DNA of 47,955 nucleotides. Origin: a virus. The stretch's first letter is position 1; each line of letters opens with the position of its first letter. Positions 1-47,955 of the stretch are shown here, one piece after another. The notes beneath the pieces were generated by a model. The model saw only the letters and a program-made list of their open reading frames with translations, was not told the origin of the DNA and did not search any database. The translations under genes and the position numbers were made by a program. The DNA is taken from positions 1 through 47,955 of IMG/VR virus record IMGVR_UViG_3300043466_004014. One strand, given 5' to 3'.

Positions 1-345
1 GGCGGTTTTGATAATACAGCTAGTGGTAATATGTCTACTATAGTAGGCGGGTTTAGCGGTAGAGCTAGTGGACCTTATTCTTTTATAGGTAGCGGTTACA
101 ATAACACAGCTAGTGGTGGTTCCTCTACTGTAGGTGGTGGTTACAATAACACAGCTAGTGGTTATCAATCTACTATAGGTGGTGGGTTTAGCGGTAGAGC
201 TAGTGGATTAGGCTCGTTTACTACCGGTCTTTCATCAGTAGCATCAGGTAGAGCTTCAGTAGCTTTAGGAGAAGGTAACATAGTAAATGGCGATTATTCT
301 ACTATAGCGGGCGGTATTGGTAATGATACTAATACGAGATCAAAT
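1..345 (+). repeat. 45-bp tandem coding repeats (15-residue YadA-like units), first adhesin
   Basis: Degenerate 45-bp units encode GGG/AGG-x-x-N/R-T/A-ASG turns alternating with STI/STV strands. Visible units here carry Asn or Ser-Gly-Arg where the next gene mostly carries Cys-Asn. The array continues upstream of the window. Confidence 0.75.
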
Positions 346-669
346 GCATTTATCATAGGGTCTAATATTACTGCACTAAGCTCTAACTTTACATATGTAA
401 ATAACTTAAGCTCACAAGGCGATGTCTATATAGGTAGAAACACCATAGCGCAAAATCTATCATCTTCGACACTTACAGCACTTACAGCTACAATTTCTCA
501 GCTTAATATCGGACAAACATCAGGCTTGACGCTACAAGGGACAGTTAGTGCAGCAGGTGATATTGATGTAACTAATAGCAGTAACGGGATTATCCTTAAA
601 TCGCCAAATGGTACAAAATGGAGAATACGTGTTACAGATTTAGGAGCCCTTACAACAACTTTAATTTAA
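1..669 (+). CDS. YadA-head-like repeat adhesin, tail-fibre-type protein (5' truncated by window edge)
   Basis: The reading frame is open from base 1 and already in repeat (GGFDNTASGN), so the first Met at base 31 is internal and the true start lies upstream. About the first 115 visible residues are 15-residue repeats of the type STIGGGxxNTASGxY and STVGGGFSGRASG. This is the pattern of left-handed beta-roll heads of trimeric autotransporter adhesins (YadA family), here in phage form. The remaining C-terminal part (TSGLTLQGTVSAAGDI, then LKSPNGTKWRIRV near the end) resembles the trimeric tips of phage fibres. The likely role is a trimeric receptor-binding or decorating fibre on the virion. The next gene downstream is a longer paralogue. 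The family assignment rests on motif pattern only; trimerisation and receptor binding are inferred. Confidence 0.7.
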   Translation, partial: GGFDNTASGNMSTIVGGFSGRASGPYSFIGSGYNNTASGGSSTVGGGYNNTASGYQSTIGGGFSGRASGLGSFTTGLSSVASGRASVALGEGNIVNGDYSTIAGGIGNDTNTRSNAFIIGSNITALSSNFTYVNNLSSQGDVYIGRNTIAQNLSSSTLTALTATISQLNIGQTSGLTLQGTVSAAGDIDVTNSSNGIILKSPNGTKWRIRVTDLGALTTTLI

Positions 670-678
670 TATAAACTT

Positions 679-2868
679 ATGCCAAAACATATAACAGATA
701 CAGGAAGCCAGACAATAGCTGGTATATTAAGCTCGACAGGTAGTATCACTATTGGCGAGTCGCAGGTCAATACGGGAGTTTTTTCTAACGTAATTGGTGT
801 TTCATCAACAGCATCAAATAGAGCTGCAGTAGCTTTAGGTGAAAATAATACAGCTAGCGGTGTACACTCTACTGTAGGCGGTGGTTTCTGCAATACGGCT
901 AGCGGAACATCTATTGTAAGCCTTCCTGGACCAGCCTCTGGCGAGTACCGTGGGTCGGCCACGACTGTTGGTGGTGGTTTTCGTAATACAGCTAGTGGCT
1001 GTAGATCTACTATAGGAGGTGGTAGCTATAATACAGCTAGTTGTGATCATTCTACTATAGGTGGTGGTCAATGTAATACAGCTAGTGGTACCTACTCTAC
1101 TATAGCTGGTGGATTTAGTAGTAGAGCTAGCGGTGCGAGTTCCTTTATAGGTGGTGGCATTGGTAATACAGTTTCAGGGCTCTATTCTACAATAGGTGGT
1201 GGTAGCTGTAATATTAGTGGGTTAGGTGGCGTTGTAGGTGGCGGTTTTCGTAATACATCTAGCGGTAATTTCTCAACTATAGGAGGTGGTCAATGTAATA
1301 TAGCTAGTACTGTTTACTCTACTATAGCAGGGGGGTTTAGTAGTAGAGCTAGTGGCTGTAGTTCTACTGTAGCTGGTGGTAGCTGTAATACAGCTAGTTG
1401 TGATCATTCTACTGTAGCTGGTGGTCAATGTAATATAGCTAATGCTACCTATTCAACTATAGCGGGTGGTTTTAGTAGTAGAGCTAGCGGAAATGGGTCC
1501 TTTATCGGTGGTGGTCGTGGTAATACAGTTTCAGGGACCTATTCTACTGTAGCGGGTGGGTTTAGTAGTAGAGCTAGCGGTGGTTATTCTACTGTAGCAG
1601 GTGGTGCATGTAATATAGCTAGTGCTACCTATTCTACTGTAGCGGGTGGGTTTAGTAGTATAGCTAGCGGTAATTACTCTACTATAGGCGGTGGTCGCTG
1701 TAATACAGCAAGTAGTTATTCTACTATAGGCGGTGGTGAATGTAATATAGCTAGTGCTGCCTATTCTACTGTAGCGGGTGGGTTTAGTAGTAGAGCTAGT
1801 GGTACTGTGTCTATTATAGGTGGTGGTGTAGGTAATACAGCTAGCGGTAATTACTCTACTATAGGCGGTGGTGGATGTAATATAGCTAGTGCTGCCTATT
1901 CTACTGTAGCGGGTGGGTTTAGTAGTAGAGCTAGTGGACCTAGGTCTGTTATAGCTGGTGGTTATTGTAATACAGCTAGTGGTACTTCCTCTATTATAGC
2001 TGGGGGACAAAGTAATACAGCTAGTGGTATATACTCTACTATAGCTGGTGGTCGTTGTAATACAGCTAGTAGCTATCGAACCACTATAGGAGGCGGACAA
2101 AATAATATAGCTAGTGAAGATGACGCTACTGTGAGCGGTGGTCGCTGTAATACAGCAAGTGGTTATCGATCTACTATAGGAGGCGGACAAAGTAATACAG
2201 CTAGTGGTAATCGATCTACTATAGCTGGTGGATTTAGTAGCAGAGTTAGTGAACTGGGTTCTTTTGTAGGTGGTGGTTCCAATAACACAGCTAGTGGTGT
2301 ATACTCTACTATAGGTGGCGGTTACTATAATACAGCTAGTGGTTATTATTCTATTATAGCTGGTGGCTGTTGTAATACAGCTAGTGGAGAAATGGCTACC
2401 ATAGGTGGTGGTCAATGTAATATAGCTTATGAAAGTTACGCAACTGTAGCTGGTGGGTTATGTAATACAGCTTGTGGTAACTCAACTATAGCTGGTGGTA
2501 CTCGTAACACAGCTATTACTGTAAGTACCGTTGGTGGTGGTCATTGTAATACAGCAAATGGTGCTTATTCTACTGTAGCTGGTGGCTATTGTAATACAGC
2601 TAGTGGTGATTGTTCTACTATAGCGGGTGGGTTTAGTGGTAGAGTGAGTGGTAGAGCTTCTAGTATACTTGGAGGCGCTTGTAATGATATACGCTCTACA
2701 GCAACATGCTCTTCTATTATAGCAGGAGCAAGTATAATAGCTCTATCAGCTAATACAGCGTATACACCGTGTATTGTACTTACTAATGTACCTATTACCT
2801 CTGCTGGGTTAGGAACAGGATCTGTATGGAGATGTACTACTAGCAATCAGCTTTATATAGTACCTTAA
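679..2868 (+). CDS. YadA-head-like repeat adhesin, long paralogue with periodic cysteines
   Basis: A 729-residue protein that is almost wholly 15-residue beta-roll repeats from about residue 50 to 670. Two unit types alternate: GGGxCNTASGxYSTI and AGGFSSRASGxxSTV. The N-terminus (about 50 residues, MPKHITDTGSQTIAG) and the C-terminus (GTGSVWRCTTSNQLYIVP) are non-repetitive, the latter typical of phage fibre ends. At least 19 units carry Cys-Asn at the same register, which the upstream paralogue lacks. It lies 9 bp after that paralogue. No well-spaced promoter element was found; ATATAAAC lies just before the ATG. The probable role is a trimeric host-recognition fibre or filament. YadA-type folding is inferred from the repeat, not from a search. 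Confidence 0.75.
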   Translation: MPKHITDTGSQTIAGILSSTGSITIGESQVNTGVFSNVIGVSSTASNRAAVALGENNTASGVHSTVGGGFCNTASGTSIVSLPGPASGEYRGSATTVGGGFRNTASGCRSTIGGGSYNTASCDHSTIGGGQCNTASGTYSTIAGGFSSRASGASSFIGGGIGNTVSGLYSTIGGGSCNISGLGGVVGGGFRNTSSGNFSTIGGGQCNIASTVYSTIAGGFSSRASGCSSTVAGGSCNTASCDHSTVAGGQCNIANATYSTIAGGFSSRASGNGSFIGGGRGNTVSGTYSTVAGGFSSRASGGYSTVAGGACNIASATYSTVAGGFSSIASGNYSTIGGGRCNTASSYSTIGGGECNIASAAYSTVAGGFSSRASGTVSIIGGGVGNTASGNYSTIGGGGCNIASAAYSTVAGGFSSRASGPRSVIAGGYCNTASGTSSIIAGGQSNTASGIYSTIAGGRCNTASSYRTTIGGGQNNIASEDDATVSGGRCNTASGYRSTIGGGQSNTASGNRSTIAGGFSSRVSELGSFVGGGSNNTASGVYSTIGGGYYNTASGYYSIIAGGCCNTASGEMATIGGGQCNIAYESYATVAGGLCNTACGNSTIAGGTRNTAITVSTVGGGHCNTANGAYSTVAGGYCNTASGDCSTIAGGFSGRVSGRASSILGGACNDIRSTATCSSIIAGASIIALSANTAYTPCIVLTNVPITSAGLGTGSVWRCTTSNQLYIVP
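835..2695 (+). repeat. 45-bp tandem coding repeat array, about 40 units
   Basis: Units of roughly 45 bp repeat with strong nucleotide similarity (recurrent ggtggtg...tgtaatacagctagtgg segments in about 90-bp super-units), which makes this array prone to unequal recombination. The opposite strand is open over much of it, but only because the repeat is in phase. The motif TACTATAG/GTAGC recurs because of the STI/STV codons and has no evident regulatory meaning. Confidence 0.8.
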
Positions 2869-2904
2869 TCTTGCAAATTACAAAACCTATATTAAATTAT
2901 AGAA

Positions 2905-3792
2905 GTGTCCAAAATTGCTGTTTTTCATATAGAAGGTGGTATAGGTAAGCATATAGCTGCTACTGCTGTAGTGGAGTGCTATAAAAAAAATAATCCTAAT
3001 GCCAAAGTGGTAGTTGTATGTGCGTGGCCTGAGGTCTTTCTTAATAACCCCACGGTTGAGCGTGTTTATAAGTTAGGTAGTGTGCCGTATTTTTATAGAG
3101 ATTATATTTTAAATAAAGATGTCGAAATTTACGCTCATGAGCCGTATAAAACTACCTCTCACATTACTAAAAAGAGTCATCTGATAGAATCATGGTGCGC
3201 TATGATAGGTATAGAATATGGTGGTGAAAAACCTAGATTAGTGCTAAATTTTAGAGAAAGAGAAATAGCTGCTAAACTTATAAACAACACCACAGGTAAG
3301 CCTGTTTTAATCTTTCAACCATTTGGCGGACCAGGTAAAGAATATCAAGAGACACCTTATTCTTGGATGAGAGATATACACCCTGATGTAGCTCAAACTT
3401 TAGTAGATAAATTAAGTGAAAAATATCATGTAGTTTATGTGTGTTACGATTTTCACCCACAATTACAAAATTGTGTTAGAGTTGATCAGATTTTACAGAA
3501 GAAAGTACTATTTGGTCTTTTAGAATATTCTCATGCAAGACTCTTAATAGATTCATCATTGCAGCACGCCGCTGCTGCTCTAAATCTACCTTCAACTGTT
3601 GTTTGGGTAGCGACACAGCCTGAAATCTTCGGCTATAAAATACACAAAAATATTACCTCAACAGAATCATTTCCAAAAGGTACGGTAGATTCATACTTAC
3701 ATGATTATAACTTTACCGGAGCTATCTATGAATGTCCTTTTACAGCTCCAAATCAAATATTTGATATTAATGCTATTCTTGAAACATTATGA
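2905..3792 (+). CDS. GT9-like (heptosyltransferase-type) GT-B glycosyltransferase
   Basis: A 295-residue protein starting at GTG. The N-terminus KIAVFHIEGGIGKHIAATA matches the Rossmann-like start with Gly-rich turn of family 9 glycosyltransferases (ADP-heptose:LPS heptosyltransferases). The C-terminal half has the donor-site pattern LLIDSSLQHAAAALNLP (D216, H221) followed by TVVWVATQPEIFGY. Length is somewhat below the bacterial enzymes (about 320-350). It would transfer a sugar from a nucleotide donor; donor and acceptor are unknown. The stop overlaps the sulfotransferase start (ATGA), implying coupled translation. A late-promoter-like ATTAAATT lies 6 nt before GTG, supporting this start. 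Acceptors could be host surface glycans or the Ser/Thr-rich virion fibres nearby; neither is shown. Confidence 0.7.
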   Translation: MSKIAVFHIEGGIGKHIAATAVVECYKKNNPNAKVVVVCAWPEVFLNNPTVERVYKLGSVPYFYRDYILNKDVEIYAHEPYKTTSHITKKSHLIESWCAMIGIEYGGEKPRLVLNFREREIAAKLINNTTGKPVLIFQPFGGPGKEYQETPYSWMRDIHPDVAQTLVDKLSEKYHVVYVCYDFHPQLQNCVRVDQILQKKVLFGLLEYSHARLLIDSSLQHAAAALNLPSTVVWVATQPEIFGYKIHKNITSTESFPKGTVDSYLHDYNFTGAIYECPFTAPNQIFDINAILETL

Positions 3793-4607
3793 AGAAACTA
3801 CTATTTAATTCATCTCTACCTAGATCTGGATCAACATTATTACAAAACATTTTTGCACAAAATCCTAATTTCTACTGTACGCCGACTTCTGGTACTCTTG
3901 AGTTGGTTTATGGAGCTCGTGCTAACTATGCGAATGATCCTACGTTTAAAGCGCAGGACAATGAGCTAATGAGAAAAGGATTTCAAAATTTTTGCAATAA
4001 GGGTCTTCATGGCTTTTATGATGCAATAACAGATAAGCCTGTTGTTTTAGAAAAATCACGTGGCTGGGGGATACATTACGACCTACTACAGTTTGTCCTT
4101 AACGAGCCGCCTAAAATTATCTGTATGGTAAGAGATATTAAACAAATAGTCGCTTCGATGGAGAAAAAGTTTAGAACAGCTCCAGAAACTGATTCTGGTA
4201 TTGTTAATCATAGTGAATTAAGAAACACCACGACACCGAAACGTGTCGACCATTACCTCGCAACACAACCGCTAGGCTTAGCTATTGAGAGAGTAGGGGA
4301 GATCTTTAGACAGGGTCTCAATAAAAATATGATGTTTGTAAGATACGAAGATCTATGTAGTTCGCCTGAAAAAACACTACAGCAAATATATAACTATTTC
4401 GAGATACCAAATTACGAATTTCATAATTTTCAATATATCGATCAAATCACACAAGAAGATGATTCTGTATATGGTGTGTTCGGCGATCACAAGATAAGAC
4501 CTAAGATACAATTCACAGATAACAAACCTCACGAAATACTTGGTAAAGATATCTGCGATTGGTTAGATAATAATTTTAACTGGTATAATAATATCTTTAA
4601 GTATTAA
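3789..4607 (+). CDS. Sulfotransferase family protein (PAPS-dependent)
   Basis: A 272-residue protein. Residues 9-19 (SLPRSGSTLLQ) form the 5'-phosphosulfate-binding loop of PAPS sulfotransferases. ICMVRDIKQIVASMEKKF supplies the 3'-phosphate-binding segment (the R and S of the VRD...S pattern), and MFVRYEDLCSSPEKTL is the characteristic downstream helix. The enzyme would move a sulfuryl group from PAPS to a hydroxyl or amine, most likely on a glycan or protein. The start overlaps the stop of the GT9-like gene by 4 nt, so the two probably act on one substrate. Sulfotransferase domains occur in marine phages; the substrate cannot be read here. Confidence 0.8.
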   Translation: MKKLLFNSSLPRSGSTLLQNIFAQNPNFYCTPTSGTLELVYGARANYANDPTFKAQDNELMRKGFQNFCNKGLHGFYDAITDKPVVLEKSRGWGIHYDLLQFVLNEPPKIICMVRDIKQIVASMEKKFRTAPETDSGIVNHSELRNTTTPKRVDHYLATQPLGLAIERVGEIFRQGLNKNMMFVRYEDLCSSPEKTLQQIYNYFEIPNYEFHNFQYIDQITQEDDSVYGVFGDHKIRPKIQFTDNKPHEILGKDICDWLDNNFNWYNNIFKY

Positions 4608-4622
4608 AAAATAACGCGGGAG

Positions 4623-4630
4623 AATAAATA
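4623..4630 (+). promoter_or_regulatory. Late promoter-like element AATAAATA
   Basis: T4-type late -10 element ending exactly 5 nt before the ATG at 4636. Confidence 0.6.
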
Positions 4631-4635
4631 TAATT

Positions 4636-4881
4636 ATGAGTTTACAGATCAGCTTAGATGAACCACGTGTTATTGTTACCCAGCCAGAAGTAACAAAGAC
4701 TATAACCGAAATTGTAATTAGTAGAATTATTGATTTACCGGGCGAGAAAAAGGTAATCGCTGTTGTAGATAGCGAGCGAATAGAGCTATCAGAGTTATCT
4801 GATGACAATTACGATAATCCTCGCGAGTGGACTAATTTAGATGTAGTAGAAGCTGTTAAAAGACATTTTAGAGTGCCATAA
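4636..4881 (+). CDS. Small protein of unknown function
   Basis: An 81-residue acidic protein that I do not recognise. It begins MSLQISLDEPRVIV, has a beta-rich centre with many Val/Ile (TITEIVISRIIDLPGEKKVIAVVD) and ends in a helix-like tail (LDVVEAVKRHFRVP). No Cys, signal peptide or membrane segment is seen. The start is supported by an AATAAATA element 5 nt upstream. It ends 25 nt before a strong intrinsic terminator, so it is the last gene of its unit. Confidence 0.65.
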   Translation: MSLQISLDEPRVIVTQPEVTKTITEIVISRIIDLPGEKKVIAVVDSERIELSELSDDNYDNPREWTNLDVVEAVKRHFRVP

Positions 4882-4906
4882 TTTTTATACAAATATGTAA
4901 TAATAC

Positions 4907-4941
4907 AAACCGTTGATTCACTACGAATCAACGGTTTTTTT
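4907..4941 (+). terminator. Intrinsic terminator
   Basis: Perfect 13-bp stem (AAACCGTTGATTC / GAATCAACGGTTT), 5-nt loop ACTAC, then a T run. It closes the adhesin-GT-sulfotransferase unit. A TATAAATA element begins on the last T of the run. Confidence 0.9.
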
Positions 4942-4948
4942 ATAAATA
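4941..4948 (+). promoter_or_regulatory. Late promoter TATAAATA
   Basis: Exact T4 late consensus directly abutting the terminator and ending 5 nt before the ATG at 4954. Confidence 0.75.
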
Positions 4949-4953
4949 TAAAT

Positions 4954-5529
4954 ATGCCAACTATTAAAATAGCTAGCTTAGATATCGCTACAACAGTAAA
5001 CGGATATGAATTTCTCGTTATAGATGATGGCGTTCGTACAAGAAGAGCAACTATATTTACAATTACAAATACACTTTCAACAGATGTTGCACGCTCTCTT
5101 ACGAGTTCTTTTGGGCAGCTGACTAGTGGTTCCGCGTCTATAGAGTATGCTAATGAGATTGACTCATCGTTACAAGTACTTAACACTACAGTGCAATCTA
5201 GCAGCGCTGCCTGGGGTGTGACGGGTAATATAACCAACATATACAACATTGATAGCCAGGATTATACTATCCTGCCGGAAAATTTTTCAGGTTATATACG
5301 CAAATCTTTTAATGATGTGCATACGATTTATGTACCTACAGATAATAACAACTTCACACCGGGCGCTTCTATTACTATACGAAACGCTGGTCTTAGCGCT
5401 CTCACCATTTTACCGCTAAATAGTAACGTTGTTATTAATTACGATAATACATATGCGGCTAATGTTATAGACCCAAAAAATACTGCTCAGTTGTTATACA
5501 TTGGTGATAATAACTGGGATCTTATTTAA
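4954..5529 (+). CDS. Putative small virion (fibre-like) protein
   Basis: A 191-residue protein. The N-terminal part (IASLDIATTVNGYEFLVIDDG) resembles the short motif that opens many phage fibre proteins. The C-terminal part is a beta-rich, Asn/Thr-rich domain ending TAQLLYIGDNNWDLI, a common terminal motif of phage fibre domains. No enzyme motif is seen. It is the first gene of a unit that starts at the TATAAATA at 4941 and is followed 4 nt later by the S1-like protease gene, so the two are probably co-expressed and could be partners. Assignment is by motif flavour only. Confidence 0.55.
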   Translation: MPTIKIASLDIATTVNGYEFLVIDDGVRTRRATIFTITNTLSTDVARSLTSSFGQLTSGSASIEYANEIDSSLQVLNTTVQSSSAAWGVTGNITNIYNIDSQDYTILPENFSGYIRKSFNDVHTIYVPTDNNNFTPGASITIRNAGLSALTILPLNSNVVINYDNTYAANVIDPKNTAQLLYIGDNNWDLI

Positions 5530-5533
5530 TTAA

Positions 5534-7279
5534 ATGAAAGTTGTACCTAGAAATAAAATTTCAAAATTACTATCAAAGCCGCCTGTTTTAGTACAAAATG
5601 CTATTGTTACAGGTTGGCTGCCTCGTCGAGATGTTACAAATCAGAACGTTCTATTCTCACGAGCTGTTTTACCTGAAGTTGATACTCTTTCTTGTATACG
5701 ACCGGTCTATAATATAAGCAATAAATTCATTACAACTCTTTCAGCTGGGTGGTGGACAACACAGTTCCCGTACTTTGATAATACTCTCACATTTACACCT
5801 GATCTTAGTCACGGACTCCGAACTATAGTATGGAGGGAAGTAGTTACTAATGCTCGGGGGTTAACAGCAAATAATATTATTGCGGGTTCTGCTACCGGTG
5901 GAACTACATCTGTTAGGATTTTACAGTACCCAGACAAGCCTAGTTTTAGATCTGATGCTGGACAGGGTCTCTTTACTCGTTATGGCGATCAATTTTTAGC
6001 ACCTTATAATAATGACGGTCTAAATCAACCAGGCACGACTTTCAGGGTAGCGTTTAGTTCTTTACAACACACTTTTGACAGAGAATTGTTTGCGAATGTA
6101 AAGGATTCTGTTTTAAATAAACCTCTTTTTCCACAACCGCTAAGTGCACTGTGGTTGCAAAACGGAGTACCAATACCTAATACAGCTAATACTTTTACCC
6201 ATACACCGACTGCTGATAATTGTCTCTTGCAGTTCTCTATATCGGCACAAAATCATAGAGGTGTAGAAAGTTATACGTCTGCGCCTTTTTACATTACACT
6301 ATCTGGGTATCGTTATGCTGCAAACGCGTGTCAGGAGATTTTAGCAAGAACTACTAATCAACCTGGCGGTTCAGCGAGTATGAATATGTTCACGGTAAAG
6401 AATCATAATACTAGAACATATGTACGTAATCCAAATTTATGGTGCAGGGAAAGAGACGCACTACCAGACCTGGCAGAGCAATTTACTGGATGCGTGGTAT
6501 ATAAAACGTTTGGGTATGAGTCGTTTGGTGGTGTATTAATAACGCCAAGACATGTTCTATATTGTCAGCATGCGCATCCGCAAGCTAAAGGCACATGGCC
6601 TCCAAATCTAAACACACAGTGCGATTTAACGTTTGTTACTTCGAATAATATACCTGTAAGCTGTACACAACTTCACCAAGCTTCTGACCCTACAGCAGAT
6701 TTAGCTGTAGCGGTGTTAGATCGTGATATGGAAGCTTTAGGTTTGCATGTGACGCCTATACTCGATCGGTTGCATGAAAAAACTATGTGGGCTACGAATC
6801 TTGAAAGTTCGTACAGGGGGGGCGTGATGGATTTTTTGGAGCTTACTAGCTTTGCGACTACGGGGCTATCTACTCCATATATAGCTGTATCTCAAGGCGC
6901 GGGGAGAGCTACAAACACCATCCCACCTACCCCGGCAAGTAAATACCCACTATATAATGATATAATGCTGCATATTTCTCCGCAGCCATATGCACATCCA
7001 CTATCGAGCTTTAGATATGATGTATGGGATGGAGATTCAGGCACACCGGTTTTTCTTAATATTGATAGTACGGTTTATCTCACCGGTATACTGGTTAACG
7101 CACCATGGGGGTTCAGGACAGCAGACCCATATACAATTAATCAACTAATTACAGCAGCTGATGCTAACGCTATTGCGATGGGTAGATTGAGTACACAAAC
7201 AGGCTATACAGTGAGTAGTTTTCCTCTTTCTACTATACCTGTGCCTCCTTTATTTAACGCTGTATACAGCCTCGTATAA
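5534..7279 (+). CDS. Trypsin-like (S1 fold) serine protease virion protein with Ig-like region
   Basis: A 581-residue protein. The C-terminal half has an ordered chymotrypsin-fold triad. His346 lies in HVLYCQHAH (the VLxxxH pattern of VLTAAH), Asp389 in TADLAVAVL (compare DIALL), and Ser502 in WDGDSGTPVF (the GDSG signature). All three key residues are present, so it looks active. Residues about 200-260 (LWLQNGVPIPNTANTFTHT... then FYITLSG) look like an Ig-like domain. The N-terminal 200 residues are not recognised. No signal peptide is seen, which fits a virion component rather than a secreted enzyme. It lies 4 nt after the preceding gene and just before a subtilisin-like gene. Possible roles are maturation of fibres or cleavage of host surface protein; neither is shown. 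Confidence 0.7.
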   Translation: MKVVPRNKISKLLSKPPVLVQNAIVTGWLPRRDVTNQNVLFSRAVLPEVDTLSCIRPVYNISNKFITTLSAGWWTTQFPYFDNTLTFTPDLSHGLRTIVWREVVTNARGLTANNIIAGSATGGTTSVRILQYPDKPSFRSDAGQGLFTRYGDQFLAPYNNDGLNQPGTTFRVAFSSLQHTFDRELFANVKDSVLNKPLFPQPLSALWLQNGVPIPNTANTFTHTPTADNCLLQFSISAQNHRGVESYTSAPFYITLSGYRYAANACQEILARTTNQPGGSASMNMFTVKNHNTRTYVRNPNLWCRERDALPDLAEQFTGCVVYKTFGYESFGGVLITPRHVLYCQHAHPQAKGTWPPNLNTQCDLTFVTSNNIPVSCTQLHQASDPTADLAVAVLDRDMEALGLHVTPILDRLHEKTMWATNLESSYRGGVMDFLELTSFATTGLSTPYIAVSQGAGRATNTIPPTPASKYPLYNDIMLHISPQPYAHPLSSFRYDVWDGDSGTPVFLNIDSTVYLTGILVNAPWGFRTADPYTINQLITAADANAIAMGRLSTQTGYTVSSFPLSTIPVPPLFNAVYSLV

Positions 7280-7282
7280 ATA
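7275..7282 (+). promoter_or_regulatory. Late promoter TATAAATA (with leader)
   Basis: Exact consensus overlapping the stop codon of the protease gene. The next ATG (7306) is 23 nt downstream, so this is one of only two elements in the window predicted to give a real 5' leader. Confidence 0.65.
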
Positions 7283-7305
7283 ACAATAAGAACTAACTAC
7301 AAATT

Positions 7306-10300
7306 ATGCTTGATTATCAAAATATGCTGCCTGGAAAGAGTGCTTTTAATAATGATTTAATTAATAACTCGTTAGCACAAGCCTTACCTCTAAGTCCATT
7401 CATATACAAACCGCAAAAGACAGGAATGGGTTCTACAGATATAGAGCCTATTACAATGAACGTTAATAGTAACCTATCAAACAGTTTTAATACATTTCAC
7501 ACCGCTATACTGCCCTCGCAACACACTGTTACTAGCAGTCAATTTAAATTAGATACACTAAACAACAAGTATAATTTTACAGATAAGCGCAGAGCAATAG
7601 TTACAGTACGCGGCGATTGCAAGTGCGAGGTGCGCGATAAACTTTGTAATTATTGCGATGAACTAGATGATTGTATTAAGGAGCCTATAGACGAGTTTAA
7701 TTTCTACCACGATACCAATCTTTTATTTTTAGATGTAACAGGTGAGCAAGCTTTATCTATAAATTCTCTCGAAAGTGTCGTGTGCGTGGAGCTTGAAGAT
7801 GAAATACAAGAAGGTGTCAAATTAGCGCTAGACCGTAAAATATATCCTGCGATTGGAAAAAGTAGGTTTGGTATTTTACCACCGATATATGCAACATGGT
7901 ACAATGATATATCATATGGCGATCTTAAAGTAGACGGAACGAAATTTTACGATCTTAATGAATTGGCAAGCTATTGCTTGCCTCTTAGCACTTACACAGG
8001 AGCAAAAGCTCGTAATTATGGACTATATACTCATTTTACTCCTGTTGCTGGTGATACGAACACATATCCATATAGTTTAGGATTTGATCTTTCGTCAAAA
8101 AATATAGGCGAAAATGTTGATGTAATAGTACTAGATTCAGGTGTAGAGTTAAATCACCCAGAATTTTTAAACCCTGACGGTACGAGTCGCGTTATACGAG
8201 AAGATTGGACAACATATGTTGATGATTCGAATAAAAAAATAGTAAGTACATTACCACCAAATTATTATTCCGACATAGATGGGCACGGTACGTTTTGTGC
8301 ATCAATTATTGGAGGCAATACGTGTGGATGGGCGCCGGGGTGTAGGATATATTCATTAAAAAGCATTACAACTTATACAAAAGATGGTATTACTGTAATA
8401 CAGGCACTTAAGCTTATTAAAGCTTTTATTAAGCGCAAAAAGCAGCTTGGTATAAATCGACCAACTATTATTAATAATAGTTGGGGATATATTAGGATGC
8501 CTTCTCCATGGTGGAAAAATCATACTTCAGATATTTACGGGGGTTGGTTTGAAGCAGCTTATCAATACGCTACATTGCTCGATGCAACTGTTGTTTCTGT
8601 TAATAGCTTAGTGGATGAAATTATTAGAGAGGGCGGCATAATGGTTAGAGCAGCTGGTAATTTTAATAAGTGTAATGTTTTGCCGAAAGATGAAATTAAT
8701 ATACCTACCTTGTATTTACGCACGTGGGGTGGAACTTCCGACTGGCTTAAGCCTTATTTAGAGTTTCCTGGACCTGTGTGTAATGTTAAAGCTTTAGAAA
8801 ATTTCTTTTCTACTAACCCCCCTACATCAAGCTATCAATATTTTACAGAGGAAAGTTACGCTGGCTGGTCTCCTAACACGCTCAGTGCATTTAACACGCA
8901 GCGCGAATCACCGGTTATAAATGTGGGGTGTGTGTTTCCAGAAAATAATTTTGGGTTTTATCATGAAAATAAAATTATAAATGAAAAAAGCGGATGCCTT
9001 AACCGCGGTGAGCGTGGTTCATTGTTTATTAAGTCAGAATACAGTAACTTTGGTGAAACAATTGATTTGTATGCATGTGGTTATAATGTAATTGGTGCGA
9101 CAGCTACTGGCAGTAGTATGACCTGGTATAATGCTCTTAATGATAAATATGGTGTTGCGTCTGGTACTTCTTTTGCATGTCCTCAAGTTGTTGGGTGTTT
9201 AGTACAGTACTTAAATGATAATTTAAACGCTACATATACAGATTGTAAAGATTGGCTTTATGCTAATGCTCTTTCAGGTAGAATTGCAGAATTTGATAAC
9301 ACAAAGACCGTTAGATCAACTACTGCGCTTTTTAGCGGCTCTAATACAGCTAATTTAACATCTTTCAAACTACCATTAATAAAAAATTACAATAATTACT
9401 TTGAAGAGGTATATAACGATATCGGATATAATAATGTTACTATACTCAACACAACAACAGCTGTTCAGTTACCTTGGATTTATGATTGGAAGTTAAACTC
9501 TGCCTGGCATGAATCAGATGGGTATGTTTTCTTGCCAGCTTTGCATATTTATTCGTTCAGTATGCCTGTTTTTAATAAAGAAGTAAGCGCTGTATTTCAT
9601 ATATCTTCTTTCGCAAATCCAGATACTGTGGGGTATAATTGGAATAATTATAATACACCATATTACGAACTAAGTTCATTTGTCTTTGAATATTGGTGGA
9701 AACTTTCAAACAGTGTATTGCCTCTACCTATAGTAGATTCTTATTACTTACAAAATCCAAATTACATAGGTAACGAAATACGCGTGTTTAAAAAACACAG
9801 TACAGCTCTGGTGTATTTAACCTCTATACCACATCCAGGAAATATTATTAATAGCGATGTGTTAGTACCTAAGACTTATCGTTATAGTCCAATTACAGCA
9901 CCATCAGCAAGAAAGGTAGCTATGCCGCTAGTAGGTGGCCTAGGTCAACAACGCTACACAGAAATATTAAATGAGGAAGAGACTCTTAATACACAAAATC
10001 TTGTAAACTTTTGTCATATTACGTTTAAAAACAATACTCTTGTTGTTGGTGATGCTGGTACTGATTGTTGGTATATTTATAATAAAGATCAAAACGATAA
10101 GTTTACACTTACACAGGTAATCTCATCATTAGAAATACAAGATGATATTGTAGATTATTATACAGAGAATGAACGACAGTACCCTAACATTCTAAAATAT
10201 TCAGATATATTTCGCGGATTTGGAAGAAGGAGAGCAGGTAAGATAGCACTATCGGAAAATGGCGAATATCTCGCTATACCTATGCATGGCTATACAAAAA

Positions 10301-11880
10301 GATCATATCTATCACGCAACGCTACTCTCTCGGGGTTTGCTCGTAATAGAGGCGTAACTGTGCCTTTATCTGCTTTATTGGATGTCAATAATTATGACGG
10401 TTATTCGTTTATATTTGATGTGCATTATGGAACCGGTAGCGTTACCGCGCTTTATAGACGTGATAATACTACGTATAAATTATTATCTACTCTACAAACC
10501 AGTTATGCTTTAAGCGCAGCAGACACGATAGGAAACGCGAAAAACTCCCTCTCGTCATTTATCGGCTACAATAATAATTCGAGAAATACACATTGTATTT
10601 TTAGTGGTAATAGTGCATTATACCTCAGTTATTATGCAATGGGTGTTATAGAAACTCAAACAATTTCAGGAAGTAGAGGCAATGTAGAGCAGGTTTGGCC
10701 ATTTTGGGGTAATAGTGGCGGTCATTTTGAAATTTACGAGTTAGATAATAATATAGTTTCTGGTCCTACCTCTTACAAAGCTGATACCTCATTTGTAATT
10801 GGTACTAGCGCTATAACAAATACATCCTATTTTTGCGGTTCAGGATTTTCACAGTACTGGGCTGACTGGGGAGGGCTACCTGGATATGAATTATATGCAT
10901 CAAATTTTAAGCAACAGAGAAGATTTACAAATCATTTTTTTAATTATTACGAAAATAATAACAATATCTTTTCTTTAGATAATGGAACTATGCGTAATTA
11001 TAATTACACATTTGCTGGGGGCGGTCAAACAGATCACGTAGTAGCATCTACAGAGTACTACTCTTTAAGCCCGGTCGGTGTGTGGTGGGTAGCTCCAACA
11101 TATAAAGATCTTAATGGATATGGCTATACGATCAACCTACACGCTAGCGGAGGTATCGGCACAACGACAATAAAAACTCCTCGTACTCATACAATACCGG
11201 TGGTAAATTTATATACAGGTATGATTAATCATGAAAATTGGAATATCAGGATTGCATATAACGATAAACAATGGTTTGATCGTAGATCAATAACGTATAT
11301 TGCTAAACATAATGAGTCGGGGAATATACTGGAGGTAGAAGAAAGCACCGGGCTGGTATATTTTTCTGTACCTGATAACACGAGCGAGACAGGTTATAAG
11401 ACATTTACAATTTTACATGGATTTACTAATCAATATCCGTTCATGTGCTCAAGATGGCCGGTTATAACTGCGTCGTATTTAAATGGCGTGGGTGATGGTA
11501 ACTTTAATAATTTCTACGGCTCGTCCCCTGTGAGATGTTGTTTTCATGATAGCACAACATTCTCTATTTTATATGCTAATGAGAGCTTACCAACTGATTA
11601 TCAAAGTATATATACATCGCCAAAAACAGCAAGATTTGTAACTTTTAGAATTAACTCTACAGACTTTGAAGATGGTGATTCTAATATAACTGCAGAGCAT
11701 GTAAAGTATAATAAAAATATATTTATTAATGGCCATAATATCTATAACTCACCTAACTTACTTTTGCAGCCCTACCCTAAAAAATATATTATTGCAGATG
11801 ATGATTCTGAAACTATCAATTTTGAGGGTCGGGTGTATAAGAGAACGAGCTATACTAAATACCCAGTAACTAATACTTAA
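7306..11880 (+). CDS. Giant subtilisin-like (S8) serine protease virion protein
   Basis: A 1524-residue protein. The subtilase triad is complete. Asp277 lies in VIVLDSGVELNHPEF, His327 in DIDGHGTFCASI, and Ser622 in VASGTSFACPQVVG; the oxyanion Asn452 is in RAAGN. A stretch at about residues 95-170, with a Cys cluster (CKCEVRDKLCNYCDELDDC) then LLFLDVTGEQALSINSLESV, could be an inhibitory propeptide of I9 type; this is weaker. About 830 residues after the catalytic domain are Asn/Tyr/Ser-rich, beta-like and unrecognised. No signal peptide or sorting motif is seen. The size and setting suggest a tail fibre or spike that carries a protease. Its stop overlaps the convergent neck gene by 4 nt (TTAA). 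Confidence 0.8.
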   Translation: MLDYQNMLPGKSAFNNDLINNSLAQALPLSPFIYKPQKTGMGSTDIEPITMNVNSNLSNSFNTFHTAILPSQHTVTSSQFKLDTLNNKYNFTDKRRAIVTVRGDCKCEVRDKLCNYCDELDDCIKEPIDEFNFYHDTNLLFLDVTGEQALSINSLESVVCVELEDEIQEGVKLALDRKIYPAIGKSRFGILPPIYATWYNDISYGDLKVDGTKFYDLNELASYCLPLSTYTGAKARNYGLYTHFTPVAGDTNTYPYSLGFDLSSKNIGENVDVIVLDSGVELNHPEFLNPDGTSRVIREDWTTYVDDSNKKIVSTLPPNYYSDIDGHGTFCASIIGGNTCGWAPGCRIYSLKSITTYTKDGITVIQALKLIKAFIKRKKQLGINRPTIINNSWGYIRMPSPWWKNHTSDIYGGWFEAAYQYATLLDATVVSVNSLVDEIIREGGIMVRAAGNFNKCNVLPKDEINIPTLYLRTWGGTSDWLKPYLEFPGPVCNVKALENFFSTNPPTSSYQYFTEESYAGWSPNTLSAFNTQRESPVINVGCVFPENNFGFYHENKIINEKSGCLNRGERGSLFIKSEYSNFGETIDLYACGYNVIGATATGSSMTWYNALNDKYGVASGTSFACPQVVGCLVQYLNDNLNATYTDCKDWLYANALSGRIAEFDNTKTVRSTTALFSGSNTANLTSFKLPLIKNYNNYFEEVYNDIGYNNVTILNTTTAVQLPWIYDWKLNSAWHESDGYVFLPALHIYSFSMPVFNKEVSAVFHISSFANPDTVGYNWNNYNTPYYELSSFVFEYWWKLSNSVLPLPIVDSYYLQNPNYIGNEIRVFKKHSTALVYLTSIPHPGNIINSDVLVPKTYRYSPITAPSARKVAMPLVGGLGQQRYTEILNEEETLNTQNLVNFCHITFKNNTLVVGDAGTDCWYIYNKDQNDKFTLTQVISSLEIQDDIVDYYTENERQYPNILKYSDIFRGFGRRRAGKIALSENGEYLAIPMHGYTKRSYLSRNATLSGFARNRGVTVPLSALLDVNNYDGYSFIFDVHYGTGSVTALYRRDNTTYKLLSTLQTSYALSAADTIGNAKNSLSSFIGYNNNSRNTHCIFSGNSALYLSYYAMGVIETQTISGSRGNVEQVWPFWGNSGGHFEIYELDNNIVSGPTSYKADTSFVIGTSAITNTSYFCGSGFSQYWADWGGLPGYELYASNFKQQRRFTNHFFNYYENNNNIFSLDNGTMRNYNYTFAGGGQTDHVVASTEYYSLSPVGVWWVAPTYKDLNGYGYTINLHASGGIGTTTIKTPRTHTIPVVNLYTGMINHENWNIRIAYNDKQWFDRRSITYIAKHNESGNILEVEESTGLVYFSVPDNTSETGYKTFTILHGFTNQYPFMCSRWPVITASYLNGVGDGNFNNFYGSSPVRCCFHDSTTFSILYANESLPTDYQSIYTSPKTARFVTFRINSTDFEDGDSNITAEHVKYNKNIFINGHNIYNSPNLLLQPYPKKYIIADDDSETINFEGRVYKRTSYTKYPVTNT

Positions 11881-12650
11881 TAATAACTGCCGTATATATC
11901 GGTATTATTTACAGACATATCCAATACCTTATTCTTTGACTCGTTATCGATATCAAAATTATACGATTTAGCTTCTGACGCGCTAACTCCGGGTATATTT
12001 GACGAAATAACACCAGAGAATGAATTCTCGTATACTTGTTGATTTTGTTTTTCGCCTGATAATCCAGGTTCGAACGAATGCTCGTATCTCTTAGCCTTTA
12101 CACGGTAAACATAGTGACCGAGAAGCGGATTTAATTGTGCTACATCTTGCTCAACGCGCTCTGTGATTTCAAACCACTTTGGACCGCGGCCATTTGGTCT
12201 ATCACATCCCAAAATGGAGAGCTCTATAATATCACCTGATTTTGGCTCTATAACTTGATTAAAAGCAGCGTAATTAACCAAGCTGCTCATTGTTGTTGTA
12301 AATGTATGAATATGTAGATAACCAGTCAGTTCATCATCTGACGCAAAACCGAATTTTGATAAATTAATTGCATTTTCTGTAAGTTCGATATACATTTGCA
12401 ATTCATATGGACCCTTGAATGTTTTTGTTGGTTCTTCTCCATAGAACAGATCAGCTGAGAGTAAATTAAAGGTATTGACGTAATAGTTAATAGGTATACC
12501 ATAACTATTAATTAAATCACTATAAGCAGAATCGTATATTAATTGTTCAGCTTGGAAGTTACCGGGGTTAAAAAATTGTGCACATTCTGGTTTAGATACA
12601 CCCGCGAAAACGTTTTCTGGAGAACAGTTCCTATAAGTATTACAAGCCAT
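11877..12650 (-). CDS. Neck protein, T4 gp14-like
   Basis: A 257-residue protein, close to the 256 of T4 gp14. It has the features I associate with gp14-like neck proteins of T4-type phages: INYYVNTFN...LYGEEPTKTFKGPYELQMYIE, then LSKFGFASDDELTGYLHI, IEPKSGDIIELSI, and a C-terminal FEITERVEQ...LLGHYVYRVKAKRYEHS. Such proteins close the head portal and receive the tail. It overlaps the upstream minus gene by 11 nt, so it is probably co-transcribed from the promoter at 13017-13024 and translationally coupled. Assignment is from remembered pattern, not alignment. Confidence 0.65.
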   Translation of the reverse strand: MACNTYRNCSPENVFAGVSKPECAQFFNPGNFQAEQLIYDSAYSDLINSYGIPINYYVNTFNLLSADLFYGEEPTKTFKGPYELQMYIELTENAINLSKFGFASDDELTGYLHIHTFTTTMSSLVNYAAFNQVIEPKSGDIIELSILGCDRPNGRGPKWFEITERVEQDVAQLNPLLGHYVYRVKAKRYEHSFEPGLSGEKQNQQVYENSFSGVISSNIPGVSASEAKSYNFDIDNESKNKVLDMSVNNTDIYGSYY

Positions 12651-13011
12651 TTTTATTCTTTCTATTCCTTAGAATTCCTCTTTGCTGACCTTCCTCATCT
12701 TCATACATTTCTATTTCAACATCTGAGTTTCCTAACGTTTTGACACCTGGTTTAAACTGTGTGTTATATAGATTTAAGATAGATAGTAAAGGCGCACCTG
12801 ACATTTGTACATTATTTGCTTTACCTTGGCATATATTATTAATTATAGGGTGCTTGTGGTTGTAAACTTGAGGGAAAGAAGTTTTTATTTTCCTATCATG
12901 AGGATCATCTAACAATTTACCATTGTTACCTGCTCTAAGTTTAGATATACCAAAAAACCGGCTATTCTGCTTTGTCGCGTATTCTAATAGATACTCTTTA
13001 AAGCTAATCAT
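12640..13011 (-). CDS. Small protein of unknown function (FKEYLLE N-terminus)
   Basis: A 123-residue, basic and hydrophilic protein that I do not recognise. It starts MISFKEYLLEYA, an N-terminal helix motif shared by many structural and head proteins of marine T4-like phages. Its tail is charged (EMYEDEEGQQRG then RNRKNKNG). The start is fixed by a TATAAATA element 5 nt upstream. It overlaps the neck gene by 11 nt, so a role in head or neck assembly is plausible but unproven. Confidence 0.6.
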   Translation of the reverse strand: MISFKEYLLEYATKQNSRFFGISKLRAGNNGKLLDDPHDRKIKTSFPQVYNHKHPIINNICQGKANNVQMSGAPLLSILNLYNTQFKPGVKTLGNSDVEIEMYEDEEGQQRGILRNRKNKNGL

Positions 13012-13016
13012 ATTAT

Positions 13017-13024
13017 TATTTATA
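13017..13024 (-). promoter_or_regulatory. Late promoter TATAAATA (minus strand)
   Basis: Exact consensus on the minus strand ending 5 nt before the start codon at 13011, and 1 nt after the T run of the hairpin at 13026-13060. Confidence 0.75.
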
Positions 13025-13025
13025 C

Positions 13026-13060
13026 AAAAAAGCCCAGTAGCTAGCTACTGGGCTTTTTTT
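13026..13060 (-). terminator. Bidirectional intrinsic terminator
   Basis: Palindrome AGCCCAGTAG-CTAG-CTACTGGGCT with an A run on one side and a T run on the other. In context it ends transcription of the minus gene 13079-14038; no plus transcript is expected to arrive here, although the structure would work both ways. Confidence 0.9.
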
Positions 13061-13078
13061 ACTTTTATTTAAGTTGTA

Positions 13079-14038
13079 TTAGCGTTGAAAAGCTACTTGA
13101 CCTGTTTTGAGGTTTCCGACTTTGTTAGCTTTACCCATGTCAGGCTTTTTGCCATTAACGAGAGCATGGCCGTGTTCGCCGTCGTTGCCTACTTTATCAG
13201 TTACAGCTGATGATGCAGTGCCGCCTGATGGTCTTAGGTTACCTACTTTGTTGCTCTTACCATAATCAATAGTTTTTGAGAAGGTAGAAGCATTGCCGAG
13301 GTTTTCTTCGTCTTCTTCGTTATCACCATAACCACCGAATTCGCTTTCACCTTCACCGCCCATTTCGTCTTCACCACCCATTTCGTCTTCACCTTCGCTG
13401 GTCTCACCGCAGCATGCTCCGAGAACTTCATAAAGTTTCATTGCTGTGTCGCGATCAAGTGTGATCGTTACTTCGTCTTCACCTTCGCTGCCTAGCTCAT
13501 CGTCAGGAGTAGCATCATCAATGCCAAGTGCATTAAGATCATCTTCACCGCTAGTTTGCTGCGGACCGTCAAACATTACATTTTCATAAAGTTTGTCAAA
13601 AATAGATTTTTTTCTCATAAAATTATTTAGGCTTCTCCGTGCAATTTTTCTACTTTCTTTATTACTTTCTTTTTGTAAAGTTGTTTTTATAGCTTTATCT
13701 TTTGAGCCTTTATATTCTTCTTCAGGGGTTTCTACAACACCATCTTTATCGTAATCTTTTTTAGATTTTTTAGCTTTCTTCGCTGTTTCTTCATCTTCTT
13801 CAGAGAGATCTTTAATATTATAGAGATTATCTTCGAGCTCCTTTTTAGACATTTTACGTCTGTCTACTTTAGTAGGCTTATAACCTGCTGTTTCTTGCGG
13901 ACCTCCTTTTTGTAGAGGAGCTTCACCTATCTCTTCTTTTACTTTAGATTCTTTTACTAGGTTCTTTTTAATGTTATTGAGGATATCGCCATAAATAGCA
14001 CCTAGACTATTTATGTCTTTCTTTTTCATACTTGACAT
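13079..14038 (-). CDS. Highly charged core/scaffold-like protein (function uncertain)
   Basis: A 319-residue protein, extremely hydrophilic. Residues 1-150 are Lys/Glu-rich with long predicted helices (KKAKKSKKDYDKDGVVETPEEEY). The middle is strongly acidic with a tandem GEDEMGGEDEMGGEGE. The C-terminus carries two copies of GKxNKVGNL (YGKSNKVGNLRP and MGKANKVGNLKT). Cys occurs only in ACCGE. Composition and setting between neck and terminase genes fit a prohead core or internal head protein, but no family is recognised. A TATAAATA element ends 5 nt before the ATG, and a hairpin terminator follows the stop. Confidence 0.5.
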   Translation of the reverse strand: MSSMKKKDINSLGAIYGDILNNIKKNLVKESKVKEEIGEAPLQKGGPQETAGYKPTKVDRRKMSKKELEDNLYNIKDLSEEDEETAKKAKKSKKDYDKDGVVETPEEEYKGSKDKAIKTTLQKESNKESRKIARRSLNNFMRKKSIFDKLYENVMFDGPQQTSGEDDLNALGIDDATPDDELGSEGEDEVTITLDRDTAMKLYEVLGACCGETSEGEDEMGGEDEMGGEGESEFGGYGDNEEDEENLGNASTFSKTIDYGKSNKVGNLRPSGGTASSAVTDKVGNDGEHGHALVNGKKPDMGKANKVGNLKTGQVAFQR

Positions 14039-14043
14039 ATAAT

Positions 14044-14051
14044 TATTTATA
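14044..14051 (-). promoter_or_regulatory. Late promoter TATAAATA (minus strand)
   Basis: Ends 5 nt before the minus start at 14038. It lies in the 16-nt gap between divergent genes; the plus strand here reads TATTTATATAAATG, with the terminase ATG overlapping an imperfect reverse copy. Confidence 0.7.
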
Positions 14052-14054
14052 TAA

Positions 14055-15761
14055 ATGCCTGCTAAATCTACAAAAAACGAATTTTATTTAGGTAATCCTA
14101 ATCTTCCAAATAAGCACTGGAAGGATGAGTATACGAAAGAGATGATTAATCATCTTAAAAAGAGTAAACAAAACCTTTTACATTTTGCTGAGAATTTTTT
14201 CTATATTATTGATCCAGATGCTGGTAAAGTATGTATTGAGTTGTTCCCTTATCAAAAAAGATGCTTAAGAACTATAAGAGATAACAGAAAAGCTATATTA
14301 CTTGCAAGTAGACAGGTAGGTAAGACTACTGTACTTACTATATACGCGCTTTGGATTGCATGCTTTAATGATTATCAAAATATAGTTATTGTAGCTAATA
14401 AAGAAGCAACAGCTATAGAAATTTTTAGGAGAATAAGACTAGCATATGAAGAATTACCTAACTGGCTGAAACCAGGCGTTAAAGAGTATGGCAAGACTTC
14501 ATGCGAATTTGAAAATGGATCACGTATAAGCATCAGCACCACTACCGGATCTGCAGCTCGTGGTGCCTCTATCAATTGTATTATTATTGATGAGATGGCT
14601 TTCATCGAACCAGAATCCATACTCGAGGATTTCTGGAGATCGGTATTCCCTACTATCTCACGATCTAAAAAATCAAAAGTATTAATAGCATCTACACCGA
14701 ACGGTACGGGTAATCTCTTTTACAAGTTGGTAGATGGTGCTGATAGGAATGAGAATGGATTTGTTTGTGAAAAGGTCATCTGGTCAGAGGTGCCAGGTAG
14801 AGATGAGCGATGGAAGCAAGAACAGCTTAAAGCTTTAGGCAGTATGGAGTCTTTCTTGCAAGAGTATGAATGTCAATTTCTCTCGCTTGGAGATTCATCT
14901 ATCGATGAAGAGTTATTTTATAATTTATCGCAGCAGTGTACTCCAGCGAAAATTATTTTAGATGACGGGCATTATAAAATATGGGAAGAGCCAGATCCGT
15001 CTAGAATTTATGTAGCCGGGGTGGATATATCTGAAGGAGTAGGGATTGATGCTTCTGTTATACAGATTCTAGATATAACTGATATTAGAGCTATTAAACA
15101 GGTAGCTGTTTACCACACTAGAGTAATGCCACCGCTAGAGTTTGCAAATAAGGTATACAGTGTTTTAAGAAATTGGGGATCTCCCCTTGCTCTTATCGAA
15201 CGTAATAATTGCGGCGCTCAGGTAGTAGATAGACTAGCTTTTGATATGGGGTATGAGAAGGTAGTATCGTACGGTGCTAAAGTCGCTAATAGGCAGAGGC
15301 CTCAGATGGGCATGATCGCACATACAAACACTAAGTATAAGGGCGTATTAAATATGCGTTATTTTGTAAATGAGGTTAAGGCGGTACAATTTCGAGATAT
15401 AGAAACATTAAAAGAGCTTAAAGATTTTGTACGGTATCCAAACGGAGTGTGGAGAGCTAAGGGTACCACGCATGATGATAGAGTTATGTCTTTAATATAT
15501 GCTCTCTATATTCTTGAAAAAGAATTGACAGAGCGGTATTTTGATGTTGTAGAATTAGATGAGCAGGGCAAGCCGATATTAATCGAGCCGATGGATTTCG
15601 GAGTCGCAATGTTCGAGCAGTCAACGTCTATATATCTTGATAATGAAATTATGGGGATAGGTTCAAACTACGTACCAGCTATTGTTTTTGGTATGGGTGA
15701 GGAAAGCGCGATAGACGATATAGCCGATCTACAGGCTGAAGGTTGGATGCGACTACAATAA
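14055..15761 (+). CDS. terL: Large terminase subunit (T4 gp17-like)
   Basis: A 568-residue, full-length packaging motor. The N-terminal ATPase has Walker A SRQVGKTT (84-92) and Walker B CIIIDE with D179 and catalytic E180; IASTPNGTGNLFY is the coupling motif. The C-terminal RNase H-like nuclease begins at VAGVDISEGVG with acidic D324 and continues to the conserved THDDRVMSLIYAL (D474, D475). It cuts concatemeric DNA and pumps it through the portal. The predicted small subunit is 16 kb away on the other strand. It diverges from the minus gene at 14038 across a 16-nt gap. No element in the 5-nt register precedes the ATG, so its own promoter is unclear. Confidence 0.95.
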   Translation: MPAKSTKNEFYLGNPNLPNKHWKDEYTKEMINHLKKSKQNLLHFAENFFYIIDPDAGKVCIELFPYQKRCLRTIRDNRKAILLASRQVGKTTVLTIYALWIACFNDYQNIVIVANKEATAIEIFRRIRLAYEELPNWLKPGVKEYGKTSCEFENGSRISISTTTGSAARGASINCIIIDEMAFIEPESILEDFWRSVFPTISRSKKSKVLIASTPNGTGNLFYKLVDGADRNENGFVCEKVIWSEVPGRDERWKQEQLKALGSMESFLQEYECQFLSLGDSSIDEELFYNLSQQCTPAKIILDDGHYKIWEEPDPSRIYVAGVDISEGVGIDASVIQILDITDIRAIKQVAVYHTRVMPPLEFANKVYSVLRNWGSPLALIERNNCGAQVVDRLAFDMGYEKVVSYGAKVANRQRPQMGMIAHTNTKYKGVLNMRYFVNEVKAVQFRDIETLKELKDFVRYPNGVWRAKGTTHDDRVMSLIYALYILEKELTERYFDVVELDEQGKPILIEPMDFGVAMFEQSTSIYLDNEIMGIGSNYVPAIVFGMGEESAIDDIADLQAEGWMRLQ

Positions 15762-15764
15762 ATA
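15757..15764 (+). promoter_or_regulatory. Late promoter-like element AATAAATA
   Basis: Overlaps the terminase stop and ends 5 nt before ATG 15770. This selects the 15770 start over an in-frame ATG at 15743. Confidence 0.65.
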
Positions 15765-15769
15765 TACTT

Positions 15770-16348
15770 ATGGCTACTAATGCGTTACAACAATCTACAC
15801 TTAATAAATCACGTGTAGATAAGTTTAAGATGGTTTTTACTCTACCACCTGCTTTACAAAAAATTAATACACATACAGATAGGAAAAGTAGCACAGTAAT
15901 ACAAGATGCTATTCAATTTTCTATTTACGGTACCGTGGTTCCAGAGCTAACAGTGCCAGCTCTTGAGATACGCTACGGTGGTAGTACTTTATATAATTCT
16001 ACTCATTCGAGAAGCCCCTTCCCACCTGTAACTGTAAATTTTACTGTAGATAACTCTTATAATAATTACTGGGTAATATACAGCTGGTTAAATTTACTTC
16101 ACGATGAAAAAACAGGTACTTTTGATAAGCGCAATTTAATAACAGATGATAGATTTAAAGATTATCAAGCTGATCTAACAGTCTTTGGTCTCGATGAATA
16201 TGATAACAAGCGTGTGCAATTTACATATAAGCGTGCTTTTCCCACTATCTTAGGCGGTATAAATTATAATTACAGAGAAGCAGAAGAGATACAATCATCG
16301 TTTACGTTTGTTTATTCGCAGCTTCACACTAAACTTATAAATTACTAA
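15770..16348 (+). CDS. Tail tube-like protein (gp19 fold, first of three)
   Basis: A 192-residue protein from ATG 15770; an ATG 27 nt upstream lies inside the terminase gene and lacks the promoter register. DKFKMVFTLPP near the start, FSIYGTVVPELTVPALEIRYGG, and PPVTVNFTVDNSYNNYWVIYSWLN are the pattern of T4 gp19-type tube proteins (the 'P-x-x-x-V-P' loop and the beta strands round a helix). It sits between terminase and sheath, where T4 has no such gene. It could be a tube variant, a tail terminator or a tube-end protein. The fold call is moderately sure; the role is not. Confidence 0.6.
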   Translation: MATNALQQSTLNKSRVDKFKMVFTLPPALQKINTHTDRKSSTVIQDAIQFSIYGTVVPELTVPALEIRYGGSTLYNSTHSRSPFPPVTVNFTVDNSYNNYWVIYSWLNLLHDEKTGTFDKRNLITDDRFKDYQADLTVFGLDEYDNKRVQFTYKRAFPTILGGINYNYREAEEIQSSFTFVYSQLHTKLINY

Positions 16349-16366
16349 AAAAATAATTAAGCTAGC

Positions 16367-16374
16367 TATAAATA
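16367..16374 (+). promoter_or_regulatory. Late promoter TATAAATA
   Basis: Exact consensus ending 5 nt before the sheath ATG at 16380. Confidence 0.75.
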
Positions 16375-16379
16375 ATTTT

Positions 16380-18941
16380 ATGGCTAAACGCATTATACAA
16401 TCACCGGGGGTTGAAATCCAAGAAAGAGATCTCTCTTTGAGAGTTCCTACACCAGCAGGCACAACAGTTTACACAACAGGGTTTTCTGATCAAGGACCTA
16501 CTGATGAAGTGCTTGGAATTTCAAGTTTAACAGAATTCGAACGTATCTACGGTACGCCGAAATCAGCAGCTGAAAGATACTTTTTCCACACTGTAAAAGC
16601 AATTCTTGATTCGCAATCGAAACTCTTAGTTAACAGATTGCCATATGGTTGTGATTGCGGCGAAGGCTTTGGTTCATCTGTAGGTCTTCTTGCTTACCCT
16701 GTTAATGTTTTTAAAAGCGCTTCAGCAAATAATACATTGTCTGAGGTGTTAACTGGTTCAGGAAGTAGCTCAACGTTTACAAATGGTACATCTGGTGCTA
16801 CTTATCTCATCGGTAAACCAACCCAATTTAGTGTAACGCCTGATGAGTATTTAAAGATAATGAACGGTCAAGCATTTGACTGGTCTAACACACCTGCTAC
16901 AGCATTTACAGCTATTTCTAGCCTTGGTAGTGCAGGTATTATTGTTGTAAATAAAGGCCAAACAACAATTGATGATCGCTTTGGCGGGTATTATCTTGGC
17001 CTAGCAGACAATACAAATATTAACCCTGCTACAAACTTTGATGCAGTTAGAAGTGTTGTAACTGTTGCACAATCTGCAAATTCAACAACACCGTTATCAT
17101 CTTTCGTAACAATACCGAAATCACGCCTTGATTTCGCTTTATCTGCTACATCAGCCGCTGGCGATAACCCTGCTGTAGATTCTATCTCGCAAATAATGGA
17201 AGAAAAAATAACAGGTTATAATATCGCTAATAATTCTTTCAATGATACTTTAAATCTCGGCTTGTTTAAGCTTAGATCATCAGTATTTGGAACTGATGCT
17301 AGTTCTCTTGGTGCTATTCTTGAAGAAGGATTTAACGGCTCTATTGGCTATAACAGAAAAATTAGCAACGAAAGAGGTGGTGAAGCAATAAACTTCTTCC
17401 TCGAGAATCTTGAAAATAATTCGAGAAATATCGATATTTTGGTAAATCCTTATATGTCAAATCAATTTGACGGTGAATTGTTAAATGATGATGGCACACC
17501 AAAGAATAAAGTAAGAATTATTTCAAAACAACTCGAAACAGCGCTTTCTGCTGTTACTACTACAGCAACAGCTGCGTCTGCTGCCGCTTCAACTATAGCA
17601 ACAGCTACGTCTGCTGCCGCTTTAGCAACTTACAATCTATCACTAACCTCTGTAGCACTGAGTGCGGACGCTGAAGCAGTTAGAAACACTGCTTATCAAG
17701 CAGCAAGGTCCACTCTCTCATCGGCGTATGTTACTATTGAGAATAATCAAACAGCAGCGTTTAACTCTTTTGGTATTCATACAACACAGCTTTCTGCAGC
17801 TGCGTATCAAATTGGTTATGCCGATTCATTGTTCCCGCTTGGTGCATACGGACCAGCTAAAGTAACAGCAAAAACAATCGGTAATGTCCCTAATAAACTT
17901 CAACGCGCTTTAGATAGAGTTAGAAACTCCGATATTTTCGATATAGATATTATTGCTGAAGGTGGGTTAGGTACGATTTGGACTTATACTAACACAGCTG
18001 CTGCTTCAATGAGCTCTTACTTCGACGATACCAAAACAACTCCAGGTATTGAAGCTCTTAGAACTTCAAATGAGTTAGTAGATACAAGTGCGCGTGATGC
18101 TTATAACGCTATCTTTAGTAAATATGCAACTTTCGCCGGTCCTATTAAGGACGGTGGTAGAGGTGATATTCTTTATATTGCTGATCCTATCAGACAGATT
18201 CTTGTTTCAGGTAAAGACAGTAAGGTAATTAATAATCCTAGTAAGAACTTCTCAGTAGATATTTATTGGGCGTTGAGACACCAATTTGAAATGGCTAATA
18301 CATCGTACGCTACAGTTTATGCAAACTACTTTAAAGTATATGATGATAATGCGGGCATTTACGCATATGTTCCATCGTCTGGCTTTGCTGCAGCGAAGAT
18401 GGTTTCAACAGACGCAGATATCGGTCCGTGGGGCGCGCCAGCAGGATTTAACAGAGGCATTGTAACAAATGCTCTTGATGTTGCACTTGTACCTAACCAA
18501 AGACAACGCGATGATCTTTATACAGTTAGCCTAAACCCTATTACAACGTTCCCTGATCAAGGCATTGTTTTCTTCGGTCAAAAGACGTTGCTTAAGAAGC
18601 CAAGTGCGTTTGATCGTATTAATGTAAGAAGAAACTTCTTATATCTTGAAAAAGCAACTAAGTCAGTAATGAAGTTCTTTATTTTCGAAAATAACACACT
18701 CTTTACAAGAACGCAAGTTGTTAACACTCTTGCGCCGTTCTTCGAGAGAGTAAAAGTAGCGGATGGTCTATATGATTATCTTATCGTCTGCGATGAGCGT
18801 AATAATACACCGGAAGTTATTGATAATAATGAATTGGTTGTAGATATCTACCTTAAACCAGTTAGAACTGCTGAATTCATAAGAGTCAACTTCTACGCTA
18901 CAAGAACAGATGCTAACTTCCAAGAACTTATCGGTGGCTAA
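16380..18941 (+). CDS. Contractile tail sheath protein (T4 gp18-like)
   Basis: An 853-residue protein, longer than the 659 of T4 gp18. The N-terminus IQSPGVEIQERDLSLRVPTP followed by GFSDQGPTDEVLGISSLTEFERIYG is the classic sheath start (SPGV-E, then the 'GP-x-x-x-P' type turn). The C-terminal portion RRNFLYLEKATKSVMKFFIFENN, RTQVVNTLAPFFERVKVADGLYDYLIVCDERNN and VDIYLKPVRTAEFIRVNFYAT is the conserved sheath domain that makes the contractile lattice. Residues about 385-482 are an Ala/Thr/Ser-rich, probably helical insertion (TATAASAAASTIATATSAAA). It is followed by the tube gene, as in T4. Confidence 0.9.
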   Translation: MAKRIIQSPGVEIQERDLSLRVPTPAGTTVYTTGFSDQGPTDEVLGISSLTEFERIYGTPKSAAERYFFHTVKAILDSQSKLLVNRLPYGCDCGEGFGSSVGLLAYPVNVFKSASANNTLSEVLTGSGSSSTFTNGTSGATYLIGKPTQFSVTPDEYLKIMNGQAFDWSNTPATAFTAISSLGSAGIIVVNKGQTTIDDRFGGYYLGLADNTNINPATNFDAVRSVVTVAQSANSTTPLSSFVTIPKSRLDFALSATSAAGDNPAVDSISQIMEEKITGYNIANNSFNDTLNLGLFKLRSSVFGTDASSLGAILEEGFNGSIGYNRKISNERGGEAINFFLENLENNSRNIDILVNPYMSNQFDGELLNDDGTPKNKVRIISKQLETALSAVTTTATAASAAASTIATATSAAALATYNLSLTSVALSADAEAVRNTAYQAARSTLSSAYVTIENNQTAAFNSFGIHTTQLSAAAYQIGYADSLFPLGAYGPAKVTAKTIGNVPNKLQRALDRVRNSDIFDIDIIAEGGLGTIWTYTNTAAASMSSYFDDTKTTPGIEALRTSNELVDTSARDAYNAIFSKYATFAGPIKDGGRGDILYIADPIRQILVSGKDSKVINNPSKNFSVDIYWALRHQFEMANTSYATVYANYFKVYDDNAGIYAYVPSSGFAAAKMVSTDADIGPWGAPAGFNRGIVTNALDVALVPNQRQRDDLYTVSLNPITTFPDQGIVFFGQKTLLKKPSAFDRINVRRNFLYLEKATKSVMKFFIFENNTLFTRTQVVNTLAPFFERVKVADGLYDYLIVCDERNNTPEVIDNNELVVDIYLKPVRTAEFIRVNFYATRTDANFQELIGG

Positions 18942-18965
18942 TTTTAAGGAAAAGAAGCAACTTTA

Positions 18966-18973
18966 ACTAAATA
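18966..18973 (+). promoter_or_regulatory. Late promoter-like element ACTAAATA
   Basis: Ends 5 nt before the tube ATG at 18979. Confidence 0.6.
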
Positions 18974-18978
18974 ATTAT

Positions 18979-19530
18979 ATGGCAATTAATCAAAACATTC
19001 AACAATTTTATAGAGCAGCAGAAACAGGAGACTTCTCACGTGACTTCCTCTTCCGTGTTCAATCAATGAATTTACCAGGCTTGCCTGTGTTTAGCGATCT
19101 AGACCTTGTCTATGTCAAAGCTGCACAGCTGCCTGGAAGAAACATTGCTAACGTAGCTGTTCCATATATGGGCCTTAATATTAATGTACCTGGTGGTGCA
19201 ACGTATCCTGGTTCTGATAGCTACGCTCTTAACTTCTATCTTGATGCTGAGAGTAATTTAAGAAACTATTTTGAACAAGCTTCAAGATTTACATTTGATG
19301 ATAGATCTTCAACAGGTGTATATGGTACTCCTGGACGTGATTTCTTTATTAATCTTGTTCAATTAGATAAAAACCTCGAACCATTACAGAATCAATACAA
19401 ATTAGTTGGTGCGTCATTACGTAACGTTAATAGTATTGACTATCAAATTGCTACTGGTACAGGTAATACTGTTGATGTTGGTGTTACAATTGCTTATCAT
19501 TATTATACAGTAGATCCTTACACGCTTTAA
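18979..19530 (+). CDS. Tail tube protein (T4 gp19-like)
   Basis: A 183-residue protein, near the 163 of T4 gp19. SRDFLFRVQSMNLPG near the start, VKAAQLPGRNIANVAVPYMG, the NFYLDAESNLRNYFE helix, and a C-terminal beta hairpin are the gp19 signature. It forms the inner tube that the sheath drives through the host envelope. Position immediately after the sheath makes this the main tube gene of the three tube-like genes here. An ACTAAATA element lies 5 nt upstream and a strong hairpin terminator follows the stop. Confidence 0.88.
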   Translation: MAINQNIQQFYRAAETGDFSRDFLFRVQSMNLPGLPVFSDLDLVYVKAAQLPGRNIANVAVPYMGLNINVPGGATYPGSDSYALNFYLDAESNLRNYFEQASRFTFDDRSSTGVYGTPGRDFFINLVQLDKNLEPLQNQYKLVGASLRNVNSIDYQIATGTGNTVDVGVTIAYHYYTVDPYTL

Positions 19531-19554
19531 TTTTTTAAAAGCAAGCGTAATTAC

Positions 19555-19590
19555 AAACAGCCTGTGAATATTGTATTCACAGGCTGTTTT
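19555..19590 (+). terminator. Intrinsic terminator after tail tube gene
   Basis: Perfect 15-bp stem (AACAGCCTGTGAATA / TATTCACAGGCTGTT) with a 3-nt loop TTG and TTTT. A GTTAAATA element starts immediately after it. Confidence 0.9.
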
Positions 19591-19598
19591 GTTAAATA
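19591..19598 (+). promoter_or_regulatory. Late promoter-like element GTTAAATA
   Basis: Abuts the terminator and ends 6 nt before ATG 19605. Confidence 0.55.
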
Positions 19599-19604
19599 TA
19601 ATAT

Positions 19605-20348
19605 ATGTACCCGTTAGAAGAAAGAATTAACCTTCAAACGCAGTGGAGAAACGATATTCCACTCAAGTTTTTATGGGTAATTCAATTTGAGCCAAGACGC
19701 GCAGGCACTTCCGAAGCTATAGGCAAAGCTATTAATAAGGTTCTTACAAAATACGAACGTCGTACATCAGAAGTTACAGCATGGCCTGTAGTAGAAAAAT
19801 TAATGATGAATCAATCAGGTCGAGCGGGTTATTTATTTGCCTCAAATATTGCTTTCCCGGGTGATAGCTTTCAAATATCTGATTCACCCGTTGATGCTAT
19901 TGGAGGTCTCATACCTGGTTATTTTGCAGGTGCACGCGCTGGTTATGCTAGCTCTAATAAATTAGATATAACGTTTACAGAAACGAATATTGATGTGCTT
20001 GATTATTTTTTACGTCCTTGGATATTAGCTGCGTCACATAAGGGATTAATAGAAGATGGCAACGTATCCGAAGATATAAAATGCCATATTAATATTGGAT
20101 TTTATACACGTACAAGAGTAAGTAATCCTGTAGTACAAATTAAAAGTGATAAAGATTCACAAGCTGTCGCGGATTCTGCTACATTTCAATTAAGAAAGCG
20201 CATGCAATTCTATAATGCCGTGCCATTTAATATTGCTGGTGATCAGATTAGCTATGGTGATCTGACTGATGGTGATATTAAAAAGGTCGTATCTTTTGCT
20301 TTTTCACACTACGAAACTATAGGTACAGATATAGATTACAATAAATGA
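19605..20348 (+). CDS. Tail tube-like protein (gp19-type, third copy)
   Basis: A 247-residue protein. It shares the tube pattern: KFLWVIQFEPR at the start, YLFASNIAFPGDSFQISDSPV (the P-G-x-x-x loop), KLDITFTETNIDVLDYFLRPWIL, then a helical and beta-hairpin tail. The RPWI motif is common in tube and tube-initiator proteins. It lies after the tube terminator with its own promoter and is coupled by ATGA to the hub-assembly-like gene, so it may be a baseplate-proximal tube ring rather than bulk tube. This is inferred from context. Confidence 0.6.
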   Translation: MYPLEERINLQTQWRNDIPLKFLWVIQFEPRRAGTSEAIGKAINKVLTKYERRTSEVTAWPVVEKLMMNQSGRAGYLFASNIAFPGDSFQISDSPVDAIGGLIPGYFAGARAGYASSNKLDITFTETNIDVLDYFLRPWILAASHKGLIEDGNVSEDIKCHINIGFYTRTRVSNPVVQIKSDKDSQAVADSATFQLRKRMQFYNAVPFNIAGDQISYGDLTDGDIKKVVSFAFSHYETIGTDIDYNK

Positions 20349-21172
20349 AAGATTTTACTTTAAAAGTTACGGTGCCGAGTGGTAAAGAGGTCCGTATAAA
20401 GGAACTTACGAATAGGTACTACTTACAAATTATTAAATTTGCCGAAAACCAAGATATGGAAGGTTTGAATTTGTTTTTTGAAGAAGAACTGTTTATTGAT
20501 AAGGATCTTGATATTATTGATCGTTTTTATCTAGTGATATTTTATCGAATGATGTTTGTTAGTGGTAGTATAACTTTTACTACTAAAGAAAAGCGGAGCG
20601 TTGATTTAGATATAAAGTCAATACTCGAAAAAATAGAAAATATGTATGAAGATTTTCTAGCTACCGTTGAAGACGGTGATTTTAAAATTAAAGTAGGTCT
20701 CCCCAATACTCTATTTTTTAAAACCGCAGACGATATTTTTAATCGCGTTATAAGGGAGATACATTATAAAAATAATGTTATTATTTTTTCACAAGCATCG
20801 CAGCAAGATCAAGAAACGATACTATCTTTATTACCACCAACAATATTTTTTAAACTAAAAGAATACATTAATAGAATATCACAAACGTTGCAGGATTTTG
20901 TTGTTATTGAGAAAAACGAAGCATTTGATATCGAGCAACACAATATTAACATTATTTCAAATGGTGTTATGGTATTTGTTTGTAGTTTATTTGCTGGTAG
21001 TCTTGCGAGTTTTTACTCTATGCTGTATAATTTTTTTAGCTATGTAAAGGGCGATTCGCGTTTATTTTTTGATATTTCACCGATTGAAACGCGTGTACTC
21101 TTTAATTTATACAATAAAGATATACAAGAGCAGAATAAGCAACAACAGCAACAACAAAGACAACAAAGATAG
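20345..21172 (+). CDS. Putative baseplate hub assembly protein (gp51/gp26-like)
   Basis: A 275-residue protein. It begins FTLKVTVPSGKEVRIKELTNRYYLQIIKF, the same layout as the gp26-like product of the next gene (a beta hairpin carrying a substrate-like 'PSxGKxVxxxxL' then a helix). It ends in a helical segment (ASFYSMLYNFFSYVKGD...LFDISPIETRVLFNLYNKD) of the type seen at the end of T4-like hub-assembly proteins, then a Gln-rich tail of about 16 residues. It overlaps the preceding gene by ATGA. Hub proteins of this family act early in baseplate assembly. Which T4 gene it matches is uncertain. Confidence 0.5.
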   Translation: MKDFTLKVTVPSGKEVRIKELTNRYYLQIIKFAENQDMEGLNLFFEEELFIDKDLDIIDRFYLVIFYRMMFVSGSITFTTKEKRSVDLDIKSILEKIENMYEDFLATVEDGDFKIKVGLPNTLFFKTADDIFNRVIREIHYKNNVIIFSQASQQDQETILSLLPPTIFFKLKEYINRISQTLQDFVVIEKNEAFDIEQHNINIISNGVMVFVCSLFAGSLASFYSMLYNFFSYVKGDSRLFFDISPIETRVLFNLYNKDIQEQNKQQQQQQRQQR

Positions 21173-21205
21173 TTGAAAAATTAACAAGATTAGATAAATT
21201 ACAGT

Positions 21206-21943
21206 ATGAGCGATATTAAGCAATTCATTCAGCAACTCGAAACAATTAACGACGGAGAAATTATCGATATTATAATTCCCTCTACAAAAAAGAAAGCAAA
21301 ATTCAGAGCGTTTTCCGTTAAGCAGCATAAAGAGATTATTAAGACAGTAATGGAAGGGTTTGATGGTAGTATTAAATCGCCGGTGACGCTCAATAACATT
21401 ATTAAGGAGAATAGTGTTGATAAGACATTAGAATTTAAGTTATATGATAGAAATTATATTCTTACACAATTACGTCGCTCGAGTATCGGACAGACCGTTA
21501 AAATAAACGATAATGAGTATAATCTTGATAGTTTGCCTAAGTTTGTTTATGAGTATGATGGTGATCCAAATATTGAATATAAAAATATTTTTGTTGAGTT
21601 GGATATTCCTACTCTAGACAAAGATACTTCTATTACTGAAAAAAGCATTCTTGAATTCGCTAAGCTATCAACAGAAGAGAAAAAAGTAAAAGATTCTATT
21701 AATATTCTGCTTACATATGAAATTATTAAATTCGTAAAGACAGTAAAAATTGGCGAATTGGTTCTTAACTTTGAAACTCTTAACTTGCACGAAAAGAAGA
21801 ATATTATTGAAAATCTACCCCTTATGCTCAACAATAAGATTGTTGATTATATTTCTAAATATAAAGAGTATGAGCAAAGTTTGTTGACATTTGATGACGG
21901 AACAAAGCTTACAATTGATGCGAGCTTCCTCACTAGCGAATAA
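21206..21943 (+). CDS. Baseplate hub subunit (T4 gp26-like)
   Basis: A 245-residue protein (T4 gp26 is 208). Residues about 20-100 (IIIPSTKKKAKFRAFSVKQHKEIIK... then ILTQLRRSSIGQTVKI) follow the T4_baseplate/gp26 family pattern: a beta hairpin 'P-S-x-K-K', the 'R-x-F-x-V-K-x-x-K' segment, and 'L-R-x-x-S-x-G'. The rest is helical and acidic. A GATAAATT element (one mismatch to the late motif) ends 5 nt before the ATG. It precedes the tape-measure-like gene, matching a hub role. Confidence 0.65.
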   Translation: MSDIKQFIQQLETINDGEIIDIIIPSTKKKAKFRAFSVKQHKEIIKTVMEGFDGSIKSPVTLNNIIKENSVDKTLEFKLYDRNYILTQLRRSSIGQTVKINDNEYNLDSLPKFVYEYDGDPNIEYKNIFVELDIPTLDKDTSITEKSILEFAKLSTEEKKVKDSINILLTYEIIKFVKTVKIGELVLNFETLNLHEKKNIIENLPLMLNNKIVDYISKYKEYEQSLLTFDDGTKLTIDASFLTSE

Positions 21944-21946
21944 ATA
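21939..21946 (+). promoter_or_regulatory. Late promoter-like element AATAAATA
   Basis: Lies across the stop of the gp26-like gene and ends exactly 5 nt before GTG 21952. The nearer ATG at 21948 opens only a five-codon frame, so the register supports the GTG start. Confidence 0.65.
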
Positions 21947-21951
21947 TATGA

Positions 21952-24900
21952 GTGGAAATAAGTGATTCAGTAAGCAAAGCATTAATGCTCTTTCAACTGC
22001 GTGATGAGGATAAAGGTGTCCCAAAACCAGATAAAAAAGGAGTTATTAAAGATGATGAGCGTGAATTAGACCGTCTAACGGACCCTGAAGTTAAGCGTGT
22101 AACGCAAATTGCTACTATTTTTGGCCAAGTATTACAGGTAGGTATTTTTAAGAAGGGTCCAGAGGCGGGACGACTTAAAGCAGAACAAGCAGCTAGACCT
22201 ACTGCTGGTAGCGGTAGTGGTATACCAGCAGCGCCAAAACCAGGCGATAAAATGGGACTGAATCTTTTTAATCTACCAGACTGGCTTAAGTGGTTAGCTC
22301 TTCTAGGCGGTATAGCAACTGCTGCATATGCATTATTCGATACTTTAGGCGGTGTTGGTCGCTTTTTAATTAAAGCAGCTTTTAAAATTGGTAAGTGGAT
22401 TGATGTTGTCAAGGATGTCTTTACATCTTTCGGTAAGTATTTCGATGATATTGTCGATGCTTTTAAAGGAGTTAAGGCATTTTTTAAAGGATTCGAACTA
22501 TCTAAGTTTTTAGATGATCTTAAAGCTAGATTTCCTAAAACAGCGGAGCTTTTTGGTGAATTAAAGCAAAAATGGTTAAGTGCTATTGATGCTGTCAAAT
22601 CGAAGTGGAGTAAGTTTTTAGATGATTTATTTTTCGAAAAGTTACCTGAGGGAGTTGAGGGTCCGCGTATGCGTACGAAATTAGGCCAAGCACTCGATAG
22701 AGTTAAGGGGTGGTGGTCAAAATCTTTAGACGCTATTTTATATGAAAAGCTGCCTGATAGCACTCCAGATAAATCAGCAACTAGATTGCAACAAGCTGCA
22801 AAGCGTATTAGTCAGTGGTACAATAGCCTTTTTATTGATGTTAAGGCTATAAAAGTGGATGGTCAGTGGGTAGATGATACGCAATATACAAAGCTTGGTG
22901 AGCGTGTAGCTGCTGTAAGAGACTGGTGGAAAAACACGGTCGATAGGATTTCCAATATAGGTTGGCTTAAAAAGGCAGAAGGTGTGGCTGATATAGCAGG
23001 TGACGCAAAAAAAAGTCTACCAGCTATGGTCATAGATTCTGCGGTAGAGTTAGCTAAATCATTATTTGGAGGTATAGGTGAAACTGTTAAGGATGCTTTT
23101 AAAATCGGCGGTGAAGGCGGGCTTATAAAGACAATTACAACGGGATTTAAAAACTCTCCATTCCTTAAAGCTGCTATGAGCAAAGCGAAGTTTATACCCG
23201 TAATAGGTGGCTTTTTTAATATTGGCTTTGCTATAGCAAGATTTAAAAAGGGCGAGATCTTTAAAGGTACTTTAGAATTGCTTTCTGGATTATTGGATAT
23301 TGCTGGTATCTTCACTGGTGGATTAGGCTCAGGATTGAGTATGGCAATAGATGGGTTCTTGTTAATCTCTGATATGCAGGAAGATCAAGCACAAAAACAA
23401 AAAGAAGGCGTAAAACCTTTCTCAGGTGGATTCTTTTCAGATCTCGCTGATGGGTTTATGAAGTATATCGCACCTATCTTACGCTATGTACCTCTTGTCG
23501 GCTCTCTTTTCTATTTTGGTGATGCTTATACAGCGTTTAAGGAAAGTAACTGGGGCACAGGCTTGCTAAAGCTAGGTCAAGGTTTTCTCGCTCTTGACCC
23601 ATCAGGTGTAGGCAGTGCTGTTAATTTAGGTATTGATCTTATTTCCTCTTTATTTACCGATAAAAAAGAAGGTGGTGAAGAAGCAAAAGAATCAAAAGGT
23701 GGTTTCTTTAGTTGGCTAAAAGCAGAATTTGTTAAAGTCATGAGTGACCGTGAAAAACTAAGAACTATGCCTGTTATTGGTTCGTTAATTTACGGTGCAG
23801 ACGCGTGGGATGCTTTTAAGGCGGGTCAGTGGGGTAAAGGCTTCGGTTTACTTGGACGAGCTCTTCTAGGTATTGTACCGGGTCTAAATCTTGGTATAGA
23901 TTTTATTATGTCATTTTTTGACGATAATAAAGTAGAAGAGCCGGCAGAAATAAAATCTAACGGCGGTTTTATCGACATGGTTAAAAATGGATTTGATGTC
24001 GTGGTTAAAAAGGTAACTGAGTGGGTTGAATTAATTCAAAAATGGGTTGCCGATAAAATCAAAGCTGTGGGAGATTTAGTTCCTAGCTTTTTAAAGCCTG
24101 ATGAGAAAGAATATACAGAAGAAGCAAAGCAAAACGCTAAAAAGTACGGATGGGGCGAAGACGTTAAAGGTTATGAAGATTCGGGGTGGAAGTCAAAAGA
24201 AGAGTATGAACGAATTAAACAACAATCTAGTCCACAAGCTCAAGCAGCTACACCAGCAGCTACACCACCACCTCTTACAGCAACTACACAAGTATCCACA
24301 CCTCCAGCTCAACCCGTTCAAGCAGCTACACCAGCAGCTACAATAGCTCCAACAGAAATGCGTGCACCTGCAACACAATCACCTAATAGAGGTCGTGGTG
24401 CTGCGGCTGCGGAAGCAGCTAAACGCGCAGAAGAAACATTGCCTGTTCAAACACAAGCTGTTACACCAGCTACCGGGCAAACCGAAACAGAGCGAAGAGC
24501 GAAAGAAATGGGTTGGAATACTGTTGAAGAGTACAAAAACTCTGGTTGGAAGCAGAATCCCGCTGTATCAAAAGGTATAAAAGATTCGACAACCACTGTT
24601 TTGCAGAATGCTAAAGCAATGGGTTGGAATACTGTTGAGGAGTACAAAAACTCTGGCTGGAAACAAAATCCAGCTGTTGTTAAAGGAGCGGAAAGCGCAG
24701 AAGATCCAGTTTTATTGCGTAATGCTAAGGCAATGGGCTGGAATACTGTTGAAGAATATAAAAATTCTGGCTGGAAGCAGAATCCAGCAATTATAGCAGG
24801 CGCTGCACAGGCCGCTGCACCAGCTGCTACAATATCCCCTGAAGTACAAGCACCTGGTATGCAGGCAGCATTAGCAATGCCTACTACTTCAGGTAGTCCG

Positions 24901-26727
24901 TTGTTTCAAGCGTATCAAGCTTCTGCGCCAGCAGCAAGCACAACGCCTAGCTCGCCAATGCCCATAGGTAGTAGCGCGATGGAGTCGATAGCTGACTTCA
25001 CATTCCGCAAAGAAGCGCAATTAAAAGGCGGTAAATTAGCAGTTTATAAACCACCTGCAGGCGATGGTGGTGGTGCTTTTGAGGTTGCAGGTATTACTGC
25101 GCGCTATCAACCTAAAGAAGCAGCAGAGCTTAAAGCATTAGTTGAAGCAGGTAGGCACCAAGAAGCTGAATCAAAAGCAAAACTATTCTTTGCTAAACGC
25201 GCTGAGCCTTTTATTAAGCATACAAATCGCGCCGGTATACAGCTACAACTTACAGATATTGTACATAACCGCGGCGAGGGGGGCTTGAGAAGTATACTTC
25301 AAAGAGCAACAGGAATGGCTAGTGAGAAAGATTATCAAAAATTAATCGAAACACTTAATACAGATCCTCAAGCTTTGGAAAAATTACACAAAGCTCGTGT
25401 ATCTTATGAAATGGAAGTAGTGGATCGTGGTCGTGCGAGTAGAGCAAAATTTAGACAGGGGCTAATGAATCGCTTTAATGCAGCGTATACTGCTTCGCAA
25501 CAAATAGAAGCTCGTGGGAGTGTACCTACAGCTCCTGCTCCAGCAGTTTCAGTACCAGTTGCAGCAGCTGCTGCAACTCCTGCTGCTGCAACTCCTGCTG
25601 CTTCATCCAGTGGACCACCTTATACAGAGCAATCAGTAATGCCTGCTGCAACACCTGCTGCTTCTGGTCAATTTCAACCGCAGTCAATAAACGTACCTGC
25701 TTCAGGAGGAGCACCAGTCACAACGACATGGTCAGGTGGCGAGTCAAATTTTGTTATAAATGGCGCTAATATGGGAGGACTTAATTCAGAGTTCCGCCGT
25801 CGCCTTGAAAGCATGGCAGCTGAATATAAAGAAAAAACAGGCAAGAAAATAAATGTGTCTGGTGCGAGAAGTGGTTATAGAACATATGAGCAGCAAGTTG
25901 CTATTGCTAAGACAGCAAGACCAGGGTATGCTGCAACGCCAGGTACATCAAACCACGGGTTTGGTTTTGCACTAGATATTAATACAGCGGATGCTAATAG
26001 AGCTGATAGTCTTGGGCTTCTTCAAAAATACGGATTACACAGGCCGATGATGAGTAAAGGATTGTTTGAGCCTTGGCATATCGAGCCTGTCGGTCTCAAT
26101 AAGGCAGCATTAGCTCAGTATCGTGCAAAAAGAGAGTCAGGTAAATTTTCAGGAGATCAATTAGCATTTGCTTTATCTGGTAGCGGATCTAGTGGACCAC
26201 CGTATACAGAACAATCGGTAATGCCTACTGCTATAGCTGCAGCAACACCTGCAGCAGCAGGTATAATGAGTAGTGGTTCATCATCACTAGGCAGTAGTAC
26301 TGATACCGGAGGTAGCTTGATAGGGGCGTTTCATGGTGGTATTAGTAGTTCTCTAAACTCTGCTACAACAGGCCTTCAAGATATATTTTCGAGCACAGGC
26401 GGTACAACAAGCATGTCTCAACCTTTCACCTCATCACCATCCGTTCCAGCGGTAGCAATGGAATCATCTTCACAAGGATTAATTGACAGTGTGGATAAGC
26501 TAGCGGGTAAATCAGAACAAGGCTCAAACAAGCAAGTAAGCGTTTTAGAAGAAATTCGCAATGGCATTGCTCAGCTTAATAAGAATATTGCAGGGTTATC
26601 GCGGGGTGGCGGTTCGGTAGCTCAGAGTACTGTACCGGGAATTGAATCGGGTATTGCTAGTACCCGTGGTGAAACTGATAAGATTACATCTCCAGGCATA
26701 TTTGGAGGTAAATTTAGCTTCGGATAA
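21952..26727 (+). CDS. Tape-measure-like tail protein with lysozyme-like and M15 peptidase domains
   Basis: A 1591-residue protein starting at GTG. Residues 90-410 are helical and hydrophobic (LPDWLKWLALLGGIATAAYALF). From about 416, three related hydrophobic modules begin at P416, P514 and P607. Four copies of an AKxxGW...SGWK motif lie between about 725 and 947, set in Ala/Pro linkers. Residues 1008-1180 look lysozyme-like (E1021 in FRKEAQLKGG, then GGAFEVAGITARY and HNRGEGGL); this is tentative. Residues about 1240-1395 are an M15 D,D-carboxypeptidase/VanY-type domain with zinc ligands H1335 and D1342 (HGFGFALD), H1376, and catalytic E1373 (EPWHIE). Place in the tail module and size fit a tape measure that carries peptidoglycan-cutting enzymes into the host wall. 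Confidence 0.75.
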   Translation: MEISDSVSKALMLFQLRDEDKGVPKPDKKGVIKDDERELDRLTDPEVKRVTQIATIFGQVLQVGIFKKGPEAGRLKAEQAARPTAGSGSGIPAAPKPGDKMGLNLFNLPDWLKWLALLGGIATAAYALFDTLGGVGRFLIKAAFKIGKWIDVVKDVFTSFGKYFDDIVDAFKGVKAFFKGFELSKFLDDLKARFPKTAELFGELKQKWLSAIDAVKSKWSKFLDDLFFEKLPEGVEGPRMRTKLGQALDRVKGWWSKSLDAILYEKLPDSTPDKSATRLQQAAKRISQWYNSLFIDVKAIKVDGQWVDDTQYTKLGERVAAVRDWWKNTVDRISNIGWLKKAEGVADIAGDAKKSLPAMVIDSAVELAKSLFGGIGETVKDAFKIGGEGGLIKTITTGFKNSPFLKAAMSKAKFIPVIGGFFNIGFAIARFKKGEIFKGTLELLSGLLDIAGIFTGGLGSGLSMAIDGFLLISDMQEDQAQKQKEGVKPFSGGFFSDLADGFMKYIAPILRYVPLVGSLFYFGDAYTAFKESNWGTGLLKLGQGFLALDPSGVGSAVNLGIDLISSLFTDKKEGGEEAKESKGGFFSWLKAEFVKVMSDREKLRTMPVIGSLIYGADAWDAFKAGQWGKGFGLLGRALLGIVPGLNLGIDFIMSFFDDNKVEEPAEIKSNGGFIDMVKNGFDVVVKKVTEWVELIQKWVADKIKAVGDLVPSFLKPDEKEYTEEAKQNAKKYGWGEDVKGYEDSGWKSKEEYERIKQQSSPQAQAATPAATPPPLTATTQVSTPPAQPVQAATPAATIAPTEMRAPATQSPNRGRGAAAAEAAKRAEETLPVQTQAVTPATGQTETERRAKEMGWNTVEEYKNSGWKQNPAVSKGIKDSTTTVLQNAKAMGWNTVEEYKNSGWKQNPAVVKGAESAEDPVLLRNAKAMGWNTVEEYKNSGWKQNPAIIAGAAQAAAPAATISPEVQAPGMQAALAMPTTSGSPLFQAYQASAPAASTTPSSPMPIGSSAMESIADFTFRKEAQLKGGKLAVYKPPAGDGGGAFEVAGITARYQPKEAAELKALVEAGRHQEAESKAKLFFAKRAEPFIKHTNRAGIQLQLTDIVHNRGEGGLRSILQRATGMASEKDYQKLIETLNTDPQALEKLHKARVSYEMEVVDRGRASRAKFRQGLMNRFNAAYTASQQIEARGSVPTAPAPAVSVPVAAAAATPAAATPAASSSGPPYTEQSVMPAATPAASGQFQPQSINVPASGGAPVTTTWSGGESNFVINGANMGGLNSEFRRRLESMAAEYKEKTGKKINVSGARSGYRTYEQQVAIAKTARPGYAATPGTSNHGFGFALDINTADANRADSLGLLQKYGLHRPMMSKGLFEPWHIEPVGLNKAALAQYRAKRESGKFSGDQLAFALSGSGSSGPPYTEQSVMPTAIAAATPAAAGIMSSGSSSLGSSTDTGGSLIGAFHGGISSSLNSATTGLQDIFSSTGGTTSMSQPFTSSPSVPAVAMESSSQGLIDSVDKLAGKSEQGSNKQVSVLEEIRNGIAQLNKNIAGLSRGGGSVAQSTVPGIESGIASTRGETDKITSPGIFGGKFSFG
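23197..23940 (+). repeat. Three hydrophobic repeat modules in the tape-measure-like protein
   Basis: Three units of about 93-98 residues, each starting PVIGG/PLVGS/PVIGS, then a helix with A/Y-x-A-F/R-K, a G-W-G-x-G-like turn, L-L-G-x-x-L, and a second hydrophobic helix ending in a charged DKKE/DDNK. The pattern suggests helical hairpins, possibly membrane-inserting. Confidence 0.65.
24492..24795 (+). repeat. Three near-identical copies of an AKAMGWNTVEEYKNSGWKQNP unit
   Basis: Copies start near 24492, 24604 and 24718 with spacings of about 112-114 bp; a diverged fourth copy lies at about 24124-24213 (AKKYGWGEDV...SGWKSKEEYE). They are linked by short variable Ala/Ser/Thr segments. Confidence 0.8.
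25609..26226 (+). repeat. 36-bp direct repeats flanking the M15 domain
   Basis: The segments 25609-25644 and 26191-26226 both encode SGPPYTEQSVMP and are 582 bp (194 codons) apart in the same frame. They bracket the M15 peptidase domain exactly and differ at only a few third positions. Confidence 0.8.
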
Positions 26728-26741
26728 TAATTATACTATAT

Positions 26742-27896
26742 ATGGGCGCTCCTTATTATTTTAAAGTTTCAGAAGCGAAAGCAAGTACAACACTTGCTGG
26801 TAGTAAAGGTACGCTTCAAAATACCGATAAAGAGATCATCCTTGGTCCAAAGACAAGCGGTGGAATTATAGATGTTGTTAATGATTTTATCTGGTCTGCT
26901 TCGCCTGTAGGTACGGAGACTATAAAAAAAATACCAAAAGTATATCTAACAGAGAGAAAACAAGAGCTTAATTCGCTTATTTCATCCGCTTTGTATTATA
27001 TTAATGCAATAACAAATGCTGGTGCTAACCTTTTAGGCGCTGACGGTCAAAACGCGATAACACAACTTAAAAATCTTACTACAGGCACAGGTACAGGTGA
27101 CGCTAGTAGCGGTAATAGTATTACACAGACTTTCAAAGATGGAATAGCGTCTTTTAAAAGCTACGTTAATTCTAACGCTGTTTCATCAGAGGATAAAGCA
27201 CTTTTAACAGCTTCGGATTATTTAAAATCGTATATAGGTATATATTACACAAAAAAGACAGGGTTTAACTATGTACTACCGTATTTTGGTGAAAATACGA
27301 TAGGAACGGCAAATAGCTTTAATGAGAGCTATCAAGGCAGTCAATCTATTGCGTCGCTTGTAAATACAGGGCTGAAAGTAGTAGAGGAGGTTGCGAGTGC
27401 GGTAAATATTGCACAGCCTGGTACTTTTATTGAAAAACCAAAGCATTTTCAATATCCTGCAGAAGGTAAAAGCGTAACAGTTACATTTCCGCTATTTAAC
27501 ACTTTTAGTAGGGGCGTTGTTAGTCAGGGTAAGGATCAAGTTTTACCGTATCAACAAAACTACGAGTTGCTATGGTTGTTAGCTTATCAAAATAAACCTT
27601 ATAGAACGTCTTTTTCGAGAATACTGCCACCAAAAATATATACATTAACACTACCCGGTCAAGAGTTTTTTCCTTATTGCTACATTTCTAATATGACTGT
27701 TAATTTTCTTGGCTCGCGTAGATTGCAGACGGTTAAGCTGCCTAGCGTGACTAGTAAAGGGGAAGGGATATCCTGTGAAACAACAATACCTGAAGCATAC
27801 GTAGTTACCTTAACTTTTCAAAGCTTATTAGCAGATATTGGCAATACTATGATATCGTCAGGTTTCAGACAAAAAATTACAACATCAACAAAATGA
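26742..27896 (+). CDS. Baseplate tube-cap/tube-initiator protein (gp48/gp54-like)
   Basis: A 384-residue protein. The C-terminal half carries the pattern I associate with T4 gp48/gp54: KSVTVTFPLFNTF, YQQNYELLWLLAYQNKPYR, PPKIYTLTLPGQEFFPYCYISNMTVNFLG, and TTIPEAYVVTLTFQSLL. T4 gp48 has 364 residues and gp54 320. Such proteins cap the baseplate and nucleate the tube. The N-terminus (MGAPYYFKVSEAKA) and middle are not recognised. It overlaps the gp53-like gene by ATGA and begins 14 nt after the tape-measure-like gene, with no clear promoter. The choice between gp48 and gp54 is open. Confidence 0.55.
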   Translation: MGAPYYFKVSEAKASTTLAGSKGTLQNTDKEIILGPKTSGGIIDVVNDFIWSASPVGTETIKKIPKVYLTERKQELNSLISSALYYINAITNAGANLLGADGQNAITQLKNLTTGTGTGDASSGNSITQTFKDGIASFKSYVNSNAVSSEDKALLTASDYLKSYIGIYYTKKTGFNYVLPYFGENTIGTANSFNESYQGSQSIASLVNTGLKVVEEVASAVNIAQPGTFIEKPKHFQYPAEGKSVTVTFPLFNTFSRGVVSQGKDQVLPYQQNYELLWLLAYQNKPYRTSFSRILPPKIYTLTLPGQEFFPYCYISNMTVNFLGSRRLQTVKLPSVTSKGEGISCETTIPEAYVVTLTFQSLLADIGNTMISSGFRQKITTSTK

Positions 27897-28273
27897 TCGA
27901 TCTCGGCGCACAACAAAATCAAATAAAACGGCTTCCTGCTCTACCACCAGAGCGGTACGAGAATATTTTTAATGTGTATAAGACTTCAAATGAGGAAAAT
28001 AAAAGCTATTATTTTTACAATATTCTAAATAAAATTCAAATTTCGGATATTATTGATACAAGCGTTTATGATGTGTTTACTCTTACAAAAAATCTCCCCT
28101 GGACGACGTTTTCTTTTGAACTTTACGAAACAACAAGTCTATGGTGGTTAATTTGGCTTCTTAACAAACCTGAAAATATCTTTATTGCAGAAGCTGGTAA
28201 AGATTATAAATATATTTTACCTGAATATATTGATGTTGTCTTGACAAATATACTTTCGCAGATTAACGTATGA
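27893..28273 (+). CDS. Baseplate wedge protein (gp53-like)
   Basis: A 126-residue protein, shorter than T4 gp53 (196). YYFYNILNKIQISDIID then FSFELYETTSLWWLIWLLNKPENIF follows the gp53 layout, in which a LysM-like unit carries 'Y-G-x-x-x-x-W-W-x-I'. It joins wedge and hub in the baseplate. Its ATGA overlaps on both sides indicate a tightly coupled cluster with the cap and hub genes. Assignment is by motif and place. Confidence 0.6.
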   Translation: MIDLGAQQNQIKRLPALPPERYENIFNVYKTSNEENKSYYFYNILNKIQISDIIDTSVYDVFTLTKNLPWTTFSFELYETTSLWWLIWLLNKPENIFIAEAGKDYKYILPEYIDVVLTNILSQINV

Positions 28274-29601
28274 GTTATCAGTCTAATATTGGAAATAGTG
28301 TTTATACTTTCGATCTTAATGTTTTTGTAGATAAAGAACAGTTCGGTTCTGGCGGTACCGGCTCTGCAATACCTATGGATGGTCTTTCTTACCTTGAAAT
28401 TATTGATAATTTAGCAAATATTGGCGTTTATGGTAAGGCTGTCTTTAATAATTCTTTTAATGTTTTAAGTGATTTAGGGCTTAATTCTGGAGCAAATAAA
28501 AACCCACCTTTACTTACTATAAAAATAGTAAATAATGATTTTGGTGGAAAAAATCCTGATGAAACTTCGATTATTGCTGCGGTACAGCTGCAGCAAAGTC
28601 AAGAAAAAACTAAAAATACTGTCGCAAAAAAATTACATTATGATTTTGAAGAGTCTCAAATTTGTCAGCTCAAACAACAAAATTGTGACTCGGGTAATAG
28701 TAAATTAGGTAACGGTACTACTATTAGCGATGTACTAATGAATACTTTGACATATGGTGCTGGTACGGGTGGTACAAAGGGTGAGGTAAGAACTACCGGT
28801 ACACCAAAAGCAATACCGGGTATTGTTACAAATGGAGATACTTATTATACCGCAGTAGAAAAATATAACAAGCTTCTCTTTAATAACGACCACGGGCCTG
28901 GCTTAGTGCAGCTAAGGAATAAATCTGGAAAGCGAGTATTTACATCATCTTTAATTGGCGAAACAACAAAAAATCTTATCCGTGCTGTTGAAAGTAATCA
29001 ATCACTAGCGACATATGTCTCGGAAACCTTTACCATATCACCGCTTGAATCGAATAAAGTAGATTTACGCGAAACAAAAATTCAAGAGTATGATCTTGAT
29101 AGACCTAATTATACGGATTTGTTTGCGAAGAAATGGCTTAACTATACCTTAACGCAGCATTCTGCAAAAGATATAAATATAAACGATAATGGGGTATTGT
29201 TATATGATGATTTAAAATTAGAGTTTGAAAAAATAGTATGTGGAGGAAAAAAATCAAACTTACCAACGCGTAATGAATTAACTGAAAAAAAAGACACGTT
29301 AAAATATACAGCAATTCCTGGTCAATTTCCTGTAGAAGATGGTCAAAATTTAAATCTTATCGATGTTAAATGTTCGACGTTCAGGAGTTTTATTTTTGAT
29401 AACACCGCAATATCTTTTAAGGTAACAGGTAATACGTTTCGGAAACCGGGTATGTTTATTGGTATAAATGATTTTAATAAAAAAGGCAACGATTCGGAGC
29501 TAACTGGTCTCTGGTATGTTACTTCAGTGCGACATATTTTTGAAGAAGCTCTATATACAAATGAAATAATTGCTGTGAAATTTTTCACTCTTACTAAATA
29601 A
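28270..29601 (+). CDS. Putative baseplate hub protein (gp27/gpD-like)
   Basis: A 443-residue protein. N-terminal SYLEIIDNLANIGVYGKAVFNNSFNVL and LLTIKIVNNDF, with SFRSFIFDNTAISFKVTGNTFRKPGMFIGI, LTGLWYVTSVRHIF and NEIIAVKFF at the end, follow the beta-rich two-barrel layout of hub proteins (T4 gp27, P2 gpD). T4 gp27 has 391 residues. It would form the trimeric platform under the tube on which the spike sits. It overlaps gp53-like by ATGA and is followed by the spike-like gene, which supports the assignment. Confidence 0.55.
   Translation: MSYQSNIGNSVYTFDLNVFVDKEQFGSGGTGSAIPMDGLSYLEIIDNLANIGVYGKAVFNNSFNVLSDLGLNSGANKNPPLLTIKIVNNDFGGKNPDETSIIAAVQLQQSQEKTKNTVAKKLHYDFEESQICQLKQQNCDSGNSKLGNGTTISDVLMNTLTYGAGTGGTKGEVRTTGTPKAIPGIVTNGDTYYTAVEKYNKLLFNNDHGPGLVQLRNKSGKRVFTSSLIGETTKNLIRAVESNQSLATYVSETFTISPLESNKVDLRETKIQEYDLDRPNYTDLFAKKWLNYTLTQHSAKDININDNGVLLYDDLKLEFEKIVCGGKKSNLPTRNELTEKKDTLKYTAIPGQFPVEDGQNLNLIDVKCSTFRSFIFDNTAISFKVTGNTFRKPGMFIGINDFNKKGNDSELTGLWYVTSVRHIFEEALYTNEIIAVKFFTLTK
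29593..29600 (+). promoter_or_regulatory. Late promoter-like element ACTAAATA
   Basis: Overlaps the stop of the hub gene and ends 5 nt before ATG 29606. Confidence 0.6.
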
Positions 29602-29605
29602 ACAT

Positions 29606-31807
29606 ATGCTAATATATAGTACTAATTTCGCTGATAAGCTCTTCGGTTATGCAATTAGTAGAGATTTTATTAAAAACAGTTCACCTTTTTGTGATCTGAT
29701 CGATGATCCTATACTCGGGCCAGAGATAGATCTCGCTATTAATTTTAATCGTGGTATAAATGGTGATAAAGAAGCAGCAACAAACTTCACCAATACATTA
29801 GCTCTTTGCAGTGGTATATTTGATCCATATACAGTAAAATTTTGGACAAAAAAAATGTATAATTATCCGGTTTTTGATCCGGAAATAGAGCGTCTTAAGT
29901 TTATATATTACAATCTTGACGAACTAACAACAATCGGTGGCGGTGGTAGTGACGCTAGTCGTGATTTTGCCAGTCTTCTTAAAAACGCTCTTAAGGATTG
30001 TTTGAATTCACCGTGTAATTTATTTTCCCCAACATCTAACAGTGTTGGTCTAATAACACAAGTCGCGCCAGCTTTAACAGAAAGTACTATTTTACCCGTT
30101 GGTAGTCTTAAAGGTCAGATGTCGAACATAACATCGGGCATGGATACGACTATTATGAACAAAGTACCTGAAATATTTCAGGGCGCTTTTGTGCGACTTT
30201 CACAAGCGACTACCGCAGCGTGGGGCGATGTGTGTAACACGGTAATGGGAAAGAAAACAGCGGAAGAACTAGCTAAGCAAGCAACCAGTGGAACACTAAG
30301 AGATAAACCTTCAGGTCATTTATTTACACCAGACATAAACGCGTTTGCATCTTTAAGTTTTTCGTCTACGAATATAATGGCGAGCATTATGGGCGATCTT
30401 GGCGGATGTTCACGAAAAATGGAGCATGAAAGTCAGTATAATCCTTACTCTAGCAATCAAAACAAGAGCACACCTGCTGATATTCGCGGTAACAATGTTA
30501 ACGGAAACGCATATGATCAGTTACCTAACGGACAAACAACAGGTAACCCACTACCTATGGGAGTTGATCAGGCGTTAGGTGTTGCTGGAGCTTCGAACGA
30601 TATAGAAGTCAAGCCTTGGGACGGAAATACAGCCTTAACAAACGAAGTTACTCTAGAGTTCTCACCTGATGCCCCATATAGCTATACAGTTTTTGGAGCG
30701 TGGTTGGATGAAAAAGCAAAAACTGTACATGTCGAGGATATTAACCTGGAGCAAAAAACAACAGGTAGTGAACAAATAGCTGGTATTGCTAATATAGGTG
30801 AAGTTATTACACCGATTAAATCTGGTATAACAGAAGCTGTTTTATTGCAAGATGCTCTCGAAAAGAAAAAACTACCCGCTAACTTTACAAAAGGATACGC
30901 ATCATTATACGCGCAAGGCAATAAAACAAACGAAAACCTTAATAAAATAACCGGTTCAATGAACCACGGTGTGTCTTTAGGCTTAACGGTTATTAATAAG
31001 CTTTTAGGCGTTGGTAACCAGTCGATTGAATATTCTAAAATTAAAGCTTTACAGCAGCAAAATAAAGTTTGGGGCGTTATAACGATTAATAACAAAACTA
31101 CATTAGTACAGATGATTGATTGCTCAGAAAGCGATAAGATGTCTCGTGTTAAGTTTACACCATATGCGTGGAAAAAAGTGACAGGTAAGGATTTCGCTTC
31201 ACCGTCGACTACGACATATGGTGCATGGAAAGAGACAAAATACAAATCACATACAAATGCCGGTCCAATGAAGTTCAGGTTTGCGATTGGTACTGAAGGT
31301 GAGATAATGCAGTTACTACAAAAGAAAACCGCATCATATACAACAGGTACGGGGTCTGGTAATGTTAAGTATTCGCAAAGCTTCGCTTCTTCTACAAGAA
31401 ATAAACCATTACAACCGAGATTGTTTAATGCTATACAGCAAGCAGCAAACACCTCTAAAGTAGATGTTGTTATATATAGCGGTGGACAGGATCAGTATCG
31501 TAGAACCGGATCAAATAGACATAATGATGGTTGGGCTGCTGATGTATGGTTGTATTCTAATGGTAAGCAGTTAAATTGCCGTAACCCTGATGATATACCT
31601 ATTTTATCGGAATTTGTACGTGCAGCTAAGCAAGCTGGCTGTACAGGTGCGGGAATGGGACCAGGTTACATGGGCGCTGTAGGATTACATATCGATATGT
31701 CATGGGGCAATAGCGTACCTGCAGGTAGCGGAGCAGTTACATGGGGAGATCATAAACCAGGTGGTAGCGGCCGTACACCGGCATGGTTGCGACAAGCTTT
31801 CGCTTAA
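29606..31807 (+). CDS. Spike-like tail protein with C-terminal M15-type peptidase
   Basis: A 733-residue protein. The C-terminal 150 residues carry an M15-type zinc peptidase pattern: VVIYSGGQDQYRRTGSNRHNDGWAADVW with ligands H639 and D646 (HxxxxxxD), and GLHIDMSWG with H695. The N-terminal 340 residues are helical with paired Cys and unrecognised. The middle (VWGVITINNKTTLVQMIDC and RVKFTPYAWKKVTGKDFASP) is beta-rich, possibly an OB-like or barrel unit. A gp5-like role (hub-associated cell-wall cutter) fits the position after the hub gene, but with an M15 peptidase in place of lysozyme. Its stop overlaps the minus small-terminase gene by 4 nt. Confidence 0.65.
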   Translation: MLIYSTNFADKLFGYAISRDFIKNSSPFCDLIDDPILGPEIDLAINFNRGINGDKEAATNFTNTLALCSGIFDPYTVKFWTKKMYNYPVFDPEIERLKFIYYNLDELTTIGGGGSDASRDFASLLKNALKDCLNSPCNLFSPTSNSVGLITQVAPALTESTILPVGSLKGQMSNITSGMDTTIMNKVPEIFQGAFVRLSQATTAAWGDVCNTVMGKKTAEELAKQATSGTLRDKPSGHLFTPDINAFASLSFSSTNIMASIMGDLGGCSRKMEHESQYNPYSSNQNKSTPADIRGNNVNGNAYDQLPNGQTTGNPLPMGVDQALGVAGASNDIEVKPWDGNTALTNEVTLEFSPDAPYSYTVFGAWLDEKAKTVHVEDINLEQKTTGSEQIAGIANIGEVITPIKSGITEAVLLQDALEKKKLPANFTKGYASLYAQGNKTNENLNKITGSMNHGVSLGLTVINKLLGVGNQSIEYSKIKALQQQNKVWGVITINNKTTLVQMIDCSESDKMSRVKFTPYAWKKVTGKDFASPSTTTYGAWKETKYKSHTNAGPMKFRFAIGTEGEIMQLLQKKTASYTTGTGSGNVKYSQSFASSTRNKPLQPRLFNAIQQAANTSKVDVVIYSGGQDQYRRTGSNRHNDGWAADVWLYSNGKQLNCRNPDDIPILSEFVRAAKQAGCTGAGMGPGYMGAVGLHIDMSWGNSVPAGSGAVTWGDHKPGGSGRTPAWLRQAFA

Positions 31808-32241
31808 ACATCTACAACATTATTATTATCAACAATAGCTTTCATTATATCCTCTCTCGAAAGGAGAATTTTTGTCTTGTTATCTGTTATATTAATTCTC
31901 TCTCTTGACTCTATATCCATTTGCTTTACCTGAACTTGTGTTTTGTTTTTCTCGTCAGAGATATATACTTTATTGAGAGTTTCTATTGCAGAAGATGTTG
32001 CAGATATCAGTTCAGCTAATGCTGCTACATCCTTTGCATCGGGAGCTGAAGCGACATATTCCTTAACATCATCCACAATGTTAAGTGATCTGGTGACAAG
32101 TTTACCTGAATTTTTAATAATAAAATCTTCAAGCTGGTCTTTAGTAAGAGGTATCTCTTCAGGTTCTTTTTTTGCTGAAATAGTTGTATTTTTTAGCTGA
32201 GAGATAATATCATTTACAGCATCGTCTAAATCTGTATCCAT
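31804..32241 (-). CDS. terS: Small terminase subunit (T4 gp16-like)
   Basis: A 145-residue protein (T4 gp16 is 164). Central long helices SLNIVDDVKEYVASAPDAKDVAALAELISATSSAIETLNKVYISD form a helical hairpin. A linker and a C-terminal segment (MDIESRERINITDNKTKILLSREDIM) end the protein. This matches gp16 in layout: a central coiled pair, then 'M-N-I-x-x-A-T...S-x-x-E-L-M'. It would form the ring that recognises DNA and regulates TerL. An ACTAAATA element ends 7 nt before the ATG. It is far from and antiparallel to terL, unlike T4. Confidence 0.6.
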   Translation of the reverse strand: MDTDLDDAVNDIISQLKNTTISAKKEPEEIPLTKDQLEDFIIKNSGKLVTRSLNIVDDVKEYVASAPDAKDVAALAELISATSSAIETLNKVYISDEKNKTQVQVKQMDIESRERINITDNKTKILLSREDIMKAIVDNNNVVDV

Positions 32242-32248
32242 TAATGTA

Positions 32249-32256
32249 TATTTAGT
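32249..32256 (-). promoter_or_regulatory. Late promoter-like element ACTAAATA (minus strand)
   Basis: Ends 7 nt before the minus ATG at 32241. It is in the divergent gap with dut, which itself lacks a late element. Confidence 0.5.
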
Positions 32257-32291
32257 CTTGATTTCTATATATCAAATATTATCATAGTTTT

Positions 32292-32723
32292 ATGAGTGAA
32301 GTTACATTAAAATTTAAGAAAACTAGCGTTGATGCTAAGCTGCCTACTAAAAATAACGAATCTGATACAGGGTTTGATGTTTATTGTGTAGAAGATAAGG
32401 TTATTCCTGCGAGAGGTAGTGCTGTTGTAGATGTAGGTTTAGAATTTGCATTTATTTCCCCTGGTTACTGGGTTAAAGTAGAAGGAAGGTCAGGTCTTGG
32501 CTTCAAACACAGTATTTCACCTCATCCAGGTATTATCGATAGCGGATATCGTGGAAATGCAGGCATTAAGCTTTATAATAACACTGCTACTGATTATGAA
32601 GTCAAGTCTGGTGATAGAATCGCGCAGTTTGTAGTGTATAGGAACTATAGTGTAGCTGTAGAAGAAGGTGATACAGAAGAATCTGATAGAGGAGCAAACG
32701 GATTTGGTTCATCAGGTAAATAA
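32292..32723 (+). CDS. dut: dUTP diphosphatase (trimeric dUTPase)
   Basis: A 143-residue protein with all five dUTPase motifs: SDTGFDVY (24-31), GRSGLG (65-70), GIIDSGYRG (80-88, with catalytic D83 and Y86), GDRIAQFVV (107-115), and the flexible C-terminal arm RGANGFGSSG (133-142). It hydrolyses dUTP to dUMP and PPi, keeping uracil out of phage DNA and feeding dTMP synthesis. It is an early or middle-type gene set inside late structural genes. No TAAATA element precedes it. A weak sigma70-like pair (TTGATT, 16 nt, TATCAT) lies upstream. The clamp loader gene follows at once. Confidence 0.95.
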   Translation: MSEVTLKFKKTSVDAKLPTKNNESDTGFDVYCVEDKVIPARGSAVVDVGLEFAFISPGYWVKVEGRSGLGFKHSISPHPGIIDSGYRGNAGIKLYNNTATDYEVKSGDRIAQFVVYRNYSVAVEEGDTEESDRGANGFGSSGK

Positions 32724-32724
32724 T

Positions 32725-33648
32725 ATGTTAGATTTCAATAAAATTTGGGTAGAGAAGTATAGGCCACAAACTCTTGACAGTATTATTCTATCAGAAAGGA
32801 ATAAAAATATTGTTAAGGGGTTTGTGGAAGAGATTCCTAACCTATTATTTGTTGGTACACCAGGTACAGGTAAGACAACGCTAGCGAAAATTATTGTAAA
32901 TGATATTCTTAAGTGCAATTTCTTATATATTAATGCATCTGATGAGTCAGGTATCGATACTATTAGACATAAAGTTACTAATTTCTCACAAACTAAGTCG
33001 TTTGATGGTAAAGTTAAGGTGGTTATTCTAGATGAGTGCGATGGTCTTACGAGTCAAGCACAGGCAGCTCTTCGTAATACGATGGAGTCTTTTGCTAAGT
33101 ATACTCGGTTCATTCTTACAGCTAATTATAAGCATAAGATCATCCCCGCACTACAGTCGAGATGTCAGTTTCTTGATATCAAGCCCACACTAGAAGACGG
33201 TGTAAAGAGAATTTACGGTATTCTTAAACAAGAAGGTATTGAAATAGATGATGCACAGAAGAAGAAGTTTGTTGAGCTTGTGAAGGCTAATTTTCCCGAT
33301 CTTCGTAAGGCTATTAATGAAATTCAAAAGAATTGTATTAGTGGCTCATTAGCTATTACCAATATTAATGTAGATAATACTCTACTTAAAGCGATTTATA
33401 CTGCTATTAATGAAAAGGATGTTATTTCACTGAGAAAGTTCCTTATTGAAAACGAAAATACATTCTACGGCGACTATGATACGTTGATGCGTGATTATCT
33501 TAACTATCTATACAATCAACCTGTACAAGATCTTAAAAAGAAAGAGATGATCGCTGTTATCGCTGATCATCTCTATAAAAGCGCGTTCGTTCTTGATAAA
33601 GAAATTAACTGCTTTGCTTGTTGGATTAATTTAGAACGTATTAGCTAA
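32725..33648 (+). CDS. 44: Sliding clamp loader subunit (T4 gp44 / RFC-small-like AAA+ ATPase)
   Basis: A 307-residue protein (T4 gp44 is 319). The start at 32725 gives MLDFNKIWVEKYRPQTL, the canonical first motif; a longer frame from 32668 overlaps dut and only adds non-homologous residues. Motifs: Walker A GTPGTGKT (44-51), Walker B VILDEC (100-105), sensor 1 FILTANY (129-135), and the arginine finger SRC (145-147). The C-terminal collar domain is present. It would load the ring clamp (gp45-like) onto primed DNA with a gp62-like partner; neither is in the window. It sits 1 nt after dut and overlaps the convergent minus gene by 8 nt. Confidence 0.93.
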   Translation: MLDFNKIWVEKYRPQTLDSIILSERNKNIVKGFVEEIPNLLFVGTPGTGKTTLAKIIVNDILKCNFLYINASDESGIDTIRHKVTNFSQTKSFDGKVKVVILDECDGLTSQAQAALRNTMESFAKYTRFILTANYKHKIIPALQSRCQFLDIKPTLEDGVKRIYGILKQEGIEIDDAQKKKFVELVKANFPDLRKAINEIQKNCISGSLAITNINVDNTLLKAIYTAINEKDVISLRKFLIENENTFYGDYDTLMRDYLNYLYNQPVQDLKKKEMIAVIADHLYKSAFVLDKEINCFACWINLERIS

Positions 33649-34222
33649 TACCTGCCATATATTCGTGGGTATAAGAAGCAACAGCTGGTGAAGGTGTTAT
33701 AGGCTTTGATGGAATTGTTGTATTTTTATCAGGTGTAGAAATATTTGTGTCGCTTAGTTTACCATCACCTCTATCTGTCTTATTAGCGATATTGTCTTGT
33801 TGCTCAACCTCAGTAGGAACTATGTGCGTGTTGTTTGGTCTCTTAGCACCGTCGGGAATCGGTGGTAAGTTGGGGTAAAAAGTATTAGGAGTTCCTAATT
33901 CAGGCGAAATATTAACATAATGCGTGTATCTACCACCGCCGTTATCAAGTGCGAGTGTTAATTCTACATCATTTGAGCTTGTCTGCGGATTGCCGGGATA
34001 TCTTGGAGATGTAGAGTCTTTAATTCCCGTTACCCTAATATGAAGACCAGCTTCAATCATTTGATCAATCATGTCTTTTGTATTTTGACCTAACTTTTTA
34101 TAGTTTTCTGATGATTTAAAATTGTCGTTAAATTTAAAAACATCGCCTACCAAGAACCCACCACGCTCGTAGCGAGAAAAATACGCTTCAAATAGTGTTA
34201 AAAATTTCTTTGCTCTAGCCAT
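33641..34222 (-). CDS. Protein of unknown function (probably virion-associated)
   Basis: A 193-residue protein starting at 34222 (MARAKKFLTLFEAYFSRYERGGFLVGDVFKF); the longer frame from 34243 runs through the promoter element and is not used. A TATAAATA element ends 5 nt before this ATG. The N-terminus resembles the short helix that opens many head proteins of marine T4-like phages. The centre is a small beta domain (LHIRVTGIKD...DVELTLALDNGGGRYTHYVNI). The last 70 residues are Pro/Thr/Asn-rich and probably disordered. No family is recognised. Confidence 0.55.
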   Translation of the reverse strand: MARAKKFLTLFEAYFSRYERGGFLVGDVFKFNDNFKSSENYKKLGQNTKDMIDQMIEAGLHIRVTGIKDSTSPRYPGNPQTSSNDVELTLALDNGGGRYTHYVNISPELGTPNTFYPNLPPIPDGAKRPNNTHIVPTEVEQQDNIANKTDRGDGKLSDTNISTPDKNTTIPSKPITPSPAVASYTHEYMAGIS

Positions 34223-34227
34223 ACTAT

Positions 34228-34235
34228 TATTTATA
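34228..34235 (-). promoter_or_regulatory. Late promoter TATAAATA (minus strand)
   Basis: Exact consensus ending 5 nt before the minus start at 34222; it sets that start over the upstream ATG at 34243. Confidence 0.75.
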
Positions 34236-34241
34236 CAAACC

Positions 34242-34249
34242 AATAAATA
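34242..34249 (+). promoter_or_regulatory. Late promoter-like element AATAAATA
   Basis: Ends 5 nt before ATG 34255. Together with the element at 34228-34235 it makes a compact divergent promoter pair 6 nt apart. Confidence 0.65.
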
Positions 34250-34254
34250 AATAT

Positions 34255-34527
34255 ATGGAATTTGACCGTCTTGTACAAGAAATACTTACTGAAAAAGCAG
34301 CTGGTCGGTGTACGAAGGTAACAGGTCAGCAATCTTCAACCAGATCTGATAAAAAATATATGAGATGTGTACGAGTTAAAGGCAAGCTCAAGAGAATACA
34401 CTATGGTGACCCTAATTTAAGAATTAAAAAATCAAATCCTAAAAAGCGTAAGTCGTTTAGAGCGAGACATAAATGTTCTACAGCTAAACCAGGAACCGCT
34501 CGGTATTACTCGTGTAAGAACTGGTAA
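34255..34527 (+). CDS. Small basic phage protein (KSFRARHKC motif)
   Basis: A 90-residue, strongly basic protein. It opens with a short acidic helix (FDRLVQEILTEK), then a Cys/basic domain: RCVRVKGKLKRIHYGDP, LRIKKSNPKKRKSFRARHKC, and TARYYSCKNW. Similar small proteins with this RIxxGDPNxRIKK...SFRARHxC...YWSC pattern recur in T4-like marine phages, and I recall no settled function. The Cys residues and basicity suggest nucleic-acid binding, perhaps in the capsid. It is expressed from its own late element. Confidence 0.6.
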   Translation: MEFDRLVQEILTEKAAGRCTKVTGQQSSTRSDKKYMRCVRVKGKLKRIHYGDPNLRIKKSNPKKRKSFRARHKCSTAKPGTARYYSCKNW

Positions 34528-34569
34528 TTCAAGTTAAAACTACACGTAAAAGCTTAAATAAGTTGCGGG

Positions 34570-34577
34570 ATTAAATA
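34570..34577 (+). promoter_or_regulatory. Late promoter-like element ATTAAATA
   Basis: Ends 8 nt before the gp25 ATG at 34586; longest of the close spacings. Confidence 0.45.
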
Positions 34578-34585
34578 ATATGTAA

Positions 34586-35071
34586 ATGGCTATTAAGCTC
34601 GATATTATTAAACCTAGTACGCGCATAGAGGAAGCTCTCAAAGCAGGTTACCTCTATAAGGATGTATTGTTTGATATTAAGCAGTCTAATATTACTAGAC
34701 CGGAGCTCCATAGCAAAGAAACCAACAAAGATATTGCTGCAATATATGATAGTTCTGCAATTATTAATTCTATTAAAAATATTCTTACAACATCACCAGG
34801 TCAAAAACTATTAAATCCGCTCTTTGGTCTTGACTTACGAGAGTTTTTATTTGACCCGATTACAGAAACAAGAGCGTTTTTTATTGGCGAGCGTATATTA
34901 TATGGCTTGGGAGAACAAGAGCCTCGTATAACAGTCGAGAGCGTTGATATTGTTGCTGCTCCTGAGGATATGGAATACATAATAACTATTGAAATAACTA
35001 TCCCAACTTTAAATGTTTTTAATATATCTTTAAAAGGTGTATTAAATAACGATGGATACACTTTTGTCTAA
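34586..35071 (+). CDS. Baseplate wedge protein (T4 gp25-like)
   Basis: A 161-residue protein (T4 gp25 is 132). NKDIAAIYDSSAIINSIKNILTTSPGQKLLNPLFGLDLREFLFDPIT is the gp25/lysozyme-like wedge signature: 'D-x-x-A-I-x-x-S-I-x-N-I-L-x-T-x-x-G-x-x-x-x-x-P-x-x-G'. The C-terminal beta sheet (ITVESVDIVAAPEDMEYIITIEITI) is also typical. It forms the core bundle of the baseplate inner ring and starts sheath polymerisation. It overlaps the gp6-like gene, as gp25 neighbours gp6 in many contractile systems. Confidence 0.88.
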   Translation: MAIKLDIIKPSTRIEEALKAGYLYKDVLFDIKQSNITRPELHSKETNKDIAAIYDSSAIINSIKNILTTSPGQKLLNPLFGLDLREFLFDPITETRAFFIGERILYGLGEQEPRITVESVDIVAAPEDMEYIITIEITIPTLNVFNISLKGVLNNDGYTFV

Positions 35072-36905
35072 AAATATGAATATTAGTAACTTTACTGAGT
35101 ATAATCTCTCGCATGATGCATATGCAACGTTTGATGCTACGACTCTCAAGAATTTAATTATAAAGAGGTTAAATGAAAGTGGTGTTTTTCAGGATCAAAA
35201 CTTTGAGGGTTCAAACATAAACGCATTTATTGATATTGTTGCGTATATGTATCATGTGTTATTGTTTTATTTAAACACAACGTCATCTGAATCTACGTTT
35301 ACAACCGCGACACTTTATGAAAATATAAACAAGTTAGTATCAAATATTAACTATAAGCCTATCGGTCGGCAGACATCGCTCGCAACTATTTCATTATCTG
35401 CTCTTTCAAATCTTTCTCCTAACCTTTATACAATACCTAAGCTCTCATACGTAACAAAAAACAATACAAAGTATGCAAGCGTAAGAGATATCTCTTTTGA
35501 AAAGACGAATAATGATTTCGAACGTGTAGCAGCGGATAATACTACGTTATATCAGGGGTCTCCTGTAGAATATCCACTCTATACTGCAACTGGAGAACCA
35601 TTCGAAACGGTATCTATAGTGAACGAACGACCGGCCCCTGACCGTGTATTGGATAACTTAGATAATATACCCTTTATTGCAGATAATTCGTTTACTATTT
35701 TTGTTAGAAGTATTGATACCGGTGTCTGGCGAGAATGGAAAGAAACATCGTCGTTATATCTTGAATCATCGACGGGGACAAGATATGAAAAGCGTTTAAA
35801 TGAATATGGAAATTATGAATTTAAATTCGGTAATGGGCTGAACGGTAAAAAACTAAAAGAGGGTGATCTTGTACAAATATATTATATTGTTTCGGATAAT
35901 ATTGCTGGTGTTGTAAGTGCTAATACTTTGCAAGGAGCTTCTTTTATCGTGTTTACAACACCGACCTATGATCAGATATTAGCTGATGTGTATCCTGATA
36001 CTACTACTTTTATTACACCGTTAAACACAGAAAATATTGTTATTAATAACCCTAGCGACGCAACACCTGTAGTGCCTGCAGAAAGTGTAGCGGATATAAG
36101 GACAAATGCCCCGAAAATGTTTTCATTACAAAATCGTCTAGTGACTCGTGACGATTATGAAAGCTTTGTATCTAAAAATTTTAATAATGTAGTTAAATCT
36201 ATTTCAGTTTTATCTAACGACGAGCATGCAAGTCAGTATCTTAAGTATTTTTATAGTATTGGTCTGACTAAACCTAATAATAATAGTAGAGTGCTCATTA
36301 ATCAGGTAAACTACTCCAATTCGACGCAGTTTAATAATGTATATATATTTGCTGTCCCTGCTCAAGCAACAATACTAAATGAAAGGATACCAAACTATTT
36401 AAATTCTGCACAAAAACAATTACTGCTTAATGAATGTAATTTAATAAAAGATATTACACACAATATTGTACCGTCAGATCCTGTATATAAAGCGTTTAAC
36501 CTAGGTGTTAATATTATAAATGAAGTGCCGTGCGTTGAGTTAAAAGATTACACCAAGCTTGTAATTAAACGAGATACAAATATTGCTATTAATGATGTTT
36601 CTATTAAGAATACTGTCTTAAAAATATTTAAACAGGCGTTTGAAGATATAAAGCTAGGATCGATTGTAGATTTGACTAAGATAAGCAACAATATACTCAA
36701 TATACCGGGTGTTGTGGGTATTGCAACGAGGCGTACAGATGTAAATTATGAGGTGCCTCTTATAAGTTGTGTAGTGTGGAATCCTCTTTACGAAACAAGC
36801 GATATATTTTGTACGTCGCAAAATATACAATTATCTCGCTTTCAATTTGGTTATTTTTACGAAATATCTAAACTTGCAAATAGTATAGTAGTTGAAACAG
36901 TCTAA
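35052..36905 (+). CDS. Baseplate wedge protein (T4 gp6-like)
   Basis: A 617-residue protein (T4 gp6 is 660). Near the start, FEGSNINAFIDIVAYMYHVLLFYLNTTSSESTFTTATLYENI is the gp6/gpJ helical signature. YEFKFGNGLNGKKLKEGDLVQIYYI and NRLVTRDDYESFVSKNFNNVVKSISVLSND are the conserved middle motifs of this family. The protein dimerises to make the baseplate iris. Two starts are possible: ATG 35052 overlaps gp25 by 20 nt, and ATG 35076 starts just after it; neither has a 5-nt late element. Assignment is firm, the start is not. Confidence 0.82.
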   Translation: MDTLLSKNMNISNFTEYNLSHDAYATFDATTLKNLIIKRLNESGVFQDQNFEGSNINAFIDIVAYMYHVLLFYLNTTSSESTFTTATLYENINKLVSNINYKPIGRQTSLATISLSALSNLSPNLYTIPKLSYVTKNNTKYASVRDISFEKTNNDFERVAADNTTLYQGSPVEYPLYTATGEPFETVSIVNERPAPDRVLDNLDNIPFIADNSFTIFVRSIDTGVWREWKETSSLYLESSTGTRYEKRLNEYGNYEFKFGNGLNGKKLKEGDLVQIYYIVSDNIAGVVSANTLQGASFIVFTTPTYDQILADVYPDTTTFITPLNTENIVINNPSDATPVVPAESVADIRTNAPKMFSLQNRLVTRDDYESFVSKNFNNVVKSISVLSNDEHASQYLKYFYSIGLTKPNNNSRVLINQVNYSNSTQFNNVYIFAVPAQATILNERIPNYLNSAQKQLLLNECNLIKDITHNIVPSDPVYKAFNLGVNIINEVPCVELKDYTKLVIKRDTNIAINDVSIKNTVLKIFKQAFEDIKLGSIVDLTKISNNILNIPGVVGIATRRTDVNYEVPLISCVVWNPLYETSDIFCTSQNIQLSRFQFGYFYEISKLANSIVVETV

Positions 36906-36919
36906 TACAGGTAGAGTGT

Positions 36920-36927
36920 GATAAATA
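36920..36927 (+). promoter_or_regulatory. Late promoter-like element GATAAATA
   Basis: Ends 7 nt before ATG 36935. Confidence 0.55.
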
Positions 36928-36934
36928 TATATAC

Positions 36935-39028
36935 ATGGCGTCTGTATTTTTTAATAATTTTCAGTATGAAAAAAGCGGGGATATAAATACGGTTTATTCT
37001 TTCTTTAATACGTATAATTATACTGGAAAAGAAGCAGCAAGTAGTTACGCTTTGCCATTTGCAGGGTTTATTTTTAGACCGCGCTTAAATGACGTTGAAG
37101 ATATACTGTCGCGTAAGAGAATTGTTTGGGATTTTGGTGATAATACTGTAAGTGAAGCTATCACTGGTCGTCATTCGTATCGTTATCCCGGTAAATATGA
37201 AGTAACATGTTACTTATATGATAGGGATGGTAATAGCTATTACGACTCTTTTACACAGCGTGTTGATGTAAAGAATTATATAACAGATGCTATTACTCTA
37301 ACAGGTAATTATACAGCTAGTGCATACCTTACATCTGGTAAATATGCTAACCCTATTACAGTAATGCGATCTACTTCGTATCAAACATATGAAAATGGTA
37401 TCCCCAGACTAACAATAACACCTTACGCGTCTGGAGCTACTAATAATTTTTTTGATATAGGCGCTGATAAAAAGCATTACGGTCATCTTTACCCATACTC
37501 TTCTTTTTACTTGCTGCTTACAGGGTTAAAAGGGTTAACAGAGTTCGTAGAAATAAATTCTTTTGAAACGACTTCTACGCCGTTATACTGTCGACTTTCT
37601 AACACTGAAATAGTAAATTGCAGTAAGGCTGATCGTGGCGCGTTTTTCTGTGGCACGTCTGGATATCGCGATGTTTATTTTAAGAGCGATCTACCAACTA
37701 ACGCTGTTAATTTGTTTTTTGGTTATCAGCCGTCAATGCTGTTACCAGCTTTTAACACAACAACAGTTGGTGTAAGTACGAAGATTGTGAATAATGAAGA
37801 TTTTAGTCATCTTTCTATAACCGCTAACGGGATAGATAAAGAAAATAATACTGATACCGTTTTTACTATTAATAAAAATAAATTTAGTAATACAGATATT
37901 AGTTTTGTTGTGAGGGTAAAGGATGGTCAGAACTTTACGTTGAAGAATTTACCTGTATTAACTGATATAAATCTAACATTAACAGACGGTACGCGGGTAT
38001 ATCCTGCAATCTTCACAGATCTCTCTTATACGCTACCGGAATTATCGTCTGGTGGTTTTTATAAGGGTGCCTGTCGTCTTTCAACATCTCAAACAGTAAG
38101 TAATGCGTATATATCTGCTTTCGTACCAGCGTCTTTTTTACAAGGTACAGTTCCGCTTACGGGTATTTCAAATAGCTTTAATATATACCCGGAATCAGGA
38201 ATATATAATATCGCCAAAAAGGGGGAAGATATCGATTTTACCCAAAAATTTAAAGATATTTCTTTTCAGTCTCTATTTTTAGATCAAAAAATACTTTTTG
38301 ATGAATATATTCAAAATATATTTGGTACTTTAAGTTCAGATCAAACATCAATAGGTAAACTAACGTATGAAAAAATTAAAAATTTCGTTGATAATAATTC
38401 TATTGTCGATTATGCAAATATTGACAAGTTTCTATCGATTGTTAAAGAGTTGAACATACAAGATAGACGGTTTAATAGTGTAAATTATCGATACCCTGGT
38501 AACTTTTCTAGGTTAGTAGACCTTTTATCAATAAAACAAACTAAATTATTTGGTACTCAGAACAAATTTAGTGAAAGTTTTAATTCACACGGCTATATAA
38601 ATAATGATATCTATGGCTATAATCTCGGCGATGAAATTACCGTAAGCGATATTATTACGCCTGGTGAATCTATTGTTGCATATGAGCGGTTTAGCGGTGT
38701 TTATACTAAGCTTAATACTAACCAGCCAATGAAAGTATTTAAGCCAGGTATTGTTGAGTATAAAATAAGAGACTATGAAGATATATGGGGCTGGGGTCTT
38801 GTCTTACCTGAGGATGGCTACGGTGCAGCAATAAGCAATTATTATTTTTTCTACAAGTATATACCTAGAATCGAAGGGTCAATAAAAGACGGTATTATTA
38901 ATTTTAATGATTTTAATACAACGTTACAATATACTGCCTCCTCGTATAACCAGTGGTCAGAAAAAGACGGTGTAATAGCTAATCTCTTATCTAACGCATT
39001 GTATAAAGGCTTAGATCTCATTAAATAA
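36935..39028 (+). CDS. PKD-domain tail/baseplate protein
   Basis: A 697-residue protein. Residues about 63-110 form a PKD-like beta sandwich: VWDFGDNTVSEAITGRHSYRYPGKYEVTCYLYD carries the WDFGD, the 'H-x-Y-x-x-P-G-x-Y-x-V' pattern. The rest is beta-rich and unrecognised, with a helical stretch at about 435-540 (FKDISFQSLFLDQKILFDEYIQNIF). It follows gp6 where T4 has the wedge genes 7-8, so a wedge-periphery role is possible. PKD modules commonly mediate protein-protein or glycan contacts. Confidence 0.6.
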   Translation: MASVFFNNFQYEKSGDINTVYSFFNTYNYTGKEAASSYALPFAGFIFRPRLNDVEDILSRKRIVWDFGDNTVSEAITGRHSYRYPGKYEVTCYLYDRDGNSYYDSFTQRVDVKNYITDAITLTGNYTASAYLTSGKYANPITVMRSTSYQTYENGIPRLTITPYASGATNNFFDIGADKKHYGHLYPYSSFYLLLTGLKGLTEFVEINSFETTSTPLYCRLSNTEIVNCSKADRGAFFCGTSGYRDVYFKSDLPTNAVNLFFGYQPSMLLPAFNTTTVGVSTKIVNNEDFSHLSITANGIDKENNTDTVFTINKNKFSNTDISFVVRVKDGQNFTLKNLPVLTDINLTLTDGTRVYPAIFTDLSYTLPELSSGGFYKGACRLSTSQTVSNAYISAFVPASFLQGTVPLTGISNSFNIYPESGIYNIAKKGEDIDFTQKFKDISFQSLFLDQKILFDEYIQNIFGTLSSDQTSIGKLTYEKIKNFVDNNSIVDYANIDKFLSIVKELNIQDRRFNSVNYRYPGNFSRLVDLLSIKQTKLFGTQNKFSESFNSHGYINNDIYGYNLGDEITVSDIITPGESIVAYERFSGVYTKLNTNQPMKVFKPGIVEYKIRDYEDIWGWGLVLPEDGYGAAISNYYFFYKYIPRIEGSIKDGIINFNDFNTTLQYTASSYNQWSEKDGVIANLLSNALYKGLDLIK
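39020..39027 (+). promoter_or_regulatory. Late promoter-like element ATTAAATA
   Basis: Overlaps the preceding stop and ends 7 nt before ATG 39035. Confidence 0.5.
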
Positions 39029-39034
39029 ACTATA

Positions 39035-42000
39035 ATGTCTGAAGTAATTATATATAATACAAATATTATACCGGATTCAATTACAAATCCACAAGTAGAT
39101 GTATCCATCGTCAAAGATAATATTAAACCGTTTTCATTTCTTGAATTTATTACTTTAACGCATGTTGATTATAGCCCGGAGCAGTATAATCAATTTTATT
39201 TAGCATATCTTAAAGAGTGGACAGAAATTAAGCAGAGAGTAGGCGAAACAACACAACTATTTTCAGAAATTTACATTAATTTTTTAAAGGAAATTACACT
39301 AACATTTACAACAAAGCAGGAACAACGCTTTTTAAACAATCTTGACTTTACTGATCCTGCCGATCTCGATGTTGCTATACCGTTCTTTACTGAGAAGATT
39401 AGACAGGTTATATTATTTTATAAAGAAAAAAGAGATGATGTAAAGTTTGTAATAGATAGAAACAAACAAAAAGGTACTCGGCAGTCTCTTGAAAAGATAA
39501 TATTTGAAAAGATATATGAGTATGTATTTTCAGCGCAGGATTCTGCTTTATATCAAAGTTTAGGCTTGACGCTTTCATCACTCAAAACTAATTTAAAAAT
39601 TTCAATAGATGAGTTTGTCGATGTGTATGGTAACTATTTTGATATACCACAGGTTTTTAAACCTGACACACAAGCAAAGAATCTTGCTAGTAATATTATT
39701 AGTCGTGATGGTGATATTTTATCAACAAAGGAAATTAACAATTTATATTTTTCATATAATAATTCTACTGAGGAAGTTATTAACAAGTCGGTAGACGGTG
39801 TTAAGTTTTCAGGCAATGGCATAAAAATTCAACCAACTATATCGAGTGGGGTAATTAACCCCACAACTGGCTTAGGTGTTGCAGCGCAAATAGGTGCAGG
39901 TGTCGTGAACAATACACTTATTGGTATTGATACAACTAATGCAGGGGCGGGTACAGGTGGAGTAGGTACAGGTGGTTTGGGTAATATAGGTATAGGTGGA
40001 GGGGTAGGCGGTGGTACGGGTACGGGGTTAGGTGTAGGGGCAGGTGGTTTGGGTGATACAGGTACAGGGTTAGGTGGCGGTGTAGGAGCAGGTGGTACGA
40101 GTACAGGGTTGGGTAGCGGTACAGGTACAGGTACGGGGTTAGGTGGCGGTGTAGGAGCAGGTGGTTTGGGCGGTACGGGTACAGGGTTGGGTAGCGGTAT
40201 AGGTACGGGGGTAGGTACAAGTACGAGCGCTGGCGTAGGTAGTAATAGTAGCATAGGTATATCGTTTAACCCTAATGATTTACTAAGCTTACAGCCTCTT
40301 AGAGACGAAATATATACCTCAAATATAAATGCTATTGACCCGAGATTATATTTTCCAGATGATAGTTACGCGGCTGTGTTTGGTAGTGCTGCTTTCTTGC
40401 AAGATTTGCCGCTGCTCGCTAATATTGTTTTGCAATATGACCCGGTTTGTGATCCTGCTAACCCTATTGATTTGATTAGACAGGATCAGGAATTAAAAGA
40501 TGGAATACCTTCTGATGAGTTAGCTGAACTTAAACGCAAATTAATATCAAAATATATCGGAGTTGATTTTCATTATATTGATACAACAGGGACGCAACCT
40601 GTAACAGGAATTCTTTTTAAAGCAGAGCAGCCATGGGCAAATATACCTAACTTACAGCTGCCTAATACACCTACAACACCAGCGCAGATTCAACCTGATA
40701 TAGACTATATAGATCAATTCGTAGGAATAAACGGTGAAGTGGTAAATCTAGACCCTATAGCGATAAACAATCAGGATCTAAATCTTAACAATATTAATAA
40801 TTCAGATTATAACGCGCTAAATGGAACATTAGGGTTTGATGGATTTGTAGGTGGTGGTTCGGGAGCAGGCAGTCCAGGTGTTGGTTCACAAGGTGTTGAA
40901 ACTATAAATGTCGGTATACCTTATATAGGAGGTGATTATGCAGGGATACAAAGTGGTAGTCCGCTAGGTACTATTATTCCTGGAACAAATGTTAATAATT
41001 CTAATGTACAGAGCGCGTTAGGTATTAATACAAATAATAATTATATACCTACTGCTTTTGTTTCTAATAATATTGGTGGTTTAGGTGGCGGCTTAGGTGC
41101 AGGTGGTGGAGTAAGCGGGCTAGGTGGCGGTTTAGGTGCAGGTGGTGGAGTAAGCGGGTTAGGTGGTGGTGCAGGTGGTGGAGTAAGCGGGTTAGGTGGC
41201 GGTGCAGGTGGTGGTGCAGGTGGTGTTGTCTCGTCTTTTAATACAAAGTTATCGCCCCGATTAAAGGAATCAGTTAACATGCTTCGTAATATAGGCCTTT
41301 TCTTTAAGCCGGATAAAACAGGTCTTTTTCAACTTAACAGCAATAATTCTACATATTCAATTAACCCTGATAAACTAACAGAACAAAAGATATATATCTT
41401 CCCTGATCCTGCTGTTTACGGTAATGTATCGATAAATTCACAGCCTGATTATCCAATAGTATTTATTGAAGATTATAGATCGGATGTAGCTACGTCTTCA
41501 CTCGGATTTGCGCAGGGTGACCCGCTTGTAAGTACAAGTGAGCAGACGTTTACACCGTATTATGCGCGTGAACAAAATATAGAAAAAACAATCGTTGATG
41601 AGACTAGCCTTAATTTAAATTTTTCTGATTTGTATAATCGCGGTTATATAACTAAAGTACAGTATGATATTTATGGTAATGAGTATGCACTATTTAAAGA
41701 TCAGTTTGGTCAAACATTTAGAGAAATAAGTGAAGTAGCTGATGCTAAAATCGTTAACAATTTAATAGATGGTCATGTTTTTTATGATGTTAACGAGGGG
41801 TATAATTTTAATTATAATACAGATGATATAAGTGGTAGCACTATACGTACAGGAATTTCAGCGCTGACGGTCAACTTCAATAACGCGCCTACCTTTACAC
41901 TGTCCGGATCGCCCCTTACACTTTATTTTAGAGAATTTTTACCCTATCAAGATTTCTCACAAGCTGCGCGGAATATTGCAGCGGCATTTCGGGATGGTGG

Positions 42001-43387
42001 TAGGTTTACCTTTTTAGATAGTGATGCATTGCCTGATCCGTTGCATGCGGATGAAAAAGATTACCCTTCTCCGAAAAATTACTTTTATTCAACCCTCGCA
42101 GAGGGTGGGCTAGCAAGAACATCCTCTACAATACCAACATTTGAATATATTACTGATGAATTGTCGTTAGAGGATATACTGGCGCAGTCAGGTTTTGCTA
42201 TTGAAACGGAGCAGACAAACGCCGATTTTACAATAAATGTACGGTCTATGTTATCAAGTCGTAATGTGGAAGATTATGATTGTGGATATTTTACAGATGA
42301 TCTTACACTTACCAACGATTATAAATATGGCAGTAATTATTATTTATACGATGTGGTTGCTGAGTCTTCAAAAACAAAACTGTCGCCTCTATCTTCACAA
42401 AGTGGATATCTATCACAAACAGTTAAAAAATCTCTTGAAGGTAAGCTATTTGTTAAAAATCAGGCGCATTCCCTTTCGCTTCCTCTATCTACATCACTGA
42501 GCATTGTGTTTAATAAATACTCACAAAATATAAAAGCAGAAATTTACCATACACCGAAAGATTTTGATGTAGTATACGATACAATTATTATTGAAACAGA
42601 AAATTATCTTATATTTGATAAAATACATTATGAGGATAATAACTATTCACCTCCAAGCACAAAAAATACTGTGTTTAAGCTATTACCTGACTCGCCAATA
42701 AGTAGGTTTTCTAATCGATTCTTTAATGAAGAAGATAAAACAATAACTTTCTGCATTGTTTCACCATTTATGTATATGGTAGATTATGAATTAGCTACTA
42801 CAGGTGGTTCGGGTGCTATCGAAACACAAATAGAAATACCAATTACAACGCAAAATGATGATGGTATATTTGCGTTTTATGATTATGACGATTATACGGT
42901 TGAAACTACTCAAAAAGAAGATACTTTTGTAGTCTATACCGGGGTTGCGTATACTTCTGCTGGTAACAATAAAGCACTTATACCATCCATTTATCAATAT
43001 AACATAAAAGACAACACATATCAGAAGCTATTCCCGTTAGATTCGCGAAATCAAAGTCTCTCAACACTATTTTCACTTCAATCTAGCTTTACAGAAGATT
43101 GTAATTTTAATATTGTCGGTATTCACAAGCCGCAACTGGTATACAATAGTTATAATGATACATATAAGATAACTTTTATAGGTGTTGACAATAACAACCT
43201 GTTTCACTTGTTTGATTACGCGTTTTTTATTAATAATAACGGCGATGTAGAGTTTGAGTCAGGTAAATACTTTAAACACGATAAAACAATACGAACTTCT
43301 GATTTTTATTCTACTTCTACAGTGTTTCTCTCTTCATATAGCATTATCGGCACTGCTATTATAAATAATGGAAGCTTTGTCCTATGA
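39035..43387 (+). CDS. Large baseplate/tail structural protein with Gly-rich linkers
   Basis: A 1450-residue protein that I do not recognise. Residues 1-300 are helical and charged ([38 protein letters not shown]). Residues about 302-407 are a Gly-rich array ([19 protein letters not shown]). A mixed domain (408-677) follows, then a second Gly array (678-730) and a beta-rich C-terminal 700 residues with acidic patches. Size and place after gp6 and the PKD protein suggest a wedge or fibre-network protein, perhaps taking the place of T4 gp7/gp10. The next gene overlaps by ATGA. No enzyme motif is seen. Confidence 0.6.
39941..40257 (+). repeat. Gly-rich coding repeat array 1
   Basis: Degenerate units encoding [19 protein letters not shown] and similar, with recurrent ggtacagggttaggtggcgg-type segments. 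It probably forms a flexible linker. Confidence 0.75.
41071..41226 (+). repeat. Gly-rich coding repeat array 2
   Basis: Tandem units encoding [13 protein letters not shown] and [11 protein letters not shown], nearly identical at nucleotide level, in the same gene as array 1 but about 800 bp downstream. Confidence 0.75.
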
Positions 43388-46347
43388 ATTACGCTAATAT
43401 CTATTACGACTTACCTGTTGTAGAGGGTAGCAATGTTATTTTTAAGGCACCGCTCGATATAAAAGGCAGCTCTGCTGTAAATTTTGTTTTAACAGGGGTA
43501 AATGAAGAGTCATATGATGTTTTGTTTTTGAAAATCGACTGGGGGGATGGTAGTAAGGAGTTTTTTCAAAAGGATCTTATTTTTGACTATAAAGAGCAGT
43601 CTATTTTTAATGAAATCGTAAACGGTAAAATAGGTGGTAGTATTGCGACTCAGTATACACATAGATATTACAATACGTTGAGTAGTTATAACGCGCCTCT
43701 AACAGCACAATTTCTTTTTGTATATAATAATGGCGCGACAGTTGGTATAATTCAGCCTATTAACATATTTCAAAATTCCTTTTATGACGAAATAGGAAAT
43801 TTTGATATAATAAACACGCAAATTATTCCTTCAGAAGGTAATTTTACTTTTTTTAATTTTGAAGGAAATAATAACAGGCAAACATATGTAGGTTCTTTAA
43901 GCAATGTACCTGTTAAGCTTTTACCAGAAGTAGAGCTCTTTACATCGCGACCAGTAATCGAATATGGAGGTTCGGCTATCCTTTCATGGAAGAGTATAAA
44001 TGCAGAGATTGCTCGTGGTGATTTTTCGACGAGAAACATACCACTATGTGGTATGTATGTAGTTTCCCCTTTAATAAACACTACATATACTGTTTTGGTA
44101 GGTAATACGAGGGGGAGCGCTACGAGCTTTACAGCTATTTCTGTTCTGCCTGCTCCTACACCTACACCTACTGTAACAAGTACTGCTACGCCAACACCAA
44201 CACTAACGCTGACACCAACGCTAACGCAAACATTAACACCGACACTAACACAGACACCAACTCCAACACAAACACCAACATTAACACCGACGCAAACACC
44301 AACGCTAACACCGACGCAAACACCAACGCTAACGCAGACGGTAACGCAGACAGTAACTCCGACAGCTACGCAAACTGCTACTGTTGGAACAACACCGCCG
44401 CCTACGCCAACACAGACTGTTACGCCTACTATGACGCCTACGCGTACTGTTACACCTACGATGACGCCTACGCGCACTGTTACACCTACACGGACGCCAA
44501 CGCAAACACCAACACAAACACCAACACAAACACCAACACAAACACCAACGCTAACACCTACACAGACACCTACACAAACACCTACAGCTACGCCAACGCT
44601 TACAAACATAACTTGCGATTTTGAACCTGTTATATTGACACCGACACCGACACAAACATCAACATCAACAGCTACACCTACACTAACACAAACAGTTACG
44701 CGCACTGTTACGCCTACACAAACACCTACACTGACGCTCACTCAGACACCTACACTAACACTTACTCAAACACCCACACGGACATTAACACCTACACGGA
44801 CATCAACACCTACACTGACGCTCACTCAGACATCAGTAACTGGCACGCCAACACCTACACCTACGCGCACTGTTACGCCTACACAAACACCTACGCGTAC
44901 TGTTACACCTACACAAACACAAACACAAACACCAACGCTAACACCAACGCTAACACCAACACAAACACCTACATTAACAGAAACACCGACGCCGACACCG
45001 ACGCCAACTCCTACATTAACACAGACACCAACGTTAACACAAACAGTTACGCGTACTGTTACACCTACGATGACGCCTACGCGTACTGTTACACCTACAC
45101 AAACACAAACACAAACGCCTACACTGACATTAACACAAACACCAACGCTAACACCAACACAAACACCTACACTAACACCGACGCTAACACCTACACTGAC
45201 GCTCACTCAGACACCTACACTAACACTTACTCAAACACCCACACGGACATCAACACCTACACAGACATTAACACCTACCCTCACACCTACGCAAACCTCT
45301 GTAACTGGTACTCCGACCCCAACCCCAACACCAACACTAACAGAAACACCGACGCCGACACCTACACTAACACCGACTCAAACAGTTACGCGTACTGTTA
45401 CACCTACGATGACGCCTACGCGCACTGTTACACCCACACGAACACAAACACAAACGCCTACACTGACATTAACACAAACACCGACGCTAACTCCTACATT
45501 AACAGAAACACCGACGCCGACACCGACGCCAACTCCGACATTAACAGAAACACCGACGCCGACACCGACGCCGACGCCGACGCCAACTCCTACATTAACA
45601 GAAACACCAGCACCAACGCTGACGCCAACACCGACATTAACAGAAGCACCGACACCAACTCCGACATTAACAGAAACACCGACGCCGACACCGACGTATA
45701 CTGCTACACCAGCGCCGACGCCGGTGTTAGAGAATTGTGGTTGGTACCCTGGTTATTCTGTTCCACTGTATCCGGATCCAGATGATGAAACAGCTGGCTA
45801 TGTTCAATGGACTGCAGAATACGATCATTTACCTTCTGCGGTTGGGTTACTTACACCGCTTTCAGGTGGTGTAGTCAGAGAAAAGGTAATATTACCGGGT
45901 CTTGGCCTTGGTTACGGCGAGGGCTTCAATGGTGTGTTCCTCCGATCTGGAGGCTGGGCAGTTTACCGCGATGGTGTAGAAACTTTCCAAACTCATCTTA
46001 TTGCGGGTTATGTTTATGATTTCTTCAACTCTCAATATACTGTTAGCTGGACAGACAATCCACCATATTTTGCTAGATCTTACAGCGTACGAGTGTACCG
46101 CGAACTGGGTAGTTGTGCGTGGAATGGAAACTTCGCCGCTTACAACAGTGCAGGAGATCCCTGCCCGAACATAGGTTCTGTTATTATGAAAATGACTGAT
46201 ATTGGATGGGAAATTACCGCGGCTGCTAATACCGCTGGACCTAGTGGAGCTCTTGCTTGTTACTTAAAATCTGATTGGAAAACTCCGTACTTTGAAACAG
46301 TACATACACCAGAAGGTACATACAGCAATGGGATGGTTGTAACGTAA
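43384..46347 (+). CDS. Thr-Pro repeat virion protein with N-terminal PKD-like domain
   Basis: A 987-residue protein with three parts. Residues 1-255 are beta-rich, with a PKD-like [13 protein letters not shown] near residue 52 and an Ig-like piece at about 180-250 ([19 protein letters not shown]). Residues about 256-781 are Thr-Pro repeats ([27 protein letters not shown]), interrupted once by [10 protein letters not shown]. The last 206 residues are a Cys-containing globular domain ([17 protein letters not shown]... then [22 protein letters not shown]). It probably makes a long extended stalk with a terminal binding head. The ATGA overlap ties it to the preceding gene. Confidence 0.65.
44149..45726 (+). 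repeat. Thr-Pro coding repeat array, about 526 codons
   Basis: Tetrapeptide-like T-P-T-x units (x mostly Gln, Leu, Arg, Val, Met or Glu) arranged in longer blocks that recur with near-identical DNA. For example, a 39-40 bp block occurs at 44721 and 45186 and again in the next gene at 46741. Confidence 0.85.
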
Positions 46348-46365
46348 TTATACTCCTACCTAATG

Positions 46366-46373
46366 ATTAAATA
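46366..46373 (+). promoter_or_regulatory. Late promoter-like element ATTAAATA (with leader)
   Basis: Ends 29 nt before ATG 46403, in the 55-nt gap between the two Thr-Pro genes. Confidence 0.45.
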
Positions 46374-46402
46374 ACAACAACGTGGTTTAGAAAATACGTA
46401 TA

Positions 46403-47955
46403 ATGAAAACGGTAATAATAACTTCTAATAACTTTGAGGGCGAAGCAGCTAATATTCTCTTCGATCCGTGTATTAATACATCACAGGTTGTTATTGGTGA
46501 TGTGGTATTACCTTATACGTATACATCAAGCGTAATTGAAGGAGTTTATACTATCTATATCTACAAGTATGATAAAATATGTTACATGTCTGTTCCTTGT
46601 CTTACGCCGACGCCAACACCAACGCTAACACCTACACAGACACCTACACGCACTGTTACGCCTACTCAAACACCTACACTGACTCAAACGCAAACACCAA
46701 CGCTAACACCAACACAAACACCTACACTGACACCGACGCTAACACCTACACTGACGCTCACTCAGACACCTACACTAACGCTAACACAGACACCAACGTT
46801 AACACAAACACCTACACGGACATTAACACCTACACTAACACCAACCCAGACATCAGTAACTGGCACGCCAACACCTACACCTACACAAACACTAACGCCG
46901 ACTCCAACACCTACACTAACACCAACACAAACACCTACACAAACACCTACACGCACTGTTACGCCTACGCGAACGCTAACACAAACGCCCACACTGACAT
47001 TAACACAAACACCAACGCTAACACCTACACAGACATCGACACCCACCCTAACACCGACTCTTACACCCACACTAACACCGACTCTTACACCAACGCTAAC
47101 ACCCACACAGACACCTACGCAGACGCCTACATTAACACCTACACTAACACCAACACAAACGCTTACGCAGACACCAACACCTACTTCCACGCCTCAGGTT
47201 TTGTCTATGTGCGCGGTTTTACCTTCTGATCTTAATCTCGATAATTATGGTGGTCCTGATAATACCGATGAGGTTTTTATTGGAGGTGCGACTCTTGGAT
47301 ATTGGTATAACAATACACTTTATAAAACTAGAAAGCGGGTAGATACCTTTATATGTGAAGGTCCGAATAAAGATGGTGTTTGTGCAGATAACCGAACATG
47401 GGATAATGGATTGCCAGGATGCTATACTACATATAATTATTCGTATAATTGGTCAGACCGTGGTAGTTATACAATAATAGAAAATGTAACTTATAATATT
47501 ACACAAAACCCTAACTCTTTTACAACGACATGGACGTGGGAAGATTTCGGATTAGCAGAATCTGACCGAGTGTCAACGAGTTCTGAGACTAACGTATGCG
47601 CTGGCCCTTTATCTAGATCGCGAGATGAGTATCATGGTACATGGGTACGCGTGTCGGTTCCAGGATTTGAGGGCGAAGAGGTTAGAACATGGTACTATAC
47701 TATACAAACATCACTTGACGAGTGGAATTATCGAACCGGTGACAATTCTTCGTCTGACTCGTACGATGGATATACAGGGTATGAACCGTTTCCGTCTATT
47801 TCTCAATTCACTTATTTTAATCCATGCGGTGAATATTATCGTTATGACACAGCATGGGACGAATATTTTGGACCATATACATACGAAACAGACCCCTACC
47901 AGCTAGCGTTTCAAGCAGGCACTGACCCGTATAATCCTTATCCGCCAGTTGAGTA
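46403..47955 (+). CDS. Second Thr-Pro repeat virion protein (3' truncated by window edge)
   Basis: The frame from ATG 46403 stays open to the last base, so 517 codons are visible and the stop lies outside. It starts [20 protein letters not shown] and has a short N-terminal domain of about 66 residues with Cys ([19 protein letters not shown]). Residues 67-264 are Thr-Pro repeats of the same kind as in the preceding gene, including the shared [12 protein letters not shown] block. The rest is a Trp/Tyr/Cys-rich globular domain ([16 protein letters not shown], then [25 protein letters not shown]). It looks like a second stalked receptor-binding or decorating fibre. It is a parallel, not identical, product: only the stalk is shared. 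Confidence 0.7.
46601..47194 (+). repeat. Thr-Pro coding repeat array of the second fibre gene
   Basis: About 198 codons of T-P-T-x units sharing blocks with the array at 44149-45726, including the [11 protein letters not shown]-coding block also present near 44827 and 45298. Confidence 0.85.

Follow-up and report, generated by a model that had tools for sequence, protein, structure and literature searches.

Genes and Predicted Late Promoter Boxes of the Window

The window, i.e., the whole stretch of DNA that was analysed (47,955 nucleotides), is a linear 48-kb piece of the genome of an uncultured T4-like phage. Its packaging and tail genes code for the terminase gp17, the sheath gp18, two tail-tube proteins, a gp26-like protein, gp25, gp6, and a gp14-like protein; dUTPase and the clamp loader gp44 are encoded as well. 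Among the hits listed, the terminase shows at most ~38% identity to isolated phages, and IMG/VR contains at least 110 relatives of it. One of the five long contigs considered below, G005, is near-identical to the window. The long contigs carry few tRNAs.

The original prediction claimed that an 8-mer is separated from the downstream start codon by exactly 5 nt (gap 5) at 11 genes on both strands, one of them starting with GTG. The 8-mer consists of a TAAATA core preceded by TA, AA, CA, or AC. All 11 coordinates held exactly (Table 1), which makes 11 of the 32 window genes. The near-match reported before the gene at 21206 held too, being TAAATT-N5-ATG, and so did the set of five genes with the motif off register, at gaps 6 to 8. 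No conserved -35 sequence was found upstream of the boxes.

Table 1. Predicted promoter boxes, terminators, and contrasting genes in the window. Gap, nucleotides between the box and the start codon.
Feature	Position	Strand	Remark
Late promoter box AATAAATA	4623..4630	+	Gap 5 to ATG 4636
Intrinsic terminator, 12-bp stem and T run	4908..4941	+	Adjoins next promoter box; 12 nt left before ATG 4954; same site in G005
Late promoter box TATAAATA	4941..4948	+	Gap 5 to ATG 4954
Late promoter box TATAAATA	13017..13024	-	Gap 5 to ATG 13011
Intrinsic terminator	13026..13054	-	T run ends 1 nt short of box of gene 13011; same site in G005
Late promoter box TATAAATA	14044..14051	-	Gap 5 to ATG 14038; inside 16-bp gap to terminase start 14055
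Late promoter box AATAAATA	15757..15764	+	Gap 5 to ATG 15770, tail tube
Late promoter box TATAAATA	16367..16374	+	Gap 5 to ATG 16380, tail sheath gp18
Late promoter box ACTAAATA	18966..18973	+	Gap 5 to ATG 18979, tail tube gp19
Intrinsic terminator	19557..19590	+	Immediately 5' of box of gene 19605; same site in G005
Late promoter core TAAATA	19593..19598	+	Gap 6 to ATG 19605
Variant box TAAATT	21195..21200	+	Gap 5 to ATG 21206, gp26-like baseplate hub
Late promoter box AATAAATA	21939..21946	+	Gap 5 to GTG 21952
Late promoter box ACTAAATA	29593..29600	+	Gap 5 to ATG 29606
Late promoter core	32249..32254	-	Gap 7 to ATG 32241
dUTPase and gp44 clamp-loader genes	32292..33648	+	Replication genes without in-register motif; internal contrast
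Divergent intergenic region, 32 bp	34223..34254		Two complete late promoters, each at gap 5
Late promoter box TATAAATA	34228..34235	-	Gap 5 to ATG 34222
Late promoter box AATAAATA	34246..34253	+	Gap 5 to ATG 34255
Late promoter core	34572..34577	+	Gap 8 to ATG 34586, gp25
Late promoter core	36922..36927	+	Gap 7 to ATG 36935
Late promoter core	39022..39027	+	Gap 7 to ATG 39035

Register of the Box and the Start Codon

One objection is that the register reflects chance, AT-rich composition, or start codons picked to fit. It is supported by the fact that TAAATA is not over-represented across the window (84 observed vs. 102 expected); the enrichment concerns register, not motif abundance. The controls speak against it. 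Shuffling each 50-nt upstream region gave a mean of 0.09 gap-5 genes, with a maximum of 3 in 20,000. Rotating each upstream region, which preserves the motif and breaks the register, gave a mean of 0.41 and a maximum of 5. In 78 related contigs, 414 of 1893 TAAATA lay at gap 5 and 99 at gap 6, as against 0 at either distance in shuffled sequence. When homologous sites were counted once per ortholog, gaps 3 to 10 yielded 14, 4, 314, 122, 59, 30, 37, and 19, respectively, over a baseline of ~10.

The original prediction had named beforehand a genome-wide distribution of distances with a sharp peak at 5 as support for its claim, and such a peak was obtained along the full length of the five long contigs. 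Similarly, the gap-5 register dominates 80 loci retrieved via gp23. The sheath gene gp18 has the box at gap 5–7 in 87 of 91 orthologs, and the box is conserved at orthologous starts whose N-termini are also conserved. Furthermore, the register is missing in T4, cyanophages, and XG4, which have similar AT content. In general, these data show the register and its lower edge at 5 directly, and all but exclude chance.

Phylogenetic Reach and Comparison with Known Systems

In the textbook case of T4 late transcription, the mRNAs have leaders with Shine-Dalgarno sites. The boxes of the window resemble T4 late promoters (gp55/gp33/gp45-dependent, TATAAATA) in sequence, gene class, occurrence on both strands, absence of a -35 element, and an AT-rich segment downstream, and a gp55 homolog is present in relatives of the clade. 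What differs is the distance. The box lies 14–40 nt upstream in T4, cyanophages S-WAM2 and S-CRM01, two marine single-cell phages, phiM9, phiM12, and XG4, T4 and the cyanophages having a leader with a Shine-Dalgarno site in this interval, as compared to 5–7 nt in the window's clade. T4's own gap-5 matches were considered and apparently fall within other genes.

The phylogenetic limits of the register were shown with a terminase tree, where a 100/100 branch separates the phages with the distant box, together with pelagiphages, from the rest. Among the latter the short register occurs in 23 of 28 representatives, down to ~40% identity. A representative was labelled leaderless if it had more TAAATA at gaps 5–6 than at 14–40, which is crude for short contigs. 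A gp23 tree of the T4 superfamily tentatively groups the clade with RM378, with a 100/100 split; RM378, T4, and phiM9 have very long branches in it, and Far-T4 reference contigs were left out.

RM378, a cultured Rhodothermus phage of the Far-T4 group, has its own box, TATTTAA, with a peak at gap 6 and abutting terminators. Eleven of its genes have TATTTAA at this gap, among them those at 29547, 35631, and 54965. It differs from the window's clade in the heptamer, in having kept some Shine-Dalgarno sites, and in its scrambled genome. Judged from sequence alone, RM378 seems to preserve the geometry despite the changed box. Neither promoters nor leaderless mRNAs come up in the Far-T4 paper (PMC4360716). 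The cultured Pelagibacter phage HTVC008M has three gap-5 genes with TAAATA-N5-ATG, in particular the tail-completion gene after gp23 (position 75830 of its record), at which several of its relatives keep the register, sometimes behind a terminator. Unlike in the window's clade, most late genes of HTVC008M and its relatives are leadered with Shine-Dalgarno sites (ratio to shuffled sequence 3.2).

The same geometry is known from leaderless genes of Deinococcus-Thermus, in which a -10 motif stands ~6–7 bp before the ORF (PMC12340547; PMC3160421). There it serves a housekeeping sigma and cell genes, whereas the window's clade has a T4-type late box at phage virion genes.

Gene Classes and Late Transcription Factors

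Restriction of the register to virion genes was shown by comparing T4 orthologs recognised in the five long contigs, including G005. A box at gap 5–8 was present in 22 of 41 virion orthologs vs. 1 of 35 replication or early-type orthologs (Fisher p 6e-7). About half of the virion orthologs thus have no box at these gaps, and many of them are likely to be operon-internal. In place of the box, a structured leader precedes the major capsid gene gp23; no Rfam families were found in the window or in the gp23 leaders.

The original prediction also proposed a check for late-sigma genes similar to gp55, gp33, and gp45. Late sigma gp55 is encoded by three relatives (phrog_234, E 1e-23 to 1e-25) but not by the window, a 48-kb fragment. 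For gp45 there is only a weak match in one relative (phrog_223, E 5e-6). Pfam PF02916 gave no match for gp45, and the AlphaFold model of the candidate is too poor for use (pLDDT 37). Relatives probably do have gp45, yet the support is weak. A search for gp33 did not find it.

Promoter Signs and the Predicted Transcription Start

The T4 late box spans -13 to -6 (PMC2988020). By this numbering, the start codon itself begins at +1 when the gap is 5. This would explain why the counts fall off so sharply from gap 5 to gap 4, since a leader cannot be shorter than zero and gap 4 would place +1 inside the codon.

Gap-5 sites have T at -1 in 78%, C in 12%, and G in 0%, with A or G at +1. In genes without the motif, -1 is T in 48%, A in 32%, and G in 8%, and at gap-6 sites it is A in 52%. 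Because these two groups differ from the gap-5 sites, the -1 preference belongs to the promoter rather than the start codon. One may still suppose that the promoters are real but their start sites loose, so that most late mRNAs have leaders of 1–10 nt. The commonness of gaps 6–9 in the ortholog-collapsed counts favours this possibility. Against it stand the sharp floor at 5 and the initiator pattern that gap-5 sites show at -1/+1, and we consider it unlikely.

Gap-5 sites are flanked upstream by AT-rich blocks at -16, -27, and -38, spaced 11 bp apart (z 13.6 vs. 1.9 at genes without the motif). Flavobacterium promoters have AT-rich motifs one helical turn apart, at -18 and -28 (PMC6847099). 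Such phasing is characteristic of double-stranded DNA.

The placement of the motif at the starts of transcription units is also shown by counts. It was found at 49% of genes next to a divergently oriented gene, at about 30% of same-strand genes separated by 1–20 nt from the upstream gene, and at only 1% (2/186) of genes overlapping an upstream same-strand gene. At 53 sites from many contigs, some of them homologous, the T run of an intrinsic terminator ends 12–25 nt before the start codon, mostly 12–16. Three window genes have such abutting terminators (4954, minus 13011, and 19605, the last at gap 6). In ten divergent pairs only 27–36 bp separate the two starts, and each side has its promoter, the pair 34222/34255 being the window example. 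There is no space for a leader at such genes, because terminators abut the box or the divergent starts are so close. AT phasing, the -1/+1 pattern, transcription-unit starts, abutting terminators, and tight divergent pairs are five independent signs in favour of a promoter over a ribosome signal.

Shine-Dalgarno Use and Initiation of Translation

The original prediction noted that no Shine-Dalgarno site fits in a 5-nt gap. This is true but not diagnostic. In the window's clade the ratio of Shine-Dalgarno sites to shuffled sequence is 0.8–1.2 in every gene class, as compared to 1.9–5.6 in T4, cyano-, pelagi-, and rhizobial phages. Since close relatives use no such sites before any class of gene, their absence is weak evidence for leaderlessness. 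A sub-branch (L151, L152, L270, and L281) has a ratio of 5.7, and there the register is mostly missing. Four gp18 orthologs have no box, and the three displayed (L151, L270, and L281) have AAGGAG-type sites. Among ~136 gap-5 starts in the five long contigs there is no TTG, and GTG makes up 16% of gap-5 starts. Leaderless GTG starts are poorly translated by E. coli. Phage-encoded ribosomal protein bS21 was considered as an explanation and rejected, as it is missing from ten records of the clade.

An alternative view is that TAAATA-N5 is a translation signal at the RNA level, A-rich or Kozak-like as in Bacteroidota, on leadered mRNA transcribed from an upstream start. In its favour, the clade is without Shine-Dalgarno sites, as in Bacteroidota (PMC6847099), and the motif supplies an A at position -6 and frequently another at -12/-13, where A reportedly aids initiation in that phylum. 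However, the Kozak-like criterion of A at -3 is not met, gap-5 sites being T-biased there (T 49%, A 34%). The motif is missing from overlapping operon-internal genes and from replication genes, except in the few cases counted above. Phasing of 11 bp belongs to duplex DNA, terminators and narrow divergent gaps exclude an upstream start, and RM378 retains the register with a different box. This alternative is therefore very unlikely.

The original prediction left a second option beside leaderless late mRNAs, namely a motif of dual use, which serves as a promoter box in the DNA and is also recognised by ribosomes on readthrough transcripts. The same-strand genes with the motif at separations of 1–20 nt lend it some support, since some of them are perhaps read through. 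Nevertheless, it is disfavoured and also very unlikely, given the dozens of genes at which a terminator abuts the motif, the near-absence of the motif from overlapping genes, and the phasing at the DNA level. The leaderless option is the one well supported, by inference from many genomes.

Host

Bacteroidota hosts are inferred from low GC, the lack of Shine-Dalgarno sites, and nearness to RM378. The Bacteroidota promoter pattern TTG-N17-23-TAnnTTTG showed no enrichment. Phage contigs in bacterial genomes gave no host clue: none was found with the terminase, and gp23 gave only distant T4-like matches. In F. johnsoniae most mRNAs are leadered, 87% of leaders being longer than 10 nt (PMC6847099), so the state of the phage would differ from this norm.

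Proposed Mechanism

The preferred reading is that T4-type late promoters produce leaderless or nearly leaderless late mRNAs. It is very likely (probability about 0.86), being inferred from many genomes with no RNA 5' end mapped in the clade. On this reading, a gp55-like late sigma acting with the host RNA polymerase would recognise the NNTAAATA 8-mer as a T4-type late -10 box. The lineage may have moved this box right up against the start codon; at gap 5 transcription would then begin from the first base of AUG or GUG, and at gaps 6–9 one to a few bases before it. Ribosomes would then initiate on the 5'-terminal start codon without Shine-Dalgarno pairing. The presence of gp55 in relatives is shown; reading of the box by gp55, the exact +1, and translation from a terminal start codon, which presumes a host competent for leaderless translation, are inferred.

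Implications for T4-like Phages

Late promoters of the T4 type are already known, and so are leaderless genes whose -10 box lies close by (PMC12340547, PMC3160421). No report of the two combined in a T4-like lineage, or of leaderless late promoters in T4-like phages, was found in the open-access literature searched. A bolder reading, which is likely, is that an entire deep branch of the T4 superfamily makes much of its virion from leaderless late mRNAs and has abandoned Shine-Dalgarno initiation. The state would be old, as RM378 shares it, though with a changed box. One sub-branch would have gone over to Shine-Dalgarno leaders, probably on moving to another host.

The orthologous genes with and without leaders make a natural contrast, and many independent promoters are offered with base-exact predictions. 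The register may also provide a better rule for calling start codons. RM378 is a cultured phage in which leaderless translation could be tested directly in a Bacteroidota-type host. In general, a sister lineage that is common in metagenomes appears to share the box of T4 and yet to start its message at the start codon.

The gp23 Leader and Neighboring Genes

In the leaderless clade, the relatives of the window whose late mRNAs are predicted to be leaderless, the major capsid gene gp23 is without the leaderless register (a short gap, mainly 5 nt, between the TAAATA late promoter box and the start codon). As observed across 82 gp23 loci, its leader is about 80 nt long and contains a conserved CCTGA(G/A)...GGTCGA, around which two hairpins are predicted, with AAAGGA often located 3′ of this hairpin region. 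Changes on both sides were seen at 8 of the 9 predicted pairs in 16 sequences. A comparison of the leader with Rfam gave no matches at the gathering score. The leader could be an undescribed cis-acting RNA.

In pelagiphages, most late genes are leadered, whereas those directly 3′ of gp23 have TAAATA at gap 5, and several of the latter are immediately preceded by a terminator.

Features of the window and compared genomes (G, long related contigs; L, compared records)
Feature	Record	Position	Strand
Small acidic protein gene	window	31804-32241	minus
Small acidic protein gene	G001	25228-25665	
Small acidic protein gene	G004	18167-18610	
gp23 structured leader	G001 (L102)	about 114900-114979 (14890-14980)	
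gp23 structured leader	G003 (L105)	15305-15400	
RM378 TATTTAA, examples	L374-L376	29547; 99207	
Pelagiphage gap-5 genes after gp23	L082	37560; 37831	
Pelagiphage gap-5 genes after gp23	L181, L183, L192, L237		

Other Observations

A small acidic protein of no known family (MxxDLDxxVNDIIxQLK...) is a conserved neighbor of dUTPase and gp44; a late promoter at gap 7 is predicted for the window copy.

Base composition is odd at window positions 43384-47229, with GC of 0.49, GC skew of -0.39 and AT skew of +0.33 on the coding strand at 44001-46000. The ORF at 46579-47229 translates into Thr/Asn/Asp/Tyr repeats, possibly a tail-protein repeat region read in the wrong frame.

The Rhodothermus phage RM378 has an apparent late promoter box, TATTTAA, at a constant 6-nt gap before the start codon, of which no prior description was found.

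Four records (L151, L152, L270 and L281) form one sub-branch inside the leaderless clade, in which the register is mostly gone and Shine-Dalgarno use is strong (a signal 5.7 times that of shuffled sequence). Judging from sequence alone, this sub-branch would represent a natural change of initiation mode, from the register to Shine-Dalgarno.
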